Shown: piece after piece, positions 1 through 64,000 of the stretch
Layout: each line of letters begins with the position of its first letter
Position numbering within the stretch: position 1 is the first letter of the stretch
Assembly (NCBI GenBank): GCA_013368375.1
Contig: JAACJP010000028.1
Coordinates: 372,001-436,000 of the forward strand
Length of the DNA: 64,000 nucleotides
Direction of reading: 5' to 3'
Origin: Tricholomella constricta
Lineage: Eukaryota; Basidiomycota; Agaricomycetes; Agaricales; Lyophyllaceae
The notes under the pieces: generated by a model
Told to the model about the DNA's origin: nothing
The model's database searches: none
Seen by the model: only the letters and a program-made list of their open reading frames with translations
Program-made: the position numbers and the translations under genes

Positions 1-779
1 ACAATGCACATGTGCAGCTGACCGCTAAAACGACTCGGATGCTAGTCTGATTGTGGCGAACCCCCTCAATCGACTCGAAATATGAAGCGAATTGGACAAC
101 CCACGTTAGTTCTGTAAAAGTGTATGTAGTATGCTTGTAAGTAACACCGGATCGTACCGCAAATAGAAATAGAAATAGAAATACCGGGTCTGTGGTTTGC
201 GGGATGGCACCAGGCAGAGGTGTGACTCATTGTCGGCTAGAGCACGATACAAAACGAAAGAGGTCGAGACTCGAGACTGTAGTCGTAGTCGTCGTGATGG
301 TAAATTCGCTGTCTTCTCCCTGAGAGATCCGAGAGCACTGTCCCGCTGACGAAACTGAAGATTTTGGTATATGACAGGTTGCTAGTCTGTGATGAGGGTC
401 ATAGCCATCCATGGCAGCACGTTATCTGGAAAGAGGGGGGGGAAGACATTATCGAAGAGGAAGATCGAACTTGAAGAAAATCCAGGATGCAACGAGGATG
501 AGGCGTGTTCTGTCGATCGATAGTTCTACATCCGAGGTATATATCAGATGGCTTACAGGCCGCCATATCCTCATGAATCACAACGCGGCACGCCCTTGTT
601 CTGAGAACCTTGACACCAAGTGAGTCAGACTCGAGCTTCTCTGACTAGTAAAGACATCAAGGGCCATGATTTGAGGGGATATCTTATGGAGTTTCTCATC
701 AGTGCCGAAAGGCCTAAGTGTGTCAGATACACAAAACAGCCTTTGGAGCTGATCCACAATTGCAAGGACATACTGCAGG
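1..779. other. Left-edge stretch without a recognised gene
   Basis: I see no open frame with family features, no tRNA and no clear repeat here apart from a short GAAATA microsatellite near 165-183. Short ORFs on both strands (for example 411-623) have low-complexity, Arg-rich or Thr-rich translations and no supporting splice signals. The region ends where similarity to the duplicated unit begins. Confidence 0.4.
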
Positions 780-1401
780 TACTACAGCCATCGGCCCAGC
801 GTTGACCAAATATGTTGTTCAGCATCGTCACTCTTGGCGTACTGATTGTCTCTTTTGTTGAGCGTTCTTCTTTCGTCAATAGCGCCCTTTATGGTCAGTC
901 CAGAGATGCAGTCGTAGTCCCAGAATGAGTCTCTGCCCCAGAAAAAGATGGCTTCAAGAGAAGGTGCAAGTTGCAAATTCAAGTTGAAGAAGCGCCCGCC
1001 GCCCTCCGCCACCAGCCCCATCACCACGTGATGCCGACGCGTCGCCTTCCAATTCCACTTCCAATTCCAATTGCACCGCGACCAAACCTCTCGGTCAGCT
1101 CGAGCCTCGACTCTCTCAACTCCCACGCCGGAAATGCCTTTAAAAGATACCACCTATGATTTAAAATATCTGAATTACACAGGCTGTAGCTTCCGGTCCA
1201 TCAAGGCAACAGCTACTATCCGTCATGCAACGAAGATATGTGAGTTTCCTTAGTATCGTAGTCATACTGACGAGTAGACAGCGGTTTGGTTGTTTCGAAA
1301 CATTCTACACCCTAGATCGTATAAAAATAACAATACAGGCCTTCGAGTCATCCTCTGGACCCTGCTGTGAATCCCGGGCCTTCCACTCACTTACTTGAAT
1401 C
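780..1401 (+). repeat. Duplicated unit, copy A, 5' part (interrupted)
   Basis: Positions 780-1401 align with 29570-30144. They share the block around the GTTGACCAAA motif, the stretch containing CAATAGCGCCCTTTA, the CACCACGTGATGCCGACGCG block and the CCTCTGGACCCTGCTGTGAA block. The similarity stops exactly at CTTGAATC (1394-1401) and resumes at 27891 on the far side of the large transposon. Many substitutions and small indels separate the copies, so this duplication is old. A spliced start seen in copy B (ATG at 29949) is not preserved here. I cannot name a protein for the unit. Confidence 0.8.
1394..1401. repeat. Left 8-bp target-site duplication (CTTGAATC)
   Basis: CTTGAATC occurs here and again at 27891-27898. 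In the uninterrupted paralogous unit the matching position reads CTTCAATC once (about 30139-30148), followed directly by TCAGCCGGTCGG, which is the sequence seen to the right of 27898. This is the pattern expected for an 8-bp target duplication. Confidence 0.85.
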
Positions 1402-1419
1402 CGGATATGTGCGATGGTC

Positions 1420-1445
1420 CAGGCCTAACAAACACCATAGGCCTG
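1420..1445. repeat. Left terminal hairpin
   Basis: CAGGCCTA (1420-1427) and TAGGCCTG (1438-1445) form a perfect 8-bp stem with a 10-nt loop. TGTCA follows at 1444-1448, overlapping the last two stem bases. The right end has the same arrangement, so this is probably part of the terminal recognition structure. Confidence 0.6.
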
Positions 1446-1589
1446 TCACAGCAACACATGCGGCCCGTCACTCCAAACACAAGTGACCCGTCGATATGCC
1501 AAATTTCTGCCATATTTGTTGTGTTTTATAGATGTTGAGTAGCTTCATTATGCCGAAATTCAGCCATTTTTCTGCATAGTTTATTCTTA

Positions 1590-1803
1590 GGGCGTTGAGT
1601 AACCGCTGAGTAAAATATATAGTGGGTTCCTACCGTATACTGCTGACGGGCTGTTGAGCATTGTTAGAGAGAATATAGCAAAATTCTGCCATATTCTCAA
1701 CATTGTTGCACAAACGTTGAATAAGGCAGTAAATGGTATATTTCAGCAATATTTCTTGTATTGGCTCATATGGTGGAATCTTGCCATACTTGAATTGGGT
1801 GGC
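1590..1803. repeat. Left subterminal inverted block
   Basis: This stretch, including AAGGCAGTAAATGG and CAGCAATATTTCTT, matches the reverse complement of 26463-26623 at roughly 80 percent by eye over its inner half. The motif GTTGAG(T/C) recurs several times in both blocks. The pair lies in inverted orientation inside the two ends of the large element. Confidence 0.7.
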
Positions 1804-1891
1804 GTTTTGGCCAAAAGGTAGATGGAGGCCCTATGCCATTTACACAATGGCCAGATTTCACCAGATATTTTATTTAAATTGAAAAAAACAT

Positions 1892-1968
1892 AACCAGGGT
1901 TCGAACCATAGACTTCACAAATCATTAGCTGAAAAGCATGGACACAAACCACTGAACTACCTTGCCTT
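1892..1968 (-). ncRNA. tRNA-derived, SINE-like Pol III unit
   Basis: On the minus strand a box A (TAGTTCAGTGG, 1949-1959) and a box B (GGTTCGAACC, 1898-1907) lie about 50 nt apart, followed by a TTTTTTT run near 1882-1890 that could end Pol III transcription. The acceptor and T stems do not pair properly, so this is not a functional tRNA. It looks like a tRNA-derived SINE head or a decayed tRNA gene within the transposon. Confidence 0.55.
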
Positions 1969-2079
1969 GTATATAATAGAAGATTATCCACTGTCAATGT
2001 CTACTCCATCTTTTTTATATAGCAAGCCTCCACCGTATTTCTCTTACAGAGCCTCACTAATTCAAATATAGCGGAACCT

Positions 2080-3120
2080 TTCTCATTTCCTTAACTATGG
2101 TAGAAGCTCTCCATATAATGTTGGTTTGCTTGAATATGGCAGAATCCTGCTGTACTTTTTACTTTACTTTAATATAGTAGAACTTCTCCATTTTCTCAAC
2201 CACCTTGTAGCAGAACTTTGCTATATTTCGTGGTTTGTTACATTATGGCAGAATCCCTCCATATTCAGTAGATTAGAAACTATGGCTGAATCTTGCCATA
2301 TCCTGTGGTTTCCTCAGTTATGGCGAAACCTCGCCATATCTTTCAATTTGGTCTGCAATGGCAGAACCTCTCCAAATTTTGTGGTTTCCTCAGTTATGGC
2401 AAACCCTCACAATATCCTTTAGTTTGGTCTGAAATGGCAGAACCTCTCCAGATCTAGTGATTATAGCTGAGTATTTCCATATCTTGCAGTTTGCTCAATT
2501 ATGGCAGAATTTTGCTCTTGTAGTAGAACTTTGCTATATTTCGTGGTTTGTTACATTATGGCAGAATCCCTCCATATTCAGTAGATTAGAAACTATGGCT
2601 GAATCTTGCCATATCCTGTGGTTTCCTCAGTTATGGCAAAACCTCGCCATATCTTTCAATTTGGTCGGCAATGGCAGAACCTCTCCAAATTTTGTGGTTT
2701 CCTCAGTTATGGCAAACCCTCACGATATCCTTTAGTTTGGTCTGAAATGGCAGAACCTCTCCAAATCTAGTGATTATAGCTGAGTATTTCCATATCTTGT
2801 GGTTTGCTCAATTATGGCAGAATTTTGCTGCAATTTGTGGTTTGCTCCAGTATGACAGAGTCTCTCCAAAACTAGTGATTATCGCTGAGTATTTCCATAT
2901 CCTGTGGTTTTCTGAAGTATGGCAGAATCCTGCTGTAACCGTGTCTTGCTCCAGTATGGCAGAACCGCTCCATATTTATAATTAGAAAGTATGGCTGAAT
3001 TCTGCCATATCCTATAGTTTACTTAGATATGGCAAAACCTCTCCATTTGCTTGACTATGGCAGAACACCACTGTATCTGGCGGTTTGAATATGATAGAAC
3101 TTTCCTTTTTTCCTGATATG
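2080..3120 (+). repeat. Left array of degenerate ATGGCAGAA..CCAT repeats
   Basis: More than twenty variants of a unit of roughly 35-40 nt, with a core like TATGGCAGAACCTCTCCATA followed by TGGTTTGCTC, fill this stretch. Each unit is itself semi-palindromic (ATGG..CCAT). A higher-order duplication of about 313 bp (2205-2517 and 2518-2830) is nearly identical. The ORFs here translate to repeated Leu-Trp-Gln-Asn phrases and are not genes. The same core appears on the opposite strand at 26740-27810. Confidence 0.8.
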
Positions 3121-3168
3121 GTTCAACCTCTCTGCATTCACAAACATACATCAACTTCATATTGCAAG

Positions 3169-6100
3169 TCATGTGCCCTTTAGCCGTCGTATCCGTAAAC
3201 GATTCCATACCGAGATAAAAACCTTTGTGTACATTATAGCGTGATCTTGTGCCATGTAGCTGACAGATTTTCTGATCCGCTTGATGCCTCCGTTTCCACA
3301 TTCTGCAGCACTGGAGTTGACTCGGGATAGATGTGGGTCTACCGCCATGTACGTCTCCAAAAAAGCAGCCGGTGCACATTTTTTGTGATCCCTAGCATGG
3401 AAAGCATCAATGCCATATATGCTATGGGCGAAAAATGCAGGCTCCCGTATGAGGCAGTATGGGCCTAGCGCACAAGCAAAATCATAGATGATTCTTTTTG
3501 GCGCAATTTCCCATCGAGTATACATTGCTGAGAACACATCATTTCTGCCCTCACCATTGGGGATGAAATGAAAGCCATAGCAGATGCTATGTGTGCACCA
3601 AGCTGCCATGATACCCCCAGTTAAACGCTTTGCACCATACTGAGCGTAATATTTGGAGCACTTTGCCCCTCGATTATTGCTTGTTTCTTTGCGAACATCA
3701 TGTTGAAGATTGCTGTAAATAGGTCAGTGCCGATTTTGAGGCAGGCTATAGCAGCAACCTGTCTATAATATATACTTTTTGAGAGGTTAATCAATTATAG
3801 AAATAGAATACTAACTTCTCGCCAATCTTTCTCCAAAATTGGCATAGTGTCCAAGCTTGAGGGCGTGGATTGCCCAATTAACCGGTTATAAACCTCCAAG
3901 CCTCGTTGATATAGCCATTGGCAAAGCCCAAGCACAGCATCTGGGTATGGTAGCCCATGAAACCGAAGGACTTCGAGAAGGACTGGACAATAAATCATCT
4001 TGGTTGCATTATCCTCTGAAGGATTGTCGTTAAATGTTTTCAGCATTTCTAATGCTGATTTGTTCAACATTTGGAGTGTGGATTCCTCAGCAGTGATCTA
4101 AAATCTGGTCAGAAATATTATACATGGAAAGTGACAAGACTACCTGGATAAATAACCTCTTGTAAACCAAGGGGGGAATAATCTGTGCGGTTACTGCAGG
4201 CAAACCGAAGTGCAGATCAAACAGTTCTTGCAGATGAGGATTGATAGACCCAAGATCAGCAAGAACTTCAGGAATTGAAGTGAGCCTTTCGATTTCTGCT
4301 TTTTGTGCAGCCTCCGATTTTGCTTTACGGCTACCACCTCCATCACCTTCATCGTCTGAGTCTTCCTCTACATCCGCAGGTGTCGACACTTTGGCCCCAG
4401 TAATTATTTTCCGAAGCCGTCTTCGAAGCTTTGCATCTGGTAATGCCTGCTGTTTCCATAGATAATGGTTATTTCGGATCGGTGACAGGACATCAGATAT
4501 GGTGGGTGGCCGCAATGAGGGCAGCACATGTTTCTTGTGAAATCCTACAGAAACACCGTCCCAGATTATATCTTCTGGCATTGGACCACATTGAGGACAG
4601 CGCATATCATCTCGGAAATCCTGAAGGTCCACATATGAAAACCAAGCAGCCCGAAAGACTTGCTCAGAAACAAAAGAATCACCAGTAGGATATCTGCGAG
4701 AAACTACGGTGATCCAAGCCGTGAAGGGAGTTTCGGAAGTGGTGTAGAAGCTGGTGTAGTCGTCAAGGAGCTCGTGTGTGAAGAGGATGCGGTTGTTGAA
4801 GTTGAAAATACCAAGGTTTCGTAGATCCGGGCCAACAAATCGATTTGTACGGCCTGAACAGGATAAACAGGCCTGTAGTTCAATTTGGCTATGCATCGCA
4901 TGTGTCAGGCCATAAACGACGCACTGCCTTTCAAACCGTGGGCGGGAAATATCATAGTATGACCTTATCGGGCCACATCGACAGGTCGATGACCGGTCAA
5001 GCTCTAGAAGTTTTGGAACATCACAAAGAGGCAGAGGGCGGAGATAATGGGGAATATCAGAGTCCAATTCTGCCCAAGCTGGTGGTACAATGGGCAAATA
5101 TGAAATTGCACCATTTCGGTATGACCTTTGAGGTCTGACGGTCATAGCTTTGAAATGAGATGAGCAAAATAGATGTAGTTTCATCATGATTAACTTACAA
5201 GAAACGTCAGGAGCAGCGTCGTCTATTCCGTCCAGATCTTGCTCCCTATGTTCCTGCTGTAGAAGCTTTGCCAGCATGCTTTGTGCGTTTGATATATGGA
5301 TGCAATGATGAGCCAAATTCTTCTGGCATTTCTGGCATTTCCATAAACCACTGCCATCATTGCCACCCTCATGCTGAACAAATGTGCGGCTTTTTACCGT
5401 TTCCCCAAGAACGCCAACAGAGAATAGGTTCACAAATTTTTCTCCATCACTTGGCATACGGGAGAATAGAACCGTCGATATCTCTCTGTCTGTATCACCA
5501 ATGAAACTTATGGGACATTACATAGTTTTTTTTGGACGTACATGTGAGGGCGCTGTCATGTGGTGGAAATTCAATGTTTCCATACTCCAGCATAAACCGA
5601 TAATGAACACAAGCTATGCCATCACGACCGGACCTGCAGTAGCAGCCAATTGAAAGCCCTGCACCAATTTTGGTCCTCTCTAAATGCGACCAAGTATGCT
5701 TTTTTCTCCACACATCATCAGCTATTCTAAATATAAATGTCATAACACATACCGTTCCTGACCTGCCATTCCATCCTTGTACCACAAAGATATCCTTATA
5801 TATCTGCACCATGCCTATCCCTTCTGATTGGACAAGATCCACGTAAGCCATGTAGTCTTCGTCTTTATCGTTGGATATCCCAAGATCAGCAGGTGTGGGA
5901 GAACCATCCATTCGAGCAAGACTGTTGTCTCCAAATGGTTCTGCTAGCTCTGTGTAAATTTCAAGAGCTGAATCTCTTATACTGGCAAATTTTCTCTTGC
6001 GCTTTCCAGAGTTGAGAACCACTCTCCGACGCTTCTGAGGTGAAGATGATTGAAGTGAATCATTAGCCCAGTTGGGTTTCGATTCTAGACGAGGAGCTGT

Positions 6101-6301
6101 GAGCTGAATCTGTGCCCTTATTGGAGCAGGAAGAGTGATTTCTGGAGCCTTTCGATCAGGCTTTGGAAGTTGTATGGACATGAAATGATCCGATGAAGTT
6201 GTGCGGAGGAGGATACAGCCCGCATTTGCCATCGCTACTTTCGGCACCATCTTGACATTTGGAATTCTAGAGCCATTATGGAGACCTTCTGCTATATTCA
6301 T
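3169..6301 (-). CDS. KDZ transposase with N-terminal Cys clusters
   Basis: This is a multi-exon gene encoding a KDZ-superfamily DNA transposase with the cysteine clusters (CxC type) typical of fungal KDZ proteins. The N-terminal exons (6301-5525 and 5473-4133) carry Cys/His pairs such as CYCRSGRDGIACVH, KCQKCQ, CLSCSG and MRCPQC. They contain probable in-frame introns, for example 51 nt near 5150-5200 and 54 nt near 5700-5755. The next exon starts near 4097, after an intron with acceptor TTTTAG. The catalytic part (about 3169-3670) contains IYDFACALGPYC, IDAFHARDHKKC and NSSAAECGNGG, giving candidate Asp, Asp and Glu acidic residues in the usual KDZ order. The last exon ends at the TGA at 3169. 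I see no stop that cannot be placed in an intron, so the gene may be intact. It is divergent from 6356, with only 54 bp between start codons. Confidence 0.85.
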
Positions 6302-6355
6302 ACATTTACCAGCTACAACGTAATCATTTTCATTGTGTCTGTCACATTCAATACC

Positions 6356-7735
6356 ATGCCACCATCACCACGAAAGTCTCCTCGGAAGTCTATTCCATCA
6401 CGCTGGAAGGCAGATATCATGCCTAAGCAAGGAAATGCCAGTGCTGTAGCTGGCCTCTCCAAACGACGCAAATGCTTAAAATGCCCAGGTGAACAGTGGA
6501 GAAATGAATGCGCTCATTCTGCAAAATTTAGGAAGGCGCAGAAAGATGTACGCCAGCTTTCTTCTTTATTGATACAAAATAACTAATGATAGGTTAAGGC
6601 ATTGGAAGCTGAAGCCAACGGCACTACACCAGTTCAGCCTAAGTCTACGGACCCCACTTTAGATCCCGACGAGACTCTAATCACTTCGACTTCGAGACAT
6701 GACACACCTAAAGTTCACGTTCAGTCCAGTAACCGAGCATCTCCAACTATGCTTGACAATGCTCGACATAGTCAGCTGATTTTTCCTTCCCCTGCCCCAC
6801 ATCCATTCACACCAACTTCCCGTACCTCCGACGTTATGATTTGTCACAATCCCAAGCGACACTCCAACTCCAATATTGACCCTAGGTTGCTTTCAGAGCC
6901 CATGACTGGCTTATCTTTTGATTCCCGTTTGCTTCATTCTGCTGCATCTGAGTCTCCCGACGTTTTCACATCTCTTCTCCCAACTTCGCCATTGGAAAGC
7001 TCGCACCAGCTGCACGATGATCAATCTCTACCTACATCTTCCCCAATGCCTTCTTCACCGTTCTCAATACGTGGGCCAAGAATCCGAGCGACTACAAAAT
7101 ATAAAGTGCATGGCATTGTGGAAGGAGCAATGAAGGGAGCTAAACCGTATGGTACGTTATTTCACTTACTTTCTGAGGTCTTTTTCAAAGGTGTGGCCTC
7201 TATAGAAATTATTCGACAGCGAGCTCTACGGCCTGAACTGGAGTCCGCATCTCGAGCATCAGCTCGCTTCCGAGCTCAAATTACTGACATCATTGAAAGA
7301 GTACGTTACTAAAGATATATTTTGATCTCTCTGACAGATACTGGATTCCAGGTTGAGAGACTAGGGATAGAAACCAATAGCTGGCTTTTTATTGCTGGTC
7401 AGCATCCGCACGCCGCCTCAAGCAACTCATTCTACCACTATGAATCTCCTCGTCTTCTGGATGATGCTCACAAAGCAACCGGCCAAATTGTAAATGATTT
7501 CAGCTCTATGATCGAAGCCCTTATCATTATGAACAAGGAGGAGGTAATTGAATTGAACCAGCGGTATGCACGGATGGAAAAGGAGAAAAGTAAGGTGTTG
7601 GAGGAAAATAAAAAGGCCCACCAAGAACTGGCGGCACAAGCTGACCAGGTAGCGCTACTCTCTGGCCTTATAGAGCAGATCAAGTCTGGAGCACTAAGGC
7701 CCCAGGACATCACTCTGGAGGTGCCACGTAATTAG
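6356..7735 (+). CDS. Coiled-coil protein beside the KDZ transposase
   Basis: Three exons join cleanly: 6356-6547, 6593-7300 and 7352-7735 (introns 45 and 51 nt), giving 428 residues. The N-terminus is basic and SP/SPRK-rich. It is followed by a Cys/His group (KCLKCPGEQWRNECAH, about residues 39-54), a long Ser/Pro-rich low-complexity middle, and a charged heptad-like C-terminus (about residues 345-410) that should form a coiled coil. I do not recognise a named family. Its divergent placement against the transposase suggests shared transcription and a role as an accessory DNA-binding or scaffolding protein of the element; that is inference. Confidence 0.7.
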
Positions 7736-7898
7736 TCCAATCTTTAGCATTTTACGTCTGTTTTTGATTTTCCAATTTACGCACACCTACAATCACAATG
7801 TCCATGTCTGGTGTACATGGTAAAATATTGTAACTTGAATGCAACCTGGTCTATATCTTTCTGATGTGTATTTGATACTGAAAACTAGGGTAATTAAT

Positions 7899-9953
7899 CT
7901 ACTGGGCTGGCTTAGCTGTCTTGTCGGTTCTATGGAATGCCCTGCGCCAATCAGCCATCACCGTCTCTGCTGTAGAGAACATTGCCACCCCCTCTGCCCA
8001 CCGCTCACCATCTGGAAGGTCAAAGGTCAAGCGTGCCTCCCTTGATTCTCGATTGTTACCCTTAATACCAAGCTCATCAAGATAAGACTCAATGCTACGG
8101 AATCCATATGTCACCCATCTGAAAAGCCCCCCTGCTGCATACTGGGTAAAGGACATCCTTGTCTCTGAGGATGAAATGGGTGTGTTGCCGTGTTCAATGG
8201 AGCCAGAAGGGATGAGTGCGGTAGAGCCAGGGGGGAATTGTATAACAAGCTTGAGAGTGTAAAGGATAAGATGCCCGCCTTGGACGTAGTCATAATCTCC
8301 AAGTGCCGTGAGGGCACAGAGGCCAAAGGGAAGGTTATCAAAGTCAACGTGGCGCACAGTGCAGGTGCGGGGGCCACAGTTGAAGGTGCAGGCTGGAAAG
8401 ATGCTGTTTGTGAAGTTATGCTGAAGACCGGGGTGGAAGGTGAAGAGCGCCGACATGGTGTCCATATAGTAACGGAAAAGAGTGGGGGCGAACGTAGAGA
8501 AAGCACCTGATAGACGAGATGAGTTACTAAAATTGAACATGGGAGAAAACATACTAGACTGAAAGCCAGCAATCCGACGGATATTTGGGTCAGCAAGGAG
8601 GTATTTTAACATCCGTTGCTTTGCAGCAGGATGTTGTATGTTTCCGGGTACCTGGTCCAATTTGAGTAAGCAATCTACCGGAGGCTAATGATATATGACG
8701 CACCTTCTGCCCTCCACCAAAGGAAACACCCGATACTACGGCAGTAAACATACCCCTTCGGTGCTCCTTATCTTTGGGGGTCAAGCCCTTGGCAGCATCA
8801 ACCTGGCAGCGGGCATTATCCATAGTGGCAGCGGCACCCTTCACTACATCCTCCCAGCTTGGGTCATCTGGACGTCCAACGAGCCCAACGAAGGCACGCC
8901 CATCCTGGTCGGTAAGGTAGATGGGCTTGCTATATCCATGTCCTTTATCAGTCAAGTACAATGTCAATGACAAGGCTAGCTAGCACTTACATCCCATCCC
9001 ACGCAATGAGCTTATATCCATTCTGGAGGAGCTCCGTTAACGTGTCATCTGTCTTGGAGCGCCTTACATTGACCCCAAGCCACGAACCATGCTTGGTATG
9101 TGAAAGGGAGCTGAGGTGGCAGCGTGCAGGGATTAGGGAACGAAAGACTGCCTCCTTGGCCATTGGAGCACAGCGAGGACGGCGATTGAATGGATGAGGG
9201 TCCTGAGCAGCGGCCATCCTAATCTGCTTCCGGCGTCGCCTATGATAGTCCTTACGACGGGCCTTAGCACCACCATCAAACATACCAGTGACGTGGTGCC
9301 GGCGCTCCTCCACAGCCTGCAGTTTGAGGCGGCCCTCTTCCGTCGAACGCAACAGATGGCGGGCGGTGGGCATAGGTGCAAGAGGGGCAATAGGGTGGAG
9401 GGGGCTAGGTGCACTGCCCACGTCACCGCTAATCTGAGGGGGGCCATCGACAAGGTCGACCCCCTCTGCGTCATCTGAATAGCAGAGATATGAAATATTG
9501 TTAGAATAGTTTATGAATCAAGGGCATATCACGTACCTCCGTCGTGCTCGAGGCGTGCTGGATCCTCACTTGCTCGAAGAAGGAGAGTCTTGAGGCTTTC
9601 CGTCACCTCGATGATTGCAGTGGGGGCCGTCACCTCAACCACTGATGTTGGTGTGGCGACTGTGGGCTCAGCGGCATGCTTCTATAATATCATAATTTTT
9701 TTGAGCACTGCAGAGTAACCGAGTGCTGAGGACATACCGAGCTGCCGACGGCCTCCATCGCCATCGTAGACTTTAGCACACCAGCCGTGGGCGTGGCGGA
9801 GTGGTGGCCCTTTGCAGGGCGCACCTACAGGTCAAATTTGAGTATTGAGAAAGCAGCTAGAGGTGAAGAACATACCTGGCAGCCCATGGACATAATTTCT
9901 GTCATCACGAAGGACGGCGCAGTGGGTGGAGGATTGGCGAGTTGGCGGTTCAT
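7899..9953 (-). CDS. TET/JBP-like 2-oxoglutarate Fe(II) dioxygenase
   Basis: The exons are 9953-9876, 9824-9738, 9681-9537, 9474-8991, 8929-8704, 8651-8555 and 8506-7899. All frames close to 574 residues. The introns are 48-62 nt, and the last one is in frame. The C-terminal half is the fungal TET/JBP-type double-stranded beta-helix. The iron ligands H-x-D are about residues 425-427 (VRHVDFDN), the distal His about 478 (SIEHGN), and the 2OG-binding Arg about 489 (ETRMSFTQY). Fungal TET/JBP enzymes of this type oxidise methylated bases in DNA and are known to be expanded in basidiomycetes next to KDZ transposons. The N-terminal region carries a basic RRKDYHRRRRKQ stretch and an acidic linker. 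All metal and cofactor residues are present, so I expect activity, but the substrate (5mC or 6mA) cannot be read from sequence. Confidence 0.85.
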
Positions 9954-10859
9954 AGTAGCGCGTGCCTTCGGAGACATATTTGAGTAATGACACGGCTGCG
10001 AAAGGTTTGAGGACGTACCAGATTGCCCACTGTCCCAAAAATACTGTTAAACATACGATCTGTGGGTTTAGGTCAGCAGATGCATGGGCGGGTTTAATGA
10101 GGTGGGCGCGTGGGCGGCGTTGCGGTCAGGGGCAGGGGCGGTGCAGGTCCTTGGGTTGGACCCACATGCCAGTTGCAGATTGCAACAATTCCCGTGGGTG
10201 GGGATCGTCGCGGTGAGGACGGCGGTTTGCAACAATTCCCATGGGTAGGGATCGTCACGGCTCACGCATGCACGGTGGAGGCGCCATGGGTCGGCATCTG
10301 CACACCGGTCGTGCTGGTCTCATCATGGGGTGCAACGCCGAGGAGAATTGGGGGAGATGGAGGGGAGGGGGACTCACTGGCTGGGTGAAATGTGGGTGCC
10401 GAATTTGGAGCACTGGCGGGGCGGTCGCCCCAGATATAACCCAGGCATCCGGACGCCCAGATGGACCAGATTGCACATGAAATTAGCGCCCAGACTTGAA
10501 ATAAGAAAATAAGAAATACGCACCACCATGCGAGCAACCCGACACGAGGTCCCCATCAACTTAAGATAGGCATGTGATAGACACGCCAAATCAACGCTGC
10601 CTAACCCTAACCCTAAGTAATGAGGACGGCCGCCGTGGACGTTGGCAATCTCGAGCTCGAGAACGGTGGGCTGGCGGGAACCGTCGCTGTTGGTGAAGGT
10701 TCCAGCACCCCCCTGGACCCTTTGATCGATGTTGAGATGGAGTGTTTCTAACAATAAAATTAATATATGCGTACCTCCGTGAACCTCAGTGAGGCCAGTG
10801 AGCTGGCGAAAGAGTGGGCGTAGACGTGGATGCCGTGATGGGTGAGGACAGACAGCGGA
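9954..10859 (-). other. Possible decayed gene upstream of the dioxygenase
   Basis: On the minus strand, frames around 10800-10550 read protein-like fragments (for example LTGLTEVHG and QPTVLELEIANVHGGRPHY), with a possible donor GTACGC near 10774. I could not build a full gene, and the upstream reading runs into the minisatellite. The CCCTAA-like repeat at 10603-10617 lies inside it. It could be a pseudogene, a repeat-expanded exon or chance. Confidence 0.25.
10603..10617. repeat. Short interstitial telomere-like repeat
   Basis: TAACCCTAACCCTAA gives about two and a half copies of CCCTAA, the complement of the TTAGGG telomere unit used by most filamentous fungi. It sits in the middle of the transposon, with no other telomeric sequence around it. 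Confidence 0.6.
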
Positions 10860-12130
10860 GGTGGAGGCGGGCGATGCTGGTGGGGGCGATTGCGGGGGAG
10901 GATGGTGGAGGTGGGGGCGACAACGGTGCTGGTGGGGGTGATCGGAGGAGGAGGTGGTAGAGGGCGGCGATGGCGACGACCTGGGCGATGACGATGGTGG
11001 GGATGTGGGGCGACTTGCGCGATGGTGGGGCGACAACGGTGCTGGGCGTCGGGCGACAGTGGTGCTGGTGGGGGTGATCGGGGGAGGAGGCGGTGGAGGG
11101 CGGCGATGGCGGGTAGGAGGTGGTGGAGGACGGTGCTAGTGGGGGCGATGGCAGGGAGGTGAGGCGACCTGCGCGAGGGCGGAGGTGGGGCGATGGGCGA
11201 CAATGGTGGAGGTGGGGCGACAGGCGACGACCGGCGATGGTGGGAAGGTGGTGGGGGTGGGAAACGGGCGACGACGATGGAGGTGGTGGGGTGGGGCGAC
11301 CTGCGGGTGGTGGGGGTGGGGCAACGGGCAACGGGCAACGGCCGGTGATAGTGGGAAGGTGGTGGGGGCGGGGCGACGGGCGACGACCGGCGATGGTGGG
11401 AACGTGGTGGGGGTGGGGCAACCTGCGCGATGGCGGAGGTGGGGTGGAGGTGGTGGCGATAGAGATGGAGGTGGTGGAGGTGAGGAGGTGATGTGGGTGG
11501 GGCGACCTGCGCGATGGCGGAGGTGGGGCGACAACGGTGGCTGGTGGTGGGGGTGAAGGCGATGGCGAGGAGGTGGTAGAGGTGGGGCAACGGGCGACGA
11601 CGGTGGAGGTGGTGGGGTGGGGCGACCTGCGGGTGGTGGGGGTGGGGCAACGGGCAACGGGCAATGGCCGGCGATGGTGGGAACGTGGTGGGGGTGGGGC
11701 GACCTGCGCGATGGTGGAGGTGGGGTGGAGGTGGTGGCGATAGAGATGGAGGTGGTGGAGGTGGGGAGGTGGTGTGGGTGGGGCGACCTGCGAGATGGCG
11801 GAGGTGGGGCGACAACCGTGGCTGGTGGTGGGGGTGAAGGCGATGGCAAGGAGGTGGTAGAGGTGGGGCGACGGGCAACAATGGTGGACGTGGGGTGGGC
11901 GATGGCGTCGACCTGCGCAATGATAATGGTGGGGAGGTGGGGCAACAATGGTGCTGGTGAAGGCGATGGCAGGGAAGTGGTGGAGGTGGTGGAGGTTGGA
12001 GCGATAGCGACGACCTGCGTGATAGTGGAGGTAGGGCGACAACGGGGCCCGGTGGAGGCGATGGAGACGCTGGCAGGGTGATGGAGGTGGGGCGACTTGT
12101 ACGATGGCGCAGGTGGGGCGCGCGTGGGGC
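10860..12130 (+). repeat. G-rich GGTGGGGCGAC minisatellite
   Basis: About 1.3 kb is built from shuffled short units such as GGTGGGGCGACCTGCG, GATGGCGGAGGTGGGGCGAC, GTGGTGGGGGTGGGGC and CGACGACCGGCGATGG. All variants are purine-biased on the plus strand. Some longer blocks recur (11268-11500 resembles 11590-11790). Both strands stay open over long stretches and give Pro/His-rich or Gly/Val-rich ORFs, as expected from a low-stop repeat; I do not treat these as genes. Many runs of three or more G could form G-quadruplexes. Confidence 0.85.
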
Positions 12131-12309
12131 TTGATCTGCGCACAATTACAGTCAGTGATGTGGAAAGAGGGGCAGGGGACTCACTGGGGCGAAGTCTGAG
12201 CCGTACGCGTAGGGGGTGAGATTAGGATGGATGGGCAGGACGGCAAGTGACGTACTGTGCGGCTCTCCCCAACCTGGGGTCTGCCCTTTACTGACTTCCC
12301 CTCTTCTTG

Positions 12310-12372
12310 ATGCCCGTTGTCGGCGTGGTTGTTGTCGTTGTTGTTGTCATTGTTGTTGCTGTTGATAACAAT
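12310..12372. repeat. GTT/GTC trinucleotide microsatellite
   Basis: A run of GTTGTCGTTGTTGTTGTCATTG-like triplets. On the minus strand it reads as poly-Asn with Asp, in a short ORF I do not consider a gene. Confidence 0.7.
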
Positions 12373-12590
12373 GCCGTTATCGTCGTAGCTCACTTCATTG
12401 TAGTGGCGGCAGTAGCAGTCGCGGTGATAGTGATGGCGTCAATGATGCGTCCCAAACCCTGAATGACGTGAAAGTTAACCGTACCTGCCAATGATCTTGA
12501 GTCATCTGGGCATCAAGCGCCACCGATGAACCTACCGATGATCGCAATCGTGATAATCATGAGTACAGTTTGGGTCGTCCGTCGGTCTTG

Positions 12591-12713
12591 GCGTTGAGTG
12601 CTTCCATCGTTATCGTCTGAATGTTGAGCGTTATCATCTGAATGTTGAGCGTTATCATGTGCGTTGAGCATCATCATCTGCGTTGAGCATAATCATCTGC
12701 GTTGAGCATTACC
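12591..12713 (+). repeat. GTTGAGC(A/G)TTATCATCTG tandem repeat
   Basis: Six imperfect copies of a 19-21 bp unit beginning GCGTTGAGC or ATGTTGAGC and ending ATCATCTG. The GTTGAG core is the same motif that recurs in both subterminal blocks of the element, so it may be a protein-binding site. About 250 bp separate it from the TATA box of the next gene. Confidence 0.75.
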
Positions 12714-12960
12714 GATCCGGCATACCCAGCGTGTTTGGGCATTGCCAGAAATGCTTTACGGTGATGGTGCATGACCAGTTCAGGACGGGTGCTAACAAGT
12801 TGTGCGTGGAGTACTTAGTAGGGCATAGCAGACCGAGCAATGGCCTTACAAACATTGGCAGCTACATATTGAACAATGCGAAAATAGCTGAGCTAATGGT
12901 GCAGCGCAAGTTTTTGCATGCAGGAAAGATGTCGCAAATTTGATTTCTGTGAAAATTTTG

Positions 12961-12968
12961 TATAAATA
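12961..12968 (+). promoter_or_regulatory. TATA box of the small CxxC gene
   Basis: TATAAATA lies 107 bp upstream of the ATG at 13075. A GTATGT donor (13017) and a TTTTACAG acceptor (ending near 13068) suggest an intron in the 5' leader. Splicing the upstream ATG (12976) to this exon would put it out of frame, so I start the protein at 13075. Confidence 0.45.
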
Positions 12969-13074
12969 CTGCCCCATGACAGACGTTCCAATAATCCCCT
13001 CTAACAATTCATACGGTATGTCCCATTGCCATTCAACTGTACTGTGATTACAACGTGATATTTTACAGGAGACA

Positions 13075-13344
13075 ATGTCTACTCGGCGTACAATCAATGT
13101 CGAGCACCTCATGCAAGACTACAGCGAGGAGGACGATGAGGGTGAATGCATTGTATGCGAGGACATCCGCTCTAGTCTCATTGGCTCTACAACCTTCGAA
13201 GAGATTGGATATTTCCAGAACTTCTTGCGCGTTCCCGAACATGCAAAGTACACACTCTTCCAGAGTGACGCGGGCACCATGAAACTCATTTTCTGCCACC
13301 TGTGCCGTCAGCTATTTTATATCGAAGGTGAAGACGGGGAGTAG
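13075..13344 (+). CDS. Small acidic protein with two CxxC pairs
   Basis: A single open frame of 89 residues begins MSTRRTINVEH. An acidic patch (residues about 17-23) is followed by CIVC (about 25-28) and, near the C-terminus, CHLC (about 74-77), a spacing that could bind one zinc ion. I do not recognise the family. A TATA box and a probable leader intron support expression. Its place between the minisatellite and the next cargo gene makes it part of the transposon cargo. Alternative: the visible exon of a longer gene. Confidence 0.5.
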   Translation: MSTRRTINVEHLMQDYSEEDDEGECIVCEDIRSSLIGSTTFEEIGYFQNFLRVPEHAKYTLFQSDAGTMKLIFCHLCRQLFYIEGEDGE

Positions 13345-13549
13345 GATTTACAGCTTATGCAGATGATTGGATAATTGGTAGGGAGGCTGGAGGGCGGTGA
13401 ATAAAACTTTCAGCTTGTCAATTCTCTTCAAGGATATTGAATTGAGTAATACATGTCTGCATATTATTGAGAGGACAACACCCATTGTTGACAATCAGTA
13501 AAGTCTGACCCCGCAGCGGCAGATGGTTGGCATATGGGTGATACATTGT

Positions 13550-13604
13550 AACTTATCAGAAACTTATCAGAAACTTATCAGAAATTTATCAGAAACTCAA
13601 TAGA
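13550..13604 (+). repeat. Five 11-bp repeats upstream of 13670
   Basis: AACTTATCAGA occurs three times exactly and then twice with changes (AATTTATCAGA, AACTCAATAGA), without spacers. The period is about one helical turn. It ends 65 bp before the next start codon. Confidence 0.75.
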
Positions 13605-13669
13605 AATGTTTCGTAAACTGTGAACTGCAACCTCCCGACGTCCCTGGCAACAAATTTCTCTTTCTCAAT

Positions 13670-14292
13670 ATGGGCCGTCGAAAACAATTCACCAAGGCTG
13701 AGCAGAGGAAGCGACATCGAGAAGCATCTATGTGTTACTATTATCGCAACCAAGAAAAGTGCCGCGAACGAGCAAGGCTATCTGCAGCTACGTAAATTAT
13801 CAACCTTCAAGGATAAACTTCAATATGCTGACTGTGTTTATATGCAGAGCTCGTTTACAAAAGAAAGCTGCAAAATGTCTCAACCCAACACCAAATCCAA
13901 CTACAAATCTGCCCCATCCGCAGCAAAATCCACAGCAAAATATTGCAGTGGCACCCTTCCCACCCTCCTCAGAAGATAACGACTCTGCTAGCCTTCTCAA
14001 TTCTAGCAATTCTGGCATTATACCGCCACGCTTCTGTTACAAGTTCAAAACTCCACCTACAATTGAACCTGATCCCCAGACATCTCCTCCATCTCCTCCA
14101 TCTCCTCGGCGTGTTATGCCATTGGATGATTATTTTTCACTGCCGCCATCTTCACCACTACCACCATCTTTGCCATTACCACCATCAGAAGAGGAGAGAC
14201 ATGACTCTGATGCTGAATTCCTGACAGATGGAGAGGAGGAGTATAACTCTGATGTAGAATTCTTACGGCTGCTGGGATATGAACATGAATAA
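13670..14292 (+). CDS. Basic N-terminus (MGRRKQFT) protein with acidic, Pro-rich tail
   Basis: Two exons, 13670-13791 and 13848-14292, with a 56-nt intron, join to 188 residues. The first 45 residues are strongly basic and Arg/Tyr-rich (MGRRKQFTKAEQ, YYYRNQEKCRERAR) and resemble a short helical DNA- or RNA-binding segment. The middle is Pro/Ser-rich (PPSPPSPRR), and the end is acidic (about 30 residues rich in Glu and Asp). Similar MGRR-starting proteins occur repeatedly in Agaricomycete genomes, but I know no function. It lies 65 bp downstream of an 11-bp repeat array. Confidence 0.65.
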
Positions 14293-15596
14293 GGTAAGCC
14301 TGACACCCTTTCTCTTCTAACTTCTTATATTTAGAACAAGCTGTTTCTTAGCCCAAGTTATATTTTGCTAGAAGGCGAGGTGTCCAAACAGCCGGCAGCA
14401 TTATGACCAAGGACCGGCCGGATGGATTTTTCAAAGAGTAATATTCTCCCAAGATAGAGATGCATATAACCGCTTTTGACTTTTCTACTTATCAATATGA
14501 ATTACTTTGAACAAGCCTTTTCTGCCAAATTATATTTTCCAGGCAAGGCTGGTATCTGAAGAGCTCAGCAGCACTATGACTGAGGACGGCCAGGTGTGTT
14601 TTTTTATGAGTAATATTACACACATCACTATCAAAAGAAATGTTTGTATTTAAGTAATGTAAGTTGTTACACTAGACTGCATGTAGTCTATATATAGGGT
14701 GGAGCAACTATGCTCCACAGAATGGAGTGGTGGTATTGCTATCAATCTCAATTTGGGATTGACGCAAGGCTGAGGCTGAGGCGGTTTAAATATATATCAA
14801 CTTATGGTTAGCTTGTGCTTGACTCGCAGTCCAAGTGATTATGTAATTGATGTGACTGATGTGATAAACGTACGCGGCTCGACCCGCTCCGGCCTCTCTC
14901 CCATTACCTCCACAACACAACTAACACCCCTCCCGGACCCATCCCCACGCATCCCAGCATCCCACACATTACAAGGATGAGCATGCTGTCAGGCAGCGTG
15001 CGACCCCTCCACACACCTCACAAGCATGCCATTTGGCGGCACCGTCATCTTTCTGTCTGTTGTCGAGTATCCTGAGTATCCCGCTGCCAATCTCGATGTG
15101 CCCCGCCGCCCACCACCCACCACCCACCTCGCATTGCTCATCATCATATTCTCTGTACATTTCTTACTATAATGTTTAGTATACCTGTTAATAATGTCCA
15201 TTGCTTGAAAAATCTCAACTGATGGCTTGCAGAGCCAATTTCAAGTTCACACTTTCAGCAATACATCACATGTCCTACAGGCTATACACAAGTCAACCGA
15301 GTCACCACACGCCCTGGTGGTTGATTTTTAACCGCCCCTTTGTTTGCTCCTTATGTGATTGCGGGACTCGGTTTCAGGTTTGGGTCTCGGGTCTCTGGCT
15401 CGGCTCGCTCGGCTCTCTCGGGCAGAGTTTTGGGGTTGCATGGCGGGGCGACAAACAAATAACATGAAATCTTATAGTAGTTTCTCGCCATATACTTCGG
15501 CCTGCCTGCCTACCACGACACTTGTTGAATTTCTGCCATATTCTTCTATCACAGATATCTTTCTACAGCAAAATTCATTGTACAATTAGTTGGAAA
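14293..15596. other. Intergenic stretch with degenerate repeat and hairpins
   Basis: Positions about 14330-14450 and 14505-14625 are two diverged copies of one block; both run from GAACAAGC through ATATTTT and AGCA(G/T)..TATGAC to GAGTAATATT. Two perfect hairpins follow: AGACT..AGTCT (14674-14689) and GTGGAGCA-ACTA-TGCTCCAC (14699-14718). I see no coding exon. Confidence 0.5.
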
Positions 15597-17555
15597 ATGA
15601 ACGGTATGTGGTGTACGAATGTATGAGCATTATTCTGACAATATGACACAGAAATCGCCAAATTTACAGCAAAGGTTGATACCTTGCAAGAAAATGTCAA
15701 TGCAGCACAAAACCGTTTTAAGACTGCTGTTGCACGGGGATTAGAGAATGCTTATGGTGGAAGTGCTAGTAAGGAATTCTCTAATAATGCATTGCAAAAG
15801 ACTGATATGATTTTTATAGGTACACAAAAAAAATATGAAAAAGAGCTTCTTAAAGCTCAGACGAGTCTTAGAGCTGCGGAAAGCAAGTTGAAAGCTATTT
15901 TGGAGGAGCAGAATGCAGGCATCGGAGACAAACGGCCTGCCTCTGAAAATGAAGAGGGACCCGAAATAAAAAAACGCAACACAGGGGACAGCGACATGTC
16001 AAGTGAGTTGTCGGAGCTGGATGATAATTTTGTAGAGGTGGTTGCTACGACTGTCTCAGCCACGACTGTCTCCGATAACAATGAGACCGAGGCCTCTATT
16101 TCTTCTTCTCCCGAGCATATTCTCTCCACCGCTACAACCCACCTTGCTCTGCCGAATCTTGCTCTGCCGAATCTGCTCCTTGATCAAACCATACAGGAGG
16201 ACAAGTCACCAACCCCAACTCCGGCACCATCTTCTACTTCAGCACCATCGTCCATACCACTGGCCACCACTACTACCCCTATACCTACCTCTATACCACT
16301 GGCCACCACCGCTACAGGTCTATCTCCCAATCCTGATCCTGCACCTAATGCTCCTGGTCTTTCCCAGTCTACTGCATCCATCGACATCGAATCAATTATA
16401 TCTGTCATTCAACCATCACCTCAAATAGCTCAGCCCGCAATATCTTCTGCTGCCATTGGCTTTGCCGATAGGGCCCTTGCCGCTATGAAATTTCTTGATG
16501 CTGCACGAGGCCTTCACCCAGATGTTGAATTTCAATTACCAACCAGTGCCGTTGAAGCGAAAGTGGAAATGAGTTTGGCAACGGAGGTGGAGCTTCCAGG
16601 TATTATTGGGGAGAAAGAGAAGAAGGGGAGTAAGAAGAGAAAGGGGAAGGAGAAGGCGAAATTGGCAGAAACGTCGGTGGACTCAGATGACGGTGAAAAG
16701 GGTAAATATTTATGGCTTTGAATTTTAAACCTAAGGCTAATATGCGACTCTTCAGAAGTAGGATGGTATGAGGGGCTGAGCCTTGTAAAACAAGAAGAGC
16801 TATGCGGTAAGTTAATTTAGCTATTATAATTTGTATGTGACTCTGATTTACCGAGACAGGTGATGCTAGGGAGGCGTTTCGACTTTTTCTACGTGACAAA
16901 ACTCCAATTTCACCATCAATTCGGAGGCAAATCCGGGAGAATCAAGCGCACATGCCGGAAGCTGCAACAATTTCTCAGGAATTGGCACTCCACATTTTGA
17001 CGACCACCCACAAAAATATCCAGTGCATCTTGCACCATCAGACCAAATCTCAGCAGACTGGAGAGGCTGACCGATGGAAAGAAGGCTGCCAAAAGGGAGC
17101 CTCCGCCAGGTGTACTGCATTGTGGGTGTGAAGAGGGGCCAGCTTTGATGGACTTCATATTTTGGAAGACGCTTCGGGTGGTGCATACCACAGCTGGGGG
17201 AAGGACTATTGTGGAGGGCATGAAGTCTCAGCGTTTTGACACGCGGACGCGGCTCTTCATTGCCAAGGCAGTTCAAGACTATTCGGGTTTGACTCTGGAC
17301 GATCATTATACCGGACCCGGAGATTTGGAAGGTGATGATGATCGTGCCGAATTTCCTGATTATCTTGGTTATTCACATCAGATGGCACTCACCATCCGTT
17401 CGTTGACCCTCCTGCATTCAAAGCTTGCACGGCTGAGGAGCTTGGGAGTTCAGTGTGAGATGAATGAGAAGGTTCTCTCTTCTTTGGATACCATAGATGG
17501 GGACAAAACTGATATTCCAATTGACCCCGCTTTGTTACAACCAAATCTTCTATAG
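15597..17555 (+). CDS. Coiled-coil, Lys-rich protein of unknown function
   Basis: A seven-base first exon (15597-15603) splices to 15652-16702, giving MNEIAKFTAKVDTLQENV, then a coiled coil (about residues 5-100) and a long Ser/Thr/Pro-rich region. The exon ends in a KKGSKKRKGKEKAK patch. Further exons follow after introns with acceptors near 16755 and 16860 (reading GDAREAFRLFLRD). The final frame, 17168-17555, encodes a conserved-looking tail. The join between about 17100 and 17168 does not close in any canonical way I tried, so either an intron is misread or there is a frameshift. Family not recognised. The gene converges with the protease gene. Confidence 0.5.
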
Positions 17556-17700
17556 ATAGGCTGTAAAAGATAGCTAATATATTGTCTCAACTTATAATAT
17601 GCCCACTGAATAGCTTTGTAGAGGTCTTGTGTTTGATCGTCGAATGAGGTTTTAGGGTTCACGGAAATAACTCACGGAAATAACTCACACGATCAATGAT

Positions 17701-17744
17701 GCATCAATCACGCATCAATCACGCATCAATTATGCATCAATTAT
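17701..17744 (+). repeat. Four 11-bp GCATCAATYAY repeats
   Basis: GCATCAATCAC occurs twice, then GCATCAATTAT twice, without spacers. Just before it (about 17662-17688), GGAAATAACTCAC occurs twice. This lies between two convergent genes, so a promoter role is less obvious than for the 13550 array. Confidence 0.7.
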
Positions 17745-19162
17745 GCATTCACATGCCTGTACACAACTTCTGCTTTCAGACAAAAGGGGCAGCCATATAC
17801 TCGTACGACTTTTGTAATATTATTTTTCTGTTCTGCGTTCTGCATTCTATACACTTCACTGGTCTTATTTCAAAACATGCATGATTGCTAATTGAATTTT
17901 GGACCAGCTAATTCGGTTACATTTAGTATTATCAGTCACTTGCATAGTCTGAAGTTCTTTGTCCCTTCTTTCCACTCGCAGCATCAGCAGTCCCAGACCG
18001 GCAATTATAAGATCGGGTAAACCTCTTCTATCAACTGTAGTCTGATGTGATTTAGGTTGGGAACGTCGTTGGGAATCCGATCACGTGCTTGTACTGTTTC
18101 ATGATTGATATGGGTGCCTGATTGGAGGTGACGTGCAAATGCAATTGTGTAGATGCCACAATCATTGCCGTTACGCTGAAATGGAACCTGATACCATATC
18201 ATTCATTTCAAAGTTGTTTGACTCTGGAAGGGAAATAAAACATGCCAGAAAATGTGGACGGTAGACAAATGTATCCATATTGTTCATGTGCTGAGGGCGA
18301 AACTTGGAACGGATTTGCTGAAGGAGTAGAATCATTCCCTGACCCAAAAAAATGAGATCCAAGTTTTGAAACATAAGTCAGCTGATCTGCTGTACCTTGA
18401 TTAAATGAGCATGCACGCTTGTCTTCCAATCGGCATTTAGGTGTTTTGATTTGTGCCAGTTGCGGTAGGTTGGGCGCCAGCTGTCCAAAACACAGATTTG
18501 TTTTTCATGGAGGTCTGCATATAATAGTAGCCAATGCTGGTCCACATTGACGGGGACTAAAATTCTTTGAATGCTATGAATGTGACGTCCAATCTAAAAA
18601 TTGAGAACGTTAGACTCATTAGACATGTATACGTAAATACACAGCACCTGATTTTTCTTCCAAGACCAGGCTGATGTCCAATCAACATCAATATTGGCAC
18701 GTAAAAACTTGGTGTGGAAGTACGAAGTCAGGCAAAGGCACTGTGATGGATTGGAGTAGGGCGAATTTTCAATAAAATAATCAATCACTGAGCAACTCAA
18801 CCATGTGGCTGGAGAGAGCCGATTGAGGTCATCAGCATCAAGATCTCGTATGATCCAATCTTTAGGTAAATTTCCCAGATGCTGGTAGAGGAATGAGTTA
18901 CAGAGTTAAGTAACAGATTATGTGGACATCACCGATGTTAATATAGATTCCACACATGACGAAGCTGCAGTCTGTAACCAAAGATCCAGGGATGATTGAA
19001 TAAGGTCCTGCCGATTTTCAAGTGCACTCTTGATAGATCGGAGGGCTCCATGATTTGTTGCTATAATCACAAGCTGATCGGAATTGCTTTGGAATCTATT
19101 CTGAGCCTGCACATAGCGGAGCAGTAGTGCCTTCACCGCAATTTGCGGTGCGTCGAGCTTTT

Positions 19163-19175
19163 GAAGAAGACATTT
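19163..19175. repeat. LINE target-site duplication, 3' side
   Basis: GAAGAAGACATTT is repeated at 25651-25663. The last three T merge with the T run of the poly(A) tail, so the true length is 11-13 bp. Removing one copy and the element restores the protease reading frame. Confidence 0.9.
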
Positions 19176-19577
19176 TTTTTTTTTTTTTTTTTAAATCAAA
19201 ATTATCGTGTTAGAGGCGCATTGCGCCTATGGTATACGGCACATACGAACAGGTAATTACAGTCTACGAGAGCCATGGAATACCACACCCCCCCGTTAAG
19301 CGGAGAAAGGGCGGGTCGGCGTTTCCAACGCCGTTTTAGGCCATGCTCCCCTGTTAAGACCTGAGAAAAGGAACAGATGAGTAAGGCAGGTGTTTTGTCG
19401 GCGACGAGGGCCCGCTAGGCGGGCAGGTGGTAAAGCGAGCGACACGAAAATGTGCTCATACCGAGAGGGAACTGGTTTAAGGTTAGGTGTATCGGTGAGA
19501 CATGTGCTACGTGCGCCGCTGTGAGTCAGGGGTGGTGGGGGTATTACGGGTGAACGTGGTGTTTCGTGGGCGGGGGA

Positions 19578-22500
19578 TTAGATATGGTGTAGGAGGGGAT
19601 TAGGGCGCGCGGCGGGTTGCCGGGCTCGGGTGTTGATTTCGTGGGCGCGTTCTGCGGCGAGGCAGCGCGCCGACTGGGCTGATGTTTTAAAGCGCTTCGT
19701 CGCGTGGACGAATCTAAGGAGATGCTTCAGGGCATCGGGGCTCGTCAATAAGTATGAGATGGACTCAGCTTTTCGTTTGAGGTTTCTTCGGAGGTGGAGA
19801 TGACGTTCGTGTTGGTAGCGCGGACATATCAAGAGGTAGTGCCGAACGGTTTCCACCGTGATGCCAAGGCAGTGTGGGCATGAGGGCGACTCAGCGCGGT
19901 GGATGCGGAATAGATGCTGGTTGAGTGGGGAGTGGCCGGTGCGCAATTGGGCAACTGTGGCGGAGCGGCGGCAATCGAGGTACTCGACGAGCTTCAGGAA
20001 TTTCTTCGATGGCAGAGATTTGTCGATGGCGTTGATGGCCGAGAAGCGGGGGGATTTCTTCCACCGTTTCTTCCATGTTGCGCGGAGGGCGGTGAGGTGT
20101 TCCTGTCGGAGGGCGGGTATGCTGGCTGGCAGGGGCTTCCGTCTGAGGTAGACTGGGAGGAGGTTAGTTGAGCTGGTGGTGCCTTGTGCCGCAGTTTTAG
20201 CAAGTTCGTCGGCTCGTTCGTTCGGGTCGAAGTCGACGTGTCCAGGGGTCCAGTGTATCTGGATGTCTATAACTCTGCGGCGACGGTCAGTCCAAGGGTT
20301 ACCTCGGCGCTTAGCGGCACTGCGAGCATCAGCGCGGGCGAGACGGTCTTGTGTGACGTGTAATTTCTCGGCGGCGGAGTGGACGTGGTCGAGGAGGTAG
20401 TGTCCCGGGTGCGGGCGTTGGTTGTTGAGGGCCTTGATGGTAGCTTGACTGTCGCTGCCGATGGCCGTCGTATCATCTAGGCTGCGTGTGAGTTTCGTCA
20501 GTAAGTGAAGGCCGAGCGTAAGCCCGACTATTTCAGCTTCGTATACTGTGTGTTTGGTGGTGGGGCCGAGGTGGTAGCGAAGTGACGCCCTCTCGGCCTT
20601 GTCGACGTATAGGACTGCTGAGGCTCCGATGCCTCCTTCGAAGCCGGAGCCGTCGCAATAAACAGAGACCGGGGCTAGATCATGGATGCGGTTAGCTTCC
20701 CTGAGCGCCGAGGCTTTGTTGTCTTCGATGTGGGTGCTGAACGATGGGGCATAGTTTGGGCGCCGTCTTGTGGGTAGCACTGTCTCCACCGTCCGGGGGT
20801 CGACCCCAGTGGTGAAGAACAGGTTGTGGAGAGGGGATCGGTGGCGCTTGACGTAGCGCTGGGCAGCGTTACGGACTGGGCCATGCAGGGGGTGGGAATC
20901 TGGGAGGGAGGCTAGCCGCACCGCGGCTCGTTGTAGGATTTTGTGGTATAGTAGATCTACGGGCAGAAGGTTAGTGTGGACATCCAGCACGTCACCTGCT
21001 GTGGTACTGAGGGAGCCGGTGACGAGCTTTGCAGCGCGTCGCTGGACTGGAATGAGCTTTCGAGTGACGGCAATAGAGCCGAGTCGCTTTTTGCCGCTTG
21101 GAGAGTTGTGAATTCCTGTATACCACACGTCAGCAGCGTATGTGAGGGCAGGGACTGCTACAGTGTTGTAGAGCTGTCGGATTCGATGCGGGGGCATGCC
21201 CCCGGATAACTTGGAGAGGCGCGCGACTTGAAAGGACCACCAGGTCGAGCTGGCGATAACTTTCTGAAAGTGGGCATTCCAGCGGAGCTTGGGGTCGAAG
21301 ACGACCCCCAGGTACTTGTATGTCAGTGCTGTGTCGACTATCTGGTGTGTATAGGAGCCGTCGGGGTTGCGGCGGGTGAGCTTGAGGTCGGGCGGGATGA
21401 CATCATGGTGGGAGCGCGGAAAGTTCATTAGGGCGAGTTTTGAGAGCTCGAACGGCGAGTTGTGGGATAGCGACCAGTCGAAACCACCTCCAGGGCGTTC
21501 GACCATGTCGGCAATGGTGTTGTGGGCCTCGCGGAGCGTCTTCGCGACTGCGAGGTACATAGAGTCATCGACAAATCCGACTGACGTCTCTGACCTGCTG
21601 CCGGTAGCTGCTGTGTGGATTAGTGGGGCGTTATAGAACGCATAGAAGAGCATGGACAAGGGACATCCTTGGGTGGTCCCATTGCGGATGTCGATCGGCT
21701 CTGATAGGAAATCATCGAATTTCAGACAGGTGCTGCGCTGGGTTAGCATCCGTTCAGTGAGTTTTACATAACATCGCGGGGCACCGCGTTCTCGCATGTT
21801 GTGGACGAGCCGTTCACGGACAGTATTGGGGAACGCCCCTTGGACGTCCAGGAACAGCGCCACTGCAACATTACCTGCCCGCCATGCGGCCTTGATTTTG
21901 TGGGTGACAAGGTGCATGGCGTCGGTCGTGTTGCGCCCAGGACGGCCTCCGAACTGGCCTGCCGGGAACATGGAATGGGTTTCTGCGAGGTGGGAAAGGT
22001 CAGCGGCGACCAGCGTCGAGAGGAGCTTCCCGATAGTGTTTAGGAGTCCAATGGGGCGGTAGGCCTTGGCTACGTTGTAGGCCGGCTTACCCGGCTTGCG
22101 GAGTACAAGCGTCGTCGAGACGAGCCAGCTGCTGTGGTATACATCAAGTTCGAGGACAGCGCGGAAGATGAAAAATAAATGATCGACCAGGACCTCCGCG
22201 CAGCGTTTCAGCACCACATTCGGGATCCCGTCAGGACCCGGCGCTTTATGTGGTTTGAGCTGGCTGATGGCTGCGAGGATGCGTGCGCGAGTAAAATATT
22301 TGATCCCAGGTAGGGGACAGGGATACGCAGAGAGGGGTATGGAAGAGGAGGTGGGGGGGGGTGGAAAGAACGACTCAGCTAGGGCTGCGGCCTTTTCCCT
22401 ATTGGTGGAGGCGATCTTTGGGGCGCCATCCACCGTGGTCCTGAGGTCGGGAACCCTGTCGCTGGAGAAGTCAGAAGGCTCATTAACTGCATATTTGTTA

Positions 22501-23681
22501 GCGGTATAGATCTGCCGGGCATCGATGTTTTCGAGCCAGTCGACCCAGTGTTCGCGCCGAGACTGCATGATCTTGTCTGCCATGGCCTGGGACAGGCGTT
22601 TGTGTTCGGCTTTGGAAGGATGGTCGCGTACGTCCCTGAATTTGTATGCCTCGTTGCTGGCATGGCTCCTTGCGTGTTTGAGCTCCGTGAGCTCGGAGCA
22701 CCACCAGCGTTTGGAAAACGGGCAGGGTTTCTTCATGGGGACGATGTCGTTCGTCGCGATGACCTCCTGGATAATAGCAGTCAGCGTTGAGACTTTAGTG
22801 TCGAACTCATCTTTCGACGTGATGCGGCCTGCGGGGGATCGGAGGAGGAGCTTTTCAGCTAGCACATCACTGAACTTCGGCCAGTCAGCGCAGTGAAAGT
22901 TCCTGGATGGGGGGGAGGAGGTGCGGGCGACGGGGAGTTCAACCTCTGTGATGATGGGCAGGTGGTCAGTGATGGGTGGGCGTAGCCCTGGGTCGACGTC
23001 GCAGCTGATGATGGGGTCAGTAGGCCCGTGGGAGCGCCAGACGTTGTCGGGTCGCGTCCAGCGGTCACCGGCAGTCTGTAGGGTGTGACGGGCAGGGGGC
23101 AGTGCCAGGTCCATGTCGTAGTTCTGGAGGAGGTCGAGAAGGGGTTGCACGGCGTCGTCGGAGGAGTTGAGGTGGCGGTTGTCGAAGCTCTCCCAAAGCG
23201 GGTGGTGTCTGTTGAAGTCACCGAGCCAGAGCATGTGATCGCGGATAGAAGGGCGGGCAGCGTGGATGGAGGTGGCGAGGTATGCGGCGAGGTCTGTGAG
23301 GCTGTCATTATGTGTACAGTCATTATAAACATTAAATAGTGAAAGATGGCCAAAGGCGCCATTAAAGCGAACAGCTGTAATGTCAGTACTGGGTATATCA
23401 AGAAAAGTGAGGGCGTCCGAGGCGATGTTGGAGTTGATGAGGAGGATTGAGCGGGAGCGGGTGCTCCCATCGCGGCGATGGTGAGAGGGGTAGCGGACGG
23501 TCCAGAAAGGCGAGGCCTTTGTGTTGCCGAGTCGGTCTAGGTAGGGCTCCTGGAGAGCAATGACGTCCCAGTCCTCCGGTCTAGCGGAGTTAAGTACAGC
23601 CGCCTGGGCGACGTCCGACTTGCGGACGTTCTGCTGCCAGATGCGCAGTTTACTCGGGGCTTTTGGCGGTCGTCTATTCAT
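19578..23681 (-). CDS. LINE ORF2: endonuclease, reverse transcriptase, RNase H
   Basis: 1,367 residues without a stop. The N-terminus is an apurinic-type endonuclease (LRIWQQNVRKS, ALQEPYLD, LWLGDFNRHH, ITDHLPI). The reverse transcriptase follows, with YRPIGLLN, LDVQGAFPNT, GTTQGCPLS and the active-site box GFVDDSMY near residue 700 (Val replaces the more usual Ala of FADD). RNase H has YCDGSGFEGG (about 1004), YEAEIVGL, SDSQA and WTPGHVDFDPNERADELA (about 1143). A C-terminal CPHC..H..C zinc-like motif is near 1270-1285. The start codon overlaps the ORF1 stop in ATGA, which suggests translation by stop-restart coupling. The protein copies its own RNA at a nicked target. Confidence 0.95.
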   Translation of the reverse strand: MNRRPPKAPSKLRIWQQNVRKSDVAQAAVLNSARPEDWDVIALQEPYLDRLGNTKASPFWTVRYPSHHRRDGSTRSRSILLINSNIASDALTFLDIPSTDITAVRFNGAFGHLSLFNVYNDCTHNDSLTDLAAYLATSIHAARPSIRDHMLWLGDFNRHHPLWESFDNRHLNSSDDAVQPLLDLLQNYDMDLALPPARHTLQTAGDRWTRPDNVWRSHGPTDPIISCDVDPGLRPPITDHLPIITEVELPVARTSSPPSRNFHCADWPKFSDVLAEKLLLRSPAGRITSKDEFDTKVSTLTAIIQEVIATNDIVPMKKPCPFSKRWWCSELTELKHARSHASNEAYKFRDVRDHPSKAEHKRLSQAMADKIMQSRREHWVDWLENIDARQIYTANKYAVNEPSDFSSDRVPDLRTTVDGAPKIASTNREKAAALAESFFPPPPTSSSIPLSAYPCPLPGIKYFTRARILAAISQLKPHKAPGPDGIPNVVLKRCAEVLVDHLFFIFRAVLELDVYHSSWLVSTTLVLRKPGKPAYNVAKAYRPIGLLNTIGKLLSTLVAADLSHLAETHSMFPAGQFGGRPGRNTTDAMHLVTHKIKAAWRAGNVAVALFLDVQGAFPNTVRERLVHNMRERGAPRCYVKLTERMLTQRSTCLKFDDFLSEPIDIRNGTTQGCPLSMLFYAFYNAPLIHTAATGSRSETSVGFVDDSMYLAVAKTLREAHNTIADMVERPGGGFDWSLSHNSPFELSKLALMNFPRSHHDVIPPDLKLTRRNPDGSYTHQIVDTALTYKYLGVVFDPKLRWNAHFQKVIASSTWWSFQVARLSKLSGGMPPHRIRQLYNTVAVPALTYAADVWYTGIHNSPSGKKRLGSIAVTRKLIPVQRRAAKLVTGSLSTTAGDVLDVHTNLLPVDLLYHKILQRAAVRLASLPDSHPLHGPVRNAAQRYVKRHRSPLHNLFFTTGVDPRTVETVLPTRRRPNYAPSFSTHIEDNKASALREANRIHDLAPVSVYCDGSGFEGGIGASAVLYVDKAERASLRYHLGPTTKHTVYEAEIVGLTLGLHLLTKLTRSLDDTTAIGSDSQATIKALNNQRPHPGHYLLDHVHSAAEKLHVTQDRLARADARSAAKRRGNPWTDRRRRVIDIQIHWTPGHVDFDPNERADELAKTAAQGTTSSTNLLPVYLRRKPLPASIPALRQEHLTALRATWKKRWKKSPRFSAINAIDKSLPSKKFLKLVEYLDCRRSATVAQLRTGHSPLNQHLFRIHRAESPSCPHCLGITVETVRHYLLICPRYQHERHLHLRRNLKRKAESISYLLTSPDALKHLLRFVHATKRFKTSAQSARCLAAERAHEINTRARQPAARPNPLLHHI

Positions 23682-25495
23682 TGGCTAGGGCTGGGGGTGG
23701 AGTTCGCACGTCGGCGGCGACCTTTCTGCGATCCTACTGCTGTGGGGACGACAAATTCGTCCAGAGTGCCCTGGCGACGAGGTCGCTGGGCTGGCTCTGC
23801 AGCAGGATGCGCGAGGGCAGCCTGTGGGGCAGGTTTCGGCGGTAGCCCATGTTCGACTCGTGGACGGTGGATGGGTGTGACGTTCGACAGCTTGGTGGGT
23901 GCCGCGGTCCAAGTCCAGGCTTCCCCGGTGGGGAAGAATGGCATACTGTTCTCTGGGAAGCGAGTCTCCAGGTCATCACAGAGTTTCTTGAACGTTGGGC
24001 AGCTGCGGGAGGAACTCGAGTGGGAAGAGTCTGTGCCGCAAGACACGCACCGGGGTGTGAAGTTGGTTGGGCAACCGGTGGTGGGGTGCTCCGCGCTTGC
24101 GCATGAGGCACACCGCTCAGGGCTCTTGCAGGTGTTGCGGACGTGGCCGTATAATTGGCACTTGTTGCAGCGGATTGGTTCCCGTAGGTCCTTCCGTACC
24201 GCCACGACGTGGCCTTTGACGAATATACGGCCCTGTAGGAGTCTGTTAGCATCCTCGGCATTCGCGCATACCACCTTGAGGGAGGCGACGTTCTGCTTTG
24301 GAGATCGGCGGTCGATTCGCTTGAGCCACGTTGCGGACACGATGGACTTCGGCGAAAGGTCGTTGTCGAATTCGATGCTGTCGCGGTGTTCCTCGAGCGA
24401 GGGGTCGAAGATACCACCGCAGGGCACAAATCTAAAAATGAGGTTGTGAGCCTTCGCCTTTACCTTGGCTGATGACCCCAAGTGAGGCTTCAGGAGGCCA
24501 AGGTGGGCGTCGTTGGCGTATTGGCGGAATCGGTGGGCGGATTCCGCGGAGTCCATCTCGAAGAGGTATGCGCCTCGATCGAGCGACGATATCCCTCGAA
24601 TAAGGGTCTTCGTCCCGGGTTCGGGCGTGGAATCACCTTCATCGGTGATGTACCCGTTGGCCGCCAACGAGGTGTCGATGCCCGCGAGGTCCTTGTTCAT
24701 CGCTTCGCGGAGGAGGTAATTGCCAGTGGGGGAGCGGTCGGTGGGGGCCAGGTCGTCAACGGGGTTGGCCTCGATGAGAATGGTCCGGGCGGCGCGCAGC
24801 AGGCGTTGTTGCAGTCGGGTGTGTTGATCAGGGGCCGAGGGGTTGAATGTGGTGGTGGGGAGCTGAGGGGGCGGTGAGGGGCGGGGTTCAGTACCGGCGA
24901 CCGAAGCCCAGGTGGGCTGGGAGGGAGGGGGCGGTGCGATGGAGGTGGACATCTTGGCAGCTAGGAGGTTCAGGGAGGTTGTCACATCGGCCAGTTGGGT
25001 AGAGACAGTCTTGAGAGCTAAGGTTGTCTCCGCCTGTTGGGTGTCAGTGGCAGAGGAGAAGGCAGCAGATGATGTTAGCTTATCGGTGGCGGACTCCAGG
25101 CGGCTGAGCGTCTTGGCCGCTACCGCGTCGGCTAATGCATCGGAGATGCTATCCGTGATGTCGTCCTCGAGGAGAAAGGCTACGGCCAGGACGGCGTGTT
25201 TCGCATCCGTCCTCGATTCAGTCGACTTGTTGGTGAAGTTCAGAGCCGCGGTCATCAGCACTCGGACAAGCTTCGCGCGGTCGTATGTGTCGCCAGAGAG
25301 GACCCAACCCTTCAGGTCGAGCCAACGTCGGGCTTCGCGGGCGGTTTTCACCGGACCGTTCTCGCCAATCATCAGGGCGCTGATGTCGGCTCGGGTTTGC
25401 AGGTGACGTGACGGAACAGGGGTCCCAGCCAGGTTGGGACCGCTGGCATTCGGTTTCGGCGGTGGCCTGGCGTTGAAAGCCATGCCGGGGAGCAT
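23678..25495 (-). CDS. LINE ORF1: gag-like RNA-binding protein
   Basis: 605 residues. The C-terminal third has zinc-knuckle repeats (CNKCQLYGHVRNTC, CASCASAEHPTTGC, then a further Cys/His group), as in Tad/I-type ORF1 proteins that coat the element RNA. The middle (about residues 270-440) has an RRM-like esterase-free layout rich in charged residues. The last codons run PSPSQ, and the TGA overlaps the ORF2 ATG by four bases. The frame is intact. Confidence 0.9.
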   Translation of the reverse strand: MLPGMAFNARPPPKPNASGPNLAGTPVPSRHLQTRADISALMIGENGPVKTAREARRWLDLKGWVLSGDTYDRAKLVRVLMTAALNFTNKSTESRTDAKHAVLAVAFLLEDDITDSISDALADAVAAKTLSRLESATDKLTSSAAFSSATDTQQAETTLALKTVSTQLADVTTSLNLLAAKMSTSIAPPPPSQPTWASVAGTEPRPSPPPQLPTTTFNPSAPDQHTRLQQRLLRAARTILIEANPVDDLAPTDRSPTGNYLLREAMNKDLAGIDTSLAANGYITDEGDSTPEPGTKTLIRGISSLDRGAYLFEMDSAESAHRFRQYANDAHLGLLKPHLGSSAKVKAKAHNLIFRFVPCGGIFDPSLEEHRDSIEFDNDLSPKSIVSATWLKRIDRRSPKQNVASLKVVCANAEDANRLLQGRIFVKGHVVAVRKDLREPIRCNKCQLYGHVRNTCKSPERCASCASAEHPTTGCPTNFTPRCVSCGTDSSHSSSSRSCPTFKKLCDDLETRFPENSMPFFPTGEAWTWTAAPTKLSNVTPIHRPRVEHGLPPKPAPQAALAHPAAEPAQRPRRQGTLDEFVVPTAVGSQKGRRRRANSTPSPSQ

Positions 25496-25650
25496 TCTGG
25501 GAGAGAGAGAGGCAGTAGGAGTAGGTAGGAAGGTTGGTATAGCGAAAAGCCGGGGTAAGAGAGGGAATTAGGAAAGGAAATAGCGTACTCGAGCAGCGGC
25601 GACCAGGACCCCGAAAGGGATGATGGTAGTCAGAGATCAAGAAGCGTCCC

Positions 25651-25663
25651 GAAGAAGACATTT
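25651..25663. repeat. LINE target-site duplication, 5' side
   Basis: This is the second copy of GAAGAAGACATTT. The protease reading frame continues directly to its right on the plus coordinates (upstream in the gene). Confidence 0.9.
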
Positions 25664-26462
25664 GACCTGCCGGTATGAGACTAGATTGCCATGAGAAAGC
25701 AAATCAAAGATTTGAGCCTGTAGCAATTCAAAGCGACGCCGTTTGATATTGTCTTCCATGTCATCTTCAAGTTTGAAGGTCATCAAAAGGACATGAAAGT
25801 CTTTTTCCAGGCCTTGAACTTCTCCGTCAGAAGTCAATTCTAGTTCAGAAGAGGATAAGGCTGCTGGCGTCTTTGAGGCTGAAGAAGCGACCAAAGACTC
25901 TGAACTTGATTGAGAAACCAAGTGTGGGGCTGCCTTCTTGAAGCCTGGCGTAGAATCTGAGTTTTGAACTGGTACATCTGCATTGGAGACGGCTAGTCTA
26001 CGGGCATCAAATCTAAGAATTTTTTGAATGATATTTAGACGCAACAAAGCCATACCTCTTGTTGAGTGCATTGGCCTTTTTCACCAAGTACCGTGCATGA
26101 TTATATGCACGAGCTTCTTCTGCACTATATAACAAAAATATGTCATATAGTTTGTGAACGTAGTGGTATACTTACGTCTTAAATTTTGAAAAGAAGCGTC
26201 GGCTCCTCTCAGTACCTGACATAGCCATGGCCTTGGAGGACTGTTCTTTGAAATTTTTAGCATGAAAGGATTTTGCAGCTCTTGAAGAAGGACGTGCCAC
26301 CATAAGGCATCTGAATAGAGTCAGAATAGAGAGTAGCAGGAGTTATAGTTGTTTTTTTATGAATTTCATAAAATGACCGTTGAATAGGTATAGACTGGGT
26401 ATGTTATGACTAAGCAACCAGTAAATGGCAAAGATTCTCCATCGTCTTTTTAGCTGGAAAGC

Positions 26463-26623
26463 TGTGCAATTCAAATATGGCAAGATTGCACCATATGATT
26501 TGATAATAAGAAATATTGCTGGAATATGCCATATACTGCCTTACTCAACAGTAATATGGCAAGCTCCTTCTATATTTCTCAGAATGCTCAACATATTTTT
26601 CCTCAACCGCTACTCAACGTTCA
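26463..26623. repeat. Right subterminal inverted block
   Basis: The reverse complement reads GTTGAGTAAGGCAGTATATGG and CAGCAATATTTCTTA, closely matching 1590-1803. It sits inside the right array, whereas the left partner sits outside the left array, so the order of blocks differs at the two ends. Confidence 0.7.
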
Positions 26624-26739
26624 AGAATAAATATATCAAGAATGTCAATTTTTTGCACAATGTTTTCGCAACATTTCCTTTGCAGATTTTTGCCCATTCA
26701 CCATGTTACTTTTCTCTGAAGGACTTCAGTGGTGCTGTG

Positions 26740-27810
26740 CAATATGGTAGACTGTTGCCAAAATTACTTACATAATCTTTGGCGGTTCATTAAGTTTGGC
26801 AGAATCTTGTCATTCTACAATTAAACGTTGAGTAATATGAGCCGTTGAGTATTAAATAACAATACAGAGGAGTTCTTTTCTTCAAAGAGATATGGTGTAT
26901 TTTTGCCAATCTCTAATGGTATACAAATGACATTTACGGTGGAATAATACCAAATTGATATTAGGAAAGTAATACAGAGGAAAGATACCAAAATTCTGCA
27001 GAATGGCAAGGTTCCGCCAAATGTAAAAAACCGCCAAAGATTGTGTAAAAAACTCAGCAACAGTCTGCCATATCTCATACAGCACAAAATGGCAAACTCT
27101 TGCCAAAGTGATTGTGTCAATGAATATAGTGACACTCTGCCATATTGTGCAACACAGCTGATGGCTTCAATATGGTAGAATACAGCCAAAGTGATACAAA
27201 AAAGTGATATGGTGAGAAGGTGCCAAAATTCTGCAGAATGGCAAGGTTCTGCCAAAGTTGAGTGGAGGAAATAATTCAGCAAAGAACCGCCAAAGATTGT
27301 GTAAGTAAATTTGGCAACAGACTGCCATATGGCACATAATGGCAACATTCTGCCAAAGTTGAGTTGAGAGAGAACTATGGCGAGAACCTGCCAAAGGTTG
27401 TGAATGAGTACAGTAACAATCGTCATATTGAGCAACGCTGACCAAATCCTTCAATATGGTAGAATACAGCCAAAGCAACACATAAAAGGTTATATAGTAG
27501 GGGGCACCAAAATTCTGCAGAATGGCAAGATTCTGCCAAAGTTGAGTAGAAAGAACAAAACAGCAAAGTATGGCAGGATACAGCCAAAATAATACAGAAT
27601 GGATGATGGAGGTTGGCCGCCAAAGTCCTGCAGAATGGCAAGGTTTTGCCAAAGTTGAGTGGAGGGAAGAATATGGTGGGAAACTGCCAATGGTTGTCTA
27701 TGTAAATATGGTGACATTCTGCCAATTCTGTGCATAGGTACAGAGTGAACTAACTGATCACTGTAGGGTGTGAAGAAGTATGGCAGCTGTCCTCCATATT
27801 GGCATGCCAT
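26740..27810 (-). repeat. Right array of degenerate TGGCAGAA repeats (inverted)
   Basis: Read on the minus strand, units such as CAACTTTGGCAGAACCTTGCC recur many times with related spacers, the same core as the plus strand of 2080-3120. The minus-strand ORFs repeat the Leu-Trp-Gln-Asn-Leu-Ala-Ile phrase that the left array shows on the plus strand, which proves the opposite orientation. No real gene here. Confidence 0.8.
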
Positions 27811-27826
27811 ATCTGTTTTGCTGACA

Positions 27827-27852
27827 GGCCGGCTGTGCTACATCAGCCGGCC
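27827..27852. repeat. Right terminal hairpin
   Basis: GGCCGGCTG and CAGCCGGCC form a perfect 9-bp stem with an 8-nt loop. TGACA lies directly on its inner side, mirroring TGTCA at the left end. It lies 38 nt from the right boundary. Confidence 0.6.
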
Positions 27853-27890
27853 GAAGGTGTTTGGTTGACATGCTTGGTATTACTTGCCCC

Positions 27891-29482
27891 CTTGAATCTC
27901 AGCCGGTCGGATGACCACCCACGAGGCTGCAGGCGGTGCAACTGCTCAGAAATGGAAGGCAACAAACGAGGCAAGCTGTCGATTGCTCTGATGTTTCTAG
28001 AGAGTTCTGATGATATTCCCATTCGACTATATGGTCCGTGCAGAATGATACGCCACACAAGGATCTATAAAATCCGCCAGTTTGAGGGCCAGATTCACAT
28101 CTTAAGGCCTCGTCCCACTGCATTCTACTTCGTACCTCCCTCCTTCGAGGCAATGCTACTAGTGAGCCGTGATTGCTCATGTCTCATGCACGACCTTCCG
28201 TACTGAGCGTTGGGCCCACCACCGCTGGTCGCTGACGCCACTGGCGCACAAAACTCTTGATTACTGGCCTATAGACCAAACGTATGCCTCATCTATTCGG
28301 TTGCATCAATTTAACATCGCCTCTCTTCAGGAACGAGGACGGTCCCGCCAAGGTTGACTTGCGTAAGGTAGGTGTTACCTTCTCCGTTTCACCTGGGCTC
28401 ACGGAGCTCATCCCTAGAGCGGTTGTCTACACTCATGCGCCCTCCAGGACGACGTACTCTCTTATGCGCGCGTCCTTAGAAAAGTCGACCTATTTCCACA
28501 CCACGCTATCGTCAGACCTCCACCGGGGGCTCCCCCTCACAAGACCCGCATACACGCAGGTTCCCAACCCAAGGTTATGAATCACTATGCACAGCCCAGA
28601 AGGTGGGGCGGGCAGCCAGGTTTGTCTGTCCCCACCCGAAGAGCGTCGCGCAAGCGGCGTGAGGAGCAGCAGCAGGTTAAAACCCCTCACTGATCCGGGT
28701 GCATACGCGTGCGAGCCGGCCGGCATCCGTGAAGGAGCGTCGGGAGGGCATAATGTTCCCTCTTGCCTCCGCCCAAGTGGTAGGATACCCTGGCGAGCGC
28801 GGTATGCGCGTGCATATGAGAATTCGTAAGATGGGCCCTGGGTTCTTGTGCTGGAACGGTTGGGAAGGGGAGCCTGGCTCGAGGTTTCGTCCATAATGTA
28901 CGTCCGTACTGCTCGTTGCTTTCGGAGGTGCTAATGTTTGAGCCTTTTAGTACCCATGCACCGGGTCCTGATGGCGCCGCGCAGCTTCCGATGTGTTCGT
29001 TGGATGATTTGTCCGAGGGCAATTCACTCCCGTCACGTCTATGGGGCAGCGCTTGGCTTTTTCTCCCCCGCAGAGCCCAAGCTTCTATCAACGGTCTTAT
29101 ATGCCCCGTAACACACATCCGTTCTGCCATAGGGACGAAATTTCTTGATAGTCATGCCTGCCGCTGCCGTCTGGGCAAACATTCGCGGCCTCCCTCATCT
29201 TTCTTTTCTCTCTGTGAGTACGAAATATCTTGCAAACTTTTCGCTGAGTGACTGATATACACCCAGAATTTATTCATAATATTACCAGTTTTGCATAGAC
29301 ACCATCGCAAAAAATACATCCATGGACATCACAACACGCTCAGACTGCATCTTCATCACAATTCCTTCATATATTTTAGACACACCGGTTTAACACGCCA
29401 AAGACACTCACTGCATAAACCGTACATAGCATAGTTTCGGAATAACTGTGCCACACACAATCAGTAGTAACGACAGTAATGA
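27891..29482 (+). repeat. Duplicated unit, copy A, 3' part
   Basis: It starts with the right target duplication CTTGAATC, then matches copy B from TCAGCCGGTCGGATGACC onward to about 29482. Differences from copy B in the long plus-strand frames are nearly all amino-acid changing, and those frames are broken in one copy or the other, so I do not call a protein. One inner block (28573-28865) is almost identical to copy B, while its flanks are far more diverged. Confidence 0.75.
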
Positions 29483-29569
29483 ATGAATCTTTGCATACAT
29501 AAAAGACGGCCTGCTTTGAAAGAAAGACGGAGGGGAAGTATATTACGCCACCAATTGCAACGACATCGG

Positions 29570-31750
29570 TACAGCCATCGGCCTAGCGTTGACCAAAAAG
29601 TTGTTCAGCGTCCTCTTGGCGTACTAATTGTCTCTTTTGTTGTGCATTCTTCTTTCGTCAATAGCGCCCTTTACGGTCAGTCCAGAGATGTAGTCGTAGT
29701 CCCAGAATGAGTCTCTCCCTAAAGATGGCTTCAAGAGAAGCAAGTTGAAGAAGCGCCCGCCGCCACCATCACCACGTGATGCCGACGCGTCACGGCTCAG
29801 GACTGGCAGGCTTAGGCTTGCGTCGCGACCAAACCCCTCGGTCAGCTCGAGCCTCGACTCTCTCAACTTCAACGCCGGAGATGCCTGTATCGATACCACC
29901 TATAATTCAAATTTATGAATCTCACAGGCTGCAGCTTATGATCCTTCATGGCAACCGTCATTCAACGAGGATACGTGAGTTTCCTTAGTAGTATCGTGAC
30001 TGCTAGCGTCATACTGACAAGTAGACAGGGGTCTGATTTCGGCGAAACAATCTACACCCTAGATCGTGCAAAAATTAAAACACAGACCTTCGAGTCATCC
30101 TCTGGACCCTGCTGTGAATCCCGGGCCTTCCACTCACTCACTTCAATCTCAGCCGGTCGGATGACCACGCACGAGGCTGGCCAGGCGGTGCAAGTGCTCA
30201 GAAATGGAAGGAAAAAACGAGGCATGCTGTCAATTTCTCTGATGTTTCTAGAGAGTTCTGATCATATTCCCATTCGACTATGGGGTCCGTGCAGAATGAT
30301 ACGCCACACAAGGACCTATAAAATCTGCCAGTTTGAGGGCCAAACTCACATCCTAAGACCTCGTTCTACTTCATTCTACTTCGTACCTCCCTCCTTCGAG
30401 GCAATGCTACTGGTGAGCCATGATCGCTCACGACTCACGCACGACATTCCGTACTTCGCGCTGGGCGCACCGTCGCTGGACGCCACAGTCACACAAAACT
30501 CTTGATCATTGGTCTATAGACGAGAAGTATGTTTTGTCCTTGTCGGCTGCTTTAACTTAACGTTGCCTGTCCTCAGTAACAGTTACACATGACGAGGACG
30601 GCCCCACCAACGTTGACTTGTGTCAGGTAGGTCTTACCTTCTCCGTTCATTTAGCGCTCACGGAATTATCCATAGAGCGAGTGACTACACTCATACATCC
30701 TCCAGGACGACGTACTCCTAAGCAAAGTTGAGCTACTTCCACACCACGTCATCGTCAGATCTCCACCGGGGGCTCCCTCTCACAAGACCCACATGGCCGT
30801 CTCCATACACAGGCTCCCATCCCAAGGTTATGAATCACTATGCACAGCCCAGAAGGTGGGGCCGGCAGCCAGGTTTGTCTGTCCCCACCCGAAGAGCGTC
30901 GCGCAAGCGGCGTGAGGAGCAGCAGCAGGTTAAACCCCCTCACTGATCCGGGTGCATACGCGTGCGAGCCGGCCGGCATCCGTGAAGGAGCGTCGGGAGG
31001 GCATAACGTTCCCTCTTGCCTCCGCCCAAGTGGTAGGATACCCTGGCGAGCGCGGTATGCGCGTGCATATGAGAATTCGTAAGATGGGCCCTGGGTTCTT
31101 GTGCTGGAACGGTTGGGAAGGGGAGCCTGGCTCGAGGTATCGTTCTCGACGTATGTCCGTACTTCTCGTTGCTTTTGAATGTGCTAATTCTTTGAGCTTT
31201 TTAGTACCCATGCACCGGGTCCTGATGGCGCCGCGCAGCTTCCGATGTGTTCGTTGGATGATTTGTCCGAGGGCAATTTACTCCCGTCACGTCTATGGGG
31301 CAGCGCCCGGCTTTTTCTCTCTCGCAGAGCCTAAGCTTCATTCAACGGCCTTACATGCCCCGTAACACACACCCAGTCTCCCATCGCGGCGAAAATCCTT
31401 GATAGCCATGCCTGCCGCTGCCGTCTGTGCAGGCATTCACGGCCTCCCTCGTCTTTCTTTCCCCTCTGTGAGTAGCATATATCTTGCGAACTTTCCGCTG
31501 AGTACTAACCGATATACACCCAGAATTTATCCATATTATTATTATTATTCCACATCTCTCTCGGTTATACATCCATAGACATCATCACAAAGGACGCATC
31601 CAAGGACATCACACCACGCTCACACTGCACCTCGCAATTCATCCAGATATTTAAGACACATCGGTTTTACATGCCAAAGACTCACACTGCATGAACAGTA
31701 CATATCACAGTAAATAACTCTGCCGCACACAATTAGTAACGACAACATAA
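29570..31750 (+). repeat. Duplicated unit, copy B (uninterrupted)
   Basis: The full unit, including the empty insertion site near 30139-30148. A possible gene start exists: ATG at 29949, then a 54-nt in-frame intron (GTGAGT..ACAG), followed by an open frame to 30505. Its substitution pattern against copy A does not look like purifying selection. The block CACCACGTGATGCCGACGCG near 29774 resembles promoter DNA (CACGTG E-box). Identity of any product is unknown; non-coding or decayed is equally possible. Confidence 0.6.
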
Positions 31751-31854
31751 TAAACCTCAATTTCAGTCACACGTCAAAAAAGGCATGCTTTGAATGGATC
31801 AACTGGTTCCCAATAGTCTGCACCGTTGTTCCTGTAACAAGTCTTTGAGAAAGT

Positions 31855-34630
31855 TCAACCGAGACTCTGCGATGTTTCTGCTGCGTCGTGCTTTTCCATT
31901 TCTCCGGGTTGCATGACATCGATGCCCATCTCCTCAGCTTCAATAAAATAAACACCGTCAACTGATCTGCATGACTGTGAGGTGATAGGGGTGCCTTTCC
32001 AGCCGTACCTGCAATCTGCTTGACAGGTCCAGCGAACCATTTTCTAGCACTGACGAGCCAGAAGCCGACGCTATAGGCGATCACAATCCCCACAGCCACA
32101 ATCGAATAGTTGAAGGTCTGGGAGTCTACAGGCTATATCACGGAAAAGAAAAAATCTCGTCAGGAATGTCCTATTTTGGAATTCAGCCCCGCGGACACCC
32201 ACGTTGACTTGGGGTAGGATGAAGGCGATGGATATGAAGGCGATCCAGGCGACGGCTGCAGTCGCGACCGGGAAAGAAAATGCACCGAGGTGGAAGGGAC
32301 CGCGGACGAACTTGTCCCGATAGACGACGCGCAGGGCTATCGGAATACCTACGGAAAGCTTGAGCCTGAGCGGTGAGATGTCTTGAAATTTTGCCCAAGG
32401 ACGGACCATAAGATATGTATAAACCGATTGTAGCGATCGACGTCGCGGCCGCGAACGCAACTGAGCTTCCCAGACTCGGCAGACCGAGGATAAAGCTCAG
32501 GGTGCACGCAAGCCAGACTGGCAGTCATGGTATTAACGAACTCGAGGATGGAGTGGTGTTGGCGTGGACGCACCAGCTCTGATGGGTGACTTCCACGTCG
32601 CGCTGACTTTGTTGAAGAATTTATGGCCTGGGACCCCTCCATCGCGCGCAAATGCGTACATCATCCGCGAGTTTGACGTGATTGAGAAAGTCCTACGTTC
32701 GGGGAAGCATGATCAAAAATCATGGATGACGGTGGAATGGACCCCCACCCGCAGAAATACATGGCGCCAATAACGATAACCTGCAGGTAATCATTATATT
32801 TTTCTCCTTCTTACCCCAGAGGCAGGAAGCTTAGGTGCGCACCATAAGCACGATCGCACCATTCTCTCCAACTGTATCCAGAAATATTTGCGTGACCGGC
32901 TGCCCAGTTTCCGAGGCGAGCGTGGCGTCGAGGTCTTGGATAGAGAAAAGGAGTCCAAGAAGAAGAAACCAGCCCAGGACAGCAGAAACGCTGACGGCCA
33001 TTACAATACCAATGCTTCCTGCCATAGCGGCGTTGTGAGTTTCTTCCGTCATCTGAGAGTCGCCGCGTTAGACAGTGCTTGTATGACCGACAATGAATGT
33101 GCTGACATGCGCGCTGGCGTCGAATCCTTGAGCGTAGCCAAAATTACTAAAGATGAGCTGACGTTCCCGGGGTATATAGACTCACCGGTGAGAGTGTACT
33201 GCAGCATTCTGGTGATTAGAAAGTTCCTTGAAAAACGATTTCTTCCTCACTTGAGCCATTAGCATCTGGCACGATCATCAGTGGCACAGACGTGATATGA
33301 TCAGGGGTAGAACACGTACACCAATGACGACGACATAGGCGCTACTAGCCCGGTCACTCCATCCCTGCCCTGGGGGGCCTGTACCGTCGATAAACGTCTG
33401 GAACACGAATTTCGCAGATTGATGAGTTGGGGCTTTTACTAAGATGGCGACGACTAGGGAAGAGGTTCCGATGGCGTGCCACCATACAGAAATATTGTTC
33501 ATATAATGCAATAAATGCACGCCAAAGGTGTTCGTCAAGCCCTGAGTGAACAGCACCGCGGCGTATATTCCTGAAATGGCTGGGGATGAGATGCTCAATC
33601 CGATGGAATCGAACTGAAGGAGGACTACCGATAGTCGTCTTCGGCGTTGGCACAAAATCAGTTTTCAACGTGCAGGCTGTCGACAAGAAATTTGCACACG
33701 CGAAGCTAGATTGATAATTGAGGTGAGCTTCCAAACGTTAAGAAAAGACACCACGAACCTGATTCCCGTCGTGACCGCAACCTGGCCCAAAAGATTGAAC
33801 CAGCCTTGCTTGCCCATGGTCAGTTAGAATCACAAGCTCTTCAGGAGCGAAACGAATACCGGAAATCCACGAAGCGAGCGGCGCGTTTTTGGGTTCTGAC
33901 AGCATAGCTGCCCAAAAATAAGGCCCTCCAGACGTTGGATGAGCACTGCAGAACAAACACTCTATCGACATTGATAAATGGATAGAAGAAATTCAATGCG
34001 TACCTGCAAACTTCTGATAACCCAGAACGCGTTCAGAGTTTACTGTGTTGGGTACGATGACTTTGAGTGACTTACCAGCCATCGCCAATCCCACCAAAAT
34101 AGTGAAGAAGGCTAATATGGTTAACCATGCTTGCATTTCCAAAAACTGCTTGATGCGCCTTACAAACAACTATCCAGCCCCACACCATCACCGCTGGTCC
34201 TCCTGTGTTCTATTTTACGCGAGCCATGATAAGAGAAGTTCCGGTAAAAACGCATGCTCACCAATCCATATAGGAAAAGAGAAGGGAGGCCAGTAATGAC
34301 GGAGATAATGGAGAATGAGACCTAGACAAGGTAATTCAACAGGTCAGCGTCGGTCGCGTGAGAGCAGGGCGTCTTTACCCCAAAGTTCTGCGGGACGACC
34401 AAAACTCGTTTAGACCACATATATCTAACTAGGATCCAACCACACACCTGCATGAGACCAAGCTCTCGCCTTCCGAAGGAGTCTCAGCACCGGTGAAGAG
34501 CACCCATTGAAGATAACGATTTAAGGAGAAGAACGTACTTGAGCTCCTGTTTGTAACCCATACGAGCAAGCTCAGCCTCGTCCTTCTCCAAAGCAGCATC
34601 CTTAAACTTTGTTTCAACAGATTCCAACAT
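31855..34630 (-). CDS. Amino-acid permease (APC superfamily)
   Basis: A multi-exon gene for a plasma-membrane transporter of the fungal amino-acid/GABA/choline permease group. The N-terminus has KDEAELARMGYKQELK, the classic entry motif. It is followed by exons reading VSFSIISVITGLPSLFLYGL, NTGGPAVMVWGWIVV, SFFTILVGLAMA, CSAHPTSGGPYFWAAMLS and SFACANFLSTACTL. The transmembrane core includes MTEETHNAAMAGSIGIVM, and the tail AEEMGIDVM. At least eight short introns interrupt it, and small exons of 30-60 nt are common. Each join I tested keeps frame, so the gene looks functional. The start at 34630 is the first in-frame ATG; an upstream coding exon is possible. Substrate is not readable from sequence. 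Confidence 0.8.
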
Positions 34631-34804
34631 AAAGTGGTCGATGGTAAAGCAAGAGATACGGTAGATAAGCGACTCACTTGACACTTGGAGCTATTGTGAC
34701 TCCATGCGGATCCAGAGTCCGTATAAGCAGGATGACGGATTGATTAGCGCCCAACTGTCAATGTCCAAGTTCCGCGTGCCGGCTGAAAGGTATCATTATC
34801 ATAT

Positions 34805-35854
34805 TCACGGTCCATAGTTGCGCGACAGAACCATGATAAGCGGGCTGACATTGTGGTTCTTTTGTCTTAAGGCCAACTCGCAGGACGCATCCAAAAAAAA
34901 TGCACACAATGCAGGACTAAAATTGTATCTGGCTGGATTTGGCAATCGAACCACGGCGAGAAATTCGTAGCCATCAGGAAGATCATCCAAGCACCAGCCG
35001 TGGTTCTTCCTGAAGCCCTCCAACGCAGCGATGGGCTCTGCATGGTCAACATAGAACTGCGTGAAAACCGTCGAAACAACGCCAGGCTCAGGACCCTCCT
35101 CAAAGATACTCCCCTTGAGTACCGCTGACTTCAGATACTCAACCGTCGCGTCCTTCAAGATATTCTTGGCTTCAAGTCGAATGAAGTCGAGGTCGACCTT
35201 GGCTACATTCACACCTGGAGACCGTATAAATGGGGGAAAGCTAATGGATTCACGGAACTTACAGGCATACTTTGCCAATGCCTGGCATGCGACGGGATGA
35301 GAGGACACCAGCCCAACGGCCGTGACATCGACAAACAGAGAGTGCCTCTTGAACATCTGGAGAAGCTGCGTGGCAACGTAACGGCGCCGCACACGCTTGT
35401 CGACCACCAGCTGAGCGATCCATCCGACGACACCTGGGTGTTGAAGTAAAAATTCAAGTATTCCATCCGGAGCGAAGACGTTACGGACCTCCTTCATAGC
35501 TCCAAACCGTGGCGAACGTGTGGCCAACCAGTTCCCCGTCTGCATAGCATGTCGCTATAACAATTCTTATCTGGGACGGCAACACACTGGCTCCTCAACT
35601 TCTTTGCAGTCATCTGGACTGACTGCCCTGCCGAATGAAATATGACGATCTGGTTAGTGGCTTACTGTAAATATATGTAGGAACAAACCAGGCTTGGTGT
35701 ACGGGGAGATGGAATTCGCCTTTTCGCCCCAGATTCCACAGTTGCTGCTGAAGAGAATGGCACAGGAGTGGAGAACCTCATCGGAGATACCTGTCCCCAC
35801 TTCAACAGCTGAGAAGAGACTTTGAGGGCGCGTCAAAAGCATAGTGGGCTTCAT
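34805..35854 (-). CDS. GNAT-like N-acyltransferase domain protein
   Basis: Exons start at 35854 (MKPTMLLTRPQSLFSAVEVG), continue with a short exon (MTAKKLRSQCV) and end in the long frame 35535-34805, with an in-frame intron probably near 35220-35265. The region IAQLVVDKRVRRRYVATQLL fits GNAT motif A, where the acetyl-CoA pyrophosphate binds, and AVGLVSSHPVACQAL follows as in similar basidiomycete proteins. Residues after that form a C-terminal domain I cannot assign. The acceptor substrate is unknown. Confidence 0.6.
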
Positions 35855-36225
35855 CGGTAAGATAAGGCGGCCCGCTTGGTGATAACGTTCAAAGTGGGGT
35901 GCTCAAGTGAACGCGTGCAGGCTCGTCATCGTTGTGGTTGTACTATTAATTCTCGGAGGTGAATACTACAAATGAGGAAAATTCCGATTACTTTTTTACA
36001 ATTCTTTTTCAGGACGATGCAATGGAGTTGGGAAGTAGGGAACCGACGAGACGAGGGCCAGCCTTGGGCCAGTCCCGCTTCAATCTGACTCGCACGATGG
36101 TCGAGGGCAATTGAATCGGACCAGGAATTGTGGTGGTAATCTCCCACGGTTAACCCTGCACGCATCCGATGCCCACAGTGACTTGCTTGCATCCCACCAA
36201 AGTGTCGCATTATATCGTGATCACA

Positions 36226-38014
36226 ATGCAACCTCTCACCAGTTTGCCGCGGGAGATCTTGGAAGACATTCTTAGCAACTTGGATCATAAGACCCTTTCG
36301 CGCTGTTTGTCGGTAAGTCTCAGTATTGCTGAATAATGTCAGTAATAACATTAACTTGACCGTTGTCATTCCATTGCGCGTCAGGTTTGTTGGCATCTGA
36401 AGACCACAATCAATTCATCTTCAGAACTTACATATATCATCGAATTGGCTCAGGATGGAATGATCGATAATCCTTCGATGCAGATGTCGCATGCCGAGCG
36501 TCTCCTCAGACTAAGAGATCGACGCAAGGCTTGGAACAGTCTTGACTGGAGAGCGTCATCCGTCGTTCCGATAAAAGGCTTATGCCATGCCTACGAACTC
36601 GTAAATGGTGTTTTCGCCAAAGGCATAGGAGGGCGCGACTTCACAGTCGCCTGGTTACCCTCCGTAGACGCGAAGGGACATCGGCTGCACCGCGACGATC
36701 TCAAAATAAGGCTTAGAGACTTTGCAATAGATCCAGGGCAGGATCTTATTATATTCCTGGAAGAAGACGACGGGTGGGTGGATACATTTGCCTCTGAATA
36801 CGACCTCATCCATCTGCAATGAAGGCCATTTATCAATAATCGGAGTGTTACACTACATGTGCGATCGATCATGACCCATGAAGCCCACCCCAAAGCTCGG
36901 TATCCCGTTCTCCAATTTAATGGCCCCCCACACGAAGTTTTTGGCGCGTTCATACGGAATTTGTTCCTCCAAGTCGCAGACGACATCGTGGCGGTCCTTC
37001 TCTCGACTGGATCACCACGACTTCTACTGTGGAATTGGAGAGAGGGTTTTTTGATCAGTGTAGGTGTTTTGAGCTGATCATTGTGCGCGCTTGACTCCCT
37101 TGGCAGGACTCTGCCCTAGTGGGCCATGGGCTGCCTACGGGCGCTCTGGATTTTTCTTTCATCAGTCCTCGGGCCTATATTCTAATGTGCCCCGAGGGCG
37201 ACGGGTCCATCGTCATCGAAGCCTTCAAGTCTGAGCCAGGTTTTCGTCCTCTACACGTAGCAACCCTCTTTCTTCCAGAACTTCAGGAGGACGCTACGAT
37301 TGAAAGTCTCGCCAACCATACTTCTCCGTTCGAGACCCCATCGCGCGACGAACCATTTTCCACATCGCCCTCTTCTCGCCTCCACGTTATGTCCATCCAA
37401 TACGATGCCCCCGACGCCACCTCCCATACACACATGCGTCTCTTTGTACACAACCGCACGTTCATGAAGTTCGTAACGTCGTACTTCTCGAAAGACTTTC
37501 CGGAACCTGAATACGCATTGTGGATCCAGTGGGGGCCCCGAGCGACTCGGATGGATAAGTCATTTCATCCATATACGTGGCTCCGGTGGGTAACGTTTGT
37601 CTAGATGCGAAACTCATACTTAATTCATGTCATCGATTTAAGGTATGTACACGGCCAGAGGGTCATCTGTCCGCGAGATATTCGCTCTTCTGGGATGACG
37701 ATGACGGTCATGAATTTCAACATCCATCGCGGTGTCACATTCGACCAAGGCTCGCTGCGTCTCTCGCCTTCTTTCCTACCGCAGAATGGTGTGTTTAAGA
37801 GAGGCGTGACGACCTACCTTCCGTTTTCTGTGGCAGCGAGAACCAGCCCTGAGGAGTATTCTGCGTTTATGATCGATGCACAGCGTATCATTGGGCTCAA
37901 AGTTTGTTTGTCCTCCCGTTCCGCCCTTGAGATGTACTAAATCGATATTTGGCTCTTCAGGCTGAGGGACATGTCGACGAGGAATTAAAAGAGTTGCATG
38001 TATTCGCTTTTTAG
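36226..38014 (+). CDS. F-box protein, with one in-frame TGA
   Basis: Exon 1 (36226-36312, 29 codons) and the start of exon 2 (36385) form an F-box: LPREILEDILSNLDHKTLSRCLS, then VCWHLKTTINS. F-box proteins bind Skp1 and present substrates to SCF ubiquitin ligases. The rest, in exons to 38014, matches the long beta-rich C-terminus of Agaricomycete F-box proteins (VLQFNGPPHEVFGAF, HVATLFLPELQ, YALWIQWGPRATRM). A single TGA (36820-36822) interrupts an otherwise continuous frame that goes on in the same phase to about 37050. This is either a nonsense mutation or part of an intron I could not define. Other introns are near 37056-37107, 37585-37642 and 37900-37960. Confidence 0.7.
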
Positions 38015-38780
38015 CTAATCTATAGGATCCACATATCACAAGGCCACGTCCAATGATATTATACTTTATAGTCGTTGTTACCGTGAACTGGCTATTCCTG
38101 TTCAGGGACTTTGTCAGTATGATATATTTACTCGTCTCCTCTTGCCGACTATTGCTTATGCCACGATTTGGTTACGATTTATTTACGACTGTGATGGATT
38201 GAGCTCTTGATGTATACGAGATGTTCGCGGGGGGTAACACATCCATCGCATCCGTCCCATGTAAGAGAATGAACACATTGTGTTCCACGGAATGTATACG
38301 CGTGAGAGGAGAAGTGCGACGTTGAAAAAACAGTATTCTCAAACGGTCTCTCGACGTGCCATGGTTCTTGAAAGGTCATTTACATTCAAGCATCGACTGC
38401 ATCTGAGAACATACGATGAGCGATTGACAGCAGTTTTCGGTGTTCCAGAATATCTCAGCGCCCAAGTTTACTGGAAGGAGAGACGACTTTCCGTACATAC
38501 GGAGTTGCATGAGTTTTGTTGAACGTTGGTCAAGCCTCAAGGTTTCGTTGCTGTGTGACCTCGAGTACTGCTCTGGTACACCCCAAGGCTAGAGCAAAGG
38601 TGAGTCCCATCAGCAGCCGCAACCAAGCGAGTGTCAGAAGGTGAAGGCTTTTGTTGACAGATGAGGGAGATACGAAAAATAGGGATACAGATGCGTCGCC
38701 CGCCATAAATACCCAATAAGTAGGTCAGACCAAGCAACTCGCGATGATGGTGATACAGCAGGCCGCTCAGCGCTCCGTCG
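38015..38780. other. Intergenic, no gene seen
   Basis: The short ORFs on both strands lack family features. I see no repeat or RNA gene. Confidence 0.4.
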
Positions 38781-39200
38781 TTAGAGCGCGGCCGGAGCCA
38801 AGCGCTTCGTAAGGTTACGGGTGCGCGCCTTGTAGGCGAATTTAGGAAGTTCGAGATCGTCGTCATCCGATGAGGATGAGCCTGGAGATGACAAGGCATC
38901 GTCACGGGCGACGGCGACAGTGGCAGTAGTGATGACAGTCGGGGTATGGGCACGGTTTGAAAGGTCTGGTACAGTGCTCAGAACCTGCACGACAACTAAG
39001 TTTGACACTTTCGAGAGGAAAATGCCACATACGGGGAGGACTGTACAGTCGATAGCATGATTGACTTGTATGCCGCCAGTGGTGGGGATTGTGGAACTGG
39101 ACATTGACGTTGAGAGTGTCGAGAGTGCTGCGGCTGGAGGAGTCGTTTGGCTTGTAAAGGGACTGTGGTGTCTCTTGCTAGAGAGCAGATGCGCAGCCAT
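38781..39200 (-). CDS. Small Ser/Thr- and Asp-rich protein
   Basis: The ATG at 39200 (MAAHLLSSKRHH) sits just below a TATATAT stretch. The frame runs to 38781 with a probable 48-nt in-frame intron (GTATGTGGC..GTGCAG, near 38988-39035), giving about 123 residues. The C-terminus has a Ser run followed by DDDDLELPKF and a basic end (KARTRNLTKRL). No known domain. It could be a nuclear or regulatory protein; this is a guess from composition only. Confidence 0.4.
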   Translation of the reverse strand: MAAHLLSSKRHHSPFTSQTTPPAAALSTLSTSMSSSTIPTTGGIQVNHAIDCTVLPVCGIFLSKVSNLVVVQVLSTVPDLSNRAHTPTVITTATVAVARDDALSSPGSSSSDDDDLELPKFAYKARTRNLTKRLAPAAL

Positions 39201-39477
39201 ATATATGTCTGGGGCTGTCCTGTTATTCCACTTCACGACAATGGCTCCACTGTTCACCAGACGCTGTGCATGTCAACGTTGTATTCCGAAAGGCAGTGCA
39301 TTCGCTGCGCCGCGCCGGCAACCGTGACAAGGTAATTCCACAATATTTTTGTAGCCTTACGTAAGTAATTATAATATGTACCGCCATTGCTGTATTTCGG
39401 TCCTATATCCAACCTTGGTCCTGCCTTGTTCTCGCTTACCCCGAAGGACGACCAGCTAGCGGGGAACTTTCAATGAA

Positions 39478-42400
39478 ATGATATCCAAAAGGCTTGCCCT
39501 TCTACTGTGGATATCCTTTGTTCACCTAGCGGGAATCTATCTTTTCACCCGAGGCTTTCTATTGACGCGTCTATCTCTGTCCGACCACACCACCTGCGCG
39601 GACGAAAAATGCACGGTGACACCGACGCACAAGCGCGCTGTGCTGCTTATAATTGACGCATTACGGTTCGACTTCGTCTCTCCGGATCCTCCGAGCCCAG
39701 CTTCTATATACCATCATAATATCCTAACTCTTCCGAGAGAACTGACGGCGTCACGTCCAAAACATTCATTTTTATTCAATGCGTATGCAGATCCTCCGAC
39801 GACCACGCTGCAGCGCATAAAAGGCCTCACGACGGGCTCCCTGCCGACATTCGTTGATATTGGAAACAACTTCGGGGGTTCGTCAATCGAGGAGGATTCA
39901 ATATTGAAACAGCTGCGCCTTGCTGGTAGAAAGGTGTGTTGCGTGGCAGAATTGCTGTGTACCAATGACGAACAACAACAATAAGGCTGCATTCATGGGC
40001 GATGACACATGGTTGTCAGTATTTCCGGACTCATTCGAGACCAACATGACATTCCCTTACGACTCATTCAACGTCGAAGATCTCCACACTGTAGACGAAG
40101 GCGTCATCAAACATCTCTTTCCGTTATTGGAGGATCCGAACAAGCCGTACGACTTCCTCGTCGGCCACTTCTTGGGTGTCGACCATGTGGGTCACCGGGT
40201 GGGGCCCGATCACCCGAGTATGAAGGCAAAATTAGACCAGATGAACGATGTACTAAAACGGGTCGTGGACTTGCTCGATCATGATACTCTGCTTGTCGTT
40301 CTTGGTGACCACGGTATGGACCGCTCGGGTGATCATGGGGGTGACGGAGTCCTTGAGACGTCATCCGCCCTCTGGGTTTACAGCAAAGGGCCCGCGTTTA
40401 CGCAAACCCACATCCCGCCTCCATCAGGTCTCCTCCGCTATACCCGATTTCCTGGGACGTCAGTTCCTCATCGAGCCATTCAGCAAATTGATATTCTGCC
40501 AACGCTCTCCCTCCTTCTTGGCCTTCCAATCCCCTTCAACAACCTTGGGACTGTGATCCCGGAGATGTTTTGGTATGATCGCAAGGGCGGCAATCTCGCA
40601 CATGCTTTGGAGGTCAATGCAGCTCAGGTCAAATCGTACTTGGATACCTACCGTTCTAGTCCGTCTGGCAGCGAATTGGATGACTCCTGGAAAGGGTTGG
40701 AAGCTGCATGGGCGGCGACCCAGGCGACTTCCTTGTCTGCTGAAGCGAAACTCATCACGCTTTCCAATTTCAATTGGGTGGCATTAGCGGCATGCCGATC
40801 CATGTGGGCACAGTTCAATCCTCTCCTCATGGGCCTTGGACTCGCCGTGCTCGGTGTGGGATTGCTAGCCACCTGGTCCATCTACACAGGTCTCTCGGAC
40901 GCCAAAGACCGGTGGGATCCTTGGTTGCGCTCGCATCTCGTTCAGTGTATTCGTGGAATCGCAGGGGGTGCTGTGATGGGTTTCGTTGCTGACATTCCAC
41001 TTGCATCCCATCTTCCAGGCCTCGATACCTTGGACTGTATCCTATTCATGGCTCCCTTAATCTCCTCCCTAATCATCATCAATTCATCGCCGCCACGCAT
41101 CACGCTCGACACTCTCAAATCCACACCAATACTCCTCGTTCTCCACACCCTCGCATTCTTCTCCAACTCGTTCACATTCTGGGAAGACAGACTCGTTCCC
41201 TTTCTCCTCGTCTCCTCCATCATCCCATACGTCTTGACCGGCTTTACCGCGCCCGTCTCCCGCCTCCGTTACCGCATCATCGGCTTCTCCCTCCTCTTCG
41301 CCGCATGCGTCCGGCTCATGTCGATCAGCACCGTGTGCAGGGAGGAGCAACACCCTTACTGTCATGTCACATTCTACGCATCGTCTTCGCTGCCTTCCCC
41401 GCCGTTCCCGGTGCTCGTTTTATCAGTCCCAGTCGCTATCGGTCTCCCATACGCCATCGGGCGTTTCATGCGCATCACCCGCTCCGACGTTGGCGTCGCC
41501 CGGTCCTTCCTACCCATCATTCTGCGCCCATCGCTCATCGCGGGTGCCTTGTACTGGATCATCGAATGGGCCGACTCCGCTGGGGTCCTCGGTCATGGGT
41601 GGGCGCCGCTCCTCCGGCTCGGCAGGACGTGGATGGCGAGATTTGCATTTGGCGTGGCCATACTGGGAGGCGGCGCCCTGTGGTGGGCCGTGCCGATCTG
41701 TCTGGACTTTGAGGCAAAGGACGCGACACCGGGCGAGAAGCGCCAGGTGAATGTGATTGGGTACGCCAACGCGTTCGGGTCGCCGTATTTCGTGTTCTGG
41801 TGCATCGCCTTTGCCCTCGTGTATGCTACCACGCAATTGACGGGCCAGGTCGTTCTTGGGCTTGCGGCGGTTGCGCTGCTGGCGTGGTTGGAGGTCCTTG
41901 ACAGCGTCCGTGATGTCAGGAGCATCGAGGCTGCCTTCGCAACCGCCACGCCTTCGGCGTTACTCAACGCCGATGTCGCCGCCACGACGACCTCGCCCCC
42001 CATCCGGTTCTCCGACATCGTGCCAGTTGCTCTGCTGGGTATACATGTGTTTTACGGAACGGGGCACCAGTCGACCATCTCCTCCATTCAATGGAAGTCC
42101 GCCTTCTTATTGACGCCCACCCTCACGTACCCCTTCGCACCGATCACGGTCGTGCTGAACTCTGTCGGCCCCCTCTTCTTGATGGGTCTCGCCGCGCCGC
42201 TCCTCGCCCTCTGGAACCGCGCGCCCGTGCCCAATATCCCAAAGGCCCCCCCACCATCCCCAGAGGAGGCTGGCACTGCCCAGACGGATGGTGAGGCGCC
42301 GGTGGAGCCGGATGGGCAGGTCAAGGCGGAGAGCACGCTCGCGGCGGTGGGGTACATGGCGTATTACGCGACACTGCTCCTCGGGACGGCGGTGAGCGCG

Positions 42401-42568
42401 GCGATCCTGAGAAGACATTTGATGGTGTGGAAGGTGTTTGCGCCGCGCTTCATGGCTGGGGTGCTGGGCGTATTGGTTGCGGACGCTGGGGTGCTGTTGG
42501 GCGTTGGATTGGGTGTGGAGAGGATCACGCAGAGAGTGGGACGTATGTTTGGGAAGACGGCTGTTTAG
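39478..42568 (+). CDS. GPI13: GPI ethanolamine phosphate transferase 3
   Basis: Exons 39478-39933 and 39986-42568 (52-nt intron) give 1,012 residues, close to the size of yeast Gpi13. The enzyme adds phosphoethanolamine to the third mannose of the GPI precursor in the ER membrane, the site later joined to protein. An N-terminal membrane anchor is followed by the luminal alkaline-phosphatase-like domain: VLLIIDALRFDFV (metal-binding Asp), FMGDDTW, HFLGVDHVGHRVGP and VLGDHGMDRSGDHGG. The C-terminal half holds about a dozen hydrophobic segments. The frame is intact. The strong match HFLGVDHVGHR favours PIG-O/Gpi13 over Gpi7 or Mcd4. Confidence 0.93.
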
Positions 42569-42787
42569 GCTGTTGTCGTAGAATTTTGTCGAGGTGTATC
42601 TTATACAATATTCTATTGCCTACGGTGACCTTTTGCTCTCCTTGAATCTTCTCGTCGAGGTATGGTGATCAGAAGTTTATTGCATTGCGCGTCATGTAGT
42701 CAGATGTGAAACGAGTGTTATGAAAAGGGCGATTGCTGCGGTCCATGTCATGTAAATTCGGTATAACTGGTTTCGACCATTCAGGTC

Positions 42788-44481
42788 TCAACACGACTCC
42801 GGTGGAGTACTCGATCTGAGTGAGCTGTGCCTCCCCAATGAATTAACTGCGCGTCCAAGGTCTTTGTACCAGACGTTGCGCAGGGCAACATTAGAAACGA
42901 GGGCACCGGGGACGCCCCGAGCAAGTGCAGGGGTATTTCCACGATCACAAACGGCGATATCCCAGACGCTGACATTGTGGATGGGTCCGATAATCCCAGG
43001 TGTTCCCTCCTGGACATGAATCGCAAGCCAGGTCTGGTGTTTGTCGTTGTCGCCCTCTAGATGCTCAATCGAGATCTTGTGGAAGAATGTCACGCGCAGC
43101 AGCTCTGCCCCACTGCCAGGTGGCAGAAAATCAGAAGCTTATTCTTTTTGAGATGGATAAGGATAAGGAAAAGAGAGAGGGCCGCCGTACTTTGTGGTGA
43201 ACTCCGAGTCCGATCGCAGCTTTGTAGACCGTGCTGTACTCGAAGCGGACATTTTTCTGCTCTTGCCAGACCCCTTGGCCGACTTTGAAGCCATAGCATT
43301 TTGTCCATGCCACACAATTGGTGAAGGTAACATTATGAAGAGGCTGTGGAGCGCCCGGCCACGCCACAGTGATACCGGTGGCCTCAGGCTATGATTTAGT
43401 GCTGAAAGAATCATCCAGGGCAATTCCAATGGGATTCTTGACGACGACACTGAGATACCTCTTAGAACACGCCATCACTTGTCGGATCAGCTTGAGCACT
43501 TACTTTTGGGACTCCTGGACGTCAACACCATCGTTCTATGAACAAACGGCTGAGACAATATTGTCGAACAGGAAGTAGAGACCTACCTCGCCCAAGTTTA
43601 GCCTGTTGAAGATTTTGGCATGATCAATCGTAACGAAGGTTGAACGCGTTGGCATCAGCATCCACGATGCCCCATCTTGAATGATAGGTCCGTCGAACGT
43701 AAATTCGGTGGTGAGAAGGGGTACGACGGCATGTGCTATGAATTTGCCGGTCTGTGCAGCGTATTTACCATTTGCATCGATGGTCCCTCGGCCGTAAATC
43801 TTGATGCCACGGGAGTTGTACGCCGTTCGGATCCACTCCGTTCCGTCCAGTTGCTGGGAAGTTTTTCTCCACTCCATTTTGTAATCTGCCCTGTTTCCGG
43901 TGAAACGCAAGATTGACCCAGGTGCAAGATACAAGGATATGTGGGAGGGGAGAACAAGGTTACCGACGAGAAACACGCCAGGAGGGACATAGACCACACG
44001 CTTCCGGGTCCGTAGCTAGTACCTGCAGCCGTGAGGGCGGCATTGAAGACGACAGTATGCTAGTAGCGCCTGTAGCTGTGAACCGCGAAGCGCGATACAT
44101 CTGCCATTTGCAGTTGAAAAAAGGAGAATCTAAATCAGTAAGCTCGGGGCAAGTTTGCAACCCCCGACGCCTTCATCTGGCCCCCGGCCAAGCAACGATA
44201 TTGGCAACTCTGCTGATAGCAAGCCCTAGTGGGAAATCGAGAGTATTAGTATCGTCCACACAGTCAGGCTCTAAAAACTCCTCCTTCCGCCAACATCGGT
44301 GAAAGGAAACCCACAGAAGCGGTTGACCAGCCAGGAACGTAAATTTGAAGGGGATGAGGCAGTAGGATGTCTTTTGAAATCCAATTTCGAGTGGACTATC
44401 AGTTGTTAGCGGTCCTTGGCGCGCGGGACCGCGAAAATTTCGGACCATCAACGTGTAGCCCAAGTATGGCATCAGTTGCAA
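42788..44481 (-). CDS. Beta-helix (pectin-lyase-fold) protein
   Basis: The middle and C-terminal exons read YVPPGVFLVGNLVLPSHIS, GRGTIDANGKYA, GENDGVDVQESQ across a 50-60-nt intron, then NPIGIALDDSFSTKSW and VAWPGAPQPLHNVTFTNC, and end at 42788. This is a right-handed parallel beta-helix family common in wood- and litter-decay basidiomycetes, related in fold to GH28 and pectate lyases but without the GH28 catalytic signature that I can see. The N-terminal exon (44481 to about 44173) is less certain, and I could not confirm a signal peptide. A role in cell-wall polysaccharide degradation is likely but not shown. Confidence 0.65.
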
Positions 44482-45054
44482 TTGGCAAGAACAGACAAAT
44501 GCTCCCGCCCTAACATATGTGTTTACAAGCTCCAGGAAAAACCCGGCATTTCAAAAGTAAAAAGGAAAAGATGTTCCGATTATTCCATTGTGTTGTAACG
44601 AGGAAAAAATGAAATACTGGCATTATAGATGTAAGGGACTGAGGATTGGGGGAGGGTGGGGGGGGGGGGGGGGGGGGGGGAAAGAGGGCGGAGTGTTGGA
44701 TTGCGTGCGTGCGAGGAAGGGAGGAAACGGTGAAGGATCAGGTAAATGAAACAATAACAGATACGATACGATGAAGTTGATGTCTAATAATTACTGTCGT
44801 GAATGCGAGAGTCGGCGGTTTGAAAGAAAATGTGTCGCAACAAGTGGAGAATCGAGGTGGGGAGGAGGAGAATCAGGGTAGAATCGGATTTGGAGAACGA
44901 AGTTCGAGTGAAGAATCATGAGCGGGGCCTAAGATATGCACAAAAAAAAAAGGGGGGGGGGGGGGGGCGGGGGAAATGAAAAGCTCGTGGCAGTTCATAC
45001 ATCATGAGCAAGCTAGGATAAATCTGTCATGGTAAAATAGGCAGGCATGCACGT
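44482..45054. repeat. Intergenic stretch with two long poly-G tracts
   Basis: A run of 23 G (44658-44680) and, after nine or ten A, a run of 16 G (44952-44967) followed by C and five G. No gene is seen. Long G runs block polymerases and may also be assembly-sensitive. Confidence 0.8.
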
Positions 45055-48000
45055 TCATGCAGGTCGCCACGTTGAATCCGAGCGGTCGACCATGTGCGAA
45101 ATGTTCGTGTCGCCCCAGCTTGAGATCGTTCCGGCACTGGACTCTGTCGTGCCCGTGATAGTCGCAGGCGCCGTCACGAAGGATTCTGCGGCTGTGCTGA
45201 TATCTGGCGGACTGCTTGTCGATGAATCCGGAGGAAATGTTTCCTCGCGAGTTGCACTTCGGGGAATATCGACTGGACTAGAAGGGCCTGGCGTGACAAA
45301 CACCGTTTCCGCTATAGAAAGTTCTCGTCCTGATGATGGCGTGGGTGCCTGCGATGGGCTAGGTTGCTCCCGGGACGGGCCAGCGAAGGACAGATTCGAC
45401 AGAGAGTGGTGCAGCGATGGCGATGTCTGCGGCTGTGGTGACGGGGTTCCTGGCACCGAATGCTCCTCCTCTTGAACTGGCTGCTCTCCTTGCGGAGGGA
45501 AGTGCATCCTCATGGGCTGGCCAAATGTATAGTTTTCGTTCGCACTGACCGATCCGCTGCCGGACCTCGAATGCGTCCGATCATCAGAGTAGTACGAATC
45601 CTCCTCCAGACGAGCCATGGACGAGTTGGCGCGAGAACGGATGGCAGTCTGCACGAGCTCAATAGACGAGTGAGACGCAGCGCCGATGTTCTGCATCAAA
45701 GACTGTGCACGCGACCGTACCGATATCGAGATGGAGCCGGTCCTCGATCGTGAGGACGATGAGCCGGTATGGGAGTTTGTCCGCGAGCTAGAACCAGATC
45801 GTGAGCCATGGATGCGGTGTTGCGAGTTTGCCCTGTTCCGAATCGATGTTCGTGGGCTGGGTGCAGCGGATGACAACAGACCCACAAGGTCCTCCCTCTC
45901 GGCTGCCTCCTGGGAGGCCTCTGATTCTGCATCATCCAAGATCTCATGTCCCTCGTCCGAGGCAAGCCCAGAAACACCGAAAGAGTCTGCATCAGTACGC
46001 GTCTGGGCACGCGGCCGACCAGCCGTCGGGAACACGATGGACGGCGAAGACGTCGGTGAGAACGCAGGGACGGTGCCGGCCCTCTGTCTACCCCGACCTT
46101 GCGCTTGCTGTGGGTGCCTGGGCGGCATGGGAATCCCGCTGCTGGTGCTGAACGCCATATCCGAGCTCGACGTTGTGTGTGACCGGGGTGAGTGCGAGTC
46201 TGTCGATTCACGATTGCCCGTTGACTGCGTACCGTGCGAGAACCTAGAATGCATCGAGCGCGTGTGGGACGTGGGCGTCATGTGCGATGGGGCACCAGAG
46301 GACATGCTGTTACCGCGACCTGGACGGCGGAACTGGAACGGATAGCGCGACGACACGGGTTGCCCAAGGCTTGACATAGAACCAGAAGCCCTTCCCGATG
46401 ATGGCTCTTCGCTCTCCTCCTCTTCTTCGTCATCATCCTCGTCCTCATCGTCCTCATCATCTTCATCATCGTCCTCAGTGCTCCCGCTCCCGCTCCCACT
46501 TCCGCTCCCACTTCCGCTCCCACTTCCGCTTCCACTTCTACTACCAGTCTTCTTGCTGCCGCTGGGAACTGGCGACGGCGGGAAGGGTACCTTGTCGGCA
46601 GATGACATATGTGCGCCGGCTGCCGTGAAGGGATAGGGCAACGACAAAAGGGGCGCAGACGGGCCAGCCACTTGTTTATCCTTCGAAGAGCGCTTCGCAA
46701 CCTTAGGAATAATATCCGAAAACTCAGCCGGCGGAGCAGGGACCTCATCCTTGGGGCTCTCGAATAGATCGCCAGAAAGAACCCCTCGGCGTGCGGGCGG
46801 CGGCACAGAGGGGAATCCCACAGCTGCGAGGACCTGTTCCACGCCTTCAAAGGGCTCGCCTGCCGGGACTTCTCCGAGGAGCTCCGCCCCATCAGATGCC
46901 TCCTTCTTGCCACTCCAGCGTAGTGTTGACCGGACGGTCAAGCAGAAGTCGTACGCCTCCTGAACCCGCATGCGGGTGCATTCGCGCCAGCTCCAAGGGA
47001 CGACGTCGTCATCGACAGACCCAGCATCGCTGTAATAGGACCGCGTCTTCTCCGCTTCGTCTTCTTCCCAACGATAACGGGGACCACATAGTCCAGCGCA
47101 GCCTTGTCCACTAAGAACCCACAGACCGATCCTGAATAGGGAGGAATATGAGAACAAGCGAGAAGTAATTCAAAAAAGGAATGCAACTTGCCAGCTAATG
47201 CATAGGACGAGGACGCGCCAAATAGTCCATGCAGCATTGGCAATGAGCACACCGCGGGCATAGTTCGTCAACGTTCCATCGTGTGCGCGGAAGAAAGTCG
47301 TGTCCCGATGGTGGATGCCCGCATCGGCCAGTACGACCACGCCTATCTGAGGAGTCCAGAAAGCCAGTAGCAGCGCCAGCGCCAGGCCCGCACGCGGGAG
47401 AAGCAGAGCCACCGTTGGCATGTTTTGCGAATAGAACCAGAAGGTCTCTGCAAGTCCGTCACGGAGACTGCCATTCTCACCAAAGAAGGCAGAGAAGCGG
47501 ATGTGTTGCAGGAAGCAGAAATTGGTGTAGGAGGTCATAGAGACCAAATTGAAAGCCGAGGAAGACAGGTAAATCGGAAGCATCAGGGGCCGTCCTAAAG
47601 ATAAGAAGGCATGTTAGAATAGAGGTAAAAGATGGGTTGGGGGGGCTACACTTACTAACACGCCATCGACGAACGAATGAGTAGACAAGTTCATATACAA
47701 CAAAGACCACAAGGATCCAGACAAGCCAGCAAGCGATGTAGGCAGCCGCACCAAGTGCCCAATTCCTGCCGGAACCGGGCACACCAGGCGCTTGAGGGTT
47801 GGGAAACTTTGAAACTCTTCAAGGGCTAAGGTCAGTATCTCCTCCAACAAAAGCTAAACATCGAAAAAGACACTCACTGGAACAATATAAATACAGCATT
47901 GAAGTCGAAGAATGTTTGGAGCGGAATGTGGGCAAAGACGAGAATAGGGTAGAGATAGAAATATAGGCGGGACTTGAAGGACGGGCTCTGCAGAAGTTCC

Positions 48001-48464
48001 AGGTGTAGCCCTCTCGAGTTGAACTTGGGCTGTGGTATCCGAGGTTCAAACGGGTCGCCGGAGGAGAAAACAGCTGGCGACATGGCCGCGCCAGCAGCTC
48101 TGGACCAGACGCGGGTGGGGTTGCCCACGCGGGTCTGATCTGTCGGCTCGCGCCGGCTTTTCTCCCCGTAGGACTCCTGAAGACTGACGATGCGCACAGA
48201 GCGCGGTGTAGGCTTCCGGCCACCCACGAACGGTGGCGGTTCACTGGGACCACTCTCCGGCATGCCCACCGATGAATGAAAGGTAGAAGCCGGGGCCGGG
48301 GGTGGCGGTCTTTTTGGAAGCCAGGATGGATATCCCTCCGAGTCCTTGGACATTCTGCGAGACGACGACGACGGTTGTTCGGAAGTGTCTCCCTGGCCTA
48401 TGGGGGAGCTTCCTGGGGTCGAGGAATTAATTGGAGGTTGATCGGGGGTGGACTGTCGTGACAT
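45055..48464 (-). CDS. Multi-pass membrane protein with long disordered tail
   Basis: The start MSRQSTPDQ is at 48464. A Ser/Pro-rich N-terminus precedes hydrophobic segments (LYFYLYPILVFAHIPLQTFF, AAYIACWLVWILVVFVVYEL, GVLIANAAWTIWRVLVL and others), spread over exons with introns near 47825-47880, 47590-47660 and 47120-47190. The last exon (to 45055) is about 690 residues of disordered sequence: a GSGSGSG stretch, an unbroken Asp/Glu run of about 25, then Ser/Arg-rich repeats. I know similar uncharacterised membrane proteins in basidiomycetes but no function. The acidic and Gly-Ser tracts are encoded by simple repeats (46420-46545) that should vary in length. Confidence 0.7.
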
Positions 48465-49191
48465 TCGTGAATAAAGGAGCATTCAATAGTCAGGGGAAGA
48501 TATGAGAGAGCTGTCGTTGAGGTGTATCGCGTTAATAATCTGATTTTTTTTCAAGGACGCGTGAACGCAGAGCAGGGTGTGGCTCGCGTCGTCGACGAGA
48601 TGAGCACGGAAAGTTGAACGCGCTAGCCTCGTGTTGGATGACGATGGCCTGCCTCGTGTTCTTGCCTTTACTGGGATGAGCAGGAGGCAAAACTGATGGC
48701 AGGTGGGAGGAAACGCCAACAATTGAGCGAATCACTCGCAGCCATAGGTCGTTCCTGAACTTCAACCATGCCCAAATATGGCAAAGACTTACCTTATACG
48801 TGCCCCTAACCCTATGTTTAGCAAATGCCTCCGAACGTCCCGCGTTTCAAGGAGACGGAAGAAAAATACAAGACGGATAAAGGAATGTCGAAAAAGAATG
48901 AAGGAGCGGACGCAGACAGGCTGCGTCGTACACTCAGTGGTGGTGGTGGTCAAAGGATAAAAAGATTTCCCTCACAATCCGCCCGACCCCAGTTGGTTGC
49001 TATGGGTGACTGTGGGCTTCCTAAAAACACTCGACTCTCATGTGATGACCAACTTATCGTCGCACCCGCGCGGCGCGAATTGCGTGCACGACGTGTGCAC
49101 AGTGTAGCAACAATGGGAAAGCTCTTGAAAGTCTTGGCCGTCTGATTTTTAACATGTAAGCGATTATCGATCATCGATGGATGAAAATTCC
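48465..49191. other. Intergenic, no gene seen
   Basis: A single telomere-like CCCTAACCCTA lies at about 48806. No exon with splice support was found. Confidence 0.4.
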
Positions 49192-50406
49192 CTAATCGTC
49201 CTGCTGCTCTGCAAAGTGCAAAACATCGTATCCCTCCCCATAGTTCAAATCCCAATCAAAATCGTTCCTCTGGTTCTCCTCCCCAAAGGCGCGAATCAAC
49301 GCCTCACTCTCTGCTCCACCCGACACCACAGGGCGAGCCGTCTCCTTTGTCTTGCCCTTCGCGCCCTGCCCGTATATCTTACTTTCGTCTGCAGTCAAGA
49401 ACGTACCAATATGACGAAACGTCAAGCTGATGCGTTCACCGCCCTGGAATAGCTCCGCTTCAGACTTGGAGCTCAGCGCGCGGTTGTCGTGTTTGATCCC
49501 GTGCAGCCAATACTTATTGGTCTCGGGACCCATCACGAACATGGAGTTGTTTGGCAGGGGAATGCGCTGCGTCAACCTCGGTGGCGGTGTTCCAGGCGCA
49601 TCTGAATTGGCATCCGTAACCGATGGCACTTCTTCGTCTTTCTTTCGAGCCGCCTTTAGGCGGAGTGTCATGACGCGCTGTGCGCCAAGGCTGACGTTCA
49701 CGATGTTCGATCCACGAACGACGTCGATCGTCTTGTCAGAGTGTTCAGAAATGTGGTCTTTCCCTGAGCGATAGTGCTGTATGAGGACGTGGTTCACGGG
49801 GTGCTGGAGAAACTAGCAAAGTACAGTCAGACAATGTATACAAAGAAGGATATGTGAAGAAACATACTTTCTGTACATAATCACGAATGCATGCAACCGT
49901 TGGCGAGAAAGCGGACAGAGGTGGCGATTCGTCCGCAGGGTGGCGATACAAAGGAAAGCTGAGGCCCGATGAGCAGACGTGACCTCCCTTAGTGAATTCT
50001 TAACATACCTCCCATCCGGGCCTACGTCCCCCTCAACCGCAACGAGCCTCGGGACCTCGCCACCTGAAGATCGGATTAATCACATTTCAAGACTGCGACG
50101 AGAAAGAACTTGAAACGAACCTCGATGATACATAGTATACCACTTGACCTCCGTCCTCATATTCTCAAAAGCCACCTCTGCCAGCTCCTCCGGCAGGATG
50201 TCCGCGACTAGATAAGAATCTCCCGCACCCAGCGAGTCGCCGACACCTAGTTCAGACGAAAAAGACGCCGTTGCCCGAGACATACGAGGCGCCGTTGACC
50301 GACGAGTAGCCCTCCCAGAGAAGGATTGCGGGAGCTGATCGGCAGCTTGAAGGTAAAAGGCTGTAATGGAACGCCCATCGTTTCTGTCAGTTCGATCTGC
50401 AGGCAT
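49192..50406 (-). CDS. AlkB-like 2OG-Fe(II) dioxygenase
   Basis: Start MPADRTDRND at 50406. The exons to about 50122, 50063-50004, 49969-49866 and 49809-49192 are approximate; the introns are short. The last exon holds the dioxygenase core: LIQHYRSGKDHISEHSDKT with the H-x-D iron pair, VVRGSNIVNVSLGAQRVM, YWLHGIKHD for the distal His, and ERISLTFRHIGTF with the 2OG-binding Arg. This layout fits AlkB-type enzymes that repair alkylated nucleic acids or demethylate RNA. The C-terminus ends in an acidic Asp/Asn stretch. Which ALKBH group it belongs to is not clear. Confidence 0.75.
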
Positions 50407-50582
50407 CGCGCTCGAGAGTAGGGGCAGGTTGTTGTGACTGGATATGGGTCAATGACAACCTGTCAAGAGAGATTTAAATGATTTCCTGCATTTTTAGACG
50501 CTAAGACTTTAAGATCAGATGTCTATCGTAGTAGTTCCTGCGTTATAATAGACTAATGTTGATAGTTCAGATATTGGGATGG

Positions 50583-50590
50583 ACAGAGGA
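50583..50590. repeat. Left 8-bp duplication (ACAGAGGA) of the small TIR element
   Basis: ACAGAGGA is found again, exactly, at 51613-51620, immediately outside the other inverted repeat. Confidence 0.85.
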
Positions 50591-51612
50591 CAAGAGGTGT
50601 CGGATCGGTCGATCATGGACATGATTGATGGCTGACCCTCCCCTCCCCCCCCCCCCCCAAATGCGGAAATTGTTGTGGCATGTGTTGACACTCGGCAGGG
50701 CGGCAAATGATGAGCGGCACGGCGCCCAGTCAAGCCTGTCCTTAATCACAACGCATCCCCTGGTCATCGACGCGTCCTCCTCGACTCCTTGAGGTGCGCT
50801 AAACTCGAAATCATATCACAATGCACACTTGATACTGTAAATATTGTATTTCACACTCATTCTATTGTCAATACTCTCCTTTCAAACCATAATGCTCTAC
50901 CTCTCAAGAAAGACAACCCTTCAACCGGATATTGACTCGTCCTCTGTACTCTCTGTCATCAGTATATCAATCACGCGAATGACCGCCGCACTAATACCAC
51001 ACTTCGTCTAATGCCACACTTCGAATTCAAAATTGGTCCAGCATCGCGGATCTCAAAGCAGAAACCTTGCACCAATATTCCCATTGTGTGCAAGTTTTGC
51101 CCTGAAGTGCACTGGAAATACAACATACGGCGTCACCTGCAAGAACATCACCCCTCCTGGGAGTCAAGTGTTTCATATGAGGTTTTGAAGGTCTTCTCAG
51201 AGAGTTTTTTGATTTCTAGAGAGGAAGAGCTAAAACTCAGAGTTCCCGAGGAGTACACTGGGCGCTCTGTGGTATCAGTAGATGCATATGATGCACGGCG
51301 CTCACTCAACCTTCCGCAGATCCACGATGCACATGGTGACTCTCCTCGCAGGCCTCGCCATTCCGAGTCAGTGCAGCGTCCACACCTCCCTCCAATTCCT
51401 ATCTTCCTGCCGGTTTTCCCTGAGAGGCTCATGGATTCTAATGATGTATTTCATTGACTACAGTATACTTCTACATACGATTGTGGTGTGCCGACAATGT
51501 GCCGAAGTCAGCCGTCGAGTAGATGCCGTGCTCTTGCCGTTCGTCGGAATAACCCGTTTCCAAACAGGGAACAAAATCTAATGTCCATGATCGACCGATC
51601 TGACACCTCTTG
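50591..51612 (+). mobile_element. 1,022-bp DNA transposon with 32-bp TIRs and 8-bp TSD
   Basis: The terminal inverted repeats 50591-50622 and 51581-51612 begin CAAGAGGTGTC and match at 31 of 32 positions. Perfect 8-bp direct repeats flank them. The 8-bp duplication and CA..TG-type ends fit hAT (or KDZ) elements. The only sizeable ORF is a short zinc-finger protein, so the element is probably non-autonomous. A C run (about 50645-50658) lies inside the left TIR. The near-perfect TIRs suggest recent activity. Confidence 0.85.
51011..51457 (+). CDS. Zinc-finger ORF inside the small transposon
   Basis: 148 residues, without introns. It has C-x2-C followed by H-x3-H (CKFCPEVHWKYNIRRHLQEHH, about residues 27-47), a compact BED/C2H2-like finger. 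The rest has no known domain. As the only ORF between the TIRs it is either the DNA-binding remnant of a transposase whose catalytic part was deleted, or a captured gene fragment. Confidence 0.5.
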   Translation: MPHFEFKIGPASRISKQKPCTNIPIVCKFCPEVHWKYNIRRHLQEHHPSWESSVSYEVLKVFSESFLISREEELKLRVPEEYTGRSVVSVDAYDARRSLNLPQIHDAHGDSPRRPRHSESVQRPHLPPIPIFLPVFPERLMDSNDVFH

Positions 51613-51620
51613 ACAGAGGA
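51613..51620. repeat. Right 8-bp duplication (ACAGAGGA)
   Basis: Exact second copy of the flanking repeat, adjoining the right TIR. Confidence 0.85.
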
Positions 51621-51702
51621 GGTTGGAGAAAATGAAACGACAGTCGGAGTTATTTGGTCACAAGCAAGCCACAACAACACGACCGCGTCCCAGTTGATCA
51701 CT

Positions 51703-52386
51703 TTTCGCCTCGAACCTTAAGTCTAAAAAAGGCAACAAGTTTGACAGTGTGACAGACAAGCCACAACAAAGGCGGGGCGCGCGGCGCGGCGCCTTCGGCT
51801 TGCCCTGCTTAGCTCGCCGCCAAGTCCCAATTGCAATATTATTTCCATTTCCATTGTCATAAGTATCACGAGAACCATTTATTTAGAGGATTTTCTTTCA
51901 TAGATGCTCTCGCTTGTATCGTGCCGTGAGCAAACTATGTAGCAACATAACATGAACATGTTGCCTTGAGCCTTGGAATTTTTGAGATGCAACACAGTGA
52001 CAAGATTTCTTACAGATCATTCAATAGCCTAGATGACCATCACATGTTGTGTTCTTTCACTGGTTCAGTAACAGATTTTCCATAGGCGGGTTACAGGTTA
52101 GGAAAGAGCAATATGGAAGTTGGGATGGGCGGGGTCGACGACAGGGAAGCGCGGTTGATGGCAGGGTTGCTAAGGGAAGTGATGGACACGTAACCCTTCG
52201 CCGTCGCTTGTATCCGAACTCGCCTTTCTGGAGCCTTCGAAAACGGCGGGTTGAAGGGGCATGATGGACGTCGAATGGTGAAAGCGCTGTGACGTGACGC
52301 CCGCCGTTTGCGAGGGCGGCTCCCGTTTAGGACACTGATCTAAATATAAATAGTTGCCTTTTTAGTAATTAAGGTTCGAGGCGAAA
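51703..52386. mobile_element. Second inverted-repeat element (684 bp, MITE-like)
   Basis: Arms 51703-51736 and 52353-52386 begin TTTCGCCTCGAACCTTAA and match at about 30 of 34 positions. I find no clear target duplication. The interior is partly GC-rich (a CGCGGCGCGGCGCC stretch near 51780) and codes for nothing obvious. It may be a MITE or simply an inverted duplication. Confidence 0.55.
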
Positions 52387-52671
52387 TCTCAAAAGTGCCG
52401 CGTCCCTCCCATTTCGATATCAAAATATACGAGCACAAATGTGGAAGCAACTATTGGGCCGCGTTATGCTGGAAGACAAGGACCAATACCAATTCCTTAA
52501 CGACCTCTGGCTTAGAAGTCAACGAGATTATTTATTTCGAGCCTTGACGAGCTGAACTCATTGAGAGCGCCCATCGAACCCAACCTCTCGAAATGGGTCC
52601 CGAGCATGGCCATCAATGGTTACATGTTATTCGAGGGATAGGGTAACAAGGGGAATAGGCGGACACCCAAT

Positions 52672-54271
52672 TCAGACTTCATCACCCTCTTCGGAATTAC
52701 TATAGCGAGCAACATATTCTCTATGAAGCGTTCCCACAACATTCCACTTCTCTTCATAAGAAGCCTCAACATCGCTCCGTGACCCTGCCGTCCATATATC
52801 CTCGATATTAGGGAACATTTGCGAAAGGAACCTGGCGACCATCATGACATCCTCAATGGGCGATTTCCCAAATACCAGGCATCGCAGTGATGTGTGGCGT
52901 GTGCTCGAGGTCGTCTCTGCTGCGCAGGGTATACAGGCGTCGAGGTGGAGGCCGACATGCTCAAGGTTAGGACAGTATCGCGCCAATGTCCCCAAGCTCG
53001 AGAGTGTTACACGAGGGCGCTTCGCCAGACTGATGGCATTGGTGAATACACCCAACATGAGGGCTTTGAGGCGGGGCAAAGCTTTCGCCAACTGCTCTAG
53101 AGAGGCATCATCAAGATCGAAGCCTTCGATGGGCTGCATGACTAGGGACTGCAAACTATGGAAGGCAAGGAGGGGTGCAATGTGTTCCATTCGGAGGGGG
53201 GGACGAGCCAGAAAAGCAGCGTGGTTGATGGAAAGGGGATTTTCCCTGCTCCTAACCTTGAAGGCGGTCAAGGCAGACAAGCCGCACCTCTGCAGTATCG
53301 TGCTGAAAAAAATTCGCCAATCTGATTCCACGGTTTTCTCCCAGTAGTCGACTTCAAGTGCACGCAAGCTGCATGAGGATGTATTGAGCATCCAGGCGCC
53401 GTGTAATAATCTCCCAGAGTCTATCTGAAATCTTTCCAGTGCGGAGAAAGGGGGGGAGTCCAATAGCAACGGCAGGGGTATCGGCGGATCGATCTCCAAT
53501 AACAATCTGAGGGATTTCAGAGTCGGCAACATGGCAAGGTGTCGGTAGGCATCTGTTGTTATATCGCCCAAGATTGCCGTCTCAAGCTTATGGAGTTGAC
53601 AGATGGCAGCTGAGAGAACTGAAATGCCGTTTTGGACGTCATTGTAGGCGGCATCTTCAATGCGAATCACTGTGAGGTTCGGACACTTCATGCAAAAGGT
53701 AGTAAATGCCGACAGTTGCAATCGTGCAAGAGACGGTTCCCCTCCAGAAAGAGTGATTGTTGTGAGACTTGGACCAAGAAAAGGGAGAATGAAGGGTATC
53801 CTGTCACTGGCTTCGAACCAATATAATTCCTTTAGATTGGGAAATAAGGAGAGTCCAGATGCCGCGAATGTCAGCATCTGAAAGTCGACATGTCCCAGTT
53901 CGGGGCTACCGTCAGACCCCAACGCTCTGACGCGTTGAGACTGGATTATAAATCGCGGCCAGTCTGTGGAGACAATTGGCCTCTGGAAGACCTGACATTC
54001 AAAACCACTCTCAGTTGCGATATTTTCAACGAAGAGAAGTATTTACGATCAGTGCCTCCTCGTCTGGAGTAATCTCCTCCGGACTCTTCCAAAGATCCTC
54101 AGGCATACACTTGATGAGAGGTATCAGGTCGCCAATCTCGTACCACAGGCCATCTTGCGCTGGTTCTGAGAATGTTCGGCATGTCCTTGCCAGAGCTGCG
54201 AGATCGAACAAAGAATCACATTGGCTGCATATCAAATGAACGATTTCCGGAATCGAAAGACAATGATGCAT
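52672..54271 (-). CDS. F-box / leucine-rich-repeat protein
   Basis: Exons 54271-54047 and 53991-52672 (55-nt intron) join in frame: MHHCLSIPEIVHLICSQCD starts an F-box, and LARTCRTFSEPAQDGLWYEI completes it. The second exon reads VFQRPIVSTDWPRF and then about 430 residues of irregular leucine-rich repeats, ending in an acidic tail (EEGDEV). This is the standard F-box layout of Agaricomycetes, where hundreds of such genes occur. The likely role is substrate choice for an SCF ubiquitin ligase. Confidence 0.85.
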
Positions 54272-54707
54272 TGCAGAGGGCTGACCTGAAAAAGGTGCGA
54301 TGGTGAGCTCTTTAGTCAACGGTAATAAACGACAAGACGAACCAGGAAGGTAGAGGAACGATCAAAATACCAACTGGTCTTTGAACTGAGCTTGCTACGT
54401 GGCTGGCGCGCCTCAGAAGCCTTGAGGGAGAAAATTGACCGTAAACCAACAGTAGAGCGATCCCTGACAGACAGACAAGTAGTTGAAGGTTCTGGCAATC
54501 CTGGGAGAACCGTTAATGGCGGGAGGCGGGCCGTCACCATATCGAGTCATGTGCTAAACTTGTTGATACACGTGACTGACACGCGCGTCGCGCTGCTTAC
54601 CACTGTCAGCAAGGTGGAAATATATATACGCCTGTGACAAAATAAAGATACAGTAACACGGATTCCAGAGCAACAAATTGTCTATGTCAAAGCAAACAAA
54701 CAAACCC
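54272..54707. other. Intergenic, no gene seen
   Basis: This holds the presumed promoter of the F-box/LRR gene and the 3' side of the EOS1 gene. No repeat or RNA gene seen. Confidence 0.4.
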
Positions 54708-56165
54708 TCAACGCCCCGAAAACTCCCTCCTCAGCTGCTCCGCCCACGCCATGATGAAGTACACGATGCCAGCCGGTAGCACACACTTCACACCCACCTC
54801 CTTCCAATCCCACCTCCGACCACCCCACTTTCCCCCGCCCCATCTTTTCCAATACCCGCTCTTCCCCTTCTCCTCCTTCCCATCCCGATCCCGATTCCGA
54901 TCCTTCACCTCCCTCGTCTCCCACCACAGATTACTCGTAACCCAGATCTGCACCCCCCGGCTTACGCACGTCGTCGTCGCAATCACCGCCCACACGATTA
55001 CAGGCCGCTTCTGGTGCTCGAGGATCGTGCACGTCAGCTGTGTCGCCGGCCAGCAGATACCCTGCAGGGCAAGCAGCCGGATCAGCGTCGGCAAAGGCGG
55101 ATAGTACAGCCGCCACCGCGTCAGCAAGCCTGTGGTCAGGCAGAGGCATTGGTAACCTGTTAATATGGCCTGCGGGTGTGTCAGTAAGAATAAAATACAA
55201 CAATAGACAAAGGAGACGCACCCAGAGGGCGGAGATGGCAAAATCGACGCGTTCGGGGGTGCTTCTCCCGTCTAGGCGTGGTGGGGGAGGCTGGTATATA
55301 TGATACAGGTTATAAAGGGTGCCGAAGATGGCGGGTACAATAGAGAGAAGGCGGGAGAACTCGAAAAGGAGCGGTGTGAGTCGTTGCTGCAGGTCACCGG
55401 GTGGGACAAGTGGTCCCGAGGAGGGAATTATTCGTGCGGTTGGGAGGTGCTTTGGCTGTGAGACGAGACGGCAAGGTCAGCGGGGTAGGATAGCCATGTT
55501 TCGAATGCACCACTCACTGGTTCGTCGATCTCCGTCTCCGTTTCGCCTGCACAGACCTCGCCTGGAGTCGTACAGATCGTCTTCGGTCGGTCTCGGTGAC
55601 GTGAGGACGCGTATGACGATCCTATCCCAAATATCCGCGTTCGCAAGCCCGTGCTAGAACCCGATGCTTTTAGGTTTCCAATGGACCCGGACCTCGCCGC
55701 GTGGATGACTCCGTCGTCGTCCGGATCGTCGGCCTCGCTCTCGCTGTGTAACTGAGCAGAACAGCGGCGAGGGCCATGGTTGTACGTGCTCAACGGAGGC
55801 ACCGAGTAGAGGATGGGAGAAGACTTGGACTTCAGGGCGGTAAATTTTGCGGGTGGAGGTGAGGAGGGCGTCGGAGTGTACGCCGGGGGAGTGTCGGCCG
55901 GCGTAAAGAGAAAATCTGGAGGAACAAAGGCACCCAGTTCGTTCGTAGATGACCGTGTGCGCGACGGCGGGCGCGTATGAGTTTGATTAAGTTCCAAACT
56001 TGCAGCAGAGGATGCTGGAGACGATTTGAGTATTCGCGGAGACACCGGGATCCTCAATGACTCTTCGAATTGAGTAAAGCTGGTCAATGGCACCTGGAAT
56101 GTCCTACGCGGTACATGAGCATTCAGGGTATGCGCCCTCGTCCGTCGTTTGCTGTGAAAAATCAT
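54708..56165 (-). CDS. EOS1: N-glycosylation protein EOS1-like membrane protein
   Basis: The start MIFHSKRRTRAH is at 56165. A cytoplasmic-looking Ser/Pro-rich N-terminus of about 230 residues is followed, after introns near 55450-55515 and 55170-55220, by a membrane region: LLSIVPAIFGTLYNLYHIYQ, AILTGYQCLCLTTGLLTRW, PLPTLIRLLALQGICWPA, WAVIATTTCVSRGVQIW and VKCVLPAGIVYFIMAWAEQL. This order matches the fungal EOS1 family, ER membrane proteins linked in yeast to N-glycosylation and oxidative-stress tolerance. A Lys/Arg/Glu-rich loop (about 54840-54910) is expanded here. The stop is at 54708. Confidence 0.65.
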
Positions 56166-57633
56166 TAGTTATTGAAAGTTCTGAGAACTCCAGCATGCGC
56201 TATAAATGGTGAGAAAAGGTGTCATACCTAGGCCTTATTCAAACAAATGAGAAGGGAGTGACGCAAATCTTAACGTATCAACGCACAATGTAGGACCAAT
56301 GTGCGCCTTTAGCCTTTATTGTGAAGGCCGCGAGGGAATGAGAAGGTCTTGAAGAACGTGTCCAAGGCGTGAACAGGGGCAATAAGCGCGCCGCATGCTT
56401 TTCTCACACTCTTGCTTCTCTCCTCCGACCTCGACAATAATTGTTTCTCTTGGAATCAGTCAGTATATAAATCGATGGCTGCGGAGCTTTGCATCTTGTC
56501 CTAGGAATTTCGCAAGGGAGGAACACTTCCAAGTCGCCACCGAACCGCGTACGCGCGTGCATGCAAGTTTTATCCGAGTCGGCGTTTCGCCTGTAGGTGA
56601 GAGACGCCTCTAAACTGTTAACATCAACATCGCTTTTGTCTCTTCTCAGCGGATCTCACTGCTGATTATGATGATACTTCAGCTTGGCAGGTTGCTTGTG
56701 GTATCTCCGTCAGCGCTGTTACAAGATGATACAGCCGACTCGATGCCTCTCGATGCCCATTTCTTTTCGCTTCGCCCTAGCCATCGCATCCTGATCAACG
56801 CTTCCTAATCAAAGCTTCCTTTTCTCAGCGAAAGTATGCAATAGGAGAGAGCGCTTCAATGCTATCGCAAAGCGACATATGCATGGACAGCGTATCTGGT
56901 ATCTGTTCGCGACGTGCCATGAGAGCGAATACTGTCCGGTCGCCTATCGCGAAATGTTTCCTTAAAATTTACCGTTGTCTTTCAGATATCCAATGGTCTT
57001 TTGCATCCCTTTGCAGATGCACTGAACCCAAGACGGCTCGTGGTCTGCCTCACATTCCTTTTCATTTTTTGACCCTGATTCCCAATTTTAGTCGTTGTTA
57101 TCGACCTTGTTGATTGCAGCTTAACAAGTCCGCCGCTGGGACAATGTATACCGGGGGATACCATTTTTGACTGGCGAGACGGGTGCTAGTATCAATCTCG
57201 CTAAACGACCATTACCATCCTCCGTCTTGAAATGGGCAAAGTTGAAGCGAAAGGGTCTGTATAATGAACAAACAAAGTATGACAGTTAGCCAACAAAAGA
57301 TAGATTCAGCTGGCAGTTGAGAATGATTACCTCCATGTCGCGATCGCGATATATTGCTGAATTTTGAATAAAGCTCGTGAGTCTCGTCGACGCAGATAGA
57401 GATGGCTAAAGCTATGTCTCGATTGACTTTGGCTGAACCTACTAATACGTAGACAACAAGATTGCAGGGCAGCATAGCAATTTACTATTTCAGAATGGAC
57501 AGACGCTGGGAGCATACAGAAAGTAGAGTACATGGAAAGACTGAAGTTGAGAGAGAGTCAATTGGATGGACATGGTTCAAGTAACAAGAGCTAGCTGGTA
57601 CGGATACGATAATAGATGTGCATCAAAAGTTCA
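56166..57633. other. 1.5-kb intergenic stretch, nothing recognised
   Basis: The short ORFs on both strands lack family features or splice support. Composition is unremarkable. I see no tRNA, repeat array or inverted repeat. Confidence 0.4.
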
Positions 57634-60600
57634 TTATATATAGAACATACTCTCCTTGACATCATCATGAAGCTAGAATGGAGCAGCATTGAGTACGAAA
57701 CGTTCGAGACGAGAGGACACACTTACTCCTTGACCCCACGACTGTCGCGCAGCATCGAACACCCTCTTCCTCTCTTCCTCGCGATCAAATCTCCCCCGCC
57801 CAGACGTCGAAGTCTTGTCATCAACCAAGAAGTCATTGATGTAGCAGCGTCCGCGCTCGCATGCCAAGTCGGCGTAATATGCAGGTGGGATAAGGCTGAC
57901 AGCCTTCGTCGCCCTTGCGTACAAGTAACTGGCATCGTGAGTACCCTGTTGGATTTCATCGGCAGTGAACGCATTCTCGTCGTACACGACGGTGTAGTGC
58001 GTCGCTTTCACAGTTCCCTGAAGACCCGCATGTGCTTGCAGGTAAAAGTCGAAATCAAATCTACAGTATTCGTGAGCGAAAGGGCCAGAAGACGGGCGAT
58101 GATACTTACACAGCGGTGACACCTTTGTCGACGACGGTGCCAGGACGAGTGTTCCCATTCCTGTCTGCGTTGGCTGAGTTGGTTGGGTAGAAGCGGGCAT
58201 GGTGGCGCTTGCTAGAATATATAATGAAAAGTGGGTGATCAACACCAGAAACTTTAGGGCCATGTGTTACTCACCCGCAAATGACGATGGACAGCTGGGG
58301 CCTATACTTCGACTTCCTCTCCTTAGTTTCGAATTTCTTGAACGCACCGAGTATCTGAGGCAGCTCCTCTTTGATCACCGTGTCGAATTGTCCCTGAAAG
58401 CAGAGTTATAACTTCAACACAATACTGAACTTCGATGTAGGTTATTACACCGACCTCAGACACGCCATCGCGGAAGACAAAGATCCTTTGGGGAAGAACT
58501 TTATTCTTCCGTTCGTACGCCAACAGTCTTTCCACGAGCATGTTTTCCAGCTCACCCAACATCTGTAAAGCAACATCAGTTCTGGCACTCGAGCGGGGCA
58601 GAATTAGGGCTCACCTCTTGTTTGCCCTTCTGTATCCTTAAACTAGCCGGGAATTGGACAAAAGAGTCGTCCACGCTCGCTACGAGGGCAGCGATGGAGG
58701 GTGATCCCTCCCTGCTACCAGGTCCTGGGTGGGTGACGTCGATTCCGACCATCATCGTTTTCTTCTTCGTCAGCCACTTCATGGCCCCGTCGTCGAGCTA
58801 ATAGAATGAAAATTCCGCTCATAGATGATATTGGTCAAGGAAAACTCACCAGATGGTTGATACCCCCGAGCTTGGTGTTCACTTTCAACGCTACATTCGA
58901 GAAATATTGATCTTGCTTTTTCTCGTCCTTGAGTGCCTTCTCCAGTTGCATGTGGACGGTCTGAAGTCCAAGTTCCATGTCTCCGATGCGCTAACAGAGA
59001 AAAAGGAGATGTAAGTTCCGGAGAACGAGAACGAATCACCGCGAAATAGATTTACTTTGATTGCAGGATATATAAAATTATCCCGCCTCTCCAATAGGAC
59101 GAGAATGAAACTGGGCTTCTTCCCTGGTTCGATCGACCTCTTCAATATCGTTCTGATGTCGTTAATGGCGTTGACTCTGGCCGGATCGGCGTTCTCAGGT
59201 CGCAGACTGATTGGTATCAGGCGAGGGCGGCCTTCTGGCATTATCATGCCACTCCTCGCGCACTTGGAGGCGAAACCTGCCACTAATCCCTGCAACTTCA
59301 AGTCTCCGGGGCCCTCTATAATACCGACGCCATCTCGTATGACCACGACCCACCAGCTCGTCACTCGGGCGCCGCGGTGGAATTTGACGTCGAGGATATT
59401 CCAGCTTCCATCTCTGATATTGGCGTTCCCGGCCTTGTACGACAAGCGAGGAGGTCGCAGCTCTCGTGCAGGAATCACCGTCATCTCGGCTTCGATGGAG
59501 ATACCGAAGCCATCGATAGGTGACGCGATGGGTGCGAGGCCGAGGGTGGGCAAGCCTTCATTTACGATGGCCTCGGCGTTGACCCGCGGGGGGTTACAAG
59601 CATAGCGGATCATCTGTGCAGTTTCCTTGTCATTCAGCTTTCCGTAGGGATGTCCCGGCATGATGTCGCATAATTCCGCTGGGACCCAGACGGTCTTCTT
59701 TGCACTTCCGATATCGATGACGGGAAGGTCAGCGGGATAGCGAAGTTTGATTTTATATTCTAATCCACGACGTCAGCCTGACAATCCAGTGTCAGGAGAT
59801 TACTCACTCTTCAAGAAGTACTGCTCGACAGACACGGTGCCTCCAAGTTCGGCGCATTCAAACTTCGTATTGCGAGCTGAAGTTGTCCCGACTTTCTTGA
59901 CCGGCTTCGTATGTCCTAGATGCTGAGTTTTGACTTTGACCCTCGCCATACCCTTCGGCAAAGTGGGCATGGCGCCTCGTGAACTACGCGAGAAGCTGTT
60001 TAAGGCATCGGCCAGATTTCCCGGCTCGACGAAGGCAGTCATGCAGACATTCCTGAAGGAGTGTCAAAGATGGCAACGAGAATGAATGAAAGACTTACAC
60101 GTTCACCATCAGTTGCTTGAAAGTTGGGCGAACCGAACTATAGAACCCTTGCCATGCCTCAACACCAGGTCCGAGGCTCACTTTATGGGCCGATGTGGGG
60201 AAGAAAAATCTATTCTTTCCTACCCGGACACCGGTTCGACTCGAGCGTTGCTGGAGAATAAGATTCAGAGCGGATACCAGGGGAAGAGGATCATAATCCC
60301 TGGCTCCCGCCTTCCCACTCATATAACTGGGTGATGTAGAAGAATGTCAGAGAAAAGAAACACGACGGAGGTAAGTCTGACATACTCTGTCAATTGGCTC
60401 GGTTGAAGCTCGCGTTCAAAGACGATGGACACGATGTACACCTTTGAATTTGCACTGGGAGCGGTGTCGGGCTCCTCGTAAAACGGGACCTGGATGTTTA
60501 GTGGCTGAGGAAGTTTTCGAGCTGAGACCAGGCGCTGACTACGATCGTGCGCAATATAGGGCAGATGAGGGGCACACATAGGGCTCAGCTCCATAAGCTG

Positions 60601-61119
60601 GAAGACGCGGGCCTTCAGTCTATTAACATCCGTGGTCGGACTGATCTCAACGTTGTAGTCGTAGATTGGGCCTTTAGGAAGTCTCATAGGGAAGAAATTA
60701 GCCCTCAAGGTGATGGCATTTCCCTGAGTTCCATATCCCGGCCGAAGTGGGCGGTCTGGAATGACCTTAAGAGATTTGAATGCGTTAATGAGTTCCGTAT
60801 GACTAGCTTCAGCAAGACGGGGAGGTGTATTTGCAGGGGCGCCCTCAGCGAAGATCACTGGACCGCCTCTACCACGAGGGGCGGTGCCGCGGGGCCCTCC
60901 ACCGCCAGGAGGACCACCGCGACCTCGAGGATCAAATCCGCCGCGGGGTGCACCTCGACCAGGAGGACCGCCACGAAAGGAGGGGCTGGCTGGGCCTCCA
61001 CCAAAGCCTTCTGAGCTCTGTGGAGTATAGCCTCTGCCGCCTCCCCTTCCTGGAGGTCCACCTGGTCCACCCCTGTCGCTACCTCGAGCTCCACCACCTC
61101 GTTGTCCTCTGCTGCTCAT
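57634..61119 (-). CDS. Argonaute (PAZ-PIWI) RNA-silencing protein
   Basis: Start MSSRGQRGG at 61119. An RGG/GGPPGRGG-rich N-terminus (about 95 residues) precedes the N domain. The exon 60042-59800 leads into PAZ (TVSVEQYFLK, then DLPVIDIGSAKK..VPAELCDIMPGHPYGKL). The PIWI slicer carries VGIDVTHPGPGS (first Asp), RDGVSE (second Asp) and KATHYTVVYDEN (His). The final exon is tiny and ends in MFYI at 57634, the usual Argonaute C-terminus. About eight introns. All catalytic positions appear present, so slicing is expected. It would act with Dicer and RdRP in the cytoplasm on transposon RNA. Confidence 0.92.
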
Positions 61120-61475
61120 GATACGTTGTCACGATGAAGGGCAAGTTGGGGGTAGGTATGCAGGCGGCCAGTTGCTGCGCACCAGCTTTATAAGGCTGTC
61201 AAGATAGGCGCCAGCCGCGTTTTCTCCGAAACGAGGCTGTGAATTGCCCCCGTTGCGCGACACATGTCATACCTGAGTCAGACATCGGTTTAATCGGGCT
61301 TCCGAAGTTCAATGCTTCCAATGAATTTGCACAGAAAAAGATACAGAGTCCAGGGACAGTTCGGCAGCTGGTCGTTATGGTTGAGCAACTGCCAGGAATG
61401 AGTTATGGCGCGGTAATTGAGCAAATTTGCATGACAAGTATGCAATGATTTGTGGCCGAAGATCCTCAGTGTTGA

Positions 61476-61555
61476 GGCGCTATAGTGTAGTGGCTATCAC
61501 TCGAGATTCTGATGCGTGCATTCTCGGAACCCAGGTTCGATCCCTGGTAGTGCCT
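61476..61555 (+). tRNA. tRNA-Gln(CTG) with an 8-nt intron
   Basis: The acceptor stem is GGCGCTA (61476-61482) with TAGTGCC (61548-61554), including one G-U pair. Box A is TAGTGTAGTGG and the T arm is CCAGG-TTCGATC-CCTGG. The anticodon stem CGAGA/TCTCG encloses TT-CTG-A, then an 8-nt intron (61513-61520, just 3' of position 37), then T. Anticodon CTG (61509-61511). A TTTTT Pol III stop lies near 61571. The mature length is 72 nt without CCA. No suppressor or mismatch features. Confidence 0.92.
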
Positions 61556-61781
61556 ATCTATGTACTGGTTGAGTTTTTATTAATTTATTCCTCATGATGG
61601 TTGCAAAAGCGGGGGGTTTTTGACAAGACCCACTACTAAAGTAGCGGGAATGAGGCTCGCTTATCGCAATTTCTGGACTTTATCATCCATCGCTCACATA
61701 CCATGCCATGCAGCTAAGAAACAAGGGACCTGAGCATATCGAAGATACATTGAAACTGGGCATATCCTGCACCACCAATCA

Positions 61782-62740
61782 TCACAGCTCGATGGTTTCT
61801 TTATGCTTGAACTTTCGCCCAGCACGATCGGCGGAGCGAAACCGAAATTGATTTCCATGGAGTTCAAATTCAATATGTGGTCCCTGCAGAACCGTCGTCT
61901 TCGGTGCTCCAGGGTCCGGAACCGGAAGGGGCTGGTTCTGTTTGTATGAGGGAGGAAGGCTGGAGTACAGAGGCACGGCAAAGACAAATATCGAGTTTTC
62001 TTTCGGGATGACTGCGTGGTGATAAGTCACACGAGCCAGTCAGAAGATTAGATAGACATACGTTTTACTTTGTCTTTCGAGGTGACAACTTTAAACGCGT
62101 TCTCGGTTTCGTGGATCACGATGCCAGACAGGCCGACAAGGCATGGGTTTTTGCTTTGACGAACTAGCATATTGTTAGCACAGGGAGTGGCATGGGAAAG
62201 AACAAAAAGACCACACCAGTCATTATGGAACCATGGAAGTCAGCCTTCACGAGTTTGGGGTGCATACTTGAAGACGACGGCATTGCTTGAGATGATGAAA
62301 TTCCAGAAGCTGGTGGTTGAAGAAGGCCAAGGAGCTCAGACATATAGCCCATCCAGAGATGGTGTAAAGGAATAAATAGGTCGAATCTATTGGGTCGACA
62401 ATCGTGAGATTGAGAACAGGAGGACATTGCAACATCAACTGCACTGACTTAGCTTGCGTCTCGTCAAAGCGCCATACACCTTTTACCTTCGCCTCGCGCT
62501 TGCCTATCGTTCCCTTCTTTTTCTTCTCCTTCTCCGCCTTTTGCCTTGCTCGTTTTTCGTCGAATTCCTTCTTCGTCCTGCTTTCGCGTGCGGGGTTTTC
62601 AAGCAGCATCTGGCGACCTTTGACCCGACTTGTATACATCCCGGTTGGATCAGATGTCTGGGTCAATTGGGAGGTTACATATGTTGGCGTGAAAGGGGCG
62701 CTACTGTTGAATTTGACGCGTTTATTCTGCAGAGCTCAAG
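61782..62740 (-). CDS. POP4: RNase P/MRP subunit POP4 (Rpp29)
   Basis: The exons read VKGRQMLLENPARESRTKK, a Lys-rich stretch, GVWRFDETQAK, PLHHLWMGYMSELLGL, SKNPCLVGLSGIVIHETENAFKVVTSKDK and IPKENSIFVFAVPL, and end in GNQFRFRSADRAGRKFKHKETIEL at 61782. The last motif is the hallmark of the Rpp29/POP4 family. The protein binds the RNase P and MRP RNAs, which trim tRNA 5' ends and process rRNA, in the nucleus. Three short introns (about 62030-62060, 62163-62220 and 62380-62460, approximate). The first exon is uncertain: the frame is open above 62660 to an acceptor near 62740, and I could not fix the start codon. Confidence 0.85.
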
Positions 62741-63087
62741 TGTAAAGATCGCAGCCCAGAATGATGTCGAGATATAAGCACTTTAAGGAATGCATGGTCT
62801 TTATAGATATCGATAACGTCTTGTGTCCGTTTTTTCGTGGATTCCGTTGGTGTAGTGGTCATGGCTGACGGCGACGGGGGAGAAACGATAGGATTTCAAC
62901 ATGTTTAGACTCCGCGGTCACGATCGCAGAAAGAATCCGAGATTCCAAGCACCAACAAAGCGCCTTGTAAAAATCTTCGATACGATGTTTGAGGGATTTT
63001 GAACATTGTACAGGTATCGATTTAATATTTTAAGCAAGTGAGTATCATCCCCTAAACTCGTGATGGTACATATGCGATCCACACAGC
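62741..63087. other. Intergenic with a tRNA-like 5' fragment
   Basis: A box-A-like TGGTGTAGTGGT (62848-62859) looks like the start of a tRNA gene, but there is no box B or foldable body after it. It is probably a fragment or chance. The 5' end of POP4 may extend into this stretch. Confidence 0.3.
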
Positions 63088-64000
63088 CTATCTTTGATGC
63101 CCTTGCCCAGCGAAGCTTCTGATCTCCGGTATGTTCTGAGCCAAGGTCCTCATCAAATCCCATTGGAGTCTTCGTCCTTTTTCGTAATCCCACATCCAGA
63201 TTTCAAGATCATTCAGTTGCCAAGAGTCATATAGCGCCGCTTGTGTGGATCGATGATCGCTCAACATGACACAAAAGTCGGCCTATATATAGCCACATTC
63301 AATCAGCGCTCGTGAGGGAACTGAGGAGAGACTCACGGCAGTACTGCGGATGCCATCTCCTTGGACAAGGCTGATGTTATCCACATCCAGTATAAGTCGA
63401 CTTATTTTCGGGCAATTCGAAGCGAGCAAGTCCACGAGCTCTGGACTGATAGTCTCCACTGAGATGGACAGAAGCTCGAGAGGGCGGCTAGCAAGGGCTT
63501 CCAATATGTCAGTGATTTGTCTAAATGACAATTGGATGTCGAGGATACGGAGCGACGTCGGCGTTTGCAAGAGAGGTTTCAGAGATTCCATATTCTCAGG
63601 GTTTATCGTAAAGGGCGCCCCCAGCCCAAGTTGTAGGGCCTTGAGGCCCTTGAATGATACGCCCTGGAAGCATCGCTTGTACCAACTTTGAGTTACGTTC
63701 GATAGACGAGGTAGATCGTCGACGTAGCAGAATCGCGATCTGATAGACAAATCCTCCAATTCACAGTTCCCCAGCAGTCGGTTTAGACCGGATGGATCGG
63801 GTATGTGATATATATCGAAAGGTATCGCAAGGGAAAATTTCAGCAGGTGGGGGAATTGGTCCATGGCCTTGAAGAAGGTCGAGAAGTTAAGGTGCCCACA
63901 GGACTCGATCGACAGATTCTGCAAAGTGCCGGACAATCCATTTATGAGGGTAGCCAACCGGTCCATGCTGCCTGACGCAGGACTGCGACGATTCATCCTG
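63088..64000 (-). CDS. F-box/LRR protein, C-terminal part (cut by window edge)
   Basis: The frame enters from beyond 64000 and runs through leucine-rich repeats (LSGTLQNLSIESCGHLNF, LKALQLGLG, LRILDIQLSFRQIT, LELLSISVETIS). An intron of about 60 nt (GTGAGTCTC..TATATAG, near 63277-63336) joins STA to ADFCVMLSDHRST. The last exon (WQLNDLEIWMWDYEKG) ends at TAG 63088. Its composition and C-terminus match the F-box/LRR proteins of Agaricomycetes; the F-box itself would lie outside the window. Confidence 0.75.

Follow-up and report, generated by a model that had tools for sequence, protein, structure and literature searches.

We identified a genuine transposon insertion, copy A, at positions 1402-27890 of the window (the whole 64,000-nucleotide stretch of DNA analysed), in the mushroom-forming fungus Tricholomella constricta. 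With a probability of roughly 80%, we read it as a CxC4/KDZ-type DNA transposon of 20-22 kb that moves by cut and paste and whose cargo would act against host silencing in the manner set out below. Of this reading, the following is directly visible: there are two copies whose ends are identical, each with a duplication of 8 bp (perhaps 7 bp) and a paralogous empty site, and the transposase gene lies close to one end. The insertion and its target consist of the following features:

783..1401 (no strand): target unit to the left of the insertion, 78.7% to 29570-30148 (counted over 633 columns)
1394..1401 (no strand): left target-site duplication, CTTGAATC
1402..27890 (no strand): transposon copy A, spanning 26,489 bp, or 20,001 bp once the LINE and one of its duplications are subtracted
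27891..27898 (no strand): right target-site duplication, CTTGAATC
27891..29520 (no strand): target unit to the right of the insertion, 83.7% to 30141-31794 (counted over 1689 columns)
29570..31794 (no strand): unsplit tandem unit, with the paralogous empty site CTTCAATC at 30141-30148

The initial annotation had placed the insertion in one unit of a tandem duplication whose other unit reads straight through, and the alignments agree with it. When the flanks of copy A are joined and a single 8-mer is kept, they align gap-free at the site with the intact unit, which bears CTTCAATC there, one mismatch away from CTTGAATC. Another unit on the same contig (C28:360002-362220) shows an 82% match spanning the site, with the junction itself outside the alignment. 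The empty site of copy A is paralogous, not allelic: the target-unit search returned nine matches, eight on C28 and one of 61 bp on C52, with no second haplotype among them, and an allelic site was therefore rejected. A Pfam scan of the target-unit frames gave no useful match.

Proof of mobility comes from a second copy elsewhere and not from the window alone. Copy B (C39:40667-62669; 22,003 bp) begins and stops on the same element bases as copy A, those at 1402 and 27890, so that both copies run CGGATATG...TTGCCCC. It is flanked by its own perfect 8-bp repeat, CCATTGCT, unlike that of copy A, and for this copy, too, a paralogue reads through the site with a single mismatch. Since copy B combines identical end bases with its own repeat and its own empty site, the segment is a transposon with fixed ends, as had been claimed from the CTTGAATC flanks and the read-through paralogue. 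The further claim that no outside data were needed holds for the site, which can be read from the window, and fails for mobility, which needed copy B. Perfect 8-bp repeats flank both copies, and 8 bp is the duplication length of KDZ DNA transposons; a 7-bp duplication is less likely, and is possible because the 8-mer starts with C and the right end of the element is a run of C in both copies.

The size of 26.5 kb first proposed did not stand, because 6.5 kb of it is a nested retrotransposon:

19163..25663 (strand -): nested LINE, body 19176-25650, with the 13-bp duplication GAAGAAGACATTT at 19163-19175 and 25651-25663

This LINE is a later, unrelated insertion into copy A and not cargo. It splits the Ulp1-like gene of copy A and is included in the 26,489 bp that separate the two copies of CTTGAATC; the true length of the element is 20.0 kb in A and 22.0 kb in B. 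We accordingly rejected both 26.5 kb as the element size and the LINE frames as transposon cargo. The case is a warning that a length and a cargo list taken from a single copy may take in nested retrotransposons.

Short repeats lie inside both ends:

1505..3065 (no strand): left subterminal repeat array, 11 exact TATGGCAGAA/TTCTGCCATA and tandem repeats
26421..27724 (no strand): right subterminal repeats, related short motifs ATATGGCA and CTGCCATA

Apart from the left end, the exact 10-mer TATGGCAGAA occurs singly at 15531 and, outside the element, at 29122; it is absent from the right subterminal repeats, which are dense in the shorter related motifs alone. The outermost bases of the two ends are unpaired, so there is no true terminal inverted repeat (TIR) of the kind that characterises KDZ DNA transposons. 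All that the comparison of the ends gave was a weak inverted repeat further in, starting at about base 18, whose score was matched by 1 of 300 shuffles, and a long TIR was rejected. A Starship-like or Helitron origin was also rejected, no such domain being present in the 20 scanned frames (split exons could escape); the Foldseek and VIA lists are unable to exclude folds on this question.

Copy A carries the following genes and regions:

3169..6301 (strand -): predicted multi-exon gene for a CxC4/KDZ transposase; in A the last exon contains an in-frame stop, and the N-terminal exons are uncertain
6356..7735 (strand +): ORF2, orphan coiled-coil-like protein, 427-aa model from copy B
7899..9517 (strand -): putative TET/JBP-like dioxygenase gene, N-terminus uncertain
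10526..12705 (no strand): stretch of copy A, with minisatellites at 10857-11893, that mostly lacks a counterpart in B, where 4.3 kb stand in its place
13702..14292 (strand +): small open frame that may belong to a gene and is retained in B
15639..17555 (strand +): ORF555, orphan gene (555 aa), frameshifted in A by a 32-bp deletion
18008..25993 (strand -): predicted Ulp1-like (C48) protease gene in pieces, 18008-18214, 18378-18572, 18636-18905, 18927-19184 and 25643-25993

The KDZ group was reportedly named in a 2014 PNAS paper. The KDZ-type transposase noted initially is predicted here to be of the CxC4/KDZ kind, combining the KDZ domain and cysteine cluster by which KDZ DNA transposons are defined. 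It scores 154.2 bits with the CxC4 profile PF18717 (cut-off 26.9) and 18.2 bits with the KDZ profile PF18758, under the cut-off of 26.6; the close homologue P0068 scores 28.1 bits in the same region, and the D/D/E positions are conserved. The nearest proteins are from Lyophyllaceae, the closest of all from Lyophyllum atratum. The predicted core of a transposase homologue resembles an IS256-type transposase, while none of the 155 matches from Foldseek alone passed E 0.001. Against the bacterial IS256-type transposase ISCth4 (PDB 6xg8, 6xgx) there is 10-11% identity with large extra domains, which suggests a likeness of fold only and not membership. Contrary to the intactness first implied, the transposase frame seems disrupted in each of the two copies, with lesions that differ between them, and the Ulp1-like and 555-aa genes are damaged in A.

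The dioxygenase reported initially is putatively of the TET/JBP superfamily. The HxD...H and Arg motif is preserved, with HVD in both copies; the PF12851 score of 18.7 bits is below the cut-off of 34.9, and same-type relatives score up to 31.7 bits. HVD is found in place of the HxE that marks the PE-type, and Cys and Asn stand at CcTET positions 337 and 331 (aligned by eye to a CcTET stretch), where the AG-type has Asp and Gly or Ser. Judged on these named residues, the enzyme appears to fit neither published Agaricomycete type. A search of PDB sequences gave no link to a solved TET structure (best, CcTET, E 0.55), and a fold prediction for the dioxygenase exon alone yielded no usable fold (pLDDT 31.9).

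The protease also agrees with the initial description, and is predicted from its C48 catalytic domain: the copy B gene model scores 42.8 bits with PF02902 (cut-off 20.7), and the gene shows HW, LDSW and QHNGNDCG stretches. The genes of no known kind are likewise there, as the orphans ORF2 and ORF555. In the middle, the two copies differ greatly, and a Pfam search of three frames from that region of copy B found nothing beyond a noise-level kinase-like match in one frame (E 0.42).

Under the main reading, the transposase, with its putative RNase H-like DD...E core, would bind the repeats near both ends, excise the element and join it to target DNA cut with an 8-bp stagger. The dioxygenase may oxidise methylated bases on element DNA and so ease silencing, the C48 protease may free proteins involved in silencing or repair from SUMO or a similar tag, and ORF2 and ORF555 may encode accessory factors. 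After insertion, the LINE would have entered the C48 gene of copy A, and both copies would have lost the transposase frame by separate mutations. Several results weigh against this scheme: the sub-threshold KDZ and Tet_JBP scores, the two broken transposase frames, the failed fold attempt and missing link to a TET structure, the Foldseek result, the lack of a true TIR, a dN/dS of 0.97 in the N-terminal dioxygenase exon, and the finding that two of the five other CxC4 loci, read over 14 kb each, gave matches to the transposase and to nothing else of the element.

With both frames apparently broken, either copy could be moved today only by another transposase, and the genome holds 157 KDZ-domain matches and five further CxC4 loci that might supply one. 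That the element is, now or always, a non-autonomous passenger of such an enzyme nevertheless seems unlikely to us: its own transposase codons were constrained (dN/dS 0.13, main exon), the transposases of the five further CxC4 loci group in a clade of their own, with 29-36% identity over the compared parts, and no convincing match to the element ends turned up in the two of these loci and the three short CxC4 pieces that were compared. It is similarly doubtful that the accessory genes are passive cargo with no role for the element. The divergent middle, the damage to ORF555 and the C48 gene in A and the dN/dS values of 0.58 (small open frame) and 0.97 (N-terminal dioxygenase exon) fit such a reading, but dN/dS is low in the core of the dioxygenase, in ORF2 and in the final exon of ORF555, and homologues of both orphan genes were detected only in L. 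atratum, home of the closest transposases. The idea of a host segment flanked by a chance 8-bp repeat could draw on a third occurrence of CTTGAATC in the window, at 42641; it hardly merits consideration, being refuted, unless copy B were an assembly artefact, by the finding of that copy in another place with the same ends and with a duplication and an empty site of its own.

The presumed role of TET-carrying KDZ transposons is to counter host methylation. The excerpted text of PMC12730594 describes two in Agaricomycetes, TET+ Kyakuja and TET+ Zisupton. Our element resembles them in joining a KDZ transposase to a TET/JBP-type dioxygenase, here a putative one, and in its short target-site duplication. 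According to the same excerpts, TET+ Kyakuja has 7-bp duplications, 5'-CA..TG-3' ends and an AG-type TET with Asp at CcTET 337, whereas our element ends CGG..CCC, probably has an 8-bp duplication and has Cys at that position. TET+ Kyakuja is also described there as lacking TIRs, so a missing TIR is no bar to the wider KDZ group. KDZ1-KDZ3 of Cryptococcus neoformans (PMC12810828, in excerpt) likewise have a KDZ transposase with a cysteine cluster and mostly 8-bp (4-8 bp) duplications; unlike our 20-22 kb CxC4 element without a long TIR, they are 9-11 kb long, with CxC1 and TIRs of 139-241 bp.

The cargo set had been thought undescribed. This holds for the family and its gene set, and not for TET-carrying KDZ transposons as such, which are published (PMC12730594, in excerpt). 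As far as we searched the open-access literature, a CxC4-KDZ carrier with a dioxygenase outside both Agaricomycete types, a C48 protease and two orphan genes appears to be new. The words protease and Ulp1 are absent from the main text of PMC12730594 as excerpted, and open-access searches for Zisupton with Ulp1, for transposon, Lyophyllum, genome and TET jointly, and for 'TET JBP', transposon and Coprinopsis jointly found nothing. A bolder and improbable proposal is a Lyophyllaceae lineage of large CxC4-KDZ transposons with a whole anti-silencing kit, in which a dioxygenase outside the three published types, AG, PE and the PU-type of rust fungi, would work jointly with a protease directed at SUMO and with two orphan proteins dedicated to the task, so as to keep the element expressed. 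Since the dioxygenase has no Asp of the kind that CcTET needs for 5-methylcytosine, it might act on another mark such as N6-methyladenine.

For this family, the ends are exactly defined, each of two insertions has its paralogous empty site, and the gene set is partly under constraint. Within the same genome, dioxygenases of the same type (32-49% identity) occur in KDZ elements whose cysteine cluster is CxC2, not CxC4, so that related dioxygenases are found in both carriers. Where linked, the dioxygenase of the CxC2-KDZ elements lies mostly 1.2-3.5 kb from the cysteine cluster. At the C16 locus, a CxC4 cluster and a dioxygenase are 8.6 kb apart.

Searching the T. constricta genome (44.1 Mb, 118 contigs) with window positions 1394-1700 returned two places, and positions 27500-27890 gave nine matches that also fell in two places. 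On contig C39, the first match starts exactly at base 1402 and the second stops exactly at base 27890. Because two insertions have the same ends, these sequences, copy A in the window (C28:372001-436000) and copy B on C39, are a mobile element, and the second copy on which the initial annotation had staked its proposal exists with both end bases identical. The features are as follows.

3169-6301, minus strand: transposase, CxC4 domain PF18717 (154.2 bits)
6356-7735, plus strand: ORF2, 427-aa model
7899-9517, minus strand: dioxygenase, Tet_JBP match of 18.7 bits, under the cut-off
15639-17555, plus strand: ORF555, orphan gene
19163-19175 and 25651-25663: LINE target duplication GAAGAAGACATTT, single in copy B
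19176-25650: LINE body, absent from copy B
C39:40667-62669, minus strand: copy B, 22,003 bp, with CCATTGCT on either side

Copy A is bracketed by the 8-mer CTTGAATC (1394-1401 and 27891-27898), with 26,489 bp in between. Its flanks form one member of a tandem pair: within the window, 783-1401 aligns to 29570-30148 at 78.7% and 27891-29520 to 30141-31794 at 83.7%. Joining the flanks with a single 8-mer gave a sequence whose alignment to the intact unit shows no gap at the site, where that unit has CTTCAATC; this bears out the proposal of a split unit beside a continuous neighbour. Since both this intact unit and a further one found with the target unit (C28:360002-362220, on the same contig, 82%) match across the site, the empty site is, from these alignments, paralogous and not allelic. 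Copy B likewise interrupts one repeat of a local family, and the neighbouring repeat is continuous across the site with one mismatch. The target-site duplication is taken as 8 bp; a 7-bp duplication is also possible, because the 8-mer begins with C in both copies and the right end of the element is a C run, and we put the odds of a chance C at both sites at about 1 in 16.

Both insertions sit in local repeat families (783-31794; C39:37994-40668 and 62670-64987), although two sites are too few to tell a target preference. The frames tested in the copy A target gave no Pfam match. Beside copy A, positions 39920-42565 and 58894-61119 hold host genes, namely a GPI-ethanolamine-phosphate-transferase-like frame and argonaute exons.

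The proposed element size of 26.5 kb has to be revised, as it includes the nested LINE; without it copy A measures 20,001 bp. At its left end the LINE shows a poly(T) run, which is poly(A) on its coding strand, and its 1368-aa product combines endonuclease, reverse transcriptase and RNase H domains. It has 43 genome matches including itself, of which three others cover nearly the full span at 72-73%.

A KDZ-type transposase had been proposed, and the CxC4 domain supports this, but the KDZ domain (PF18758) scores 18.2 bits against a cut-off of 26.6. Among 120 listed of the 224 relatives found, the top three (49-55% identity) come from Lyophyllum, Arthromyces and Tephrocybe, all Lyophyllaceae. 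A tree built from 29 chosen rows places the element inside a six-row Lyophyllaceae clade (100/99), with weak support for its position there (90/56). The remaining five CxC4 genes of T. constricta group in a clade of their own, two of them filling less than half of the columns; two of these five loci, each read across 14 kb, gave transposase matches alone, at 31%.

The Ulp1-like protease is confirmed by copy B, where the C48 gene is clear (42.8 bits); in copy A it is interrupted by the LINE. Of 13 genome matches to C48, nine are copies A and B and four are distant pieces on two contigs (C51:83669-84450, C20:36068-36846), which also carry TET/JBP matches 14 and 24 kb off. In this genome ORF2 and ORF555 were detected in A and B only. 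The single homologue found for ORF2 is P0122 of L. atratum (36%), and for ORF555, among the best 7991 candidates, P0121 of the same species (46% over 45% of the query). P0121 lies on a contig of 1,060,539 bp, the figure also given for transposase P0006, and P0122 on one of 2,139,371 bp, which is likewise the figure for transposases P0017 and P0064; these matching figures suggest, but do not prove, that the same element is present in L. atratum.

An in-frame stop interrupts the last transposase exon of copy A, at a codon that is sense in B and in the homologue P0001. The transposase of copy B has lost 2 bp from the exon preceding the last, and carries one additional stop in its N-terminal stretch that may be located in an intron. 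In copy A, ORF555 is also frameshifted by a 32-bp deletion. For the dioxygenase and ORF2, the exons tested remain open in both copies. Judged from transposase lesions in both, and in A from damage to ORF555 and C48 as well, neither copy seems autonomous at present, although sequencing error may be a source of these lesions. Individual dN/dS values between A and B are rough, because silent changes number 0-13 per exon: 0.13 for the main and 0.45 for the N-terminal transposase exon, 0.23 for the dioxygenase core and 0.97 for its N-terminal exon, 0.34 and 0.09 for ORF2, 0.48 and 0.12 for ORF555, and 0.58 for the small ORF. The last transposase exon is identical over 184 codons, and three C48 pieces have no silent changes.

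Compared in 500-bp blocks, A and B diverge by 0.2-1.8% over 1402-9410 (apart from one block at 5.0%), 5-21% over 9411-10525, 6-13% over 12706-15580, 0-4% over 15581-19175 and 0.9-5.8% over 25651-27890. In the middle, 2.2 kb in A stands opposite 4.3 kb in B, mostly unmatched, and the copies may be mosaics whose middles were exchanged. One frame in B's middle (C39:49192-53511) has a short kinase-like stretch, a noise-level match (E 0.42). Of 395 aligned A/B transitions, 142 correspond to CpG changing to TpG or CpA. The observed/expected ratio of CpG is 0.70-0.72 within the element, compared with 0.98 in the window at 32-64 kb and 1.04 within the LINE, a pattern that past methylation of the element would produce.

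PMC12730594 describes TET+ Kyakuja in Agaricomycetes, with 7-bp duplications, CA..TG ends and no TIR, and also TET+ Zisupton. Two further papers report Cryptococcus KDZ elements of 9-11 kb with TIRs of 139-241 bp (PMC12810828), and CxC2 preceding all intact KDZ transposons in Pleurotus (PMC7641404). Our family fits the known kind of TET-bearing KDZ transposons yet, by the features that could be compared, differs from TET+ Kyakuja. Within the open-access literature searched, the suggestion that the cargo set was undescribed therefore holds for the family, as distinct from TET+ Kyakuja, but not for its kind.

The dioxygenase search gave 42 genome matches, merged into 39 places; relatives apart from B share 32-57% identity. 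Within 10 kb, 14 of the 39 have a CxC2 match, 16 a KDZ match (54 used) and three a CxC4 match (A, B and one on C16). In keeping with the TET/JBP assignment in the initial annotation, the gene has a Tet_JBP match, though one under the cut-off. Four single-frame TET/JBP genes elsewhere (L018-L021: C6:995473, C39:264029, C17:814288 and C10:65237) exceed the Pfam cut-off, and the CxC2, CxC4 and KDZ match sets used have no member within 15 kb of any of them. L018 matches CcTET (E 1.6e-8), with Ser at the position of residue 331 and Asp at that of 337. Equal-score dioxygenase matches at C2:1342775, C2:1351457 and C2:1360139, spaced by 8,682 bp, form a tandem array.
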